Of a DNA stretch of 64,000 nt, positions 1-64,000 are shown in pieces; within the stretch, counting starts at the first letter, position 1; each line of letters opens with the position of its first letter. A program made the position numbers and the translations under genes. Source of the stretch: Jaapia argillacea MUCL 33604 (taxonomy: Eukaryota; Basidiomycota; Agaricomycetes; Jaapiales; Jaapiaceae); the NCBI GenBank assembly GCA_000697665.1, contig KL197734.1, positions 225,661 to 289,660 on the forward strand, in the 5' to 3' direction. The notes under the pieces are model-generated. The model worked only from the letters and a program-made list of their open reading frames with translations. It was not told the origin of the DNA and did not search any database.

Positions 1-1180
1 TAGCCATTCTTAACAGTCTGGTGAACTGAACTGGACTGAACCACAGCATCACTATGCAGCAGTGGTGACACAGGTGGACCCTGCCCATCGCCTACACAAC
101 CACAGGCTGATATAGAGCAACAGACTAGGGAATATAAGAGTAGCTACAAGGCAAAAATAAACCTTGTTTGTCAATATAGCTGATTGGCACCACAATCCCA
201 ACAACATGTGCTTTTATATTATGTCTTGTAACTGACTGCAATTCTCTCCTCCTCCAGGCTCAGACTCTGGCAAAAAAAAAAGCCAGCATTTTGAATGAAT
301 ATAGGTAATCAGGCCAACTCCTCTTCCAGCATCACAAATCTCTACCCCTCCTCCCTCCTCCTCAAAGTCATTGACCAAACCTAAGACTGGGATGGGTCAT
401 CGTCACCAGTCAAGTGCCTCTGCTGTCACTGAAGTCTCCCATAACATCCAATCCATGGCTGAAGTCCAGGCCTTAACCTCAGAGGCAGAAGCTGCCTTCA
501 CTCATTCTGCAGCAATTTCAATGATAGTGGAGGGTCACAATCTTTTCAAGGGTGAGCAGGCTGATGCAGCAGTTCCCTTTGAGGGCAGGTGTTATGCTTT
601 TTCCTTATCTTATCATACCCACATTTCACTGTGTGTTTCTCTGAGTTAGACATGACTCATACACTATGTATCCATTACTGTTAAGGTTCAGGAACTCGGT
701 CACCTTGGCTTTCAACGCCTTTCCATGCCTCGTAGACAGTTTTTTCTGCCACCATTGTAGAATAGGTGCTCCTGACATCCTGTATTCCAATTTTGAAGCA
801 AATCCACCCAATATTGAAGGAGAAGTCAGCTGGCCGAGAGTGCAAAATCTCGAAAGCAGTCCATTTCTCATGGGCAACACCACCCCTTCCTTTTGCGCTG
901 CCTCTGCTGCCCCCAACACTATCTCGTTTCGCTCAGTTCAACTTCTGGCATGCTCATTTGGATCTAAATCACCTGAATCTCTCAGAAATCTCCAATCCCA
1001 GGAACAGGTTCTAATGTACAAGCATCGGACTATGATGATACCTGAAATCTCCAATTTCAGAGGGTCAATTTGGGATGGGGAATGAGGGACTCCACTCGTG
1101 CAGTACTGTCGTCTATTTGACATTATGTCATTCTGTCGACCTCTCTGTGTCTGATCCTGTTTTTTATAGATTTTTATCAT
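1..1180. other. CpG-poor stretch without a recognisable gene
   Basis: No open frame here resembles a known protein. Short frames at 371-649 and 666-1085 (plus) are the longest and show no motif I recognise. CG dinucleotides are scarce, TG and CA common, unlike the coding DNA that follows; this matches the other CpG-poor stretches in the window, one of which is clearly a transposable element. I infer old, methylated repeat DNA, but I see no terminal repeats or coding domain that would give a family. Confidence 0.4.
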
Positions 1181-2075
1181 CATCGTAGATGTGTAGGCGC
1201 GCTAGACACTATGGAAGTGCTGATTCCCCCTCTTCCCCAGTTCTGAATGAAGATCTGGCTCCCTTACAAGTCCACCAACCCAATTTAGGTATTCAGCAAC
1301 TCCATGGCATCCTGGGCCCACGATCATACCATTCCCATTGCATTGGCATCCATTGTTGTTGCTCAACATGCTCCATCTTGCCACCCTACCCTTCCGAGCA
1401 CTGATATCTCGTCTCGGCCACTCATTTCATTACCCTGGTAGTTTCAAATCACTACAAGATACTTCTTCCATGTACCCATATTATGTTTATGGGATTCATT
1501 ACTGTCCTCCTCGAGCCCAAACAGCCCCGTCTGACTCTCCCCCCTCTCATTGTGACTGGTGACCGAGTTCCCGGTCACAACACATGTTGAACTCGTCCTC
1601 CGAAAATATTTGTAGGACAATTTCAGACCATGATATAATTCTTCAAATGGTTCTCATTCACGAGTACAAAGGCAGTCTACATGCTAGAAAAGACCACTAG
1701 TGATTCAGAGTCGGATTGAGGTAGATATTGAGAGAATATGCTAAGGTGACCGAGTTCTAGGCCTGTGACAGTATTAGCCCATCTCCTTGATATATACAGC
1801 TACTCGTAATGAGGGTCAATCCCTATCTTTGAGTTGGCACTTTCTTACTGCCTTCTTGGTGGTGTCAGTGGGGTTGTTACACCTCTAAGACCATAGGCAA
1901 TTGCTTCACCAATTTGAGAACATTGCTGCCAGCATATACTGATATCTATTATACTGTCCTGAAGATAGCAAGTGCTGTACAATGAATTGTGGAGGTATGC
2001 AAAGGGAATATGCTACATGTAGGATAAATAGCTCCATTATAATCTAGGATATAGAAGATGAACATGATGATGTGG
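1181..2075. other. Intergenic, nothing convincing
   Basis: Base composition is more like ordinary host DNA than the stretch before it. A small perfect hairpin lies at 1559-1578 (GTGACCG, six-base loop, CGGTCAC), and part of its arm recurs near 1745. No gene, RNA or repeat could be supported. Confidence 0.4.
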
Positions 2076-3799
<1,724 letters not shown>

Positions 3800-4193
3800 G
3801 TCGTGAGTCGAGTGAGTGAATCAAGAACAGTCAATCAAATATAGTCAATCCAGTGCAGTAACCAGTAGTCCAGTAGTACCACCAAAATATCACCAAGTAC
3901 TTTGTGAGGTCGGTCGACGATTGTAGTGATGGCGGACAGTCGCATTTGGAAGGCTGAGGTCCGAGACTTTGCCACGCGAGTCGAGGCCGGGTCCGCCAGC
4001 GTCGACAGCGAGCTCCCATCTTTCCTCTCTTTCCAGCGCTCTTCTGCCGTTCACTGCCCTGTTCTTCCCCGTCTCCTCGATTTGGTATCCTCTCGGTCAT
4101 ATCCCTCCTCATTTTAGTCTCTTTACGTGAATTTTTCCTGTTGTACTTCAATCATCTCATCTGCTGCAATTTTCCTATTTATCGATCAAACAA
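3800..4193. promoter_or_regulatory. Shared divergent promoter, MAPK / CCCH gene
   Basis: The 394 bases separate two divergent start codons (3799 minus, 4194 plus), so both promoters must lie here. No clear TATA box stands out; pyrimidine-rich runs near 4010-4140 precede the CCCH start, as is common for fungal housekeeping genes. A 63-residue frame at 3926 lacks any domain and is probably spurious. Confidence 0.5.
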
Positions 4194-6543
4194 ATGCCCG
4201 TGGTCGACAAGAGACATGACGACGACGAGTCTCGTGAAAGTGAGAGGGATAGGGATAGGGACTTGGATGGCGAAAGGGAAAAGCCCTCCAAGGGTGGCAA
4301 GGCTTCCAGCAAAGGCACGTTCCTTCTCAAACGTTAAACCTACCGAACCTCATCCAATTCCCCCTCCATCAGCCAAAGACCTCTCTCATGTTCCCTGTAA
4401 ATTCTTCAGAGTTGGTTCATGCACGGCTGGCGCCTCCTGTCCCTTCTCTCACTCCTCTTCAGAACCGGGTCAAGCAAAGGATGTCTGCGCCTGGTTTGTC
4501 AAGGGGAACTGTAAATTCGGTCACAAATGTGCACTAGCGCATATACTCCCTGGTCAGAGTATGTCGATGGACAGGAAGAACAAGAAGGCAGCTCAGCTTG
4601 CCTCAGGCGCTGGGGGCGGGGGCGGATCGCATCAAAATAGGGAGGGACGGGGTGGAAGAGCGAACAAGAACGGAGCTCAGGGAGAGTCGAATGGCGGCAA
4701 GCCGCCTGGTGGAGGCCAAGGTCGTAACGCACTGTTATCCGGTGGATCCACTGCACCTACCCGAGTCCTCGCAGGATCTTCACGCCCTCCCATACCGGTC
4801 GCGCTGAAAGCAACGATATCACCTTCCGCCCCTGCCCCTGCCCTCAAGGATACAGATTTCGCTGCTTTTGGACTTCCAGATGAAATCAACAAAGCTCCTG
4901 CTCCTGCCCTCCAATCCTCCGACTCCGTGACCCCTCCCACATTGCAGGAACCTGACCCAGCGGATGACAAAACTGCTCACACGACACACACACCCCTCCC
5001 AACCAGCATTCCATCTGCACCTCGACGATTGAGTGCGACAACTCCAACCGACTTGGGACCGATCGGTTCACCCCCGCGAGCATCGCCATCGAACCACGCT
5101 CGTGTCCACGGTTTCTCTCCCGGTACTTCCCCTCAGCAAGGTGGTGATTTTGTCTCCACTTCTCCATTCTCCGCCCCTGGTACCCAGTCCATATTCGTGT
5201 CCTACGACAGATCTGAATCAAACGACTTCAAGTACCGTTCCGGCATCGCAGCCTCCCTTGGAGCGACCAGGACTTGGGGAGGAGATCTTGGTGGTCGAAG
5301 CGCTGCATCCAGCCACCCTACCAACCTCGAGACTGCAGTTGAGGATGATGATCTGGAGGAGTTTATCCCCGGCTCGCTGTCCGATCTGTTGACCCCAGAG
5401 GAACGGTCCCGAAGGATGTCGCGGTCTAAGGCAGTGCGTCCGAACATCGCCAATCTTGTCAGCCAAGCGGATGCTCTGGATCCAGCCGCCGCTCAGCGAG
5501 CCAACGGCGAGGGACATCGACACTCTCGTTCCGTCCCAGCTCCCTCACTTCTCAAGGACATAAAGTCCATTTGGGGAGAAAATGGCGAAGAGCAACCAGC
5601 TCCGGGAGCCCCGCCCGGCTTGAGTGCCGTTGGCTTGGGGAACGGCACCCCCAGTTCATTCAAGTCCAATTCGGGCTTTGGTGGACGAGCCCTCGGCGAT
5701 GAACACCCCTCCCCTTCGCTCCTTTCCCCAACAAATGCGTCGGCTGCTTTCCTCCCCGGTTTGCATCAGCATTATATGAACGCAAAGTCTGGCTTGCAGC
5801 GCACCGAGCCCAATAATCTCAGGACTGGACCATCATCCTTCTACGCTGCGGATATTTTGAGGATGCCAACGTCGTCCGCAAATAAACCATCAGACTTTGT
5901 CGGTTTGACCGGAGCCGCCGCCCTCTCACCTCCCCGCTACAATGCATTCAGCAATCGGCCCCCCTTCGACCCCAACCCCACTGACCCCTACTCCGGCCGT
6001 CGAGGTCACGCCACCAACGACCATTACGGCGTCGAGAGTGATGATAGGAGGCCTGCGTTTTCTCCTTCGGCTAGAGCTCTTCAGGCTCATGCTCCGGGGC
6101 AGAGCTTGCCTCAAGGACTTGCTGCAGGTTACTCTAGGATTCATGCCCTTCCTCCCCCGCCTTCCATCCCCTCCCCGTCAGCCTCCGGCGCTTTCAGTCC
6201 CCCGCACGTGTCCGCTTTTTCTCCCGGATCGGCTGGTCGAGGGTTTGGGGGATCGACAGATTGGGCTCGCATGTCACCAGGCAGCTATAACGATCATCCT
6301 CAAGCTCCTCCCGGTCTGTCCCACAGCCCACCTGCGAACGCCGCCAACACTTTCGATTCCATGATGTCGCGTTTGAGTTTGACCTCGGCACCATCGGCAG
6401 CAGCACCTCCACAGGCTCCGGGTATGATGGGTCGCAGTGTCAGTGGGCGGGCTTGGCATCAGGGTCCTCTTAGCCCATTGAGTGGACCTGTGTTGACGGG
6501 AGATGTCGTCGATGACGACGACCTGTTCAGCATGGATGGGTAA
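4194..6543 (+). CDS. CCCH zinc-finger protein (Lee1-like)
   Basis: Putative RNA-binding protein of about 760 residues. Two CCCH fingers of the form C-x7-C-x5-C-x3-H lie near the N-terminus: CKFFRVGSCTAGASCPFSH and CAWFVKGNCKFGHKCALAH. A long Ser/Pro/Gly-rich, apparently disordered region follows, with an acidic patch DDDLEEFIPGSLSDLLTPEE mid-protein. I chose the ATG at 4194 (MPVVDKRHDDDESRESERD) because its charged N-terminus joins the finger exon in frame through a phase-1 intron. Two donors fit: a GC donor (4315-4372) or a weak GTGGCA donor (4294-4372), sharing the acceptor at 4371-4372. Reading straight through from further upstream would give an unlikely non-ATG start. Architecture resembles fungal Lee1-type proteins, but the target RNAs and role are unknown. 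Confidence 0.85.
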
Positions 6544-6867
6544 TTTGGGACCCAAGAGGAAGCAAAAAAAGTGAAGCAAAACGAAAAGATGAAGCATGCA
6601 CATAGATGGAATGTTACTAACTATTGGTTTGGACTTGCCACTGACCGCCCAGCACACGTATCCCCTCTTCAATCATTTTCACATCCGTATCAATACCCAC
6701 AATCTGTTTCATTGCCTCTTGTTTAATTGTGCACATTACGATGTAATGCGTTGACCGCTGGTTCTTGAATGGTACTACTATAGTATTTGTATCCATATGT
6801 AGGATCAGCAATTTATGGGCAATTTTCATGACTTTTCTGGTTTTTTTCAAGTTCCTCACGGACCACC
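6544..6867. other. Intergenic spacer between same-strand genes
   Basis: This 324-base spacer holds the 3' UTR of the CCCH gene and the promoter of the next gene. A poly-T run (6840-6847) lies just before the downstream start. No other feature was seen. Confidence 0.4.
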
Positions 6868-9071
6868 ATGCCACCATCGTCGCTTCCGCCCCCAGCAAAG
6901 AAACGAAAACTTGCCCGATCGACTGAAGCCTCGTCTGCTTCACATGTTGAAGACCTAGAGAATCAGGTCGTTGCTGCCGTTGCAACCAATGGATCTCTCA
7001 ATTCCCTGGCCGACCTTCTCGACATTACTCTCACATCATCCGAAGTCGAGACTGCGTCCAAGGGTATCTATGCGCTGTATAGGTCATTCGTGACCATCAT
7101 TTCGAGCGGAAACCTTTCCTTCAAGGGTGACGAGAATGCTAAAGTTGTCAGAGCTTGGATATGGGAAAAGTTGAATGGATATGTCGAATATTTGGGTGGG
7201 CTGCTGAAGGACACAGACAAGGGCCTACGGGTAGGTCATTGTTTTATGTCTTGAGGATCATCGCTGAAGTTTCTCCAGACCTCATCGCTGCAAATTCTCT
7301 TCTCTCTACTCAAGCACCTATCCACATCCCTCGCCAAATCATCGACCCCAACCCAACCCCAGTTCCATGCCTCTCATTTCAAAAAAATCGTCCATGCTCT
7401 TCTTATCTGTCCCCCGTCTCCGCGTTCACACGACCAAACAGTGCAGGTCAACGATGGAAAGGTCGAGGGAGACGTGAGGGACATGTTCGTAGAGACCTGG
7501 CTCAGTGTATACGATGACGTGCGGTGGTTCTTCCTCCGTGAAGCTGCGTGAGTAACGCCTAAACCAACTAGACCATAGGCTCTAACACCGTTGATGTAGC
7601 TCGCTGCTTGGAAGTACCTCGATTGAAGCCCAAAAGTACTCCCCACTCAACCTCCTCTCCTTTCTCGAGCGACTGGTTACTTTCCCTACTGAGCAGGGAG
7701 AGTTGAATTCGTGGTGGATCGAAGAACTGGGAACCAAGCCCCCCAAGCCAAAACGATCAGCTCAAGTTGAGGATGAGGACGAAGAGGAGCAAAAACCAGA
7801 TGATAGTGAAGCAGAAGATGATTGGCGGAAGTTTTTCGATGAGGATACTTCTGGCAAAGACTCCTCAACTACCAAAAAGGCCTCTCCGTCCGCCCGACTC
7901 CATAAACTCTCGATCCACCAGTCTCTACATTCTCTGCCAGCACACCGTGCCGTCTTCACTCGCGCCTGGCTCGTCCTTCTACCTCGGTTATCTTCTGGAA
8001 GTGCGGAAACTCGAAAAGCCGTCTCCATACGGGTGCTCAACTTGATGCATCGTGGTATTCTCCCCCATCTGACAAGGCCGATCTTGGTGATGGATTGGGT
8101 ATCTTCTTGTGTCGACTATGGTGCGTGCCTTTCGCAACACCCTCCGATCGCAACGCTCTGATGGGCTATTCGTAGGGGGAGTTGTGGGCTTGTTGGCTCT
8201 CAACGCTCTGTTTATCCTCATGCAAGAATACAATCTGTGAGGAACCTTTCGAATCAATCATTACCCCCGCTCACCATTCCTTTCCAGTGACTATCCCTCC
8301 TTCTACACGCGACTATATGCGTTCCTTGATCGCGATGTCCTCCACCTCAAACATCGTGCCCGATTCTTCCGGATGACCGAACTGTTCCTAAGTTCCACGT
8401 ATGTATACACTCTTTCCTGCATAACTCTTCTTGACAACTCGATCCTAGGCATCTCCCTGCAACCCTACTCGCATCCTTCATCAAACGCCTTTCACGACTT
8501 TCGATCAGTGCCCCTCCAGCAGCCATCATCATGCTCGTCCCATTCACCTACAACATCCTTAAGCGTCATCCAGCGCTGATGGCGATGATCCATCGACCTG
8601 AAGATATGGAAAGCGGTTCGTTGTTATTCATCTTAGACCAGACATCTTGCTAATTTCCGAAACAGATCCATTTCTGCCTGACGAACCCAACCCAAACTCG
8701 ACGCACGCCATTGATTCCTCGCTGTGGGAACTCTATTCCCATCGAAATCACTACCATTCTGCGGTGTCGACGTTGGTTCGTTTATTTGAAGAGGCATTTA
8801 CCAAACCGGGATACTCGATGGAGGATTTCTTGGATCACACGTATTCGACGGTGTGTTGAACGTTAACTCGTGTGAAGGACATTGCTGATCATCCCCACAG
8901 CTCTTCGAAGCCGAGGTCAAAATGAAGATGAAAAAAGAACCTGTTGTAGAGGCAGACTTGAAAAACCCCTTGTTTCGCGCTCGATCCAACGGCGAGACCG
9001 AACAGGAAATTGAGGTGATCGGAGACGTTGTCAATGAGCTATGGGTATTTTCACAGCCCATTTTCCTGTAG
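6868..9071 (+). CDS. NOC4: NOC4, small-subunit ribosome biogenesis factor
   Basis: Nucleolar complex protein 4, which pairs with Nop14 in the small-subunit processome and is needed for 18S rRNA maturation and 40S export. The spliced product starts MPPSSLPPPAKKRKLARS, a basic nuclear-signal-like N-terminus, and has an acidic low-complexity linker (EDEDEEEQKPDDSEAEDD). The C-terminal CBF/Mak21-type domain is recognisable in HRAVFTRAWLVLLPRL, LNLMHRGILPHLTRPILVMDW, GGVVGLLALNALFILMQEYNL, DYPSFYTRLYAFLD and RFFRMTELFLSST. Seven introns of about 50 nt with GT-AG ends join these blocks in frame. The end, NELWVFSQPIFL, is typical of the family. It converges on the eIF2-alpha gene with only about 80 bases between stop codons, so the 3' UTRs probably overlap. 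Confidence 0.92.
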
Positions 9072-9150
9072 CCAAGATACGTACATGGATACAACAGATT
9101 TCATAGAAGGCAAGATACAGAAAGAGATGCTACACTGAGTGATGCGGGCC

Positions 9151-10478
9151 CTACAAGGCCTCTTCGTCGTCTTCGTCGCCGGACACTTCTTCGTTCTCTC
9201 TTTGAGCTTTGGCCATGAGTTGAGCCAAATCTTGTTCTTCGGTTTCCGATACGGCTTTGGGCTGGGGGAGGGTAAGTGATATGAATGAAGGGAGGAACGG
9301 GAGCACGCACCTTCATCTTGACGACGAGCGCACCACCTTGATCCTCGATGGTGGTCTGAATAGACTCGATCGCACGTTCAAGCCTATCCACGGCGGCGTA
9401 CTTGAAAAGAACAGATAAGCATTGACACGAATAGGAAAGGAAGGAACGCACCTTATCTGTAGCATTAGTGCTCAAGACATACAAGGGGGGAGCGACCAAT
9501 TTTGCTTTGATAGGAACAGCTTCGCTGCTCTCCTTTTCACCTGCCTTGAGTGCCTTCCTAATGGCGTCAATCCCGGCGGGGGTGTAGCAGGTCAACTCGA
9601 TATCGGCACGAAGTTTGATGGGTTGGGGAGTTAGACGACGAGCGATTGTTGCCATCAGAAGGGAGTGGGTTGGGGGTGAGGTTGGAGTTGGGAGCGAGGA
9701 AAAGACAGTTTCCTGTTCACTAGAGGGGATGAATGGGTTAGTTGAGCACATATCGGGATGGGTGTAGGAGGAGCGTACGTCAAAGCAAGCTTGAAAGCGT
9801 CATATGGATGGCCGTATTGCTTCCCAAGAGGCCAAGCAATAGCCTCGTACAACTTTTCCAACCTCTGTTCCTCACTGGCGCTAATGGTGTGGGGTTCATC
9901 AGGCACGCCACCATCGCCTTCAGCTTCCTTCTTTGCCCTCCTGCTCTTTCTGGACTCTTTCTCTGGTTCGGGTGCGTCTGTGGGAGCGGCAGGGGCGTCG
10001 GGACCTGTGATGCCATCGGCGGAAGGCATTTTGGAAGCGACGTGACGAAGGATGGAGGCGACTGTTTTTGATTTCATGTAGCGTTCTTCACATTTTACAA
10101 TGTCTTCTGGAGAGACACGACGTTTTGAGAGATCGATGTAACCTGGTGGGGTCGAGTGAGTCAACATAGGCAATGTGGATGCGATGACTGTGATCGACAA
10201 ACCCTTCTCCTTGTCCACCCTCAAAACGACGACGACCTCATTCCTACCAACTCGGATCAACTTTTGGATGGATCTGATACGTCTACGAGAAAGCTCTGAT
10301 AGTAGAATCATTCCTTCGATGTTGTCGTATTCGAGCTTTCATATCGATGAGCGCCTACATGAAGATAAAATAAAGGAGGACATACAAGCTTAACATAAGC
10401 CCCCATTTCTGCGATCTGACGAACTTGGACCATGACAAGCTCGTCAACTTCTGGATATCGCTGTTCGTAGTATCGCAT
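9151..10478 (-). CDS. SUI2: Translation initiation factor eIF2 alpha subunit
   Basis: Alpha subunit of eIF2, which carries initiator Met-tRNA to the 40S subunit and is the target of Gcn2-type kinases. The near-invariant N-terminal S1/OB region is clear: [42 protein letters not shown] (containing the Ser51-equivalent phosphorylation site), [34 protein letters not shown]. The C-terminal domain includes [34 protein letters not shown] and the acidic tail [10 protein letters not shown]. Five short introns. I took the conserved MRYYEQ methionine at 10478 as start; the open frame runs upstream without an ATG, so a short N-terminal extension through another exon cannot be excluded. Confidence 0.93.
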
Positions 10479-10658
10479 CCTGGCAGACTTGGAGTGCTGC
10501 GATGGAAATTGCTGTGCGACGGAGGTGGTTGCGGACAAGAATTGAATTCCGAGTCATCATATATTTAGACCCTAACCCAGTTCATAAGTCTCCGCCCAAA
10601 GTGACCTCGCCACTCATCGCACGCTACCACGCATCGAAATACACCTTGACCAATCTCT

Positions 10659-11813
10659 TTACGACCACAACCTTGCGATATCGGATTGCACGTCGAGGAT
10701 CTCAGGCAGCGTCTGCTCGCATGGTCCCAGAAACATATAATCTGCCACTTCATCGCCTTTTGTGCGCTCCAGATTAAACACCGCCACCTTGCCGCCACGA
10801 GCTTTGACCTGTGATGCAAACCCTGCCGCTGGCTGAACCTATTGGACCGGACGAGCTGCTTGGTAAGAGGTCTGAAACAACAAAGGACAGGGCACTCGCC
10901 GTAAAGGACGTCCCAACAACCAACAATAAGTCACACCAATTCATCTTCCTGGCAATCTCTCCCATGAGGGGTGGTACTTCTCCAAACCAAACAACCTCGG
11001 GTCTCAGCAATCCACCACAATTCCCAAACCGATTCGATCCACCCCACGCATCACCACCGCATCTAGGTAATTTCTCGTGGGGGATATCGTAACGTTCGCC
11101 GTCAACAGCGAGTTCGCTAAGAGTCGAGGAGAGAGAAGGCGCATATGTACGCTGGACGTGTTGGCATGAGGTGCATCGAGTCACGAAAATGGATCCGTGC
11201 ATCTCCTTCACGTATTCTTCAACCGTTGTCGGCTTAAGATCTGAATGAAGATCGTCGAGCACGCGAATTGATAGACTGTCGATATTTTGAGTAATGTGCA
11301 ACGGGGGAGAGGAAGCTGAGGGAGCAATACGGGATAGAGTCGACGGAATGAGCAACGTGGACAAAGCTCTGTGTGCATCATTAGGTTGTGCATTCAGGCA
11401 TCTGGACGTTGAGTGTCATCACGTGCTTGTCTCCAGCTACGGCCTTATGCTGGACTCACAATTGACGCCGAAGATGATAAAACTGCCACAAGCCACTCGG
11501 GTCGTCCTTGAACGTCTGGGCAGTCGAATACAATGCGTCACCCTGACAGGCACCCAGTTAGTAGATATCATTGGGGAGAAGATTCGACCCACATCTTTGG
11601 TCCACACTCCAGCCGTAGGACCACGATATGTTGGTATGCCTGGTATCGGCCGTGAGTACTTAGTTTGGGAGTGCAGAGCGACAATTGCGTACCAGATGCA
11701 ACTGATAACCCTGCGCCTGAAAGAACGATGATATTCTTCGACGATGCAAGAACCTTTCGAAAGGATTCTTTGTCTATTTGGGACGTCATTATGGTTGAGA
11801 TCAGGTCTCTCAT
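10659..11813 (-). CDS. SIRT5-class sirtuin (NAD-dependent deacylase)
   Basis: Class III sirtuin, probably an NAD+-dependent lysine deacylase such as a desuccinylase. Visible motifs: [15 protein letters not shown] (NAD-binding), [26 protein letters not shown], the catalytic TQNID, a zinc site with CTSC and later Cys residues, [27 protein letters not shown] and a final [17 protein letters not shown]. The acyl-pocket pair Tyr-x-x-Arg of SIRT5 is kept as YHLR. Four introns; the second must remove GTGGGTCG... after WTKD to restore the frame, and the last (10840-10899) has a GC donor. Either Met at 11813 or the one nine codons later could start it. No obvious mitochondrial presequence beyond the short N-terminus. 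About 310 residues, normal for the family. Confidence 0.9.
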
Positions 11814-12534
11814 CCTCGTGCCTCCCAGTGGCTATGCTGGTCACATGTTGGAGAAGTCTGGCACAGCCATCGATTCCAATACAGTACTGTACCCCAAGCC
11901 TCCCCAAGCACTTTTGGCGCGTCCCTTGCCAGTGGAGTCCCCCTAGTGCTAACTTTCGTCAACGAGGGTTGCCGCCTACTTCCTCTAGATCCCCATGATG
12001 ATTACGGTACTGGATCCAGTCCGACCCCTCCGAGTCTTGTGGAATGCTCTGACCACTCGGCTGTTAGTGGAGGAACCGGCGTTTATCCTTGTCGGGAGGC
12101 ACCAGGATTCGAGGATGCGACACTATGCGCTGGTGAAGGACCACCTGGTTCAAGAAAGTTGGCTCTCCCTTGGTTTTCACCGCTAGGTCCATCACCTTTT
12201 AACCGTGGGTCAAGATAGGGGAGTAGCAGCCAGTTCCGAGATGGGAGTGAAGGGGCCGAGGTTTGGAAGAACGTTCGGGTCGTTCGACACTGAAAACCCC
12301 GCAATTTTTGTCACGAATGTGTCGCCTCGCCCTGCAAATGGTAAAAAAGAAAGACTTTTGCCTTTCGTCATTGTTAGAGTGTTGAAGAATGACTATCACC
12401 TTCACTGGTAAGAGTAGAGTCGCAAGCCCACAGTCGCCGTACGGAATGGAAACCAAGTTAGGCAGGATCAGAAGTGACCTCACGCTGCATGATGATCGCT
12501 CATCCCGCAACACAGGGAAGGAGGGCAAAGAGAA
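11814..12534. other. Intergenic between sirtuin and tRNA-Phe
   Basis: Short overlapping frames occur on the plus strand (11,946-12,218 and 11,995-12,186), with no homology I recognise and no start or splice context that favours one. Nothing supported beyond the sirtuin promoter at its left end. Confidence 0.35.
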
Positions 12535-12625
12535 TGCCATGAACCTGGATCGAACAGGTGACCTTTAGAACACAGATACGAGGATCTGCTTCAGTCTACT
12601 GCTCTCCCAACTGAGCTACCACGGC
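12535..12625 (-). tRNA. tRNA-Phe(GAA) with a short intron
   Basis: Reverse strand folds as a tRNA: acceptor arm GCCGTGG / TCATGGC with discriminator A, D-arm GCTC...GAGC, anticodon loop CTGAAG, then T-arm ACCTG-TTCGATC-CAGGT. Box A and box B are intact. The GAA anticodon and the CTGAAG loop match eukaryotic tRNA-Phe. An insert of about 18 nt one base 3' of the anticodon is at the canonical tRNA intron position. The outermost anticodon-stem pair looks mismatched. It is the only tRNA seen in the window. Confidence 0.9.
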
Positions 12626-12869
12626 ACTTCTTGTTTCACGGTAAACATAGTACCAAATCCGAGGGAATTAACATCGTAGCATCAACAAAGCAAAAGCTCC
12701 TCCACCACGGAGTTGTTTCGGCAACTGGAAGGTGAGAAGAGCAGACATGGTCAGGAAGATGGGGTAAAACCTTGATTTCGATTGGTGCACAACGAACGAA
12801 CAGAAACACAATTACAATGTTTGTGAAATCACATCCACGACCGGCGCTCGCCAAGAGCACCACCCTTAC

Positions 12870-13695
12870 TTATTCTTCGTCTGGGTTGTAATGAGCCATC
12901 ACATGCTGCATTTCTTCGTAGGTTAGTTCCTTCGACTCAGGTGGATTTCCACGAGTGATCATGTACAGGTCGCCTCGGGCCTCTGAGTGGATACAATCAG
13001 TAACGGTCCACTCTGCGAGACATTCCGTTCGACGGTCTTTGTACCGAATGACATCCCCAATTACAACCAGTCTGTGACGTAGATTCATGGCTGCAGCAAT
13101 ACGGTCGGGAAGATGTTTTGGGATGCTAGGAATGTACCCCTGCTTTTCGAGCATATACTGCGAATATCTGTGGTGGCGACATGTTGCAAATCCTCAGAAT
13201 TCAACTGAAAATGAAGGAGAATCATATGTAGCACCCACGATGGATCAGCTACATCCGTCGCAATTTTGCCGCTCGACCTGTCATCGATGGCCCTGAGATC
13301 CTGATCAGTCATACAAGCGAGGGCCGCCCAGCAAGCGTTCACGATCCGAAATGCTCTAAGGGGTGACTATCAGGGCTGGTACATGATCAGGGTTTGTGAA
13401 GGGCTCACTCTAAAGGAGTCTTGGGACTGAGTCGCGATATGTAGTCGCATTTGTTGAAGAAGGTTTTCCGCTCCTGGAAGCTAGATGGACGCGGGAACCT
13501 AAGTATTTGGATCATCCAGACTTTGCTTCCAATTTTCCGACGCTTGGAGATAGAAGGACTCTCGAGTTTGGAGAGGAAGAGGAGCGAGGGAGTCGGAGAG
13601 ATGCTGAATAGTGACGTGGTGCGGACCATGATTTCAGTCAACTTCTCCTTGGACTGGGTGTACTGAAGGTTGGTAACGTCCATCATGGGGTTCAT
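12870..13695 (-). CDS. Hypothetical protein, three exons
   Basis: I do not recognise this family. From MNPMMDVTNLQYTQSKEKLT the frame runs to SPKTPLE, then a 5' GTGAGC...TTAG 3' intron, then AFRIVNACWAALACMTDQDL, then a second intron of 71 nt (GTGGGT...CACAG) that joins VADPS to YSQYMLEKQGYIPSIPKHLP in frame, ending MAHYNPDEE. The product is about 210 residues, soluble, without signal peptide or membrane helix. The exon joins in frame with good splice sites, which is the main support. An upstream exon (near 13,825, MFNFGRGPTSAG) may belong to it, but I could not join it in frame. Confidence 0.55.
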
Positions 13696-14042
13696 GGTGT
13701 ATGAAGCTGTGTAAAAGGAGACGTTGAGCTGAGAGGAATGAGGAAAACCACGTAGCTGATCTGGATCAATGGTTGGTTCTTACAGTTGCATCCCGGCGCT
13801 GGTGGGTCCCCGACCGAAATTGAACATGGGTGCCAGACGTTGAGAGTTCACGATGTTGCACCCCTGTTTGGTTACCGGCAAACCAAGCATAGCAAATCTA
13901 CATTCCCCCTCATGGGATTTATTATCAAAGAATAAGTAACACTCGATTCAGAAGCCTAACGTCCCCTGGTATTTAAATTTCCATCATCGTATCCGGGTAT
14001 CCCTAAAAGAGCGAAGCAACACACTGAACTACCCAAAAAACC
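13696..14042. other. Spacer between two minus-strand genes
   Basis: Contains the promoter of the hypothetical gene and the 3' end of the DUF1399 gene. A short frame starting MFNFGRGPTSAGMQL (minus, near 13,828) may be an unassigned 5' exon of the downstream gene. Confidence 0.35.
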
Positions 14043-16709
14043 TCAGCCTCCTCCACATCCTCCGCACCCACCGCACCCACTTCCACAACTTCCACAACCG
14101 CTACCTCCCCCTCCCCCTCCGCCGCTATCCCCACCGCCACTGCCGCCGCCGCAACCACCTCCATTGCCACATCCTCCACTCCCACATCCACCGCTTCCGC
14201 CACATCCTGCCCCAACAGAGCAACCTCCAGCTCCCTATAAAAGTGAACATCAGCACATCTTCAATGGGCAAAGCCAATGAACAAGCTTACAGCAGCGCAT
14301 CCTCCAGAAGTAAACGCTGCGCCACAACCTCCGACGCAGCCAGCGGTAGGGCCATAAACATACATCGGGACGGGAACTAAAAACGCCGTGTCATGTCCCT
14401 CTCCTCTCATATACCTCTGCTCGTCCAGCTTGCCCTTCCTCACCGACTCGGCATCTCTTTCTCTTCGTTTCTTCACCTTGGCACTCCGCATATGTCGATT
14501 AATATCGCTAAGCTTCTGGTTAGCTTTGTTGCCCGAAAGGTAGACTGCGTTGTGATCGCTAGGATGGGTGCCCGAAAGCAGGAATGGTTCGTTGGATGGT
14601 GGGCAGAGGTGTGTTGGATTGGAGACCGAGGGTAAGCGAGAGAGGGTCGAAGTCCTGAGACGGGCAAGTCTTTGCCCGATTGTGTCCCCGGGAAGAGGAC
14701 AGCCACAGTGCGTGTAAGGGACTTCATAACGATTCTAGATATTGAATATGTTAGATAATTGATTAGCGGAGTGGGGTTGGGGCCTACCTTCCACGCTCGA
14801 CAGGTGAGGTCGAACGCCATCGCTAGGCGATTCTCTTCCACCTTGTCATCGCTGATGAGAGATTAGCTTGACGTATGGGAGTGAAATAGTCGCAGGGATA
14901 ACTCACTGGTCGACATATTTGCCAACAAATGACTTGCAGTCTTCGGCATATCTCGCCGCATACAATTGATGGGTATGCCAAGCCAGGTCGATATCAAGCG
15001 TCGGTACCAAGAAACTGCCAGGTGAAGCAGACATAAGGTCCAGGAACCTACAGTTTGAGACAGCTGTCAGGTCAATGGAGAAGAAGGCGGTACACGGTAA
15101 CGCACGCATGATACCGAGCAATGGAGTGCTGCAAGGCGACCATATCTTCAGCCAAGTTGAAAAAATCGGGATCAGTCCATCCAATATCGTGCATCTTTTT
15201 GACGAAGGTCCCTTGGCGCAGCACCTACGGTGAGGAAGCAATGAGACAACACTGCCAAGATGGGAGAATCAGAGTCACTCACAGCCCCAGTAAGTTCGAT
15301 CGAAAAAGGTCGATCGTCCGTGTACGCGCTCATGATTCTCAGAAGCCTGTCATCATTGTTAGCACTGCGTGGTAAAAGATTCGAGAATTATGCTCACAGA
15401 CGTCCTCCGCCAGTCTTCATACCCCTAGCAGCCGTAGCTCTCGCAATCTCCGTTGTATACTGAAAAGCCTTCAAGATAGTGCTTGTCCTATCTTCGGGAG
15501 TCACGCGCTCCAACTTCAATGATTTCAACTTTGGGGTCCCTAGTATGTGCGACTTGGCGAGTTTCGCTCTCTTGGCATCTCGAGCGTTGGCCTGTGAGTA
15601 TAGTGTTCCACTGAAAACAGAGGAGGAAGGTTAATTTTGGTCGACAAAGCCTCGACTGTAGAATCAGACAACGTACGCAAGGTAAATCCCATATCCGTGA
15701 GATGAACTCGACGGGTCAGTATAATCGCGCGCGAGATCCCTAGCGAACTTTGCAGCAGCTAAAGAATCCTTCGTGATATCATGGTTACAACTATCCCGAT
15801 CACAATGCTTCTTGAAGTTTCGCTGTGCGTACCCCTTTCCATCGGCAGTAAGAAATTCTAAAATTATTGATTGAATCCAGAGTTCTCACTGGCGACGGCG
15901 GCGAAGACACTTACCAACGGGGACAGCAATCTCACACTCCGGACAGTTGACGTCTCGATTAATCGGAGATTGAAGCTGCGAAGCCGATTCGAAAGGGTCA
16001 AAAGGAGTTCGAGTAGCTTCAAGCCACGAGGTTGCACGGGTGGGGGAAGGGTTGAACAACGACAGATTCCCAATAAATGCCTAATTCGAGCGGGGCCGTT
16101 CAGAAATTATTTGACTAGCGACCATAATGGAGCACGCACCACCAGTTCAATTGGAGTATTTTGAGATGCAGGGAGGTTCTGGAGTGGTTTGAAACGATCG
16201 CGATCCTCGGAATACCACCTAAGTCGGGAATTGCAATGAGGTTTAAGAATTGGAAGCCCCAGGAGAAACAACGTACCCAGGGTTGAGAGAATAAGCATGC
16301 CAAACCATGAACACGTCCAAGGGTGGCATATTCTTTTCAACCCAAATTTCGATCGGTTCATTTGGAGCTCCAAGGGTTGGAATCCATCTCTCGAATCTGT
16401 TCGGGGCATTACTATCATAACAGTGCTGATATAGAGACAATGGAATACTCACCGTTCCACAGCCAGATGTACAAACCACGCCCACCTCAATTCCTTCTCG
16501 GCAGGAAGATGAGGAACCTCCCATTGCCGTTCCTCAACTGCAACCCTTAGGTCCCAAAACGCTTGTAGAAGACGTAAATGGAACTTTAGCTGCTCTGGTT
16601 GGACGAGTGGTTGAAGAGTGGCTTTCGAGCCTATCAAAAAAGTTTGCGGGAAGGTGTACACTGGAGGGGGAGGTTCGGCTCGAACGTAGGTCGGAGGTTG
16701 GTCGGTCAT
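14043..16709 (-). CDS. Glycine-rich domain (GRDP/DUF1399) protein
   Basis: Protein of the GRDP-like family (DUF1399), found in plants and many Agaricomycetes; biochemical role uncertain. About ten short introns separate the exons. Landmarks in order: MTDQPPTYVRAEPPPPVYTF, LRLLQAFWDLRVAVEERQW, the DUF1399 motif PPLDVFMVWHAYSLNPG, CPECEIAVPVEFLT with HCDRDSCNHDI (a possible metal site), the second signature PTLDIDLAWHTHQLYAARYAED, then a basic Arg/Lys-rich stretch and GPTAGCVGGCGAAFTSGGCAA. The last exon encodes a Gly/Cys/Ser-rich tail of about 60 residues (14,043-14,235) made of GGCG, GCGS and GGGG units, typical of this family. The tail is low complexity and may vary in length between strains. 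Confidence 0.85.
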
Positions 16710-17305
16710 GCTAGTCGGAAGGAAGCTCAGAGGATTGGAAGAGGATGATGGCCTGTCCTGCGGGATGGGTATCTGTGACTGCAGATTTATACTCTGAGAT
16801 GTTCATAGCATTTCATAGGGGTAGGGTCGAGTGTGGTCGTGTCCGAACATCAAGCGAGGGCTGTCCGCGCCAAACACAAACGTCTGCTGTGAAGGATTTG
16901 TGCCTATCTGCTGACTCTGCTCGTTCCTGGGGGCAGGGGGATCTGGCGGTAGACTGCAGTGGACTGCTGCCGCGAAAGTGAGAGACATCAAATTTCGGAA
17001 GTGTCTGACATCAGCGAGGTGACCTGAAAACCTGCCGAATTTCATCGAGAGTAGATCACCGGGGAGTACGACGATTATTTGACTGTTTGGTTCTGCTGTG
17101 ACTTTGACTTGCAAACAAGTGGTGCGGTACGTTGTAGTGGAACAGAGGATCGAATACACGGTACTTATAGTGGTCCAAGATAAATGGTGCAATGACAGTG
17201 AAGTCGTTTCGTGATGGTCTGTGTGGGAAAACGTGTGACAGTGATTACACGTGACTCTATCACACTGATATCTTTGACTTTGAATCGCAGTCTCCGTCGA
17301 CCCGC
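16710..17305. other. Divergent intergenic region, DUF1399 / HNH gene
   Basis: Holds the promoters of the flanking divergent genes. A 129-residue minus-strand frame (16,803-17,192) has no ATG near its start and no known motif; I do not call it a gene. Confidence 0.4.
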
Positions 17306-18819
17306 ATGTCTCTTCAACGAACTCTGTCCCAGAGCTCTTTGGAAAGCTTCACGGATAGCGACGACTCTTATGAGAGCGCTTGCTTTTTCCACTCCCCTCT
17401 CTTCACTCAAAAAGTCCAAGAACTGATCTTGGATATTTCTTTGCACACCGAGGAGCTCGTCCTTGAAGCGAACAAACTCATCCATCGACTCTCGAAGACG
17501 CCCGAGGACGAGTATCGCTATGATGAATCCAAGCCCGGTGTCAAGCTTCACGCAATCCTGCGAGAACTGATTGATCACGCGAAAAGTTGTGGCGGTACGA
17601 GGGGTAGGCGTTACGCCGCATGCGCCGTTGTCGCTTGTAGCATAGATAACAAGCAAGACAGTACTAGAACTCTTCAGCTGCTTCAAGAGCTTGGCCAGAC
17701 TTGGCTCTCCCATTTTCTTTTCGTCTGTAGGTGTGATCTCCGACGTGTAGGCGGCATTGATTTGAGAAGTTACGCAGTCAGAGTCAATGCATCCGACTCC
17801 GCACAGCTGGATGCTAGTCTAATCCATTCCGGGGACTCCACCCCCACCCTCAAACACATGCACATGCCTAGTAATATCTCCCAAGGCCACATCGATGCAG
17901 AGGCGTTCCGGTCAGAGGTAATTTCCCGTCGGTTGTGTTCTATTCTTCCGCCCGTGTTTGACAACGATCTGCTTCATTGCCATAGTTATTGAAGCGTCAG
18001 GGCTACCGATGTCCTCTTTCCAATCAGCCTGATGTGTCGCTGCCGGATATGTCGAACACTGACGCCAATCACTCTGTCAATTTGATAGGATGCCACATCT
18101 TTAAAAGGGGTGTTGCGGCTTTCAAATATGAGCCAAAGTTACCCCACGAAGTCGCAATGGTGCGTTCATTTTGGCCTGCCATCTCTGTAGAACCCGCTGA
18201 TAATGGCTATCAGTATCGGTCAGCCCTTTGTACGTTCGACATCCTTCGTCATTATGCCGATATTCCTGTGGAGACTGTCGAGGCTCTGGGAGACTTCATT
18301 GATGGCCCCTCTAATGGGATCGCTATGCAGTACGATGCTCACTACGGTTTTGACACGTTTCTGTGGAGCTTGCAAGAAACCGAGGTAAGTGGGTGCCCAC
18401 TATTGGAGTCGTCACCGGAACATGAGAAATCATTTCAGATGGTCAATACGCATAAAATCATCTACCATTCAGGGTTAGGACACGGCCTTCCACACAGACC
18501 CGAATTTGTAACCTTTGTGGACCACAGCATAGATCCTACTCCCCCACCCGCGAAACGAGCGCGCACGCTAGGTGGTGCCGGCAATGACGCTGCGGTACCC
18601 CCACGAGGAATCGATTTACCGAACCCACTGTTCCTTCGCATACACGCCGCAATCGCAGGCATTCTCCATGCTAGCGGGGCTGGGAAATTCTTGGACGAGT
18701 TGATCGTCGACTCGGGTCATGGAGAATCTGTTGGGCCGGTAACTTGCGGAGATGATATGTATACTTGGGTACTGAAGGCGGGACTGGCAGGAGCGATGCG
18801 GAAGCTGCAAGTCGCATGA
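17306..18819 (+). CDS. HNH-nuclease-domain protein (HNH_2 type)
   Basis: Agaricomycete protein with a C-terminal HNH-like module. After a helical N-terminus (MSLQRTLSQSSLESF; KVQELILDISLHTEELVLEANKLIHRL) an intron after FRSE joins LLKRQGYRCPLSNQPD, the family's usual beginning of the HNH unit; GCHIFKR then corresponds to the first His and GPSNGIAMQYDAHYGFDTF to the N and distal H. A second intron precedes MVNTHKIIYHSGLGHGLP, and the tail has a basic PPAKRARTLGG patch that could be a nuclear signal. A 51-nt segment (GTAGGT...CGCAG, from about 17,728) could be a further in-frame intron. Whether it cuts DNA is unknown; this class is large in mushrooms and often diverged at catalytic positions. 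A fragment of its 3' end recurs at 62,267-62,574. Confidence 0.75.
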
Positions 18820-19016
18820 AGAGCGTCTGTAACCCCGAGTGCGAAGGCCTCCATCAAGGGCTCGGGCAATAGCTAAATGGGTGTTCCAATCTTTCAACCC
18901 TATCGCCGCCGGGTCATACAATAAATTAATTACAATAAGTTATGCAAAAGTTCTTGACCAAGTACGAAGGTGTGAGGTCCGTTTCTCTAAAGGTGTGAGC
19001 CATCTAGCCGCATCTC

Positions 19017-19569
19017 TCAGGCAATATTGACCGTGACATTCTTAAACTCCAGCATCGGTTCCAAGCCGGCCTATTCGTCCAATCCCAATCAGCGACGTCC
19101 TCTCATATAATGCCAAGAATATCACTCACACCGACCAATGCCAGATGCGTCACGCTCAACACCGCTTTGCCCGTGATGAAGAACGTTGGAACTTCAACAG
19201 TGAAGTTCTGATGAGGGGGCTTGTAATCGACCGTGGTGCTGTATTGTGGGTTGTAGGGACCCGCATACAGCACTGTCCCATGGGATTTCTCGGCGCCGAC
19301 ACAGCCTCCCGAATTGCATGATTGCATGGCGATAATAACCGAGATTTCTTGTGAACTTGAGAGGAAGTTCTGATGCGAGACACATCGTGAGTATACTTGT
19401 TAATCTTGAAGGGATGGTAATAGCTACTCACCGGTCTGTCGATTTCAACGTTCAGGTAGCAACCCGCACATGTCGTGATGCCTGCAGCAGGGGCGCCGAT
19501 GGTGACGCTCTGCGCCATAGCGGACAAGGCAACGGTAGCGACTACCAGGAAGTTCTTGATGAACATCAT
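19017..19569 (-). CDS. Small secreted protein, VTIG family, copy A
   Basis: Small secreted protein of about 125-135 residues, a family I know only as Agaricomycete hypothetical secreted proteins. The start MMFIKNFLVVATVALSAMAQ is a clear signal peptide. The mature part begins SVTIGAPAAGITTCAGCYLN, then after an intron NFLSSSQEISVIIAMQSCNSGG, GTVLYAGPYNPQYSTT, HQNFTVEVPTFFITGKAVLS, and after a second intron AGLEPMLEFKNVTVNIA. Four cysteines, likely beta-sandwich. First of five related copies here (others at 21.1, 34.0, 41.3 and 54.2 kb). Function unknown; secreted protein roles at the cell surface or toward a host are possible but not shown. Confidence 0.8.
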
Positions 19570-21119
19570 GTCGGGTGGGTTGTTCGAGGGAAGGAGGTAG
19601 GTCGCTGCTTGAGTTGTTGGGTAATAAGGAAGCTGATAGAGAATTCAACCGATCCGGGTCGATCTCTTTATACCATCTCCTCCGATGCACTCATGACAAG
19701 TCTGGATAGGTTTCAAGGTGCGCCATCGACCAACAGCATCGACGTACCGCCGGTTTGATAGTAATGGGCTATGGAATGATCATCTCGAGCCTCATCTCTC
19801 AAGGGATGTGACGACGTTAGCGTCGTTGACACGGAACCGAGGCTGTCGGAGTGCACAGCATGTTTCACTTGATACACAGCCTCACCAACCATTCTACCTG
19901 GTGACGGGCTGGATATCTGTATCCCGACCGTCTGTCACTTGACATTCGAATCCAGCTTTTGAAGAACTCAAAGCACCACCATTCGATCATAAATCACAGT
20001 CGAAGTCAATGAAACATGCCGAAGAGAAGTGCGAGAAAATCCAATATTTGCGCACAGCCATGATTTCGGACAGATTGCGGTGCATCAAGCACGCGTCAAC
20101 GCTGAAGTTTGAACTGCCCTTGCATTTCTGGTCCAGCGTCGCCCTAACCCTTCGTGAATTCCTGGGCGCCATCATTGCGGCTAGTGAGGAACGAGCTCAG
20201 TGCGATGTAATCTCCGGCACTCCTGAGAGGTGGCATCAATGCACCCATCTATGTCACAATTCGGTACAGGCGTAGACGAAGAGGATGAGCCGAGGAAGGC
20301 GCCAATCAAAGAGGGGTGGGAGTTGGCGAGCCTTGTCTTGACTCTTAGACTCCTCCCCTACCCCAAGCTGGTGGTGGTGTGGAATGAGGCTTCTCACCGA
20401 AACGAGATAACTCGACTAAGCCTAGAGAAAAGACACAGGGTTAGACGGCTCACTATAACACAGATTAAAAGGGAGAGAAATGGGCACATCAATGTTCAAA
20501 CCAACATCATGCCTGAAAAATGACCTCGCTCCCAAACCCAACTTACGTGCTCTTCGTTCTCCCTCATTCCCGTCCTTGAGCATCCTCAGCACCACACATC
20601 TCCTCCTCTCACTCGGAATCAATCTGTCGGGTTATGTGCAGTTTTCAGAGGGAGGAGGTAGCCACTGTCGCTGGAGAGGTTCCTGGATCCAAACTGGGTT
20701 CGGTGGTTAGAGAAGATTGACTCAGGCTTGTCCGTATTGTACGGACGGTTTTCAACTGAATGAAGATAGACAGCACTAAGGAGTTATGATTACAATCCAA
20801 GCAGGATCATAGAGCAGGTAGTTACTGTAACAGGTGAACCAGAGTTGATTGTGGTGAGAGCACGCAACGTCGGCAAATGCCGTTGGATCTCATCCTTCCT
20901 GTTCAGGCTTCAGAGTGAACCCTACCTACCTAACCGGCGTCGGTTCTGAGTTTTTCCAGTCCTTAGTCACGATATTCCTTGGCAATGAAGCTACATCCAT
21001 GGATTTGGTTTAAATGTGATAAATTACAATAAGTTATGCAAAAGTCCTCTAGCTTGAAGATCTAATGTGTGAGGTCCATTTCCCTAACACTCGTCGATGA
21101 CAGCCACGAACCCCATCCC
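19570..21119. repeat. Spacer of the SSP tandem unit
   Basis: Sequence between SSP copies A and B. It is not unique: 19,980-20,280 matches 33,300-33,600 and 55,180-55,450 (reverse or direct), 20,300-20,640 matches the DNA beside TSR3, and 20,640-20,900 matches 34,870-35,040 and 53,710-53,900. The DNA upstream of each SSP gene has therefore moved with the gene as one unit of about 2.1 kb. Frames within are short and poorly conserved, so I see no gene in it. Confidence 0.6.
19664..19674 (-). promoter_or_regulatory. TATA box of SSP copy A
   Basis: GGTATAAAGAG on the minus strand, about 100 bases before the start codon. The same element at the same distance precedes copies B, C and E, although the surrounding DNA has diverged, which supports it as the core promoter. 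Confidence 0.7.
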
Positions 21120-21677
21120 TCAGGCAATATTAACCGTAACATTCTTATATTCCAAAAACGGTTCCAACCCAGCCTATCCACATCAAAACCCAATCAGTGT
21201 TGCTCTCTCATCTAAGATTAAGTGAAATATGACTTACACCAACCAACGCGAAATGCGTCACGCTCAACACCGCTTGCCCGGTGATGAAGAACGTCGGAAC
21301 TTCAACGGTAAAGTTCTGATGAGGAGGTTTGTAGTCGACCGTGGTGCTGTATTGTGGGTTGTAGGGACCCGCATACAGGACTGTCCCATGAGACTTCTCG
21401 GCGCCGATGCAGCCTCCCGAGTTGCATGATTGCATGTCGATTATAACGGAGACTTCTTGTGAACTCGATTGGAAGTTCTGATACGAGACGCGTCGTAAGC
21501 ATGGCTGTTAATCCTGGAGGAAAGGGAGTAAATACTCACCGGCCTATCGATTTCTACGTTTAGGTAGCAACCCGCGCAGGTTTTGATGTCTGCAGCAGGG
21601 GCGCCGATGCTGACGCTCTGCGCCATAGCGGACAAGGCAACGGTAGCGACGACCAGGAAGGACTTGATGAACATCAT
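21120..21677 (-). CDS. Small secreted protein, VTIG family, copy B
   Basis: Tandem paralogue of copy A in the same orientation, about 2.1 kb away. Same three-exon structure with a signal peptide MMFIKSFLVVATVALSAMAQ, mature start SVSIGAPAADIKTCAGCYLN, conserved QSCNSGGCIGAEKSHGTVLY and the end AGLEPFLEYKNVTVNIA. It differs from copy A at G-to-D in the APAAG loop, and has GQAVLSVTHFALVG where A has GKAVLSVTHLALVG; in that block it resembles copies C and E more than its neighbour A. Intact reading frame and splice sites. Function unknown. Confidence 0.8.
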
Positions 21678-22456
21678 CTCGAATGCGTTGCTTGAGGGAA
21701 AGAGGTAGGTGATTGCTTAGGATGCTGGGTAATGAGGAAGCTGATAGAGAATTCAACCAATCCAGGTCGACCTCTTTATACCTTATCTTCTGATGCGCTC
21801 ATGGCAAGTATGGATAGGTTTCAAGATGCGCCATCGACCAACAGCATCGACGTACCGCCAGTTTGATGGTGATGGAACATGGGACAATCATGTTTTCCCC
21901 CTTTCTGAGCGGATGTAGCAACAGTAATGTCGTTGACAAGGATCGAGGCTGTCGTGATGGCAGGGGAAGCATAGCATGTTTTACTTGATGCACAGCCTCA
22001 CCGACGGTTCTGCCGACGATTGCCTAGACATCTATATCCCTTCAGCTGTAACTTGGTGTGGTTCCGCTAGTCTTTGGAAAAACTCACACAACCTATCATC
22101 ACCCCAACATCGATCACGGTCCAAGACAGCCAAACATATCAAGGGAAAAGAAATGCAAGAAAATGGAATATTCCGCACAGTCACCATGCCGGAACTGGAT
22201 GGCAGTGCAGCAAGCACCTCTTCGCGCCCCGAAGTTGGAACTGCCATTGAACGTTTGAATGTCTAGTCCATCATCGCTCCCAGCCTCCTACATGAGATCG
22301 TGGGCGCCGTCTTTGCAGCGAGAGGAGAACGAACTCAGTGCGAAATATTCTTCATTCGTCCAGGGAGGTGGGTTGATACCACCACCTATCCGGCGGGAGT
22401 AGAGGAAGGCACCGATCGATGGGGTGAGGGCGCTGTTCGTGAGACGTATCCTCTTC
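21678..22456. repeat. Upstream part of SSP unit B
   Basis: Contains the copy B promoter and, at 22,050-22,460, a degenerate version of the block seen at 19,980-20,280, 33,270-33,640 and 55,180-55,490. No coding function could be supported. Confidence 0.5.
21772..21782 (-). promoter_or_regulatory. TATA box of SSP copy B
   Basis: Same GGTATAAAGAG element about 100 bases before the copy B start codon. Confidence 0.7.
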
Positions 22457-22896
22457 CTAACACAAACGTGTTCGCAACGAGACTTCGTTAACTGCGGTAG
22501 GTCGGAGGGCTCGCTGGCTCTCAACCACCCGTTGCTGTTTCTTTGTTGGGCCCTGAATAGGTGATTCGCCCTCGAGAGGTGCCCATGCTTGACGATGATC
22601 GACCGCCGAGTTGACGAAGACACTGTTCGGGAGAATCTTCACGACGAGTTTGACCACCGAACTTCAGTTTCGTGGTGAAGAAAAACCCTAAGGATAGGGG
22701 TTGGGCGCAAATCTGCCTTGGAGGTCGAGCCTGCTGATTCCCTAGAGAGCCGCATCTCCACACCGTTTATGGGCGAGACATGACCGAGTGAAGTCGCGTC
22801 GTGCCACATAGGAAGATATTCCAAAGTATGGTCAATATGCAGGTCGAGCAACTGATTCACCTCAGGGAATGAAGGGGGGAGAGAAGCAGGTGGCAT
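22457..22896 (-). CDS. Possible hypothetical gene, unresolved
   Basis: A minus-strand frame starts MPPASLPPSFPEVNQLLDLHID at 22,896 and stops after 85 residues; overlapping frames continue to 22,457, so an intron or frameshift near 22,640-22,680 may connect them. I do not recognise the protein and could not settle the splicing. It lies upstream of the SSP unit and divergent from nothing obvious. It may be a real small gene, a relic or chance. Confidence 0.25.
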
Positions 22897-22963
22897 TAAT
22901 CAAATAGAGAACGATGAGATCTCACGACAGACAACGGAACAACCCTCGGGACTCATATAACAC

Positions 22964-23492
22964 CTAGTTGGCGGCTACCAAGCCCTCCACTGCCTTCTTC
23001 TCTCGCGGTGCAATCTTGAAGTAATGCTCTCCACTCAGTCCGCCTTGAGGGAGTTTTCCGTACACCTTATTTCGTTCCGATGTCAACAGTTTGGTGGAGC
23101 GTTCGACGTATGGTCGCAGCTGGAGCAAGTGAGCGATGCGGTGGGAGGAAGGTTTGAGTCTTGATACAAAGGGAAGGACAAGCAAAACGCACGGGAGTGG
23201 AGTTCAACACAGGTAGCGGAGGGGCTACGAAGTACCTAACCTGCTCATCGACGAGCCTGTACTTTGAGGAGCCTTTAACGACATGTTTCCCGGGTGCGCC
23301 TGTTCGATGAGAGCCAGGGAGGTAGGCTTGTCCGGTACCTGGTGTGGGGGGGAGGGGAGTTAGGAATGGAACGGTAGCGAAGTGAAATCGAGGGGTGGGA
23401 TAGGACAAACCCTTATAGAAGTCTTTATTGCCGCGTTTTGTGGTGAGCGGTCGGCGCGAGGCTTTTGATAGTCGGGCCAGCGTCGGAAACAT
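22964..23492 (-). CDS. MRPL27: Mitochondrial ribosomal protein mL41 (MRPL27)
   Basis: Large-subunit mitochondrial ribosomal protein of the mL41/MRP-L27 family. Spliced product of about 125 residues: MFPTLARLSKASRRPLTTKRG, a basic presequence-like N-terminus leading into the family motif RGNKDFYKGTGQ, then GSHRTGAPGKHVVKGSSKYRL, VRYFVAPPLPVLNSTPLRPYV and a C-terminal extension ending APREKKAVEGLVAAN. Two introns with GT-AG ends. The conserved TKRGNKxFYKG and PYV positions match the family across fungi and animals. Complete. Confidence 0.88.
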
Positions 23493-23870
23493 GGTGAGCA
23501 CTGGCAAACGAAAGGTTGATCAAGACTTTTCGTCAAGAAGAATTGGTCCATGGGATGGTCCCTTGCGAAGTCCCTTAGACCAGTTTTCTTCCCAGGTAAA
23601 ATAACATTTATTTATGTTACTTATAATAGGAGAAAGATAAGTGCCATTCAATTCGTTGCGTACCCGAAAGCTGGAATCTCGCCTCCGTTCTTGCTCCATT
23701 CACTCTCAGAGAGCTTATTCGAGTTATTGTTGCCACAGCAATGGCCAGCCTAGCGGTTCGTCCAGCTGCAGTGCAGTGGGCGTTAAATCACCCACTACAT
23801 TCCATCCACTCCATCTGAACAGACATCGGAGTGCGAACGACCCACCTCCATACACAAAGGCATTCTATCT
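23493..23870. promoter_or_regulatory. Divergent promoter region, mL41 / Sel1 gene
   Basis: 378 bases between two divergent starts. An AT-rich patch with TTATTTATGTTACTTATAA lies at 23,607-23,625. No further element could be assigned. Confidence 0.4.
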
Positions 23871-25621
23871 ATGTCGCCAACGCCTAGTCTTCAGCGATAT
23901 CCTGGTTCCGAAGGATTGGGGGCATCTCATCCGCCTACGCCCCAACCCGACAGTGGTTATACACTCGGAGTCCCCTTGAATCATGCATCAGCGGATTCTG
24001 TCTCGTCTCTTGACTCGATATCTGAGCCTCCCCTTCTTCCGACCCGCCTCCGCTCGGCTATCGCTGCACGCCTAGACGAAGCGAGTTCATCACACCATAA
24101 TTCTCTGGGTTTGACAGCTCCCTTACCCACTACTTCTTCCCTCTCAACTGCCTGGCCTGACATCGAACGTAGTCGGGACATAGCCTCGAAGGTGACGTGG
24201 TGTGTGTGTGTTTTGTCGCTGGTCGAGCGTGCTAGGACGAGGGCGGGACTAAGGTCAGATTATGGACAGAATATAGATTCACAACTCCAACATCTCATCG
24301 ACATATCTGTTCCTCTCCTCCTGGAAATCGCTTCGCCCCCTAATGTACCGGATCCCATGCCTGGACACCTGGCAGAAGCCATCTACCATCGAGGGACTAT
24401 GAAGGCATCAGGCTCTTTCCCCAAATACATATCAAAGGACCCGCCATCAGCGTACGTTGACTTCGAACTGAGCGCGAACAGTGGTCATTCAGCTGCGTGG
24501 TTCAAACTGGGGATCCACTACGAGCAGCGACACGATGAGAAACGTGCTCTGGATTGTTTTCAGCAAGGGTTGGCGCTCCATGACCTGAACTGCATCTACG
24601 TATGTCTTAACTCACCTCGGCCCTTCCAATTGGCTCATCCTTCCGCAGCGTTTGGGAATTGCGCACCTCATGGGCAAGCTATCTTTATCAGACGACCCAG
24701 AGAAGGCAATTACTCTCCTGTATCAAGCAGCAACTCAAGCAACTGTCGAATTTCCTGAACCAGCCTACACTTACGGTCTCCTTCTCCTCTCCGAATATTA
24801 TCCTATCTCAATTCCTCCCCATCTCTTCAAACCACACCTTCCTGATAACACGTCTATGGAGAAGGAGGCCTGGCATCATATTGGGCGCGCCGCTTACTTG
24901 AATTTCGTCCCCGCCCTGTATAAACTTGGTCACGCATATCAGACCACAAAAGTACGATATCCATTGGACTCACCACGCCTCATCGACCCGCTCATAAGCG
25001 TCCATTTCTACTCGCTGGCTAGTGAGCTAGGATCCCCGGAGGCAGATATGGCGTTGAGTCTGTGGTTCTTGGGCGGGGCGGAGGACTGCAGTATTGAAAA
25101 AGACGAGGAATTAGGGTTCAAGTTTGCTCAACATGCCGCGGGGATGCGATGGTCACCCGCAGAGTTTGCCATGGGTTACTTTGCAGAGATTGGGGTTGGT
25201 ACCCAGAAGGACCTTGAAGTTGCCATGAAATGGTATTGGAGGGTCAGTCGTGCCGTTGCTACACTTGGAAAATCTTCTCAATTTACTGCAGGCAGCAAGA
25301 AATGGGGACGTGGACGCCTTGATACGGCTTTCTCCTGTGAAGCAGCCTTTACCCCTCAGTCTCGCCAGCCCAGCAGATACTGGTGACTTTGTTGTCACCG
25401 GAAATCGCCTGGTCCTCGCCCATACAGCTGGATTAGATGCCGAACGTGTTAGCGGCTTGGCACCTACATTAGACGAATGTCATGCGGTTGGCGTCACCCT
25501 TGCATATCCGCGTCTCCTAACGGTCTGTTCCACGTCTGTCCGTTATCCCTTGAATCTTCTCACGTCGCACATGGCTTTTGATGTAGAACATGAAAGTCGA
25601 CGCTCCCTTTGCCCAATCTGA
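23871..25621 (+). CDS. Sel1-repeat protein (Skt5/Chs4-like)
   Basis: Sel1-like TPR protein resembling the Skt5/Chs4 group that activates chitin synthase, though it is a diverged member and the specific role is inferred. A Ser/Pro-rich N-terminus (MSPTPSLQRYPGSEGLG) precedes helical repeats: SAAWFKLGIHYEQRHDEKRA, RLGIAHLMGKLSLSDDPEKA, EPAYTYGLLLL, VPALYKLGHAYQ, PEADMALSLWFLGGAED and AEFAMGYFAEIGVGTQKDLE-AMKWYWR-AARNGDVDAL. Two introns. The last exon runs to 25,621 without a family-typical ending. A kinase gene begins within a few bases on the same strand, so a final intron joining the two into one Sel1-kinase protein is possible. Confidence 0.75.
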
Positions 25622-25626
25622 ATCTA

Positions 25627-26971
25627 TGCCACTCCCAAGTACTTCTGACGCCACACCTCGGGATTGTGAAAACGATGTTGATCGTGGTCCCTCTGTCCAG
25701 TTCGATGTGGGGACGCTCTCAAATAGATCCCATAATGCGCCTATTGACCTTAGTGATAATGTTGTCATCCTACAAGGTCCGTTGCGTGGTGGTGCTGCAT
25801 GTGAGATATATGTGGGGAATCTTTCACTCGATAATGGTTCTGTCGAGAAGGTGGCCATGAAGCAGTTGAGGGCGTTCCTGAATTGGACGGACAAACAGCG
25901 CGCTACGGCAATGCAAGTTCGTCTGGATTCCCTTTACTCTACCTGATCATATTACTTATCTGATGCCGCGTCAGCTGTTTCGAAGGGAAGTAAAAATATG
26001 GTCACGGTTTGACCATCCTCATATCTTGCCCCTGCTTGGCTTCGCACAATTTGGCGATTGCCGTTTCTTTTTGATTTCTCCATGGGTTGAAAATGGCCAT
26101 GTCATGGAATACCTCGAGAGAAAACCAGACACCGATCGGCGAAGACTGGTAGGCTTGTACGCATTCTCGCGCATCGGAGTCTCCGACTGAGCCCTTCGGT
26201 TCAGATCATTCAAGTTGCAGAAGCATTGGAATATCTCCACTCTGGTCGGGCTGGATGTGCTTACGTCCACGGTGACCTCAAGGGGGTGAGCTGTTGATGT
26301 ATCCGCGCCTGTCGGTACTCGCCAGTTAATTATTCTTCTAGGATAACGTGCTCATCTCGGACCACGGGAATGCCCTCCTCTGTGATTTCGGACTGACACG
26401 TCACGTCCAACGAATGGCTTCGATGACTGCCACCCCGTCTGGAATTTCGCCTCTCGGACATATACGTTTCTCTGCCCCAGAACTTTTCAAGTCAGACAAG
26501 CCTACAATGGAGAGCGATGTTTTTGCATTTGGTTGTTTAGCTTTGCAGGTTTGTACTCGATTGAAGTCCGTTGCCGTTGCCGTTAGCCTTGACCCTTGCG
26601 AATAGATCTTCACTGGGCATCTGCCATACAGCCACCTGGCCACTGATCTCCAAGTATTGAAAGCTGTCTCTAGTGGCACGAAGCCTTGCCGACCGATCGA
26701 TGTCGCATCCACCCAAGCGGGACTCACAGATAATTGGTGGGAGCTTATCAACCAATGCTTCAACCGCCGGCCTCCCTCCAGACCGAAGTTCACTGAGATT
26801 TTGGTTCGCGCGAGGAAGATGGATTCCTCTTCGGAGTCAGTGTCTGTTTCATCTGTGCGAGTAGGTGTTTTAATAGTGAACTTCCTTGCCACTCAACTAA
26901 CGCCGCTTCGGCGATGCCAGAGCTTCCGTCAAATTTGGAGAAAGACTTGGATTTCCGTTCGACACCGATAG
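25627..26971 (+). CDS. TKL-type Ser/Thr protein kinase
   Basis: Protein kinase of the tyrosine-kinase-like group expanded in Agaricomycetes. Exons join as MPLPSTSDATPRD..., GPLRGGAACEIYVG (glycine loop), VAMKQL (ATP-binding Lys), LFRREVKIWSRFDHPHILPL, a hinge region FFLISPWVENGHVMEYL, VHGDLKGDNVL (HGD in place of HRD), CDFGLTR, FSAPEL and SDVFAFGCLALQIFTGHLPY, ending in helix WWELINQCFNRRPPSRPKF. Five introns at most. I chose the Met at 25,627 to avoid overlap with the Sel1 stop; the Met at 25,590 is the alternative. The HGD form keeps the catalytic Asp, so activity is plausible. Its 3' part, from IFTGHLPY on, is duplicated at 61,932-62,255. Confidence 0.82.
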
Positions 26972-27334
26972 GTGGCCAGTTGATGAGTCGCGTAGTGGAT
27001 CTCCTCTCGGCGCATTAAGTATTCTATTGCTTCATCTTGTAATCTCGAACCATCTACCCCGTCATTTGGCTTCAACCAACTCGCTACGATAACCCTGTCC
27101 TGGCTACACAAGCTTCTCAGTCTTTTCGAAACAACCCTCTCTCGGTAGAACTGCTTGGCTCGTAAATCCGCTACAGGCAGGACATTCCAATTATCCAATG
27201 GAGCGCCAGCGAATTCACCTGGACAGGTATTCCCCTCAGGGCCTCAAAGACTACGGTGGGGAAAGGTCTGGCAAAAGGAATGGAGTGTGGGTGTTTGGGT
27301 GAGGCGAGAACAGAAAAGATGCACAAACTTACCG
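26972..27334. other. Convergent spacer, kinase / F-box gene
   Basis: 363 bases between convergent genes, the counterpart of 61,522-61,931 in arm B. Only UTR sequence is expected; nothing else was seen. Confidence 0.4.
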
Positions 27335-28732
27335 CTAAAAAGCCAAACTGGCCTTCAATTCAGGAATATTTCTTTGAAGCCTCTCTACTACTTCCTCTCT
27401 AGGCGTTCCGAGGAAGTCGATGCAGCGCAAAGTCGGTGCGACTCGACGGAGAGCTTCCTCGGCCATATCCGACTCGATTTCTACTGAGCTAAGGTAGAGT
27501 TGTTGGAGAGGAGCTCCAGCCATGCAGACGATGATATAATCAAAGTCGGCACCAGAAAAATCCCGAAGGTTCGGCAATTCGCCAGGGAGAAGACCCTTCA
27601 GGAGGCTCAACGGACTATCAACGGCTATACAAGTGTCAATGCATAGATCCTCGATGGAAGGATGTCTGGAGATGAATGTGGTGAAAACATCCGACAGGCA
27701 GGACATTCTCGACAATTCAAGTGTCCGCAACTTGCCCCAGGAAGCGTATCGCAGGAATTCATCAACTCGGGGATGGGTCTCTCCGCCATCGATGGTCAGA
27801 GTGTGTAGGTTCGGCAGAGAACCTGGTGATAACGAAATGTAGACGGGATCCTGATTCAAGGACTCATTGATGGAGCGAGTCAAATGGAGCCTTTGGATTG
27901 TTGGATGAAGAGACAAAAATGAGTCGAAGATTGTGGGATGACATGAAACCTTTTCCAGTCTAAAGGATTCCAAACAAGCCCAAGAGACTTGGTGGAAAAC
28001 GGTGTCGAGAGGGGTGCTGTCACCAAAAGCGAGGGTGAGGAATACGAGGTCGGGACATCGGAGTAGGAATCTTCTTATGTGATCAACTTGAATCGGGGAA
28101 TTTCCCCAGACGGGAGTGGCAATGTATAGATCAAGTTTTACCAGATGCCGAAGGTTGAATATCTAGGAGAGGAGGTGAACTCCCTCGTTGAAGGTCCAGA
28201 GGCCAAGGCCACGTACTTTTGAGTGATAAAGGGTATTTTCGCAGTGATTTCGGAAAGTAGGGAGAAGATAGCACCGGAGGTCACTAAAGCGATGACATGT
28301 CGCAGCGATATTCTCCCAAATCATGTTTTTTGTTTCTGGTTCGTGATACATTTCCCAGGAGAACTTCGTCAAGTTCGGCATCAGGGAGAGAGCCAAAGCA
28401 AGCCGGGACTCTGCAACCACCTCCGCCTCCTTCGTCCTGCAGCAAAATCGATCAAGCGGAAATCTGCGGCGAAGGGAGAGGCGGGGAGAAACCCTAAGAA
28501 TCCTGATGTTCCTACCCAAGTATGGGCGAGCGATGACAGTTTCGAGGGTATCGAGGCGGTCAAGGGAAATGAGCAGCTTCCTATATCGAAGGTGGTCGGG
28601 GATGAGGATGTCGTTAAGGTGGCGACATGTGAGTGCGAGGGATAGGACGTCGGGGCGTTCGTCAACGTAATCAATAACGCGGTCAACCAGTTCGGTTGGC
28701 ATGTCGAATATTGGGAACGAACACGAATTCAT
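27335..28732 (-). CDS. F-box/LRR protein, arm A copy
   Basis: Probable substrate receptor for an SCF ubiquitin ligase. The N-terminus, MNSCSFPIFDMPTELVDRVI, is the F-box (PTELVDRVIDYV...LSLALTCRHLNDILIPDHLRY). The rest consists of leucine-rich units such as FNLRHLVKLDLYIATPVWG, HIRRFLLRCPDLVFLTLAFG, LPNLHTLTIDGG, WGKLRTLELSRMSCLSD and HPSIEDLCIDTC. One intron (GTACGTGG...CCTAG) joins YHSK to IFNLRH in phase 0. The ATG at 28,732 is the first in frame. About 445 residues, intact. The paralogue at 60,127-61,521 is nearly collinear and also intact. Target unknown. Confidence 0.85.
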
Positions 28733-29700
28733 GGTCGCCAAGAGGGATCGATTTTACTCCAACCTGGCGGTCACTGAGGGGGGTAGTCAATTCTGAGAAA
28801 CAAAAGGGAAAACTTCAGTTGCTATCAAGGTCGAGTAACCGAAACGTCAGTCGTAGTCAGAGTAACTAGTGGTGACTCAGAAGTGTGCTGTCGCTGGGCA
28901 ACAGTCACACTAAGTGTGACTCTATTGTAACTCCCATGACTGGGCCATCCTCTTCCATCCTCCGTTCGTCCGAACCTGTTCATCTTGTGTTCACTCCTCC
29001 CAAAGTCATTTTGTACACATGTTTACAGTCCATGTTGGGATAATCTCTTCGAACCACTACCCAGGCTACTTGGAGTGAGTGAGGCCCATCCTCTGTGCGT
29101 CAATAGCTCGACGAGGATCCGTTTCAGAATACATCAACTTGAAGGGCTAGGGTCACTATGCCACCGCAGCTAACTCTACTGAGTAAATATTGTCAGTCAG
29201 ATACTACTCGAAACCTTTCAAATGCCGCCCCCCACCTCCATTGCAGACAACACCTAACGGGCACGACCGAAGAGGGCCTGAAACCTTCCAGAGGAAAGAG
29301 ATCAAGATTAAGTCAGAGGTTCCGAGTGAGAGGTGCTACATTTATCAGCGTTGTATGGGATTGCCCGCGTCTTATGCAGTTTACGAGCAAATACTCTATC
29401 ATGCGATTCCAACATTTCTAGGCGCCTCGGAGAAGCTCCCTACCACTGGAGGCAAGCAAATCTTGTGTCGATTGTCGCTATCGTTCTGGTGGAGTCACTG
29501 CACTCGCTCTGAGACGGATTGTTCGCATAAACTCGGCTCTGATCAGCAACCCGACCATGGTGGGCAGCCCTTGGTCATCCCTCTGAAGAAAATAACTGCA
29601 GTTTCCAACGCTTTTGCATTTTTCAACCACGTTGCTACTGACGCTAACTCTCCCGACCTCATATCGTTGTTATCTATCCTCCGAACAAGTCCCGACGAAT
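28733..29700. other. Arm A non-coding or unassigned DNA
   Basis: Corresponds to 59,300-60,126 of arm B. A 170-residue frame (29,190-29,702 plus) has no recognisable motif and is not conserved as a frame in arm B, so I do not call it a gene. Confidence 0.4.
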
Positions 29701-29716
29701 AGCGCAACTTGAACAT

Positions 29717-29958
29717 AAACCCCACTGGTGTATCGTCCTCCCTCCACCCGGGTTTCCATCACGGCGTCTTCTTCACCGGCGAAATGGTCTCAATTGCCTT
29801 GGGTCTCCTTCGACTCCGGCTGCTCCGACAGGAACGTCGCAGACTTCCCTTTGTCGGCACCTTACATGGCCACCTGCGTCGGCGATGCTATCAAATTTGC
29901 ATATCACTGTCATTCCTTTGTCTCGCTCACCTCCACAGGTCTGGTCCCAGTATCATGA
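29717..29958 (+). pseudogene. Relic of a small secreted protein gene, arm A
   Basis: Frame reading AKWSQLPWVSFDSGCSDRNVAD, then PLSAPYMATCVGDAIKFAYHC. The arm B counterpart reads CSDRNIANVPLSAPCMATCLD. The P-C-x3-C spacing recalls CFEM-type secreted proteins, but too few cysteines are present to name it. At the position of the arm B start codon arm A has ATA, and the first Cys of the pair is Tyr here. I take it as a decayed copy of a once secreted protein gene. Confidence 0.35.
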
Positions 29959-30822
29959 GGCCCTCTTCTAACCTCCGACCAACTCCCGAAGAAAATCATA
30001 AGTTGACTTGCCTGCTTTCGCAAATCCAATGACCGAGTCACCCTACCCCTTCCCCTCCCATTCATGAAAGTTTCAGGGGACATCACTTCTATTCCTCCGA
30101 AGCTCGGTCGATTGGTGCCTGGTCACTTCAATCATCTCCCCGAAGCTCCATCTGGCTTCCTCTCAATTCTTCGGCATTTCACACTTGCGTCAGGAACGTA
30201 TTGAGCTTGGATCGAGATCTATAGATTCCATGCGAAGAATCTCCGTCGGGGAAGATACGTCGCTAGCGCCTCCCTCTATCACCGTAGGTTACTTATAGAC
30301 ACGGGATATGACATGAAGTGGGGGTGAATGATGCAACGGCATTCTGAACTGTGTTGCCACAGCTGACCATTCTCAAACAGTTCGGGATTGAATGCTTGGG
30401 TGTCGTTCGAGACTGCCGGTGGAAGGCCGTTGATCGCATCGTAATGGGAGCGGTGACAATACCTAATACTCGGGTTGCACGGCTGCCAAAACCTCTTTGA
30501 CTGGTTGTTTCCATTCTCCGACGACCCTCTCGATGTGCGTAATGTTTGATGATTCTCGGGTCCAGGTACTCCGGGTTTGATGCGCGAGAAGTAATGGGTA
30601 TATAATCTTCGGTGCAGCGAACATGCTCAATAGCGTTCGCCGGAGAAGTATTGGTATGTACGCCTCTCCTTGTTCCCACTACCTAACTGACTTTGGGTTC
30701 TCCCATCAGCCGTGTTCAATATTTTTGTGTTGATTAACCATCACTTATCCAACCCTCGAGTCAGTCACTTCCTACCTTGACGACCACTTTCTCTCACACC
30801 ATCCACAGCTACACACGCCATC
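29959..30822. other. Arm A unassigned DNA before the peptide gene
   Basis: Matches 58,190-58,950 of arm B. Paired frames (30,293-30,679 minus; 58,417-58,629 plus) share some residues, for example WKQPVxEV, but lie in different frames relative to each other and have no known motif. No gene supported. Confidence 0.35.
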
Positions 30823-30993
30823 ATGAAGTACTTGACCCTCGCCACCATATATCTATTCACACTCATCACCGCAACCACCTCCACACCCATTGAGCCAGTC
30901 CACCCGCCCGTTTGCAACCTTGTTTGTGTTCCACCGAAAGCGACGCTTTGTGCGAACGTTTGCGAGTGCACTATTGGGGTCTGTCCAGATTAA
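30823..30993 (+). CDS. 56-residue six-cysteine secreted peptide, arm A
   Basis: Single-exon gene for a 56-residue precursor. MKYLTLATIYLFTLITATTS is a textbook signal peptide; the mature part of about 36 residues is Pro-rich at first (TPIEPVHPP) and then carries six Cys in the pattern C-x3-C-x8-C-x3-C-x-C-x4-C, ending GVCPD. Arm B preserves the whole frame, all six Cys and the same length, with substitutions mostly in the signal peptide and around the first Cys (30,823-30,993 versus 58,016-58,186). Such short Cys-rich secreted peptides can be effectors, signals or surface-active proteins; none of these is shown here. The family is unknown to me. Confidence 0.72.
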   Translation: MKYLTLATIYLFTLITATTSTPIEPVHPPVCNLVCVPPKATLCANVCECTIGVCPD

Positions 30994-31440
30994 TTACCAC
31001 GATTTGGTATGGGCGGATGTGAAGCCGCTCGTCGTGACTGTTGGATTGGTTGGAGAGATTGGTGTTGGTTCATGACAACTAGCAGGTTTAGACGTTCTCG
31101 TCCAGGAATTAGTTTTACACGTACAGTTTATTTGGTTTTGCGGAGGTGCTTGGGTAACAACCAATGACACTGCTAGCGTTGAAATCTCGGGAACGCAACA
31201 AAGCGAGATTGATACATTGAAGAGGGTACTTTGGTGGATGGGAAGGACTGGCGGATGAGCAAGACTACAACGCAGAATTGCACTAGTGATATGATTGAAC
31301 ATGCGCCACGATTGCTCGCCAAGGCATGAAAAAGACATGGAGTGGTTAGGGGTAATGAGCAGGGTTAGGGGTCACGTGACCATGCTTTGGCGGGTCCTCG
31401 CAAGTCCACGGAGTCCCGGACCAGACAGTCCTCCTCCTCC
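30994..31440. other. Spacer, peptide gene to TSR3
   Basis: 447 bases containing the TSR3 promoter; paralogous to 57,711-58,015 in arm B. No other gene seen. Confidence 0.4.
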
Positions 31441-33119
31441 ATGGCCAAGAAGAACTCCAACTCGAGCTCGAGCTCGTCAAAACACCGGTCATCGAAATCA
31501 ACGTCTTCCCGACACTCGCATCGGCAGCCGTCACGATACTCACACAAGACCCAACAAGACGATCATGTACGACCAGACAGTGCCGTCGACGAGGTCCATG
31601 TAGATGACGGTGCAGATGACGATGTTGACGACGATGATCAACGTCCGTGCTGCCTGTCCTCATGCTGCGTCGTAGCTGACTTGTTCTGAAGCATCATCCC
31701 AGATCGAGATCAAAGTACCTGTAGCCATGTGGGTCCGTATCCCTTCCCAATCCCATTCCATCTATCCTCATTTCTTCTCAGGATTTTGATCATTGCGATC
31801 CTCGAAGATGTTCCGGCAAGAAACTCGCTAGGCTGGGCTTGATTAAAGAACTCAGAGTGGGCAGTCGCTTTCGAGGCATAGTCCTTTCGTACGTCTCATC
31901 GCACCTACAACAATCCCCCATCTCATCCACCCACAGACCTAAGGGAACCCAAATAGTTTCTCCAGCAGATCGCGAAATAGTTCTCGCAGGTGGTCTAGCA
32001 GTCGTCGAATGTTCGTGGGCAAGACTCGACGACGTTCCTTTCAACAAAATATCAAGTCCACACGAAAGACTACGTGCGGCTCCCTTACCTCCTCTCCGCT
32101 ACTTCTCATCCTCATCCCCCCATCCCACTCCCCTATAGTCCCATACCTCCTCGCATCAAATCCAACAAACTACGGTAAACCATACCGTCTAAACTGTGTC
32201 GAAGCCCTCGCAGCTGCCTTCTATATCACTGGTTTTCCAGAGTACGCGGAGAGAGTCCTTGGAGGGTTCGGATGGGGTGGCGGGTTCTGGGAACTTAACA
32301 AGTGAGTGTATTCTTTTGGTGGTGTCGTGGAGAGGCGGGATAGTTGGTTTGTCGGGAGGCCTTCCAGGAGGCAGTTCGGAGATGGATCGGAGGAGGGTAT
32401 ATGCGCTCGATGTGTGGCTATATGCGCGATTTGGGTGATTATGCCTTCGATGTGGGGGTATATACGCTCGAATTATGGTATACACGATCGTATACACCCC
32501 GCTCATAGAGATTTCGAGATTGGCTTTATGCTCCCGACTTAACCTGGTTTTCCAACGTCTTCCATTCTCCTCCCTCATTCATATCAATACTAACATCCCC
32601 CTCTTCTCCCTCTCAACCCCAAATTCAGAGATTTCCTGACAGCATACCAAACCACTACTTCTTCCGCTTCCATCGCTTCCACCCAAGCTCGCATAATGGA
32701 AGAACTGGAGGAGAGTTGGAGGGAGAGAAGGGGAGGTTCGTCTCTCTCTTTTCCCCCTATTTTATCTTCTGTTCTCCCCGTTTCATTCCCCAATCCTCGG
32801 TCTCTTCCGGCCCTTGTCTTCTACTTTTTCTCCCTTTAACCTTCTTGGTTGTGGCTTCTACACCTCCATCTCGTTTCCACCTTTACCCCTCATTCTCTCA
32901 TTCCAGACCACACTGACTCTCCTTCACTTTATAGCTAACAATACGGAATACGGAGATGACTTATTAGTCGCTAACCCTAACCACCAATCGCAACATCCTG
33001 GCTTCATAGAGGAAGCGGACGATGAAGAGGGACCGCCGGATTCTGACGAGGAGGAGGAGGGAGAGCAGGGCAGTGAAGATGTACAAGGAAGGGAAGGAGG
33101 GAGGAGGAGGAGCACGTGA
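31441..33119 (+). CDS. TSR3: TSR3, 18S rRNA aminocarboxypropyltransferase
   Basis: SPOUT-like enzyme that transfers the 3-amino-3-carboxypropyl group of S-adenosylmethionine to a hypermodified pseudouridine of 18S rRNA, in late cytoplasmic 40S maturation. N-terminus [17 protein letters not shown] is Ser/Arg/Lys-rich with an acidic end. The core is unmistakable: [103 protein letters not shown] and [20 protein letters not shown]-terminal acidic tail ends EGGRRRST. About five introns; the donor of intron 1 near 31,601-31,652 is ambiguous, and intron 3 (about 32,302-32,627) is unusually long and holds a tandem repeat. It is the only intact copy in the window. Confidence 0.92.
32393..32496 (+). 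repeat. Degenerate tandem repeat in a TSR3 intron
   Basis: About four to five imperfect units of the type GTATATGCGCTCGA-x(5-9) within the long intron. The matching DNA in the arm B relic (about 57,298-57,390) keeps the motif with a different unit count, so it existed before the duplication and has since varied. Confidence 0.55.
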
Positions 33120-33980
33120 GATTGGCTTGGGAGTGAGTGTATTTGAGGCTTGTTCTTCGATTTCGTCTATTGAGCTTCTTTGCGATTTGTGTTGTAGTGG
33201 ATTATCTGACATTTACGTGTTTTTTTCCTCCAGCCTTACTCGACTTGACTCTCAACGCTGGTTAACTTGATGTTAGGAAGAGGATCCAATGCACATCTCA
33301 CTGGCGCCTTCCTCAGTTCCTCCGGATGGGTAGTCGCCACCTCTCCAGCGCAAAGAGATCATTTCACGATCAGATTCGCTCATCATCAACCGCAACCATT
33401 GTTCAATGAGAGTGATGATAGGAGAGCTCACGGGCAGTTCAAACTTTGGTCCACTGGTGCACCGCAATCTGGTTCCGGTATGGTGGCTGTGCAAAATATT
33501 CAATTTTCTCGGATTTTTGTTGGGCATGTTTCGCTGCCTTCGACGGCGAGTTATGATTTCATGGTGGTTCTTTGGATGTCCCAAAGTGCTGGCTGCGCAT
33601 GTCCAGTGACAGACGGGAGTGATACAGATCTCTAGGGCATCGTGGGGCGGTGTCGTCGGTCAGGCTGTGCACCGGGTGAAACATGCTATGCTTCCCCTGC
33701 CATCGCGACAGCCTCGGTTCCGTGTCGACAATGCTAACGTTGTTACATCCTTCGAGAGGTAAGGATCAAGGTGATCGTCCCATAGCCCATTCCCATCAAA
33801 CTGGCGGTACGCTTTACTGTTGATCAATGGCACATCTTGAAACCTATCCAGGCTTGCCGTGGGCCCATCAGAGGGGAAAGTATAAAGAGGTCGACCTAGA
33901 GTGGTTGGATTCTCATCAGCTTCCTCACCCCAGCAGTTCAAGTAACTACACACCTCCTTCCCTCAAACAAAACATTCGAG
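33120..33980. repeat. Upstream block of SSP copy C
   Basis: 33,270-33,640 is a copy of the block also found at 19,980-20,280, 22,050-22,460 and 55,180-55,490. A plus-strand frame of 122 residues (33,267-33,635) is open here but not in the other copies, so it is probably not a gene. Promoter of the SSP gene follows. Confidence 0.5.
33881..33889 (+). promoter_or_regulatory. TATA box of SSP copy C
   Basis: TATAAAGAG, 92 bases before the start codon, matching the other intact copies. Confidence 0.7.
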
Positions 33981-34538
33981 ATGATGTTCATCAAGTCCCT
34001 ATTTGTCGTCGCTACCGTCGCCTTGTCCGCCATGGCGCAGACCGTCACCATCGGTGCCCCTGCTGCAGGCATCAAAACTTGCGCAGGTTGTTACCTGAAC
34101 GTCGAAATCGATAGGCCGGTAAGTCTTTATTTCCTTTCCCTTAGGAGTGACAAGCATGCTCACGACGCACGTCTCACACCAGAACTTCCAATCGAGTTCA
34201 CAAGAAGTCTCCGTCATTATCGCCATGCAATCATGCAACTCGGGAGGCTGTGTCGGCGCCGAGAAGTCCCATGGGACAGTCCTGTATGCGGGTCCCTACA
34301 ACCCACAATATAGCACCACGTTCGACTACAAGCCTCCTCATCAAAACTTCACTGTTGAAGTCCCGACGTTCTTTATCACGGGCCAAGCAGTGTTGAGCGT
34401 GACGCATTTCGCGTTGGTCGGCGTAAGTCATATTTCATGTAAGCTGAGGCGAAGGAGCGATACTGATGGGGTTTTGATGGATAGGCTGGTTTGGAACCGT
34501 TTTTGGAATATAAGAATGTTACGGTTAATATTGCCTGA
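33981..34538 (+). CDS. Small secreted protein, VTIG family, copy C (arm A)
   Basis: Intact three-exon paralogue with signal peptide MMFIKSLFVVATVALSAMAQ. Mature start TVTIGAPAAGIKTCAGCYLN, then NFQSSSQEVSVIIAMQSCN, YNPQYSTTFDYKPPHQNFTV, GQAVLSVTHFALVG and the end AGLEPFLEYKNVTVNIA. Introns at GTAAGTCTTT...CACCAG and GTAAGTCATA...GGATAG. Its mirror copy in arm B is copy E. STTFDY (others STTVDY) is shared with the fragment at 41.3 kb. Function unknown. Confidence 0.8.
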
Positions 34539-35239
34539 GGGATTGGGTTCATGGCTGTCATAGACGACTCGGGACTTTAGTGAAATGGACCTCATACCGT
34601 AGATCTTAGACGACTCGGCCTTTCACATGACTTATTATAAATGATTGGTCTTGAAATTGAATCAATGGATGTATCATCAATTCCGCGGAATGCCATGATG
34701 AAGGGCTCGAACAACCAATTAGCGTCGTTGCCTTACCGGTTTGATAAATACGGTCCACCACGATGCCTAAAAAGGAAGGATGAGATCCAACGGCATTTGC
34801 CGACGCTGCGTTCCCTCGCTAATAATCAATCCCTGCAACTCTGGCTCATCTGCTGACCACCTACTCTATCATCCTTCTTAGATCGTAATCGTAACTCCTT
34901 AGTGCTGTCTATCTTCATTCAGTTGTAAACTGCCCGTACAAGACGAACAAGCCCGAGTCAATCTTCTTTAACCACCGAACCCAAGTTGCATCGCGGGACC
35001 GACAGTGGCTTTCTCTTCCCTCTGAAAACTGCACATAGCGCTTTTCAAGGTTGCACCATATATATGGCATGATTCTATCTCTCCTGTCAGCTGCATGGCG
35101 TGCATATATCCTTGCTGCACTAGGCCTCATCCAACCACATAAGTACTCACTTTTATTGAGCAATTGAGTCTATTCGGACATCGCAGTTCCCGTTCTTCTC
35201 TGGTGCTATATTTGATATCCCAACCTAACTAATTCGCCT
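34539..35239. other. Downstream block of SSP copy C
   Basis: Non-coding DNA that also follows SSP copies B and E (20,640-21,119 and 53,700-54,218). The conserved pieces contain no stable open frame. Confidence 0.5.
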
Positions 35240-35831
35240 CACTTCTATTACTAGAGATGACGAACATCGAGCACCTATTCATCACAGCCTACACGACCAC
35301 GAAACCCTCGCCCCACCCTCCTTACCCCAGGCATTCTCCTCACCTCCGAAGTTCCATCCTCCCACCATGAAAACGAAGAGCATCACTTCCGCATAAACGC
35401 CACCTACCAACCTTTCGATCCCTCGAAATCCGCGGCACCGTGACTCCCTCCAGCCAAACAGCTCACCCTCCCGACTTAACGACGACTTTTACCAGTTCGA
35501 AATCAAGCTTCTATCTGCACTTCCTCTGGAGAGCGGTCGTGAGTCCCCGCATCCACGAATTATACCATATATGTCTGGTCCATTTGGTGGTCGTATTGAT
35601 AGAGCCGCGACGGTCCACAGACGGTCGGAGTTGGACACGTATTTGTATGGGCTTTGCTCGTTTTTGAAGACGAGCTCGTGGTATAGGTTGGAACATCGCC
35701 TTGTTGCGGAGTTTCTTAGTATCAGGCCTGGTGATGTAGAAGTTGACGTTGATCCGAGGGTGGAGGAGATGAGAGCGTTGGGCAACGGGAAGATCACCTC
35801 CTTGATCCTGTTGCGGAGATTTGAGGATTAG
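35240..35831 (+). pseudogene. Bem1-type PX domain relic, arm A
   Basis: Fragment of a polarity scaffold gene of the Bem1/Scd2 type. Visible pieces: HHENEEHHFRINATYQPF, PPAKQLTLP, DDFYQFEIKLLSALPLESG, an intron-like GTCGTGAG..., RIIPYMSGPFGG, RRSELDTYLYGLCSF, LEHRLVAEFLSIRPGDVEVD. These match the PX domain of that family. The SH3 domains upstream and PB1 domain downstream are not seen, and the frame is interrupted before DDFYQF. The mirror copy in arm B is also broken, so the fragment was probably already non-functional before duplication. Confidence 0.6.
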
Positions 35832-36222
35832 GGCAGACTTCGTGATAAACTGGTGATGGTGTCATCCTTGAGGAAGAAGCTCACGAGGACAGATACAGGT
35901 GGTTGTAACATGCATTGCGTTGTAGACTAGTTTACACTCTTATCGTCTCCTATACTTCAGTCTACTTGGGCTGAGACTAGACGATCGCTACGGCCGTCCG
36001 GGTGGCACATGGGAAGGGCCTGGATTGAGAATCGAAGCAGGGGAAGGGTCGTTGTCGAAGTGGTCAATCCTACAAGGGCCCACGCTTTCCACTCGGTTTA
36101 AAGGATCAACGTTTGGTTTCTTCGACCTATTGAGAGAACGTAAAATCAGAGGCTGAAGATTAAATATCAACCAAAATGCCTAACCTCCATGATGTCTTCA
36201 GGTGGTGCTATGAGTTTCTCCC

Positions 36223-36861
36223 TCACAACTCCCTCAGAGGTATTGTGTCCAATGCGCCCGGCTGTCCAACCACCCCTGGAACCATACCGCCTCGCATCCT
36301 CAAGGTAGACACCCCATTCTCCTCAAAGTACTGGATTGGAATTCCAGATACCCAGACATCTTCAGGATCTTCGGGTCGAGGGGGACCAATGTCAATCTTC
36401 CCACGAGAGGCAGCAATAAGGACGGAGATGGGGTTCGAAGGATCGAAGCGGGGAAGCTTTCTCTTCTCCCCAACGTAGAATGCTGCTGCGATGAGCATGG
36501 CCAAGGAGGTCAAGTTCACAATTGTCATAGGAATGAGGAAGAGAGGATTGTGCCATGTCATATGCCAGCCGATGATATCGTAGGTCACCGTGCCTGTGAT
36601 ATCGCGTAGGCACTTTGACGGCGCGGTCACATTGTCATGGGCATACTCAGGCCCCGAGTTATATGTGTGTGTATTCATCGCGAGACCACCGGGAGTCGCC
36701 GCGGCAACAGCGTAGAAAATCCAAGGCCAAATGATGAGTCCCACGATGGAAGAAAGCTCGAAGAGATAGATCCATGCGTTCCAGTCCCCGAGGTTATCTC
36801 GGTTGTTCTGCGAAGTGGGATATGGTTCGCCCAGGGGGCGGGGTGGTGGTTGGGTCGACAT
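36223..36861 (-). CDS. Hypothetical two-helix membrane protein
   Basis: Single long exon, 213 residues, start MSTQPPPRPLGEPYPTSQNN. Two hydrophobic segments are clear: WIYLFELSSIVGLIIWPWIF and PLFLIPMTIVNLTSLAMLIA, separated by a roughly 50-residue loop with two potential N-glycosylation sites (NVTAPS and, at the border of the second helix, NLTS). The C-terminal part (FYVGEKRKLPRFDPSNPIS...) is soluble. An upstream non-coding exon is possible, since a good acceptor precedes the ATG. It sits just inside the spacer, next to arm A. No family recognised. Confidence 0.6.
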   Translation of the reverse strand: MSTQPPPRPLGEPYPTSQNNRDNLGDWNAWIYLFELSSIVGLIIWPWIFYAVAAATPGGLAMNTHTYNSGPEYAHDNVTAPSKCLRDITGTVTYDIIGWHMTWHNPLFLIPMTIVNLTSLAMLIAAAFYVGEKRKLPRFDPSNPISVLIAASRGKIDIGPPRPEDPEDVWVSGIPIQYFEENGVSTLRMRGGMVPGVVGQPGALDTIPLREL

Positions 36862-37454
36862 CACTGCTGAAATAGAGGTCAGTGTTGAACGCCTGTAGAA
36901 GGCTTGAGATATTTACTGGGGGACGCTGGATGAGAGGATAGGAGGGCAGCTAAACCGTCAACAAAATCTAGAGAAGACAATGGATTTAAGGTATTGGCGA
37001 TGGAGGGGCGGGCGGTGGTTGGGCGCCCCTCACCTGTCGGGCGAGGCAAGTTCCATCGACTTTGAAGCTGGTTAGATCATGTTCGCCCATATCTCAGCTT
37101 GATCATAAGGGCAAAAAGGGTCCGAGCGCCTAACGGACATAGCAAAACTGCGAGGACTGAGTTAGCGAGAACGTGTTGACAGTGCATTTGCAATCGATTG
37201 TACCAATGTGTCGTGCCCAAGAAGCGCATCGCGCAAGTGATCACATCCGGCGGTCCGATGATGAAGTCGAAGGTTACCGGGACTCCAAATGAACACAATT
37301 GAGAAACTCGAGGAGCGCCTGCGGTACAGGCACAAACCTGGGGATATCGGAAGGTCCATGGAAATACAGTCAGATGGTCTGGATGAGGCTTGGTAGACCG
37401 TGGCTGTGTTTGCGTGGTCATTGGATTGGTCGAAGAGCGTTCGCCGTGTGAGTT
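36862..37454. other. Intergenic, unassigned
   Basis: A minus-strand frame of 131 residues (37,077-37,472) starts inside the neighbouring transposable element and has no motif I recognise. No gene supported. Confidence 0.35.
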
Positions 37455-37460
37455 TTTCCG

Positions 37461-39383
37461 TATGTCGGTCAAATTGCACTTTTTTTTATTCCCGCGCGAA
37501 ACATTCGTCGGAGCGCGTCAATTTGAGGAGCACTCAGTTCCCTCGAGTCTCATTTCTTGCTCGACAGACGCCTTAACTCCACCAAAGGCTCCCAAACCTC
37601 CTCAATAGATCTGTCTGGCTCGTTTACGAACACCTCCAACGCTCGTAGAGTCGATGTGCATACGAACGGAAATTGCCGTTGGTTACCGTGAAAGGAAATT
37701 TCATGTCTACACCACCGACCGAGTTGTTGGGTTGGTGCAATGTTTTCCGCACATCATTGTTCCCATATTGGGACCATCATGCCCCAATCAAGACCCAATC
37801 TTGGTCCAAAATTACAAATAAATGTTGGACCTGAATCGAAGCCAATATTGAACTGAGACCAGCTACAGAGAAGGACCAACCGAGAATCGACATTAGGCAT
37901 TTTTGGTGCTGAGCTTGTGTCGATGTTGTAAATCCCAATGTTGGCCCAACATTGGGTTTGCAGCCATCCCAAGCATGCTCGTTAACAAGGGAAATTGGGT
38001 GTTCTGAGGGGATGGCTTGCTCCATACATCATCTCTTTTTTATGAAATGCATTTTGAACCTAATGTAGACCCCCTCCCAACACCACATTAGTTAATCTAT
38101 ATCCTGAGGCAAGCTGTCCAAGAGGCAGGTTGGACTTGGACGAGAAACACTACTGCACTCAACAACCAATCTGGGCCCAAAACCACTGAGTCAGAGGCAA
38201 TGCATGGATTTAGCGAGTCCAGTACAGCAGCAACACTGCCCAAATGAGAACTTTCACAGCAGAGTTACAACATTTTTCAACCACTCCTTCAACAACCACC
38301 ACCACAACACCTCCCATTTCCTTTGCTCCTGCTGCATTGAGGCCACTGAATAAGGTAAGCCTGACCTGTTCCATCCCTTGTACCATCATGCTTACTTGGA
38401 CCCACAGACCTGGCCATTCCAGTACAGAGGAATCCTGTTGGTTAGGTGCTTTTATGCTTTTTTGGGGGGTGGCTTTCTTGCACCTCCCCTCCCCCTCCTC
38501 CTTCCCCTGGTTTATTTTACTTGCTACCACATACAGTACACCTTGCAGCTGTTGATTTGTGGCTCTGTAGGCCAATTAGCAATATAATATTTTCTCATTC
38601 CAAAAGCCAACCGAATGCATGAGCCCCAAGGTTCAGCAACTGAGAATATTAATACGGTCCACTGCCAATCACTCTGTTTGTGAGAATTGGCCTGTTAACC
38701 AACAATGTTGGGCCAAATTCTGTCTGATGTTGGCCTAACATTGGGGATTTTGACATTGATTTGATGATGCACAGAATTTGTTGGCACAGCATTGACCAGA
38801 CATCTGGTCAACATTGCCTGTTTGATGTTGGACCCACTTTTTTCTCAAACATGAGTGTAGGACATGGTGTTGTGAACATGTCTGGACTTGTATATTTTCT
38901 GTTGTTTTTCATTCTTTTATCAGACTTCTCTTATCCTGGACGTTTATCTTATCTTGGACTTGGTACTATTATTAGCACAATGACTCCTCATGTACAGCCT
39001 TGTCATTGTTCTCTGCTTCATTGTTCTATCTTTATTGTTCATTGTCATTATCTTAAACCTTAACTCACTTGCCACTGTCTCTAGACATTGTCTCGTAATG
39101 CGGTCTATACCAGTCTAAACCCCCACAATCAGTTTAAACCAGCACAAGTGGTATGGGGGTTTGTGAGGTTTAGAGCAGTCCATACCTTCCCAAACCACCC
39201 CGATTTTTAACTGATGCATGAGCAAGCCAGACAGATCTTTTGAGGAGGTTTGGGAGCCCTCGGTGGAGTTGAGGCATCTGTTGAGTAAGAAATGAGACAT
39301 GAGAGGGAACTGAGTGCTCCTCAAGTTGAGCACACTCCAGCAAATGTTGCATGCAGGAATAAAAGTGCAATTTGACTGTCATA
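37461..39383. mobile_element. 1.9-kb foldback-type DNA element with TSD
   Basis: The two ends are long imperfect inverted repeats: about 180 bases at 37,461-37,640 match the reverse complement of 39,190-39,383, and inner blocks with CCAATGTTGG palindromes (37,930-37,962; 38,700-38,760) match each other inverted. Termini read TATGTCGGTCAAATTGCAC and TATGACAGTCAAATTGCAC. The 6-base direct repeat TTTCCG abuts both ends (37,455-37,460 and 39,384-39,389), a target-site duplication. No transposase frame is recognisable, so it is non-autonomous or gutted; family unassigned. The right half is strongly CpG-poor. Confidence 0.72.
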
Positions 39384-39639
39384 TTTCCGGACTGCCGGAT
39401 GTGCAGCCTAATACTGTTTACCTCCCGCAGAGACCTAGCTAACCTAGCTATACTATAGCTATCGCCAGGTAATGCTTCTGCTTCAAACCAGTTCCAACCT
39501 CGCTTCCGAACCCACGAGAAGTGGAATCAGTGTTCAGATAACCCGTTCATTAGCATGTTGGCACTAAGCACTTACTTTCACGACTTCTCTAAAACGCACA
39601 GGACGGACTTACGTAGGTGGGTCTTCACCTCAAGTTATG
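39384..39639. other. Intergenic beside the foldback element
   Basis: Short AT-leaning spacer with repeated CTAGCT motifs. Similar CTAGCTAATCTATAG sequence occurs at 46,490-46,506, near the left edge of the second mannanase block. Confidence 0.35.
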
Positions 39640-39689
39640 GATGTAGTAGCTTCAATCTGGCGGCTCCCTCTAGACATGGGGAATCGCAG

Positions 39690-41331
39690 ACTCCTCAAAC
39701 CTTGCGCTCATAAGGGGATTTCATTACGGCAAGGTACAGGTGGTTGGACACTGAGATTGGGGAGATTGTGTTCGGAGAAGTTACCACTCCACCGTCTCCT
39801 CAGGCACCCAAGCACAGCCGTAGTTTCAGGATGAAGATTGAGGAGCCTTCACAGTTGCGGCAACAGCACTCATGGCGATGTGCAACTCAGGTGAAGAGAG
39901 TGAAGTGGTCAGGTTGGAACTGGACCAATATCGCCACGTGTTTTGCCTAAGCAGGAATGGAGTCATTTACTCGGTTTCCCCAAGTCCCCACTGTCTGGAA
40001 ACTACAACACCGAGCGCTCCGGTGGTGAGTTCTAAGTCATTTTGAGCTGAGCTAGTAAGTGGGCTTTGCAGCGTTCGAGCACCACGTTTTGCGCCTCGAG
40101 GTCGGTCATTGATCACCGACTAGCACTCAAAAACCGCTGCAGAGCCCTATTCAAGATTTTAGCTCGTTGACAGTTTCTTTCGGGGTGCTTTCGGATCGGA
40201 CAGGAGGCCAGGTAGATTTCAACCCACTGGCATAGTAGCCTCTATTTCACATTCAACTCCCCCAAACCCACAGGCGCCTATGCTCAACGGTAATATGAGA
40301 ACCCGAGCCTTCAATATTCGACTGTGATGTACGCCGCATTGCAGCCTTGCACTCGTACAGATATTACGACGGTTCTATCGCCGCCCTTGTATAGCCAACT
40401 TCTAGCTTCAGCAATCAGCCCTGGACCACCGACAATTTCGCAGTGCCCTCTTTTCGGATCCTTAGACCCTTGAACGTGCCACTTCACTGCGCTTCTTCTT
40501 ATGTATGTGGCTATTTATTTGTTTCCTGATGCTGTAGGGCATCAATATGTCCAGCATTATTTCGGTCGCATCTTTCCTTGTTGAGAGACCAGTATACAAA
40601 GAACTGCAATGGGCTCCTGGTTGGTATCGTGGATTGACTTGCCTTTGCTTCGAGATGTTTATGAGGCTCCTCACCCCCGTTCTGCTCGCCCTTGGGCTCG
40701 TCAATCGTGCAGCTGGAACGGGAGTCGATTCGGGGTTCGTTACGGCTTCGCAAGGGGAGTTCTTCCTTGACACGAGGTGCGTATTCCATCGATTATACTG
40801 GCTCTCTGCGATGCTAACTTGCTCGACAGGACGTTCCGTCATGGTTTCTACCTTCATTATATTTGCAATTGGATGCACTCTGATGTTGTGTTGAAATAGG
40901 AACAAACGCGTATTGGTTGAACATGGTGACGGACGAGGATTTGGACTTCACGTTCTTGAACATTGCTGGTACTGGCTACACAGTCGTTCGTACTTGGGCC
41001 TTCAACGACGTTTCTCAGAAACCCGTATCTGGGACTGATTTCCAAGTACGAATGTTTCCTCATTCTAACGACACCTTTCTAACGAAACGTCCTAGACCCT
41101 TCAAGGCGGAACTGCGACCATCAACGATGGACCTGGCGGGTTACACCGTCTTAACAAGGTCGTGGCCACTGCCAACAAGTATGGCCTCAAGCTCCTCTTA
41201 ACCCTCACGAACAACTGGAACCCTCAACACGCCCAGTCGAGTATTTCAACCGCTCGTATGCGTCGGAACAATAACGCCCTTCCACGAGGATTCCTTTCCA
41301 ACGATTACGGTATGTATCAACTCAGTCGTAT
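39690..41331. repeat. Direct duplication, mannanase block, copy 1
   Basis: Same orientation and very similar to 46,745-48,329, covering about 0.9 kb of upstream DNA and the first half of a mannanase-like gene. Homology stops abruptly at about 41,331, inside the fourth intron. Confidence 0.85.
40655..41331 (+). pseudogene. Truncated mannanase-like gene, copy 1
   Basis: Starts [21 protein letters not shown], as in the complete copy at 47,632, and keeps the exons through [28 protein letters not shown]. It is cut in the next intron and runs into an SSP fragment, so the whole C-terminal two thirds is missing. Exon borders up to the cut are intact. The proximal TATA box is altered (TATACAAAG here, TATATAAAG in copy 2). 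An open frame crosses the junction (41,162-41,443) but yields no known fold. Confidence 0.8.
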
Positions 41332-41659
41332 ACGAAGTCTCCATTATCATCGCCATGCAGTCTTGCAATTCGGGAGGTTGTGTCGGCGCCGAGAAATCCC
41401 ATGGGACAGTCCTATACGCGGGACCCTACAACCCACAATATAGCACCACGTTCGACTACAAACCCCCTCAACGGTAAAGTTCCGACGTTCTTCATCACGG
41501 GCAAAGCGGTGTTGAGCGTGACGCATTTGGCGTTGGTCGGTGTAAGTCATATTTAATTTAATTTTAGATGAGAGACAGTGATAATAATTGGGTTTGGATG
41601 TATAGGCTGGTTTGGAACCTATGCTGGAGTTTAAGAATGTGACGGTTAATATTGCCTAA
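41332..41659 (+). pseudogene. SSP fragment, copy D
   Basis: Second and third exons of the VTIG SSP gene: SVIIAMQSCNSGGCVGAEKS, YAGPYNPQYSTTFDYKPP, a deletion of about 11 bases that breaks the frame, then GKAVLSVTHLALVG, intron, AGLEPMLEFKNVTVNIA. The first exon with signal peptide is absent. GKAVLS...HLALVG and PMLEF are as in copy A, whereas STTFDY is as in copy C. Confidence 0.85.
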
Positions 41660-42219
41660 TGGATGGGATCAGCAGCTATCATTGACAATTGCCACTGGGG
41701 ACTTCAAGGAGATGGACCTCATACAATAGATCTTTGACAAGGCCTTTCACATAAATTATTGTAGCTTATTGCAGGATCGGGGAGGAAGAGACGAACACCG
41801 GCTTGCTTAGTACCTCGGTGAAGTGGTTCCATTGTTTGAAGCCGGATATCCGATGAGATCCCTATCCTCCTGCTTGGATTGTTCTCATCCATCCATAACC
41901 CTGTGCAAGGAAACACCATCATGATCAATCAAAAGCACAATCGTTCTCCCCGTTACAGGAGGGTGGTATTCTTTACTCATCGAATGGGGCAAAGTGCATG
42001 GGAAATGAGAATCGAGATGAAGGCAGATCGGCTTAATATGAAGTAGTTGTCCTAAATGGCGAAGCAATTCGAGGTTGCGGAAACGAAACGTCGGAAAAAC
42101 TCAACCGCCACTGAGGCTTCAAGGCCGTGGCGAGATGACGATTCAGCTCTCTCTCGCCATCAAGGTACGGCATGGAAGATTTGAAGTCTCGCCGAAGTGG
42201 GATAACGAGGACAGAGTAT
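41660..42219. other. Spacer, SSP fragment to hydrolase 3' end
   Basis: The first part resembles DNA 3' of other SSP copies; the rest is unassigned. No gene supported. Confidence 0.35.
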
Positions 42220-43424
42220 CTAATTGTTCATGGCCTCCAAAGTAGCTTCCCAGAAAGTGTTCGGGTCATCCCAATGAACCTGTTACAAATAATTCAGTAT
42301 CTCGGCAGAAGGAAATCACCACAGAACTCACGAAATGGTTGCCACCAGTTATTCGAATGAATCGGATGGGCCTGATTTCCTTTCCATCAGCCAGGTTCTG
42401 CTTGTGAAGCCTCGTGGTCTCGATCATCCCATACATAACACACCAGGTCGTTTTATCTCCCCACATGAGCACCACCTCCACATTAGGTAGATACGTCTTA
42501 GCAAGCTCCTCGTCAAATAGCGCCTTTTGGGATTGCGTATTGAGAACGGGCTGCATGGGGAAGAACATGGGAAACTCTGTCCGAGTAGCCGCGAGCGGGT
42601 CGAAATTGGCCGCCATTTCTTCACTAGTCATATTGTCAACTGAGGGAAGAGTACCCCTCTTCGAAAAGTCGAGACCCGAAGCAGAAGGAGGGTCGGAGTG
42701 ATTGTAGTGGGAAGAAACCCAGTAGAGGAAATTATTGAAGATGGCCTCAGGGGTGGAGTAATCGGGGTCGGTGAAGGCGTCATAGGCTCCGGGAGGTTGC
42801 TCGTAGCCAAAAGTGAGGTGAGGTGGCTCTGTGCGATCCATCAGCGACGGGCCGGTGACGACGAAACAATCATACCGAATAATATTAGTTGCCTAAAGTA
42901 GGGCTCCAGCTTGGACAACATTTCCTTGGGGATGACTTCTGGATGACCGAGGATTGCGAGAGGAGTAGCGATACCCATCGACCAGCCCATGACAGAGAAA
43001 CCTCCCCCTTTCCTATCAGAGGAAACCTTAGGAACCTTCTCGGTCTCCACAAACCATAGAAGAAAATTGGCGGTTTCGAGAGCGTGTCGCTCCATAAACA
43101 CCTTCCGACCGGCGTTCAAGTCTGCCAATTCCTCTTCGGAGTATTTTGTGGAGCCGGCATAGTCTCTACGGTTCAATATGACAAGACGAACGTTGTCTTT
43201 GGCGCCGAAAGGAAGGAGTTTGTGAAAGGTGTCTGAACACCGGTCGTGATACTTATTAATAAAGTGAAGGGCGGGTTTAGAGTGGACGGAAGTCGAAACG
43301 TACCACCGGTGAAAGCAGAACCGTGATATATGACCAGGGTTGTGTAGTCTGTCGATCCTTTGACAGGTCCACTGTCAGTGAAGTATAATTGAGTGCCTTT
43401 GGAGTCGACTGGTGCGGTGGGCAT
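42220..43424 (-). CDS. Alpha/beta hydrolase-fold protein
   Basis: Agaricomycete alpha/beta hydrolase, substrate unknown. Four exons: MPTAPVDSKGTQLYFTDSGP..., YHGSAFTG (oxyanion-hole HG), then NVRLVILNRRDYAGSTKYS, the nucleophile elbow GWSMG, then EPPHLTFGYEQPPGAYDAF, the late strand VEVVLMWGDKT and the catalytic-His region RFIRITGGNHFVHWDDPNTFW, ending ATLEAMNN. Ser in GWSMG and His in GGNHFVHWD are present; the acid is probably the Asp of WGDKT or upstream. Introns GTACGT...TTCAG, GTATGA...CACAG, GTGAGT...AACAG restore the frame. About 345 residues, apparently intact. Its 5' part and upstream DNA are copied at 62,583-63,645. Confidence 0.83.
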
Positions 43425-44035
43425 GGTGGCAAAATGAAAACTGGGGATCTCCAACGCGAGCCCGAGAATCTGAACCAAGTTTGTCCATGTGAAAATACGG
43501 GCACAGATGTGAATGCGTTGTCATCCTCGTCGATACAAACACAAGGAGCGGGGGTAGAACCGATGGTTCCCGCGGCGTCCCGTCCGTGGTGTCGGCGTTG
43601 CTGCAGATATGCATCAGACACCCCGACTCCCTGAGTACTAGTAGTTATTTGACGCACCGCGCTGCATTATCCAGTCGTTGATCACCACACGTGATTTATT
43701 TTGGGATCTTACCTGGGTAAGCATGAAGTTCCGAGTCGTCAATATCGCCCCACCTCTTCAGCCTCGAGCGAATTGCCTCCTCAAAGTACTACTACTAGTA
43801 TCGCCCTCCTCCTAGTTAGACTTCTCCTTGGCCTCCTACTTCCATTGAGTCATCTTCGTGATCCCAGAAGCACTCGGCGCAAGCTCTGCTATCTCATCAC
43901 CTTTACCTCGACTCGGAGTGGACTCGGAATCAAGGCTCCTGATTAGTAGAAACAGTGAGCGTGGTTTTCAGTTGTTTCCAGTGCGTTGTTGTTCGAGTGA
44001 TAGCTGAGGGGAAGGCATTCGAAGTGGAGACACTG
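42935..44035. repeat. Direct duplication with 62,583-63,645
   Basis: 5' half of the hydrolase gene plus about 600 bases of upstream DNA recur in the same orientation at the right end of the window, up to the motif GATAGCTGAGGGGAAGG. The right-hand copy has small deletions. Confidence 0.85.
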
Positions 44036-44534
44036 CAGACGGGCGAGGATAACCCCCTCAGGGAGTTTATTTGCATAGCCATTGGTATTTTTTCAAAATA
44101 TCCATCAGGGAATTTCCCCCGCGCTGTTAGCCGCAGGCGTTGCTTGCAAGAGTTTGGCAAGCTGGGACTTGGTTACAAGTCGCTCGCATGTCTTGTATTG
44201 GAATTGCAACCACCATACAAAATAAATCATAGTGGTGTGGCTCCGATAAGCCATTGCAAAGGCCTCGCAATGTGTTATTGTCTTTGCAAGGAATTACCGT
44301 CCCTTCGCCATCCATCCACCCGCACCGTGAGAGAACCTGATGTACTATTGCAGACCCGTACTGCATCACACACACGAGGTTGTCACTATTAGGGAACATT
44401 TGAGTAGCTAATACATGGGCTGGGATAAACTATGTGAATGTTCCTGTCAAGGAGATAGGTGGCTCAAGTGCTCGAGCTCACAACGTTTGGGGGACAATCC
44501 GGGGAAAATAGGGGAGAAGAATGACTCACGTGAG
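44036..44534. other. Unassigned DNA left of the assembly gap
   Basis: No gene recognised. A 145-residue frame (43,955-44,392 plus) has no motif and begins inside the duplicated promoter block. Confidence 0.35.
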
Positions 44535-45085
44535 NNNNNNNNNNNNNNNNNNNNNNNNNNNNNNNNNNNNNNNNNNNNNNNNNNNNNNNNNNNNNNNNNN
44601 NNNNNNNNNNNNNNNNNNNNNNNNNNNNNNNNNNNNNNNNNNNNNNNNNNNNNNNNNNNNNNNNNNNNNNNNNNNNNNNNNNNNNNNNNNNNNNNNNNNN
44701 NNNNNNNNNNNNNNNNNNNNNNNNNNNNNNNNNNNNNNNNNNNNNNNNNNNNNNNNNNNNNNNNNNNNNNNNNNNNNNNNNNNNNNNNNNNNNNNNNNNN
44801 NNNNNNNNNNNNNNNNNNNNNNNNNNNNNNNNNNNNNNNNNNNNNNNNNNNNNNNNNNNNNNNNNNNNNNNNNNNNNNNNNNNNNNNNNNNNNNNNNNNN
44901 NNNNNNNNNNNNNNNNNNNNNNNNNNNNNNNNNNNNNNNNNNNNNNNNNNNNNNNNNNNNNNNNNNNNNNNNNNNNNNNNNNNNNNNNNNNNNNNNNNNN
45001 NNNNNNNNNNNNNNNNNNNNNNNNNNNNNNNNNNNNNNNNNNNNNNNNNNNNNNNNNNNNNNNNNNNNNNNNNNNNNNNNNNNNN
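44535..45085. other. Assembly gap (551 N)
   Basis: A run of N. It lies within the loop between the two arms, between the hydrolase and the SINE-like sequence. Frames crossing it are meaningless. Confidence 0.99.
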
Positions 45086-45723
45086 ACTGACTCTTTCGTT
45101 TCTCGGCAGTCTGCTTTCTCGACCATCGTTCGCAGGGGATGATGTTATATTGAGTGAGTTCCGATGTCTCTCTTGGTTTCCTTCCTTTAACTGACAAGGT
45201 GGTTCTTTCAGCACCGATATTCTTGATCACAGCACTGATATCAACCACCTCCCTCCTCTCGAACCGAGGAATTGCCTGTGCGCGCGCAGGACCATGTTCC
45301 TCTAGTTAGATTATGTAATACTGTGATATTCTCTAAGCCATAGAATAAAAGTTTTTTCTCCCCCAATACCCAAATTGAGAACCATCAAGAAGCATTGGAA
45401 AATCCAGGAATATATGCCATTTGTGGCTGATTCGATTCCAGCCCGAATCCTTGCGTTGAGGTACAAGTAACGGATGAGATTGCAAGAAATGCCAGGTGGT
45501 GTATCTTGCAAGATATCCCATACAAACGAAATCAAATGCAAGAGTCACTACAAGCCTTGCGGAAAATATCCTTATTTCAGATCTTGTATCAACCATGTAA
45601 TCCCTTGTCGGACCAGGGGAATTTTCCTGATGTCCGTGCCTGGGACATAGGAAACTGGCTCTGGAGTCATGTCTGGTACATGGGCTGAAACAATCAAAAA
45701 CTCCTAATTCTGTGACTATCATA

Positions 45724-45965
45724 TGGTGGTGTGGTGGAGTGGACTAGGGTATCATTTTGTTATTTTGCTGTGTTTTCCCACAGGCCCTATGTTCAATCCC
45801 TGCTCAGAGCACCTCTCCCAGGTGTTGGTTTGCCCATTGGGACATACTCAGGGCATATAAAATCTTTGCAAAATGTTGGAAATCTTTATTTTCTGAGGAG
45901 TGTGCCTTCCAGATGTTTCTCAGAGTGGTTTCCCTTGACCCTCTTTCTGTGGTGAAAATGTGATG
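45724..45965 (+). mobile_element. tRNA-derived SINE-like sequence
   Basis: A tRNA-like head: box A TGGTGGAGTGG at 45,732-45,742 and box B GTTCAATCC at 45,791-45,799, the latter fitting GWTCRANNC exactly, at a spacing suitable for RNA polymerase III. GGTGGTG before box A can partly pair with the sequence after box B (AGCACC), as in an acceptor stem. No proper anticodon arm is evident, so it is not a working tRNA. The unrelated body after box B ends at an unknown place; the end given is provisional. Only one copy is visible in the window. Confidence 0.45.
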
Positions 45966-46361
45966 AAAATGTGTGAAGATCATTCAATTTCCTGTTTGCT
46001 CGGATACCAAAAATGTCCCATATCCCTCCCAAATGCTGTTTACTTTCATACTTAGCTGAATAAAAAAATCTGCCTTGGCTGACAAGACACACAGGAAGCA
46101 AGAATCAACATCCTCATGTTTTTCTCCCATCGAAATGGGTAAATTCAGCTCTAAAAAATCGAAAAATTCTGTGCAGTCATTTGGATAGCATTGGCAGATA
46201 AATACTTTGACTTTGCAAAAGGAATGGAGGGAAACCGTCAAGAAATGAGCTCAAAAACCGAGATTCAGAGTGTTGAGCCACAGCTGGAAGCTATGCCACA
46301 TGGCTCCCATGTGGGAAAACCTTATTTAGGATTTCGGAATGTGCCATCTGATCATGTGACA

Positions 46362-46397
46362 TAGCCAAAAGCAGCTATCTCAGTGGATAGCCGCTTT
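46362..46397. repeat. Short hairpin in the CpG-poor stretch
   Basis: AAAAGCAGCTATC and GATAGCCGCTTTT form a 13-base inverted repeat with one mismatch and a short loop. Related GTGGCTATC / GCGGCTATT motifs follow within 60 bases. It looks like the end of a miniature transposon, but no partner end was found. Confidence 0.4.
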
Positions 46398-46744
46398 TGG
46401 ACAGTATTTCAAATTGTCCAAATGTGGCTATCTTTTAGTCCAAATGCGGCTATTGCTATGTACCAGGAACCGCCCCAGAGCCAGGAAACTAGCTAATCTA
46501 TAGTTTACTTATACCGTCGAGTATCGCTGAGCGACGCAGCCACAAGGCGTAATGAAGTCATGTGGTACTTTTTGAATACGTCAGGAGGGGCGTAGGTAGC
46601 AGGACGATCAGCGGAGGCTGCACCTCAGGTGATTAAATTTGGGGGTACCGTACCATGTAAGTACTCGTGACAGGGAATGTGATGCATTCGACCTGCGGGG
46701 TCCATCTTGACATATGTAGAATAGCCCGACTCCATCGCAGCCAC

Positions 46745-48329
46745 CTTGAGCATTACGCTCATAAGGGGATTTCATTTACGGCAAGGTGCGGGCAGTTGGG
46801 CACTGAGATTGGGGAGATTGTGCTCGGAGAAGTTACCTCTCCACTGTCTCCTCAGGCACCCCAGCACAGCCGCAGTTTCAGGATGATCGATGAAGATCGA
46901 AGAGCCTTCACAGTTGCGGCAACAGCGATCATGGCGATGTGCAATGCGGGTGAAGAGAGTGAATTGGTTGGGTTGGAAGGGGACGTGACATGGTCACGTG
47001 TTTTGCCTAAGCAGCAATGGAGTCATCTTCTCAGATTCCACAACTCCCCACCGTGTGGAAACTGCAACGCCGAGCGCTCAGCGATGAGTTCTAACCCATT
47101 TTGATCTGAGCTAGTGAGTAGGCTTTGCAGCGGTCGGAACGTTCGAGCACCACGTTTTACGCCTCGAGGTCGATCATCGTTGGCCGACTAGCACTCAAAA
47201 ACCGCTGCAGATCACTATTCAAGAGTTTGGCTCGTTGACAGTTTCTTTCGGGGTGCTTTCGGATCGGACAGGAGGCCAGGCAGGTTTCAGACCCACTGGC
47301 ATTGCAGCCTCTAATTTACATTCAACTCGTACCGATATTACGATGCTTCTATCGGCGCCCTAGTAGTATAGCCAACTGCTAGCTTCAGCAATCAGCCCTG
47401 GACCGCCGACAATTTCGCAGTGCCCTCTTTTCGGATCCTTAGACCCTTGAACGTGCCACTTCACTGCGTTTCTTCTCATGTATGTGGCTATTCTTTTGTT
47501 TCCTGATGCTATAGGGCGTCAATCTGCCCAGCATTATTTCGGTCGCATCTTTCCTTGTTGAGAGACCAGTATATAAAGAACTGCATTGGGCTCCTGGTTG
47601 GTATCGTGGATCGACTTGCCTTTGCTTCGAGATGTTTATGAGGCTCCTCACCCCCGTTCTGCTCGCCCTTGGGCTCGTCAATCGTGCAGCTGGAACGGGA
47701 GTCGATTCGGGGTTCGTTACGGCTTCGCAAGGGGAGTTCTTCCTTGACACGAGGTGCGTATTCCATCGATTATACTGGCTCTCTGCGATGCTAACCCGCT
47801 CGACAGGACGTTCCGTCATTATGGTTTCTACCTTCATTATATTTGCAATTGGATGCGCTCTGACGTTGTGTTGAAATAGGAACAAACGCGTATTGGTTGA
47901 ACATGGTGACGGACGAGGACTTGGACTTCACGTTCTTGAACATTGCTGGGGCTGGCTACACAGTCGTTCGTACTTGGGCTTTCAACGACGTTTCTCAGAA
48001 ACCCGCGTCTGGGACTTTTTTCCAAGTACGAATGTTTCCCTCATTCTAACGACACTTCTAACGAAACGTCTTAGACCCTTCAAGGCGGAACCGCGATCAT
48101 CAACGATGGACCTGACGGGTTACAACGTCTTGACAAAGTCGTGGCCACTGCCAACAAGTATGGCCTCAAGCTCCTCCTAACCCTCACGAACAACTGGAAC
48201 CCTCAACACGCCCAGTCGAGTACTTCAATCGCTCGTATGCGTCGGAACAATAACGCCCTTCCACGAGGATTCCTTTCCAACGATTACGGTACGTATCAAC
48301 TCAGTCGTATTCTATTACTTTGTGTGTTC
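46745..48329. repeat. Direct duplication, mannanase block, copy 2
   Basis: Partner of 39,690-41,331, in the same orientation about 7 kb away. Upstream DNA is conserved along with the gene, apart from small indels such as a missing segment near 47,320. Confidence 0.85.
47570..47578 (+). promoter_or_regulatory. TATA box of the mannanase-like gene
   Basis: TATATAAAG, 62 bases before the start codon. The truncated copy has TATACAAAG at the same place. Confidence 0.6.
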
Positions 48330-49741
48330 AAATGGCATCATTTCTAGGTGGCATGGACCTCTACGTCAGCAGCTTCCACGCTGGTGGAACTCACGATCTC
48401 TTTTACACGGACTCTACTATCATCACTGCCTTTAAGAAGTACACTGCTACGATCGTCAACCGCTACCTCAATGATTCCACCATCCTTGGTTGGGAGCTCG
48501 CCAACGATCCCCGCTGCAGCTCGACTGTCCCCGCGTCTTCGAGTTGCAATACTTCCACAATCACGAAGTGGGTAGCAATGATGTGTAAGCATCGCATCCA
48601 CTCTGGAGGGACAATGCCTTATTGACGCTCTCCCGAACTCTATAGCCAGCTATATTAAGAGTTTGGATTCGTGCCACTTGGTCACGGCCGGGTATGTTGT
48701 TCATCTCACCTGAAATCAAGCCGACATTGATCAGTTTATTCCACTTCAGCGACAGCGGTTTCTACTGCCTTGGCTGCCCCAAGATCTACGCACCCTCTTC
48801 AGTCCTGCCACAAGCTTCCTCCAACCGCACCGGCTCTGCATTCGACGGGTCGTACGGCGTTGACACCCAAGACATCATCAGTGTTCCTACAATCGACTTC
48901 GGTTCATTGTACGCCTCTCTTTCACGTTTTCTCGCATGATTTAGATGGACTCATCTATATCCTTGGGGGCCAGCCAATTTTTCCCTGACCAGATGCAAAC
49001 CTACGCTTCGAAGACCCCCAATTTCGCGATTGATTCTCTCGGGCATGGTATCTCCTGGGTCTCTGACCATTCTGATACCGGTGGCTCGTGAGTCCCTATA
49101 CACTTCGCCTCTAGTCCACAAGTCGTTGACTATCTATGATTGCAGCGTCAACAAACCAGTGACCTTGACGGCTTACGGAATCGTCACGAAGCAAAGCTGG
49201 GACAACTTCGTTCCAGTCAACGGAACTGCACCAACCCCAGGCGGCCTTTCAACAGGAAGTACGTCGAATTTCTTCGTTCTGATTTATCGAAGCTCATTCT
49301 CATCGACACTTTCATGACAGGCGGAGGTGTCGAAGTCTTCCAACGCGACTTTGGTACAATCTCTTGGTCGTCCAGTACGTTTCTCGTCGACCTCACCTTG
49401 CCTTCTTGTCTTATCGTTGTGTACAGTCGGCTTGAATGGGCATATCTGGGGTATCCTCGAATACCAGGTACGTGCTTACTGCTATCCACATCCAAAACCG
49501 TTCCATACTCACTGTCTTCGCAGTGGGCCGGAAACGACTTGACTGGAACGAGCAGCAAAAGACAAACCGCCCACCCTCCTCCCAACGATGGTTATGCCAA
49601 GTACGTGCTTTCCGATTCCGCCTTCTCATGTCCTCCCTCTTGGATCCCAAAATTTATGACGCATTCTATCCTTATAGCTACGCTGGACCAAACTCCCAGA
49701 CTGTCGCCAACCTCATGGGAACGAGCAACTCTCCCTCTTAA
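47632..49741 (+). CDS. Secreted GH5 mannanase-like protein, catalytic Glu replaced
   Basis: Secreted protein of the GH5 endo-beta-1,4-mannanase type with about twelve short introns. Signal peptide [21 protein letters not shown]; then [137 protein letters not shown]. In active enzymes the acid/base lies in NEP and the nucleophile before Y/F-G; here these positions are NDP and TAYG, so both Glu are absent. Splice sites are intact and the frame is open to 49,741. I recall Agaricomycete relatives with ANDxRC, so the loss may define a subfamily. Probably a non-enzymatic or altered carbohydrate-binding protein. Confidence 0.78.
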
Positions 49742-50121
49742 ACAGTTTTCCGGAGGCTTTCATCCAAGATGTACACTTTTGTTTCGGACTCGGGACTTGT
49801 GTGCTAGGACTCGTACTTGGACTTGCGACTCGAATTCTGACTCGGACTCGGACTCGGATGATGACTGTGACGGTTCGAACCCCAGGCTGTTCTCGAGTTG
49901 CAGTTCGTTACGATTTGTCATGGTTCCGGACGATTTGTTGGCTGGACGATTTCTTTTTCTCATTATATCCCACTTCTAATAAGCCAGACATCGAATTACT
50001 ATTGATACACGATAAGAACGGGCCAAGGAAAGGGAAACGAATGCGAGCTAAATGCTACAATTAACCACCAATCGTCCAACGACTACAACGAACGTCGAAA
50101 AGCAACCCCTCCCCAACTTAA
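49742..50121. other. Convergent spacer with GACTCG simple repeat
   Basis: 3' UTRs of two convergent genes. At 49,789-49,856 there is an impure hexanucleotide run of GGACTC/GACTCG units. Nothing else was seen. Confidence 0.5.
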
Positions 50122-51219
50122 TCAAGCTTCCGTCCACACAAAAGCAAAACGGCCGCAACCACACAAGGCTCCAACAATCCCAAGCCAATAGCTACCTGGC
50201 TCATCTCTAGGTTGATACATGTTGGGGTTTTTGTTATTCGCGTTATAACGAACGAGGTTGAATCTGCTGCTGAACACAACTGGATATCGTGAATAAATGA
50301 ATAAGGGAGGGTTAATTGAGATGATATGAAGACGAAGAGAAAAGGGGTACGCACACAGATATAATCCCCTTTTTTTGTCCAAACGTATGAGACGGCATTA
50401 ACCTTCATCGTTCTTGATCTATAAAAAGATGACTGTTAGGTTCCTCCAAACGATCTCAAAGAGAAGGGAGGGAAACCCTACCTAGCATCATCCGACAAAG
50501 GCAACCACTTCCCTACTCTCTGTTGCTTAACAACCCCCCTAATCTCAACAGCAGGTCCTCCATCCATTCTCCACTCAACCATCGCCATACTCCTCCTATC
50601 ATTATCCTTCAGGAGTGTAAAAACGCGTAAAGAGTCGGTGTATACAGAACCTACGGGTTCTTGACGGGAGTTGACGAATGTGGAATTGAGGATGGTGGGT
50701 TCGAGATGGGTAAAGGCGAAGTTGACGGTGTCGGGGAGCGGTGGAGAGATGGGAGTTGGGTATGGGAGGGCGCCGTAGATTGAGGGTGGGGAAGGATGGG
50801 ATTGGGGAGATGAGCGGGAGCTGGAGGTGGGTGATGATCCCCAGGCGGCGAACGGGTTGACGTTGGTTGATACACTGTACGAATTGGTATGGTTCCCAGA
50901 AGTTGTATTCTTTGCAGGTGGAATATATTTCTGGGGCAAAAAACCTGAGGTTAACAACCAATTCGCGTACAAAAAGCGTGGTGAAGGCACGTACCTGGTC
51001 CTGATTGAAAAAACTATCTAAATAATTTTGAATGGGGTTGGCGTCCTCAAATATTTCGGGTGGATTGAAGGTTGGGCTCGGGGATGGTACGGGTACATAT
51101 TTCCCGGTGATCTCGTCTACGTCTAGCTCGGGAAATGTAGGCAGAAGCGAAAGCGTATCAAACCAAAAATTGGAAGAGGATACGGGTAGGGGTATAGCGG
51201 AGTAGGATTCAATTTCCAT
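50122..51219 (-). CDS. Hypothetical protein with Pro/Ser-rich centre
   Basis: Four exons. MEIESYSAIPLPVSSSNFWF, ending exon 1 at FFNQDQ; intron to the distal AG so that exon 2 reads KYIPPAKNTTSGNHTNSYSV; a Pro/Ser-rich segment; then TVNFAFTHLEPTILNSTFVN, SLRVFTLLKDNDRRSMAMVE, a beta-rich section resembling a small folded domain; exon 3 TMKVNAVSYVWTKKGDYI; exon 4 FVFSSRFNLVRYNANNKNPN and a C-terminus SYWLGIVGALCGCGRFAF that may be membrane-associated. About 280 residues. I do not recognise the family. Confidence 0.6.
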
Positions 51220-52654
51220 GTGGTGACTCGGCAGAGACTTGTTTGACAGGCAGACGATTAGCTCGGGCCCAAACTCAGGGGTGTGCTACTTAAGAGGTCT
51301 GCGGATGAGGCGCAAGCCCTGTCTCAAGTCGATAAAATCGGACAAGACCCCATCCTCGAGGGAGGATTTAAAGCAATGGGCAGTGCACCACGAAACACTC
51401 AGACCTCAGAATTCGGATTTTGTTGTTGAGAGTTGGCTCCGCTTACATCCTGAGGTTACCCAACTAATATTGCGGGTATTGTCGCCTAGGACTCGGGGGA
51501 GCAGAGCCGTCGGCGAAGCATGTATGTCTGCCGCGGACCTACAGGATGGCCTGTCGACGTGTCTTTTGAGGACGATTGATCATTGTCTCGATGGGTTGGG
51601 ATTTCCGAATTGATGTCGATCCATGGGACGAGGCGTGATTCCCGGAACGATTGAGGAAAGGATAGCGGTTGGAGGATTACTAAGGTGAGAGTGAGGTGAG
51701 AAATTTGGAGGAGGGTCAATGGAGGAGTTGTTGGTCGTGCTTCGCGGGGATGGGCAGTACACTACGCGGCGGCAGATCACCAACTGAGGTCGTGGAAAAT
51801 GCTGTGCTAACGCCCAAAGGAGTGAGGTGTCCCACGGTCCCTCTCCTAGACCTCCTCATCGTCCTGCTCCGCGTTACACGGTTGCCTTCACTCCACCATC
51901 TCCTAGCCTAGTCTCTTGCAACAATGTCCTTCACGTTTCATCGGTACGAGTCAAGCCAGTCCGTTCTCCCATTCATCGACTCAATGCGGCTAACCAGTCC
52001 ATTGAGTAGCGATTCAGGATTTCGGAATTGTTGGTCGGCGGAGATGGTAGGACCTCTCAGCCGGAGAAACCTCGATGGTTCTCTCGATTGATGCGCCTTT
52101 CGACAGTTTGTTATCGGAGTGGACACGTCTGCACCACGTCGCCTGAAACCAATCACCTCGGGGTGCGTCTGACAAACACTCCTTCCCTCGTCGTCGATCC
52201 TGATAATCTCTTCAACCTCCCCCTCGAAACCATCTCGGCTCGACGTCCACTCTTGATGATTGGTTTGATATAGATGAATCGCGTGCTTTCTCAGCCAAAA
52301 TTTCTCTGCTAGCTTCGCCATCCTTTAATCTATGAAGACAACACTTAGGGTTAAGTATCGCTTCTGGTGCAAGAATTGCCCTTCAAGCGAATCTGGCCAA
52401 ACGCTCTTTGGAGGTTTGCGATGGGAACGGATTTTGCCTGATGTCCGCTGGCAGGTCCCTGCCCACTCCCGATTGCCCCATCACCCTGTCCTCGACTACA
52501 GGAATATTTCCCCCCCCTTCGATGGAGTGGCGGATATCCGTACCACATCTCGCAGGTCTCCCTCCCTTTCCAGATCTCACATCCACCCCTCTCCTCCGCC
52601 TCCGCTGGGTCGCCTTGTCCTAAAGCTTCGAGTCAAGGTGCGATACCACCCTTT
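51220..52654. other. Intergenic up to the inner edge of arm B
   Basis: A minus-strand frame of 127 residues starting MAKLAEKFWLRKHAIHLYQT (51,938-52,321) is the longest with an ATG, but shows no motif. Other frames overlap it on the plus strand. No gene supported with confidence. Confidence 0.35.
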
Positions 52655-52898
52655 GAACCAACTGGAAAGCGTGGGCCCTTGTAGTGATCGACCTCTTCGA
52701 CAACGACCCTGCCTCTGCTTCGATTTTCAATTCAGGCCCTTCCCATGTGCCACCCGGATAGCCGTATCGATCATCCAGTTCCAGCCCGAGTAGACTGAAG
52801 TATAGGAGACGACAAGAGTGTCAACTAGTCTACAACGCAATGCACGTTCCAACCACCTGTATCTGTCCTCCTGATCTTCTTCCTCAACGATGACACCA

Positions 52899-53460
52899 TC
52901 ACCAGTTTATCGCGACATCTGCCCTAATTCTCAAATCTCCATCAAGGAGGTGATCTTCCTGTTGCCTCAACGCTCTCGTCTCCTCCGCCCTTGGATCAAC
53001 GTCAACTTCTACACCACCAGGCCTGATACTAAGAAACTCAGCAACAAGGCGATGTTCCAAGCTATAACACGAACTCGTCTTCAAAAACGAGCAAGGCACA
53101 TACAACTACGTGTCCAACTCCGACCGTCTTTGGGCCGTCGCGGCTCTATCAATCCGACCTCCAAATGGACTAGGCATATATGGCAAAATCCGTCGATGTG
53201 AGGGTTCACGACCGCTCTCCCGAGGAAGTGCAGATAGGAGCCTGATTTGGAACTGGTAAAAGTCGTTGTAAAGTCAGGAGGGTGAGCTGTTTGGCTGGAG
53301 GGAGTGCTGCGGAGCTCGAGGGATCGAAGATGGCATTTATGCGGAACTGATGCCCTTCGTTTTCATGGTGGAAGAATGGGACTTTGGCGGTGAGGAGAAT
53401 GCCTGGGGGTAAGGTGGGTGGGGCGGCGTGTCGTGGTCACTGGTCGTGTAGGCTGTGATG
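52899..53460 (-). pseudogene. Bem1-type PX domain relic, arm B
   Basis: Mirror of 35,240-35,831. Pieces: PGILLTAKVPFFHHENEGHQ, FRINAIFDPSS, PPAKQLTLL, FYQFQIRLLSALPRESG, RRSELDT followed by a stop, LEHRLVAEFLSIRPGGVEVD. More damaged than the arm A copy: the PX core is interrupted by a stop where arm A has Tyr in DTYLYG. SH3 and PB1 regions are absent. Confidence 0.6.
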
Positions 53461-54218
53461 AATAGGTGACGCGATGTTCGTCATTCCTGGTAATAGAAGT
53501 GAGGCGAATTAGGTAGGTTGGGATATCAAATATAGCACCAGAGAACGACCGGGAACTGCGATGTCCGAATAGACTCAATCGCTCGATAAAAGTGAGTACT
53601 TATGTGGTTGGATGAGGTCTAGCACTCGACAGTGCAGCAAGGGTATATGCGCCCTATGCAGTTGACCGGAGAGATAGAGTCATGTCATATCTATGGTGCA
53701 ATCTTGAAAAGCGCCATGTGCAGTTTTCAGAGGCAAGAGATGGCCACTGCTGTTGGAGAAGTTCCGGGATCCAACTTGGGGTCGGTCGTTAATAGTAAAG
53801 AAGATTGACTTGGACTTATTCGTATTATACGGACGGTTTTCAACTGAATGAAGATCTACAGCACTCAGGAGTTACGATTATAATCCAAGTAGGATCATAG
53901 AGCAGCCTGAGCTGAGCAACAGGTGAGCCGGAGTTGGAGGGATTAATTGGGGCGAGAGAACGCAGCCTCGGTAAATACCATTGGATCTCATCCTTCCCCT
54001 CTCAGGCTTCGGGTGAACCGTATTTATCAAACCGGTAAGGCAACGGCGGTGATTAGCTGTTCGAGTCCTTCGTCACGATATCCCTTGGCAATGAAGCTAC
54101 ATCCATCAATTCGGTTGTAATGGAATCAATTACATAAGTTATGCACAAGTCCTCTAAGATCTATTGTGTGAGGTCCATTTCTCTAGCACTCATCGATGAC
54201 AGCCACGAACCCCATCCC
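53461..54218. repeat. Downstream block of SSP copy E
   Basis: Non-coding DNA shared with 20,640-21,119 (same orientation) and 34,539-35,200 (inverted), including a stretch around TTTTCAACTGAATGAAGAT. No gene seen. Confidence 0.5.
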
Positions 54219-54774
54219 TCAGGCAATATTAACCGTAACATTCTTATATTCCAGAAACGGTTCCAACCCAGCCTATCCATCCAAACCCAATCAGTATCGC
54301 TCTCTCGTCAAAGGTTGAGTTAAATAAGACTTACACCGACCAACGCGAAATGCGTCACGCTCAACACCGCTTGGCCCGTGATGAAGAACGTCGGAACTTC
54401 AACAGTGAAGTTCTGATGAGGAGGCTTGTAGTCGACCGTCGTGCTGTATTGTGGGTTGTAGGGGCCCGCATACAGGACTGTCCCATGAGACTTCTCGGCA
54501 CCGACACAACCTCCCGAATTGCATGATTGCATGGCGATAATAACGGAGACTTCTTGTGAACTTGAGAGGAAGTTCTGATACGAGACAAATCGTGAGTATG
54601 CTTGTGAATCTTGAAGGGATGGGAATAGTTACTCACCGGTCTATCGATTTCAACGTTCAGGTAGCAACCCGCACATGTCGTGATGCCTGCAGCAGGGGCG
54701 CCGATGGTGACGGTCTGCGCCATGGCGGACAAGGCGACAGTAGCAGCGACAAACAGGGACTTGATGAACATCAT
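54219..54774 (-). CDS. Small secreted protein, VTIG family, copy E (arm B)
   Basis: Intact three-exon paralogue, mirror partner of copy C. Signal peptide MMFIKSLFVAATVALSAMAQ, mature start TVTIGAPAAGITTCAGCYLN, NFLSSSQEVSVIIAMQSCNS, YNPQYSTTVDYKPPHQNFTV, GQAVLSVTHFALVG, then AGLEPFLEYKNVTVNIA. It shares NFLSSSQ and ITTC with copy A although it lies in the mirror position of copy C, which suggests exchange between copies. Function unknown. Confidence 0.8.
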
Positions 54775-54867
54775 GTCGAATTTTTCGTTTGAGGGAAAGA
54801 GGTAAGTAGTTGCTAGAATGGATGGGTGGAGAGGAAGCCGATGAGAATTAAACCACTCCAGCTCGAT

Positions 54868-54878
54868 CTCTTTATACC
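54868..54878 (-). promoter_or_regulatory. TATA box of SSP copy E
   Basis: GGTATAAAGAG on the minus strand about 100 bases before the start codon, as in copies A to C. Confidence 0.7.
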
Positions 54879-55563
54879 GTCTCCTCCATTGCGCTCGCAC
54901 AAATCGGACAGGTTTCGAGATGCCTGCGCCGTTGATCAACAGCAACAACGTACCGCCGGTTTGATAGTGATCAGCTATGGAATGATCACCTCTATCTTCG
55001 TCTCTCAAAGAATGTAACAACGTTAGCATTGTCGACTCGGAACCGAGGCTGTCGTGATGGCAGGGGAAGCATAGCATGTTTCCCCCGGCACACAGCCTCA
55101 CCAACGACACTGCCCAAAAATCCCCTAGCCATCCGTACCACTCCCGTCTGTCGCTGGACATGCGCAGCCAGTATTCTGGGGCATCCAAAGAACCATCATG
55201 AAATCATAACTCGCCGTCGAAGGCAACGAAACATGCCCAACAAAAATGCGAGAAATTCAATATTTATGCACAGCCACCAAACGGAACCGGGATTGCAGTG
55301 CATCAAAGGACAAAAGATTGAACTGCCCGTGGATTCCTAGTCGACCATCGTTCCCAGTCTCGTTCATTTAACACTGGGGCCATGGTGGCGGTCGGGGATG
55401 AGCGAATTTGATCGTGAATACAACCACCCATCCGGAGGAACTGAGGAAGGCGCTAGTGAGATGTGCATCGGATCCTCATCCTAACGTCAAGTTAGTGGCA
55501 CATACCTTGAGGCTTCTCAGCGTATTGAGTCAAGTTGAGTAAGGCTGGAGGAAAAAACACGTA
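54879..55563. repeat. Upstream block of SSP copy E
   Basis: Mirror of 33,200-33,870. The block 55,180-55,490 is the fourth copy of the degenerate repeat upstream of each SSP gene. No gene supported. Confidence 0.5.
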
Positions 55564-56609
55564 ACGTACCTCACCCACAAGACGGTCACACCGGGAAGAT
55601 GGTCATTCAGCTTTTGCCACTCGAAGACCCAAAATCCCAGACCATAAATATTCATCTACAATGTACGACATGTTCTTGTGCAATCGACTAAGCGGCGTGG
55701 CCAACAGTGCTGCAGGGGTGCTGTAGCATGTCTTCAAAAACATCGATATGTTAGGAATTCTCGAATTTCAAATGCTCCTGATTGAATTGGCAACATCCCA
55801 AAGTCAACGTTGTAGAGAGTCAAGTGTGTATCGCTGCCCATCCTTATCTAAACCTCGTAGAGTAGTTGCATGGTACTCTGCACTGAGCCAATCTGATTTG
55901 AACAATGGGCAACGGGTCGCTGGGTTGATGTCGAATGACCGCATTCCGGGTAGGACAGCCACCGGTGGCTGAAAATGGACACAAAAATGTTTCGACAGTT
56001 GATTATTCTATCGCGCAGTGAGGTACGAGCGTAGCATATCAGCACGTCACACTTGTGACCACAGTCTCTCATCTCCTGCCACCACGACAAACGGCGCTCA
56101 TTGCGCCTTTCGTTTGCTAACTTTCTTGCTCGCTATTTTCTTTTCCCCACCCTCCACTCCCTTTTCTTCTTCCTCCTTCCATTCTGCACTATTTGCCCTG
56201 TCAATAGCTCCTGGTCATCTTCCTCCTATTGTAATCTTACTACATCTGTCAAGTTGTACCTACGAATGCGTGGAGTATCCCACCCACCCATCGCAGTGTA
56301 CTTCGGATATCTCTCATAGTCCAGGACCTGTGTGCGGGGCCGGAGAGCGCTCACGCGATTTCACCTGTATCGCTTGCTACGCTATGCTAGCTTCCTACAT
56401 TCCTTATTGATAAGTCCTTTCCATTACTCGTGCGACCAGTGCCAAGTCAAAGTGGTACAACCAGCGAGCAAGCGTAGACCTCACAATTTTGGGGCATGAC
56501 AGAGAAGATACCATATTGTCAGCATATGCACAGAATTCAGATAAACCTGCTGTCGTTGTTGAAATCAGGAATTAAAATCAAAACTTGACCGTCTTGTGGG
56601 TGAGGTACG
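55564..56609. mobile_element. 1.05-kb TIR element present only in arm B
   Basis: Bounded by 25-base terminal inverted repeats that match perfectly: 55,564-55,588 (ACGTACCTCACCC...) and the reverse complement of 56,585-56,609. Arm A has an empty site at about 33,213-33,230, where the flanks of the element (CACGTA on the left, AAGTGT-AGATAATCC on the right) are contiguous apart from point changes. The flanks are TA on the left and CA on the right, compatible with a TA target duplication that has since mutated, as in Tc1/mariner-like elements; this is weak. No transposase motif is seen, so it is non-autonomous. Confidence 0.75.
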
Positions 56610-56707
56610 TCAAGTGTTAGATAATCCCCTACAACATAAGTGGTAAAGGAGCTCAAGAAACGTTATAGAGAACAAGCCTCAAATATAACCTCACTCCCAA
56701 GCCAATC

Positions 56708-57710
56708 TCACGTACTCCTCCTTCTCCCTCCTTCCCTTCCTTGCGAATCTTCACTACTCGACTCTCCCTCCTCGTCAGAATCCGGTGGTCCCTCTTCATG
56801 TTCGTCTTCTTCTATGAAGCCAGGACATTGCGATTGGTGGTTTGGTTTGGCTACTAGCAAGTCATCTCCGTATTCCGTGTTGCTAGCTGTAAAGTGAAGG
56901 ATTGTCAGTTCGGTCGGGAACGGGGGGAGGGGTAAAGGCGGAACCGAGATAAAGGTGTAGAAGCCACAACCAGAGGAGTCAAGTAATCAAGATAAGGGTC
57001 AAAAGAGCACTGAGGATTTGGGAACGAAACTCGGAGTACAGAGGTAAAGAATAATAGGAGGACAAGAGAGTGACGAACCTCCCCTTGTCTCCTCCAACTC
57101 TCCTCCAGTTCTTCCATTACGCAGGCTTGGGTAGAAGCGATGGAGGCGGAAGAAGTAGTGGTTTGGTATGTTGTTGGGATGTCTCTGAGTTGGGGGTTGT
57201 AAGACGTTAGCATCGAATGAGGAGAACGGAGAAGTTCGAAAGGTAGATTAAGTCGGGAGCGCAAAGTCAATCTCGAAATCTGAGCTGGCGTATAAAATCG
57301 CATTGGTATACCCGCGATTCGAACGTATATACCCCCAATCCAAACGCAAATCGAGCGCATATAGCCCACATCAAACGCATATAACCTCCTCAATCCATCA
57401 TTACACTGCCTCCGCGAAGGCGTCCCGACACACCAAGTCTTCCTTGCTCCTCACAAAACCACAAAAAGCATATACTCACTTGTTAAGTTCCCAAAACCCA
57501 CCACCCCATCCGAACCCTCCGAGGACTCTCACTACGACGCGGCATCAAGAGAGGCAACACGGACGTTGGTCGTCGTCGTCTACATTTGATTGTCCATGTG
57601 AGTCTTGCTGAGTCTTGTGCGAGTATCGCGATGGCTGCCGATACGAGTGACGGGATGACGTCGATGTCGATGACCGGCGAGCTGGAGTTCGAGTTGGAGT
57701 TCTGCACCAT
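56708..57710 (-). pseudogene. TSR3 relic, catalytic core deleted, arm B
   Basis: Mirror of the intact TSR3. It keeps the Ser/Arg-rich N-terminal region ([20 protein letters not shown]...[11 protein letters not shown]), then jumps to [16 protein letters not shown] and the C-terminal exons ([14 protein letters not shown]..., [11 protein letters not shown]). About 575 bases, equal to 31,677-32,251 of arm A, are missing, taking the SAM-binding and catalytic core from DFDHCD to FPEYAE. The N-terminal frame is also shifted. It cannot encode an enzyme. Confidence 0.88.
57298..57390 (-). repeat. Intron tandem repeat of the TSR3 relic
   Basis: Counterpart of 32,393-32,496: units around GCGCATATA / CGTATATACC with different number and spacing. 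Confidence 0.5.
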
Positions 57711-58015
57711 CGAGGAGGCGGAGTAAGTGGTCCAGTACTCCAGGGACTTGCGAGACCAATGCTCATGTGACTCCTAACCCTACCCATTACCCCTAACCAC
57801 ACCACGTCCCTGGGTGCCTCAATTTCACATAAGTAGTTGCTTTCGAGATATTTCAGCACTAGTGTCATCCGTTGGTACCCAAGCACCGCCGCAAAGCCAA
57901 ACCGTACATGCACAAATAATCCTAGAAGAGCACGTCTAACCAGCTCCTACGAACCAGTACCAATCCAAGAGTCATGACGAGCGGTTCCAAATCCAACCAT
58001 ACCAAATCGCGGCCA

Positions 58016-58186
58016 TTACTCTGGACAGAACCCGATAGTGCACTCGCAAACGTTCCCACAAAGCGTCGCTTTCGGTGGTACACAAACGAGGTTGCAAGGG
58101 GGCGGGTGGATTGGCTCAAAGGGTGCGGAGATAGTCGCAGTGATGAGGGTGGATAGGTATATGGCGGCGAGGGTCAAGCACTTCAT
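58016..58186 (-). CDS. 56-residue six-cysteine secreted peptide, arm B
   Basis: Mirror partner of 30,823-30,993, same length and single exon. MKCLTLAAIYLSTLITATIS is the signal peptide, then APFEPIHPPPCNLVCVPPKA, TLCGNVCECTIGFCPE. The six mature Cys keep the pattern C-x3-C-x8-C-x3-C-x-C-x4-C; one extra Cys lies in the signal peptide. Most differences from arm A are substitutions with no indel, while flanking DNA carries indels and the neighbouring TSR3 is wrecked, so the frame appears to have been kept by selection. Function unknown. Confidence 0.72.
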   Translation of the reverse strand: MKCLTLAAIYLSTLITATISAPFEPIHPPPCNLVCVPPKATLCGNVCECTIGFCPE

Positions 58187-58979
58187 GATGGCGTGTGTAG
58201 CTGTCGATGGTGGAAGAGAGAAAGTGGTCGTTAAGGTAGAAGCTGAATCGAAGGTTGGACCAGCGGTGGTTTAATCAAGACACAAGGACTGGTTGGAGGT
58301 CACAAAGTCAGCTAGGGTACGGAAACAAGGAGGGCATACACACCGATACTCCTACTGTGAGTGTTACAGAGCATCCTGACTGTACCCAAGATCACATACC
58401 CATGACTTGAATTCTGGTGTCAACGAGCGTTCTGTCTTACCGCGCATCAAACCCAGAGCACCCAAGGACCCGGGAATCATCAAGCATTACTCACGTCGAA
58501 TGGGTCGTCGGAGAATGGAAACAGCCAGTTGAAGAGGTTATGGCAGCCATGCAACCGACGGTTGGGTATTGTCATCGCTCCCCCTACAATGCGATCGACG
58601 GCAGTCTCGAACGACACCAAATCGTTTGATCCCGCGCGGTTTGAGAAAGGTCAGCTGTGTCAACGCAGTTCAGAATGCAGTTCCATCATCCAAACCCACT
58701 TCATATCATCTCCCCTGTCTATAAGTAACCCATAGCGATCGAGATGACGTATCTGTCACCACGGAGATTCTTCGCATGCAATCTATAAATATGGGTGCAG
58801 AGCTCAATACGTTCCTGACGCGGTTGTAAAATGCCGAAGCATTGAGTGGAAGACAGAAGGAGCTTCGGGGAGATGATTGCAGTGATCAGGCACGGTGCCT
58901 CTTGATCAAGCTTCGGAGGAATAGAAGTGATATCCCCTGAAACTTCTTCAATGGGAAGGAAAGCGGTAGGGTGACTTGA
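58187..58979. other. Arm B unassigned DNA
   Basis: Counterpart of 29,990-30,820. A 70-residue frame at 58,417-58,629 is not conserved as a frame in arm A. No gene supported. Confidence 0.35.
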
Positions 58980-59294
58980 TCACTGGATTTGGAAAGCAGA
59001 CTTCTTCGGGAGTTGGTCGGAGGTTGGGAGAGGACTCCTGATACTGGCACCAGACCTGTGTAGGTGAGCGAGATAAGGGAATGATAGTGATGTGCAAATT
59101 GGATGACATCGTCGAGGCAGGTGGCCATGCAAGGTGCCGACAAAGGAACGTTTGCGATGTTCCTGTCGGAGCAATCGGAGTCGAAGGGGTACGTAAGGCA
59201 ATTGAGACCATTTCACCAGTGAAAAACATACCACGCTGGAAATCCCGAGTGTGGAGAGTACGATAAGTAGTTCAAAGAGACCGGTTGGTTTCAT
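58980..59294 (-). pseudogene. Relic of a small secreted protein gene, arm B
   Basis: Has a start MKPTGLFELLIVLSTLGISS that looks like a signal peptide, then a one-base shift relative to arm A before FDSDCSDRNIANVPLSAPCM, ATCLDDVIQFAHHYHSLISL. Both arms together suggest an ancestral secreted protein with a P-C-x3-C motif, vaguely CFEM-like. Each arm carries a different defect. An intron could in principle hide the shift, but no suitable acceptor was found. Confidence 0.38.
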
Positions 59295-60126
59295 GTTCAA
59301 GTTGCGCTATTCATCGGGAATTGGTCAGAGGATAGGGCTATGGGCTGGTACGAAATAGAGAGTTGGCGTCAGTCGCGAGCAATGTGACTGAATAATGAAA
59401 AGGTGCTAGAAACTACAGCAATTAGTTATCAGAGGGATAAACAAGGACTGCCCACCGTGTAATCATTACGAGTTTAAGTGACTCCAGCCACCGAACGACA
59501 ACAAGATCCGACAATCGACGTAACTTGTGAAAACGTTGGAATCGCATGATGGTGTCTTGGCTCACAAATTGAGCCACATGAGACTTGCGTAAGCTTATAC
59601 ACCGCTGATGATCAGACGTGTTTCGAAGTATTGTCTGCAATAGAGTTGGGGGCGGCATTTGAAGACCTTCGTCACGTAGCACTTCGAGTAGTGTCGGACT
59701 GGCGCTGTTCCCAACCAGTGTTAATTGGGGTGGTCCTTCAAGTTGATGTTTTCTGAAACGGATCGTCGGGGCTATGAGAATACGGAATGTGCTCCACTAA
59801 CCCAAGTACCGGGTAGCGACTCAAGTAGAGTCATCCCCACGCAGACTGTAAACAGGTGCACAAAGTGGCTTTAGGAGGGATGAACAGGTCGGGCGAGCGC
59901 CGACTCGGAGAGGACTCAGAGTATGGAGTGACTGGCGTCACAGCGGAGTCACGACCGGTGTGATTGAGGCCGAGCATTCTTGAACAGTACTTTTTTTACT
60001 ACCTACGACAGACGTTCCTGTTAGTCGATCTTTATAGCAACTGAAGTATTCCCTCTTGTTTCTTAGAATCGACTACGCCCCTCAGTGACCGCCCAGGTTG
60101 GAGTAAATCGATCCCTCTTGGCGACC
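59295..60126. other. Arm B intergenic DNA before the F-box gene
   Basis: Counterpart of 28,733-29,700, containing the F-box promoter. A minus-strand frame (59,422-59,682) lacks motifs. Nothing else supported. Confidence 0.4.
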
Positions 60127-61521
60127 ATGAATTCGTGTTCGTTTCCAATATTCGACATGCCAACCGAACTGGTTGACCGCGTTATTGACTATGTTGACGA
60201 ATGTCCCGATGTCCTATCCCTCGCACTCACATGTCGTCATCTCAAAGCCATCCTCATCCCCGACCACCTTCGATATAGGAAGCTGCTCATTTCCCTTGAA
60301 CGCCTCGACATCCTCGAAACTGTCATCACCCGCCCATCCTTGGGTAGGAACATCAGAATTCTTAGGGTTGTTCCGCGCATCGGGCTTTACCGTAGATTCC
60401 CTCTCGACCGCTTTTGCTGTAGGACGAAGGAGGCGGAGATAGCTGCGGAGTCCCGGCTGGCTTTGGCTCTCTCCCTGATGCCGAACTTGACGAAGTTCAT
60501 GTGGGATATGTATCACGAACCAGAAACCAAAAACATGATTTGGGAGAATATCGCTGCGACATGTCATCGCTTTAGTGACCTCCGGTGCTATCTTCTCCCT
60601 ACATTCCGAAATCACTGCGAAAATACCCTTTATCACTCAAAAGTACGTGACCTTGGCCTCTGAACCTTGGATGAGGGAGTTCACCTTTCCTAGATATTCA
60701 ACCTCCGACATCTGGTCAAAATTGATCTATATATCGCCACTCCCGTCTGGGGCAATTCCCCGGTTCAAGTTGATCACATCGGAAGATTCTTGCTCGGATG
60801 TCCAGACCTCGTCGTCCTCACCCTCGCTTTTGGGCATAGCACCCCTCTCGACACCGTTTTCCACCAAGCCTCTTGGGCATGTTTGGAATCCTTGAGACTG
60901 GAAAAGGTTGCATGCCATCCTACAATCTTCGACTCATTTTTGTCTCTTCATACAACAATCCAAAATCTCCATTTGACTCACTCCGTCAACGAGTCCTTGA
61001 ATCAGGACCCCTTCGATATTTCGTTATCACCGGGTTCTCTGCCGAACCTACACACTCTGACCATCTATTGCGGAGGGCCCCATCCACGGATTGACGAGTT
61101 CCTCCGATACGCTTCCTGGCGCAAGTTGCGGTCGCTTGAATTGTCAAGAATGTCCTGCCTATCAGATGTTTTCGCCAAATTCCTCTCCCGACATCATTCC
61201 ATCGAGGAGCTATGCGTTGACACCTGTATAGCCGTTGATAGTCCATTGAGCCTCCTGAAGGACCTCCTCCCTGGCGACTTGCCGAACCTTCGAGATTTTT
61301 CTGGTCCTGACCTTGATTATATCATCGTCTGCATGGCTGGAGCTCCTCTCCAACAACTCTACCTTAACTCAGTGGAAATCGAGTCGGATATGGCCGAGGA
61401 AGCTCTCCGTCGAGTCGCACCCACTTTGTGCGACATCGAATTCGTCGGCACGCCTAGAGAAGAAGTCGTGGAGAGGCTGAAGAGGAGTATTCCTGAATTG
61501 AAGGCCAGTTGGGCTTATTAG
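60127..61521 (+). CDS. F-box/LRR protein, arm B copy
   Basis: Paralogue of 27,335-28,732, intact. MNSCSFPIFDMPTELVDRVI, with F-box and the same single intron after YHSK (GTACGTGACC...CCTAG) leading to IFNLRHLVKIDLYIATPVWG. LRR units include CPDLVVLTLAFGHSTPLDTV, LPNLHTLTIYCGGPHPRIDE and APLQQLYLNSVEIESDMAEE; it ends PELKASWAY. Both arms thus keep full-length, slightly different F-box proteins, which is consistent with retention of both as receptors. Confidence 0.85.
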
Positions 61522-61931
61522 AAGTAAGCTTGTGCTTCTTTTCTGTTCTCGCCTCAGCCGGACACCCACACGCTCCCTTCCTTTTGCCAGACCTTTCCCC
61601 ACCAGTCCTCTAGGGGTCAATGTTGAATACCTGTCCTCGTGAATTCGCCGGTGCTCCATTGGATTGTCCTGTCAGTAGCCGATTTACGGGCTGAGCAGCT
61701 CGGCCGAAAGAGGTTGGTTTCTAAAAGACCGAGAAGCTTGTGTAGCCAGGGCAGTGTTATGGTAGCGAGTTGCGGTTGAAGCCAAAAGATGGGGCGAATG
61801 TTTCGAAGTTACAAGATTGAAGCAATAGAATACTTGATACACCGAGAGGAAATCCACTACGCGGTTCATTCATTGGCTACCAGTCGGTGTCGAACGGAAA
61901 TCCCTGTCTTTCTCCAGATCTGACGGAAGTT
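61522..61931. other. Spacer, F-box B to kinase fragment
   Basis: Mirror of 26,972-27,334. No gene seen. Confidence 0.4.
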
Positions 61932-62255
61932 CTAGCATCGGCGGAGCGGCGTGGGCTGATTGGCAAGGAAGTTCACTACTAAAATACCTACTCTCACATA
62001 TGAAACAGACACTGACTCGGAAGAGGACTCCATCTTCCTCGCGCGAGCTAAAATCTCATCGAACTTCGGTCTTGGAGAAAGCCTACGGTTGACGCATTGG
62101 TTGATAAGCTCCCACCAACTATCTGCGAGCCCAGCTTGGGCGGATGTCGCATCTGTAGGTCGGCGAGGCTTCGTGCCACTAGAGACAGCTTTCAATACTT
62201 GGAGATCGGTGGCCGTATGGCCGTATGGCAGATGCCCAGTGAACTTGAAGATCTA
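61932..62255 (-). pseudogene. 3' fragment of the TKL kinase, arm B
   Basis: Encodes only the last part of the kinase domain: FTGHLPYGHTATDLQ, VLKAVSSGTKPRRPTDATSA, WWELINQCVNRRLSPRPKFD, EILARARKMESSSES. The glycine loop, Lys, HGD and DFG motifs are absent because homology begins at the last intron/exon border. It joins the HNH fragment within about 12 bases. Confidence 0.85.
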
Positions 62256-62266
62256 ATCGGATGTGT

Positions 62267-62574
62267 CAAGTTACCGACCCAACAGATTCTCCACGACCCG
62301 AGTCGACGATTAACTCGTCCAAGAATTTCCCAGCCCCGCTGGCAAGGAGTCTCGGAGAACGCCTGCGATCGCGTTGTGGATGCGAAGGAATAGGGGGTTT
62401 GGTAAATCACTTCCTCGTGGAGGCCTCGTAGCCTCGTAGCCTCTTTCCCCCCATCGCCTCGCATACGCCCTCGTTTCGCAGGCGGCGGAGCAGAATCTGT
62501 GCTGTGGTCCACAAATGTAGCACATTCGGCTCTGTCCTGAAGCCCGTGTCCTGTCCCTGAATGATAGATGGCTT
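62267..62574 (-). pseudogene. 3' fragment of the HNH gene
   Basis: Copy of about 18,455-18,750: IYHSGTGHGLQDRAECATFV, DHSTDSAPPPAKRGR, DLPNPLFLRIHNAIAGVL, SAGLGNSWTS-like tail, with small indels that shift the frame. The HNH motif itself is not included. Confidence 0.82.
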
Positions 62575-62582
62575 TATACTTG

Positions 62583-63061
62583 GGATGACTTCCGGATGAC
62601 CGAGGACCGCGAGGGGAGTAGCGATACCCATCGACCAGTCCATGACAGAGAAACTCCCTCTTTTCCTATCAGAGGTAACCTTAGGGACCTTCTCGGTTTC
62701 CGCAAACCATAGAACTTGAAGGAAATTGGCGGTTTCGAGAGCGTGTCTCTCCATAAACACCTTCCGACTGGCGTTCAAGTCTGCCAATTCCTCCTCGGAA
62801 TATTTTGTGGAGCCGGTATAGTCTCTACAAGACGAACGTCGTCCTTGGCGCCGAAAGGAAATAGTTTGTGGAAGGTGTTTGAACATGATCGGAATAGTTA
62901 TTAATAAAGTGAAGGGCGGGTTTAGAGTGGACGGAAGTCGAAACGTGCCCCCAGTGAAATTTATATATGACCAGGGTAGTGTAGTCTGTCGACCCTTTGA
63001 CCGGTCCACTGCCAGTGAAGTATAATTCAGTGCCTTTGGAGTCGACTGGCGTGGTGGGCAT
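62583..63061 (-). pseudogene. 5' fragment of the alpha/beta hydrolase gene
   Basis: Copy of 42,935-43,424: MPTTPVDSKGTELYFTGSGP, then loss of the oxyanion HGSA codons, DYTGSTKYSEEELADLNASR, and the elbow GWSMG altered to DWSMG. It ends at GHPEVIP and continues into the HNH fragment. An open frame of 238 codons (62,407-63,123) crosses the junction by chance or as a chimera. Confidence 0.85.
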
Positions 63062-63645
63062 GGTGCTAAAATGAAAACTGGATTTCCAACACGAGCCCGA
63101 GAATCTGAACCAAGATTGTCCATGTGAAAATAAAGACAGATGTGGATGCGTTATTATCTTCGTCGATACAAACGCAAGGACCTGGGGTAGAACAGATGGT
63201 TCCCGCGTCCCGTCCGTGGTGTCGGAGTTGCTGCAGATATGTATCAGACATCACGACTCCCTGAGTGCTTTGAAAAGCTACTTATTTGACGTGATCAGCG
63301 ATTGGTAATGCAGAGCGGTACCACACGTAATTTATTTTGGCATCTCACCTGGGTAAGCACGACGTTCCGAGTCGTCAATATCGCCCCACCTCTTCAGCCT
63401 CGAGCGAACTCTCTCTCTCCAAAGTACTAGTATCGCCCTCCTCCTCCTCCTAGTTAGAGTTCTCCTTGGCCTCCTACTTCCATTGAGTCTCCTTGGTGAT
63501 CCCGGAAGCCCTCGGCGCTGCCTCTGCTATCTCACCCCCCTTAGCTCAAGTGGAATCAACTCCAAATTAGAAAACAAAACGTGTACTTCAGTTGTTGCCC
63601 GTACGTTGTTGGTCGAGCGATAGCTGAGGGGAAGGAATTTGAAGT
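63062..63645. repeat. Duplicated hydrolase upstream region
   Basis: Matches 43,425-44,035 in the same orientation. It includes whatever promoter the hydrolase uses, now in front of the chimeric fragment. Confidence 0.75.
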
Positions 63646-64000
63646 GAAGAGCCCGAGGTTGGGTGGACTGGGGCTGCCACGTGTCCTGAATGCAGTGGTG
63701 GCAAACGACAGCTGCGACTGACTGTCGCATCGATGATCCTTTCACTTTCACTTCCACTTCCACTAGTCAAATAATTTGCTACCCACATACAGTATTTGGA
63801 TCACTTCTCGCAATTATCTTCACAGACGGGAAAAAATTTTGCACTCGAGCTAGTGGTTGGATGTCCGAGATCTGCGGAATGAACGATGTAACGGACAACA
63901 ACGTTATGCCCACCTAGGCTCCTCGTGCCGGTATCGACACAGATAGCAATCCAGTTACGATATTCTACAGTTGCTTCGTCTTTATAGCTGCTGTCGCTTT
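63646..64000. other. Right end of the window, unassigned
   Basis: A short run of CACTTTC/CACTTCC units lies near 63,738-63,764. No gene recognised; frames are short. Confidence 0.35.

What the first reader, a model, noticed from the sequence alone, without database searches (positions are those of the whole stretch)
26604..62256. Large inverted segmental duplication with 9.5-kb arms around a 16.5-kb loop
At least eight blocks in 26,604-36,110 recur in mirrored order and opposite strand in 52,655-62,256. Divergence is clearly visible at base level, indels differ between arms, and each arm has its own later events, so this is an old duplication and not an assembly echo of one haplotype. Large inverted repeats of this kind can cause loop inversions, hairpins and dicentric breakage, and can be homogenised by gene conversion.
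Basis: seen in the sequence. Interest (0 to 1): 0.85.

Follow-up and report, generated by a model that had tools for sequence, protein, structure and literature searches.

The report
Old inverted duplication in fungal DNA
A stretch of a fungal chromosome was copied in reverse near itself long ago; the two copies have drifted about 16% apart, some copied genes survive and one has lost its core, and the neighbourhood is full of similar local copies, so it is real but ordinary.

Summary
The inverted duplication is real. Arm 1 (26588-36104) and arm 2 (62270-52650) align along one anti-diagonal, 83.9% identical over 8,380 sites; 10 shuffles gave at most 33.7 bits. A haplotype echo is unlikely.

(1) Beyond arm 2, 62271-62577 is an inverted copy of 18742-18452; 7.8 kb between was lost or never copied. 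(2) The loop is not neutral spacer: 53% of it, continuing arm 2, is an inverted copy of a third locus 130 kb upstream. (3) The Tsr3 domain was found only in arm 1. F-box, small cysteine-rich and Nis1-family genes are open in both arms (Ka/Ks 0.25 for F-box, 0.04 for Nis1). (4) The longest exact arm-arm match is 74 bp, so frequent loop inversion is unlikely; two stretches look like past gene conversion.

The arms are the longest of 27 local duplication pairs of 1.5 kb or more in 269 kb of this contig. Likely origin: one inverted duplication of fold-back or sister-fusion type in a duplication-prone region, then decay. A new instance of a known kind.

The parts
18452..18742 (+). Block x: 3' part of an HNH_2-like gene (open frames 17306-18819); partner of 62271-62577
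   Evidence: blastn 78.8% inverted; K2P 0.202 over 291 sites; HNH_2 E 0.001, below the Pfam cut-off
18924..20588 (-). Copy A: Nis1-family gene block plus a 64-81-bp remnant of the Tsr3 3' end (20508-20588)
20633..22351 (-). Copy B: Nis1-family gene block, tandem to A; its homology to arm 1 ends at 35037, just before block Z
26588..36104 (+). Arm 1 (holds the only Tsr3 core found in the genome)
25785..26892 (+). Protein kinase-like gene (extent read by eye, not modelled); arm homology starts inside it at 26588
   Evidence: PF07714 E 2.4e-11 at 26342-26602, E 0.0068 (below cut-off) at 26606-26968
27335..28732 (-). F-box/LRR-like gene of arm 1, 447 aa, one 54-bp intron
   Evidence: F-box and LRR hits below curated cut-offs
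30823..30993 (+). Small cysteine-rich protein, 56 aa, secreted by reading only, arm 1
   Evidence: open frame; arm-2 partner
31441..33119 (+). Tsr3-like gene (extent approximate, whole gene not modelled)
   Evidence: PF04068 E 6.7e-12 and PF04034 E 2.7e-23; PF04034 found nowhere else in the genome; PDB 5ap8 TSR3 E 1e-5
33981..34538 (+). Nis1-family protein gene of arm 1, 143 aa, two introns
   Evidence: PF19271 E 4.8e-12
35044..36104 (+). [not shown]
   Evidence: the arm-1 frame itself has no Pfam hit
36105..41331 (-). Loop, left part: inverted copy of C26:129660-125064 (blocks D and part of G), interrupted at 37308-39491
37308..39491 (.). Multi-copy repeat insertion with ~160-bp inverted stretches (37461-37620/39225-39383)
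41334..41771 (+). Fragment of the Nis1-family gene block
   Evidence: 80% to arm 1 34204-34647
42216..44030 (-). Block H: hydrolase-like by eye, no Pfam hit; copies at 62582-63650 and C26:289679-290926
44103..46613 (.). Multi-copy repeats around the assembly gap N 44535-45085
46734..52568 (-). Loop, right part (block G, with a GH5-like frame): inverted copy of C26:126747-120715, followed by arm 2's Z as at that locus
52650..62270 (-). Arm 2, inverted partner of arm 1
54219..54774 (-). Nis1-family protein gene of arm 2, 143 aa, open
55558..56611 (.). Extra sequence in arm 2 only: repeat with inverted ends, apparently with a second repeat nested in it
56607..57808 (-). Tsr3 remnant of arm 2; core deleted
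58016..58186 (-). Small cysteine-rich protein, 56 aa, arm 2, open
60127..61521 (+). F-box/LRR-like gene of arm 2, 447 aa, open, one 51-bp intron
   Evidence: hits below curated cut-offs
62271..62577 (-). Block x': inverted copy of 18742-18452, next to arm 2's outer end
62582..63650 (-). Partial copy of block H
   Evidence: 82.9% to 42929-44030

Best explanation
An old inverted segmental duplication in what looks like a filamentous fungus (phylum not tested), inside a chromosome stretch where blocks are copied locally again and again. Call the blocks, in arm-1 order, x, K (kinase), F (F-box), S (small cysteine-rich), T (Tsr3), P (Nis1-family), Z (Bem1-like PX remnant), G (GH5-like) and D (membrane-protein-like, by eye). 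The window reads x...K F S T P Z | D' G' (with inserts) Z' P' T' S' F' k' x', primes meaning inverted. Shown: arms, block order, the third locus carrying Z-G-D in one piece, the Tsr3 copy without its core, and open F, S and P in both arms. Inferred: the inverted copy K..Z-G-D was joined to the end of Z in one event of the fold-back or unequal sister-chromatid-fusion kind, or a longer palindrome formed and lost its centre on the arm-1 side. Afterwards arm 2 lost the stretch between K and x and the core of Tsr3, repeats inserted, and short gene conversion touched P and perhaps Z. I see no function of the structure itself; its likely effect is gene copy number: extra F-box, small cysteine-rich and Nis1-family copies, of which F-box and Nis1 have Ka/Ks well below 1.
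For: Single mirrored chain of 8,488 aligned columns, end-to-end alignment. Same order of Z-G at the third locus and at arm 2 plus loop: window-relative -106136 to -98913 against 53708 to 46736, and -100596 to -96000 against 41329 to 36105. Block x/x' in the expected order and strand. Tsr3 domain PF04034 only at arm 1 in the whole genome, 2 exon matches of 2 candidates scored. F-box pair: 447 aa each, Ks 0.261, Ka 0.064, ratio 0.25; P pair: Ks 0.334, Ka 0.014, ratio 0.04. Five of six non-coding blocks of the arms have K2P 0.19-0.28, the sixth 0.40. 27 chained pairs of at least 1.5 kb in 269 kb, 13 inverted and 14 direct, so local copying is common in the region. Human fold-back inverted duplications have a single-copy spacer between the two copies in 21 of 21 sequenced junctions, 766-70,466 bp (PMC3907307, abstract and passages).
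Confidence: 0.75

Rival explanations
1. Stepwise origin: a direct (tandem) duplication of the segment, followed by inversion of one copy together with the G-D stretch, or several smaller duplications, rather than one inverted-copy event.
For: The region holds both direct and inverted pairs (14 and 13); P copies A and B are a tandem pair; block Z has another apparent age; P copies are about equally distant.
Against: The arm chain is colinear from K to Z and again at x, with similar divergence in five of six non-coding blocks; an inversion needs a second pair of breakpoints, which I did not see.
Confidence: 0.2
2. Assembly artefact: the second arm is the other haplotype of a dikaryon, or a scaffold wrongly joined across the 551-bp gap.
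For: There is a gap N 44535-45085 in the loop, and the order of the right half rests on scaffolding over it.
Against: Arms end inside gapless sequence next to different flanks; the Tsr3 domain is found at one place in the genome; 16% divergence with different insertions; G sequence lies on both sides of the gap in the same orientation relative to the third locus.
Confidence: 0.05
3. The whole is one large mobile element whose arms are its terminal inverted repeats.
For: Long inverted arms around a loop; repeats with inverted ends lie inside.
Against: The arms hold ordinary genes; the two arm pieces searched genome-wide (26588-29145 and 29146-33200) match only the two arms, apart from 64-66% matches and one 80-bp match in the F-box region; the outer ends lie inside host-like genes; no transposase among the 29 frames or proteins scanned with Pfam, which is a small part of the window.
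Confidence: 0.02

Closest known systems
Fold-back inverted duplications with a single-copy spacer (human CNVs, PMC3907307, abstract and passages)
   Same: Two inverted copies around a spacer that is native neighbouring sequence, with one novel joint
   Different: Here old (K2P 0.18), not known to be next to a terminal deletion, spacer continues arm 2, and the joints are blurred by later insertions and deletions
Segmental duplications of fungal genomes (PMC5576322, PMC11835900: titles and abstract openings in search listings only)
   Same: Copied chromosome segments within a fungal genome; details of those papers not read
   Different: This one is inverted, local and about 84% identical, below the 90% that is the usual cut-off (recalled)
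Nis1 family of secreted fungal proteins (PF19271; NIS1-like effectors, PMC10442039, abstract opening in a search listing)
   Same: The P gene: arm-1 protein E 4.8e-12; arm 2, A and B ring in the genome search
   Different: Role in this fungus unknown; the organism and its lifestyle are not named here

Membership tests
Inverted segmental duplication | Two non-transposon copies of at least 1 kb, colinear, opposite strand | tested here: met
   the two arm pieces searched genome-wide have no other full-length copy
Inverted segmental duplication | At least 90% identity (usual cut-off, recalled) | tested here: not met
   83.9%; so an old, decayed one rather than one under the strict definition
Fold-back inverted duplication (PMC3907307) | Spacer of native, non-duplicated neighbouring sequence between the copies | tested here: inconclusive
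   The G-D part of the loop continues arm 2 as at the third locus, but part of G is itself duplicated (39683-41331/46734-48310) and the rest is inserts
Fold-back inverted duplication (PMC3907307) | Short inverted homology at the joint | tested here: inconclusive
   2 bp at most by eye at 36104|36105; joint too old to judge
Fold-back inverted duplication (PMC3907307) | Dicentric intermediate and terminal deletion | not testable with these tools
   needs population or experimental data
Recombinationally active inverted repeat | Long stretches of near-identity between arms | tested here: not met
   longest exact run 74 bp; 18 runs of 30 bp or more
Recombinationally active inverted repeat | Both loop orientations in related strains | not testable with these tools
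   no relatives held for this genome
Nis1 family (P gene) | Score above the Pfam gathering cut-off over the domain | tested here: met
   46.9 bits against cut-off 27, profile 1-114 of 114, for the spliced arm-1 protein; exon-wise genome matches of arm 2, A and B stay below the cut-off

The most novel reading that the evidence does not exclude
The two arms, though already about 20% diverged at non-coding sites, exchanged sequence: block Z and its 5' flank passed from arm 2 (where it had arrived from the third locus with G and D) into arm 1 by copy-type repair between the inverted arms, so that widely spaced, diverged inverted repeats in a fungal chromosome acted as repair templates for each other in a region that also multiplied a Nis1-family gene.
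Probability: 0.2. Interest if true: 0.45.

Novelty: new member of a known kind. Interest (0 to 1): 0.25.

Why it matters

Tried and rejected
Plasmid collection: no match. A truncated kinase was first taken as proof that arm 2 is the derived copy; rejected, since block x' suggests that arm 2 once reached further. A target-site duplication for the loop repeat (37308-39491) was looked for by eye and not found. Constraint as the reason for the low divergence of Z stays open: codon-position counts lean to third positions (5, 9, 14 of 28 arm-arm differences), but the 5' flank at 35100-35279 is 92-97% identical in 60-base steps, which argues for a younger split. Recent arm-wide homogenisation: rejected, five of six non-coding blocks have K2P 0.19-0.28 and the sixth 0.40. 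Naming H a hydrolase and D a membrane protein rests on reading; no hit at or above a Pfam cut-off. Repeat-induced point mutation was not tested by sequence context. Literature searches were read as listings: 20 of 120 papers listed; 20 of 167; 12 of 37; 10 of 140; 10 of 35; 8 of 918; I make no claim that such a case is absent from print.

Full report
Observation. The window lies at C26:225661-289660 of a 43.7-Mb, 95-contig genome. Short introns and gene content look like a filamentous fungus; the phylum was not tested. Self-comparison shows a mirrored series of six blastn blocks between 26588-36104 and 62270-52650, which a global alignment joins end to end: 83.9% identity over 8,380 aligned sites, K2P 0.184, 807 transitions and 546 transversions. 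Ten Markov shuffles of the window give best inverted hits of at most 33.7 bits. The finding is therefore real.

Genes in the arms. From the outside in: 3' part of a kinase-like gene (PF07714); an F-box/LRR-like gene (F-box-like E 9.9e-5 in arm 1, 8.2e-4 in arm 2, both below the curated cut-off); a 56-aa cysteine-rich protein, secreted by reading only; a Tsr3-like gene (PF04068 and PF04034 above cut-off; PDB TSR3 E 1e-5); a Nis1-family protein (PF19271); and block Z, whose copy at the third locus is open over 188 aa and matches the Bem1 PX domain (E 1.2e-9; PF00787). The arm-1 frame of Z has no Pfam hit.

Fates. The F-box gene is 447 aa and open in both arms, Ks 0.261, Ka 0.064. The Nis1-family gene is 143 aa and open in both arms, Ks 0.334, Ka 0.014 (counts by a simple method, no formal test). 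The small cysteine-rich gene is open in both arms (arm 1, arm 2); its selection was not measured. The arm-2 Tsr3 copy lacks 574 bp that hold its core, and PF04034 rings nowhere else in the genome than at window 31938-32308, so arm 1 carries the only Tsr3 core found; the whole arm-1 gene was not modelled. Arm 2 alone has about 1.05 kb of extra sequence, a repeat with inverted ends and apparently a second repeat nested in it: its outer parts match C13 and C3 at 94-97%, its inner part C1, C23, C12, C8 and C4 at 79-97%.

Larger anatomy. A sensitive search against 262 kb of the contig, extended to 269 kb, changed the picture. First, 62271-62577 is an inverted copy of 18742-18452, next to arm 2's outer end and in the order expected if the inverted copy once reached 18452; the 7.8 kb between are absent from arm 2, with a short stretch of unmatched bases at the joint. 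Second, a third locus at C26:119524-129660 holds Z, G and D in one piece. Arm 2's Z' and the loop follow it colinearly and inverted, from 53708 down to 46736 and again from 41329 down to 36105. In sum 8,856 of the 16,545 loop bases (53%) align to that locus (sum of six blocks). The rest of the loop is repeats (37308-39491; 44.1-46.6 kb), a 438-bp fragment of the P block, block H, unassigned sequence, and the gap N 44535-45085. Arm 1 has Z but not G-D next to it: at 36104|36105 Z abuts the end of D'. That joint lies in gapless sequence.

Mechanism. The simplest reading is one inverted-copy event that joined the end of Z in one copy to the end of D in the other, as in fold-back or unequal sister-chromatid fusion, or a longer palindrome that lost its centre. 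In 21 of 21 sequenced human junctions a single-copy spacer of 766-70,466 bp separates the copies (PMC3907307, abstract and passages). The likeness is in anatomy only; here the spacer continues the opposite arm, and the joint is too old to read. A tandem duplication followed by inversion is the main rival.

Consequences today. The longest exact arm-arm match is 74 bp and 18 runs reach 30 bp. That makes frequent loop inversion unlikely, though in a yeast system with long single-stranded DNA spacing of 30 kb made little difference and only heterology beyond 25% suppressed instability (PMC10164571, abstract only).

How unusual. In 269 kb of the contig (14,232 of them N) there are 27 chained pairs with at least 1.5 kb aligned, 13 inverted and 14 direct; pairs within one gene family count several times, so these are not 27 events. 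The arms are the longest (8,488), followed by the third-locus pair (7,053, inverted) and a tandem pair (6,334). The share of sequence in local copies of 300 bp or more is 0.55 in each of the two 32-kb bins that cover 13-77 kb, 0.01 in the bin just before, and 0.21-0.51 in the other complete bins. So the finding is the top of a local continuum.

Verdict. Confirmed, extended, and ordinary in kind: an old inverted segmental duplication, new as an instance.

Noticed in passing
C26:119524-129660 (L046, L042) and window 36105-53708: A third, inverted copy of blocks Z-G-D lies 130 kb upstream, before several related genes (membrane-protein-like by eye; two frames scanned, no Pfam hit).
   Followed up: partly
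window 18924-22351: Tandem pair of Nis1-family gene blocks with a Tsr3 3' remnant between them; copy B's homology ends where the arms' P block meets Z.
   Followed up: partly
window 33981-34538 and copies: Four of nine genome matches to the Nis1 family (PF19271) lie in this window; others on C42 (2), C20 (1) and C13 (2).
   Followed up: partly
window 39683-41331 and 46734-48310: Direct repeat flanking the middle of the loop, 85% identical in one part and 95% in the other.
   Followed up: no
C26:299346-313194 (L034, L035): Tandem duplication chain with 6.3 kb aligned at 79%, outside the window; further gene arrays lie beyond it.
   Followed up: no
window 30823-30996 and C26:293665-293832 (L033): A third, 68% similar copy of the small cysteine-rich gene outside the window.
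   Followed up: no
C1:2577146-2577603: 67% match to the Z part of arm 2, perhaps the parent Bem1-like gene.
   Followed up: no
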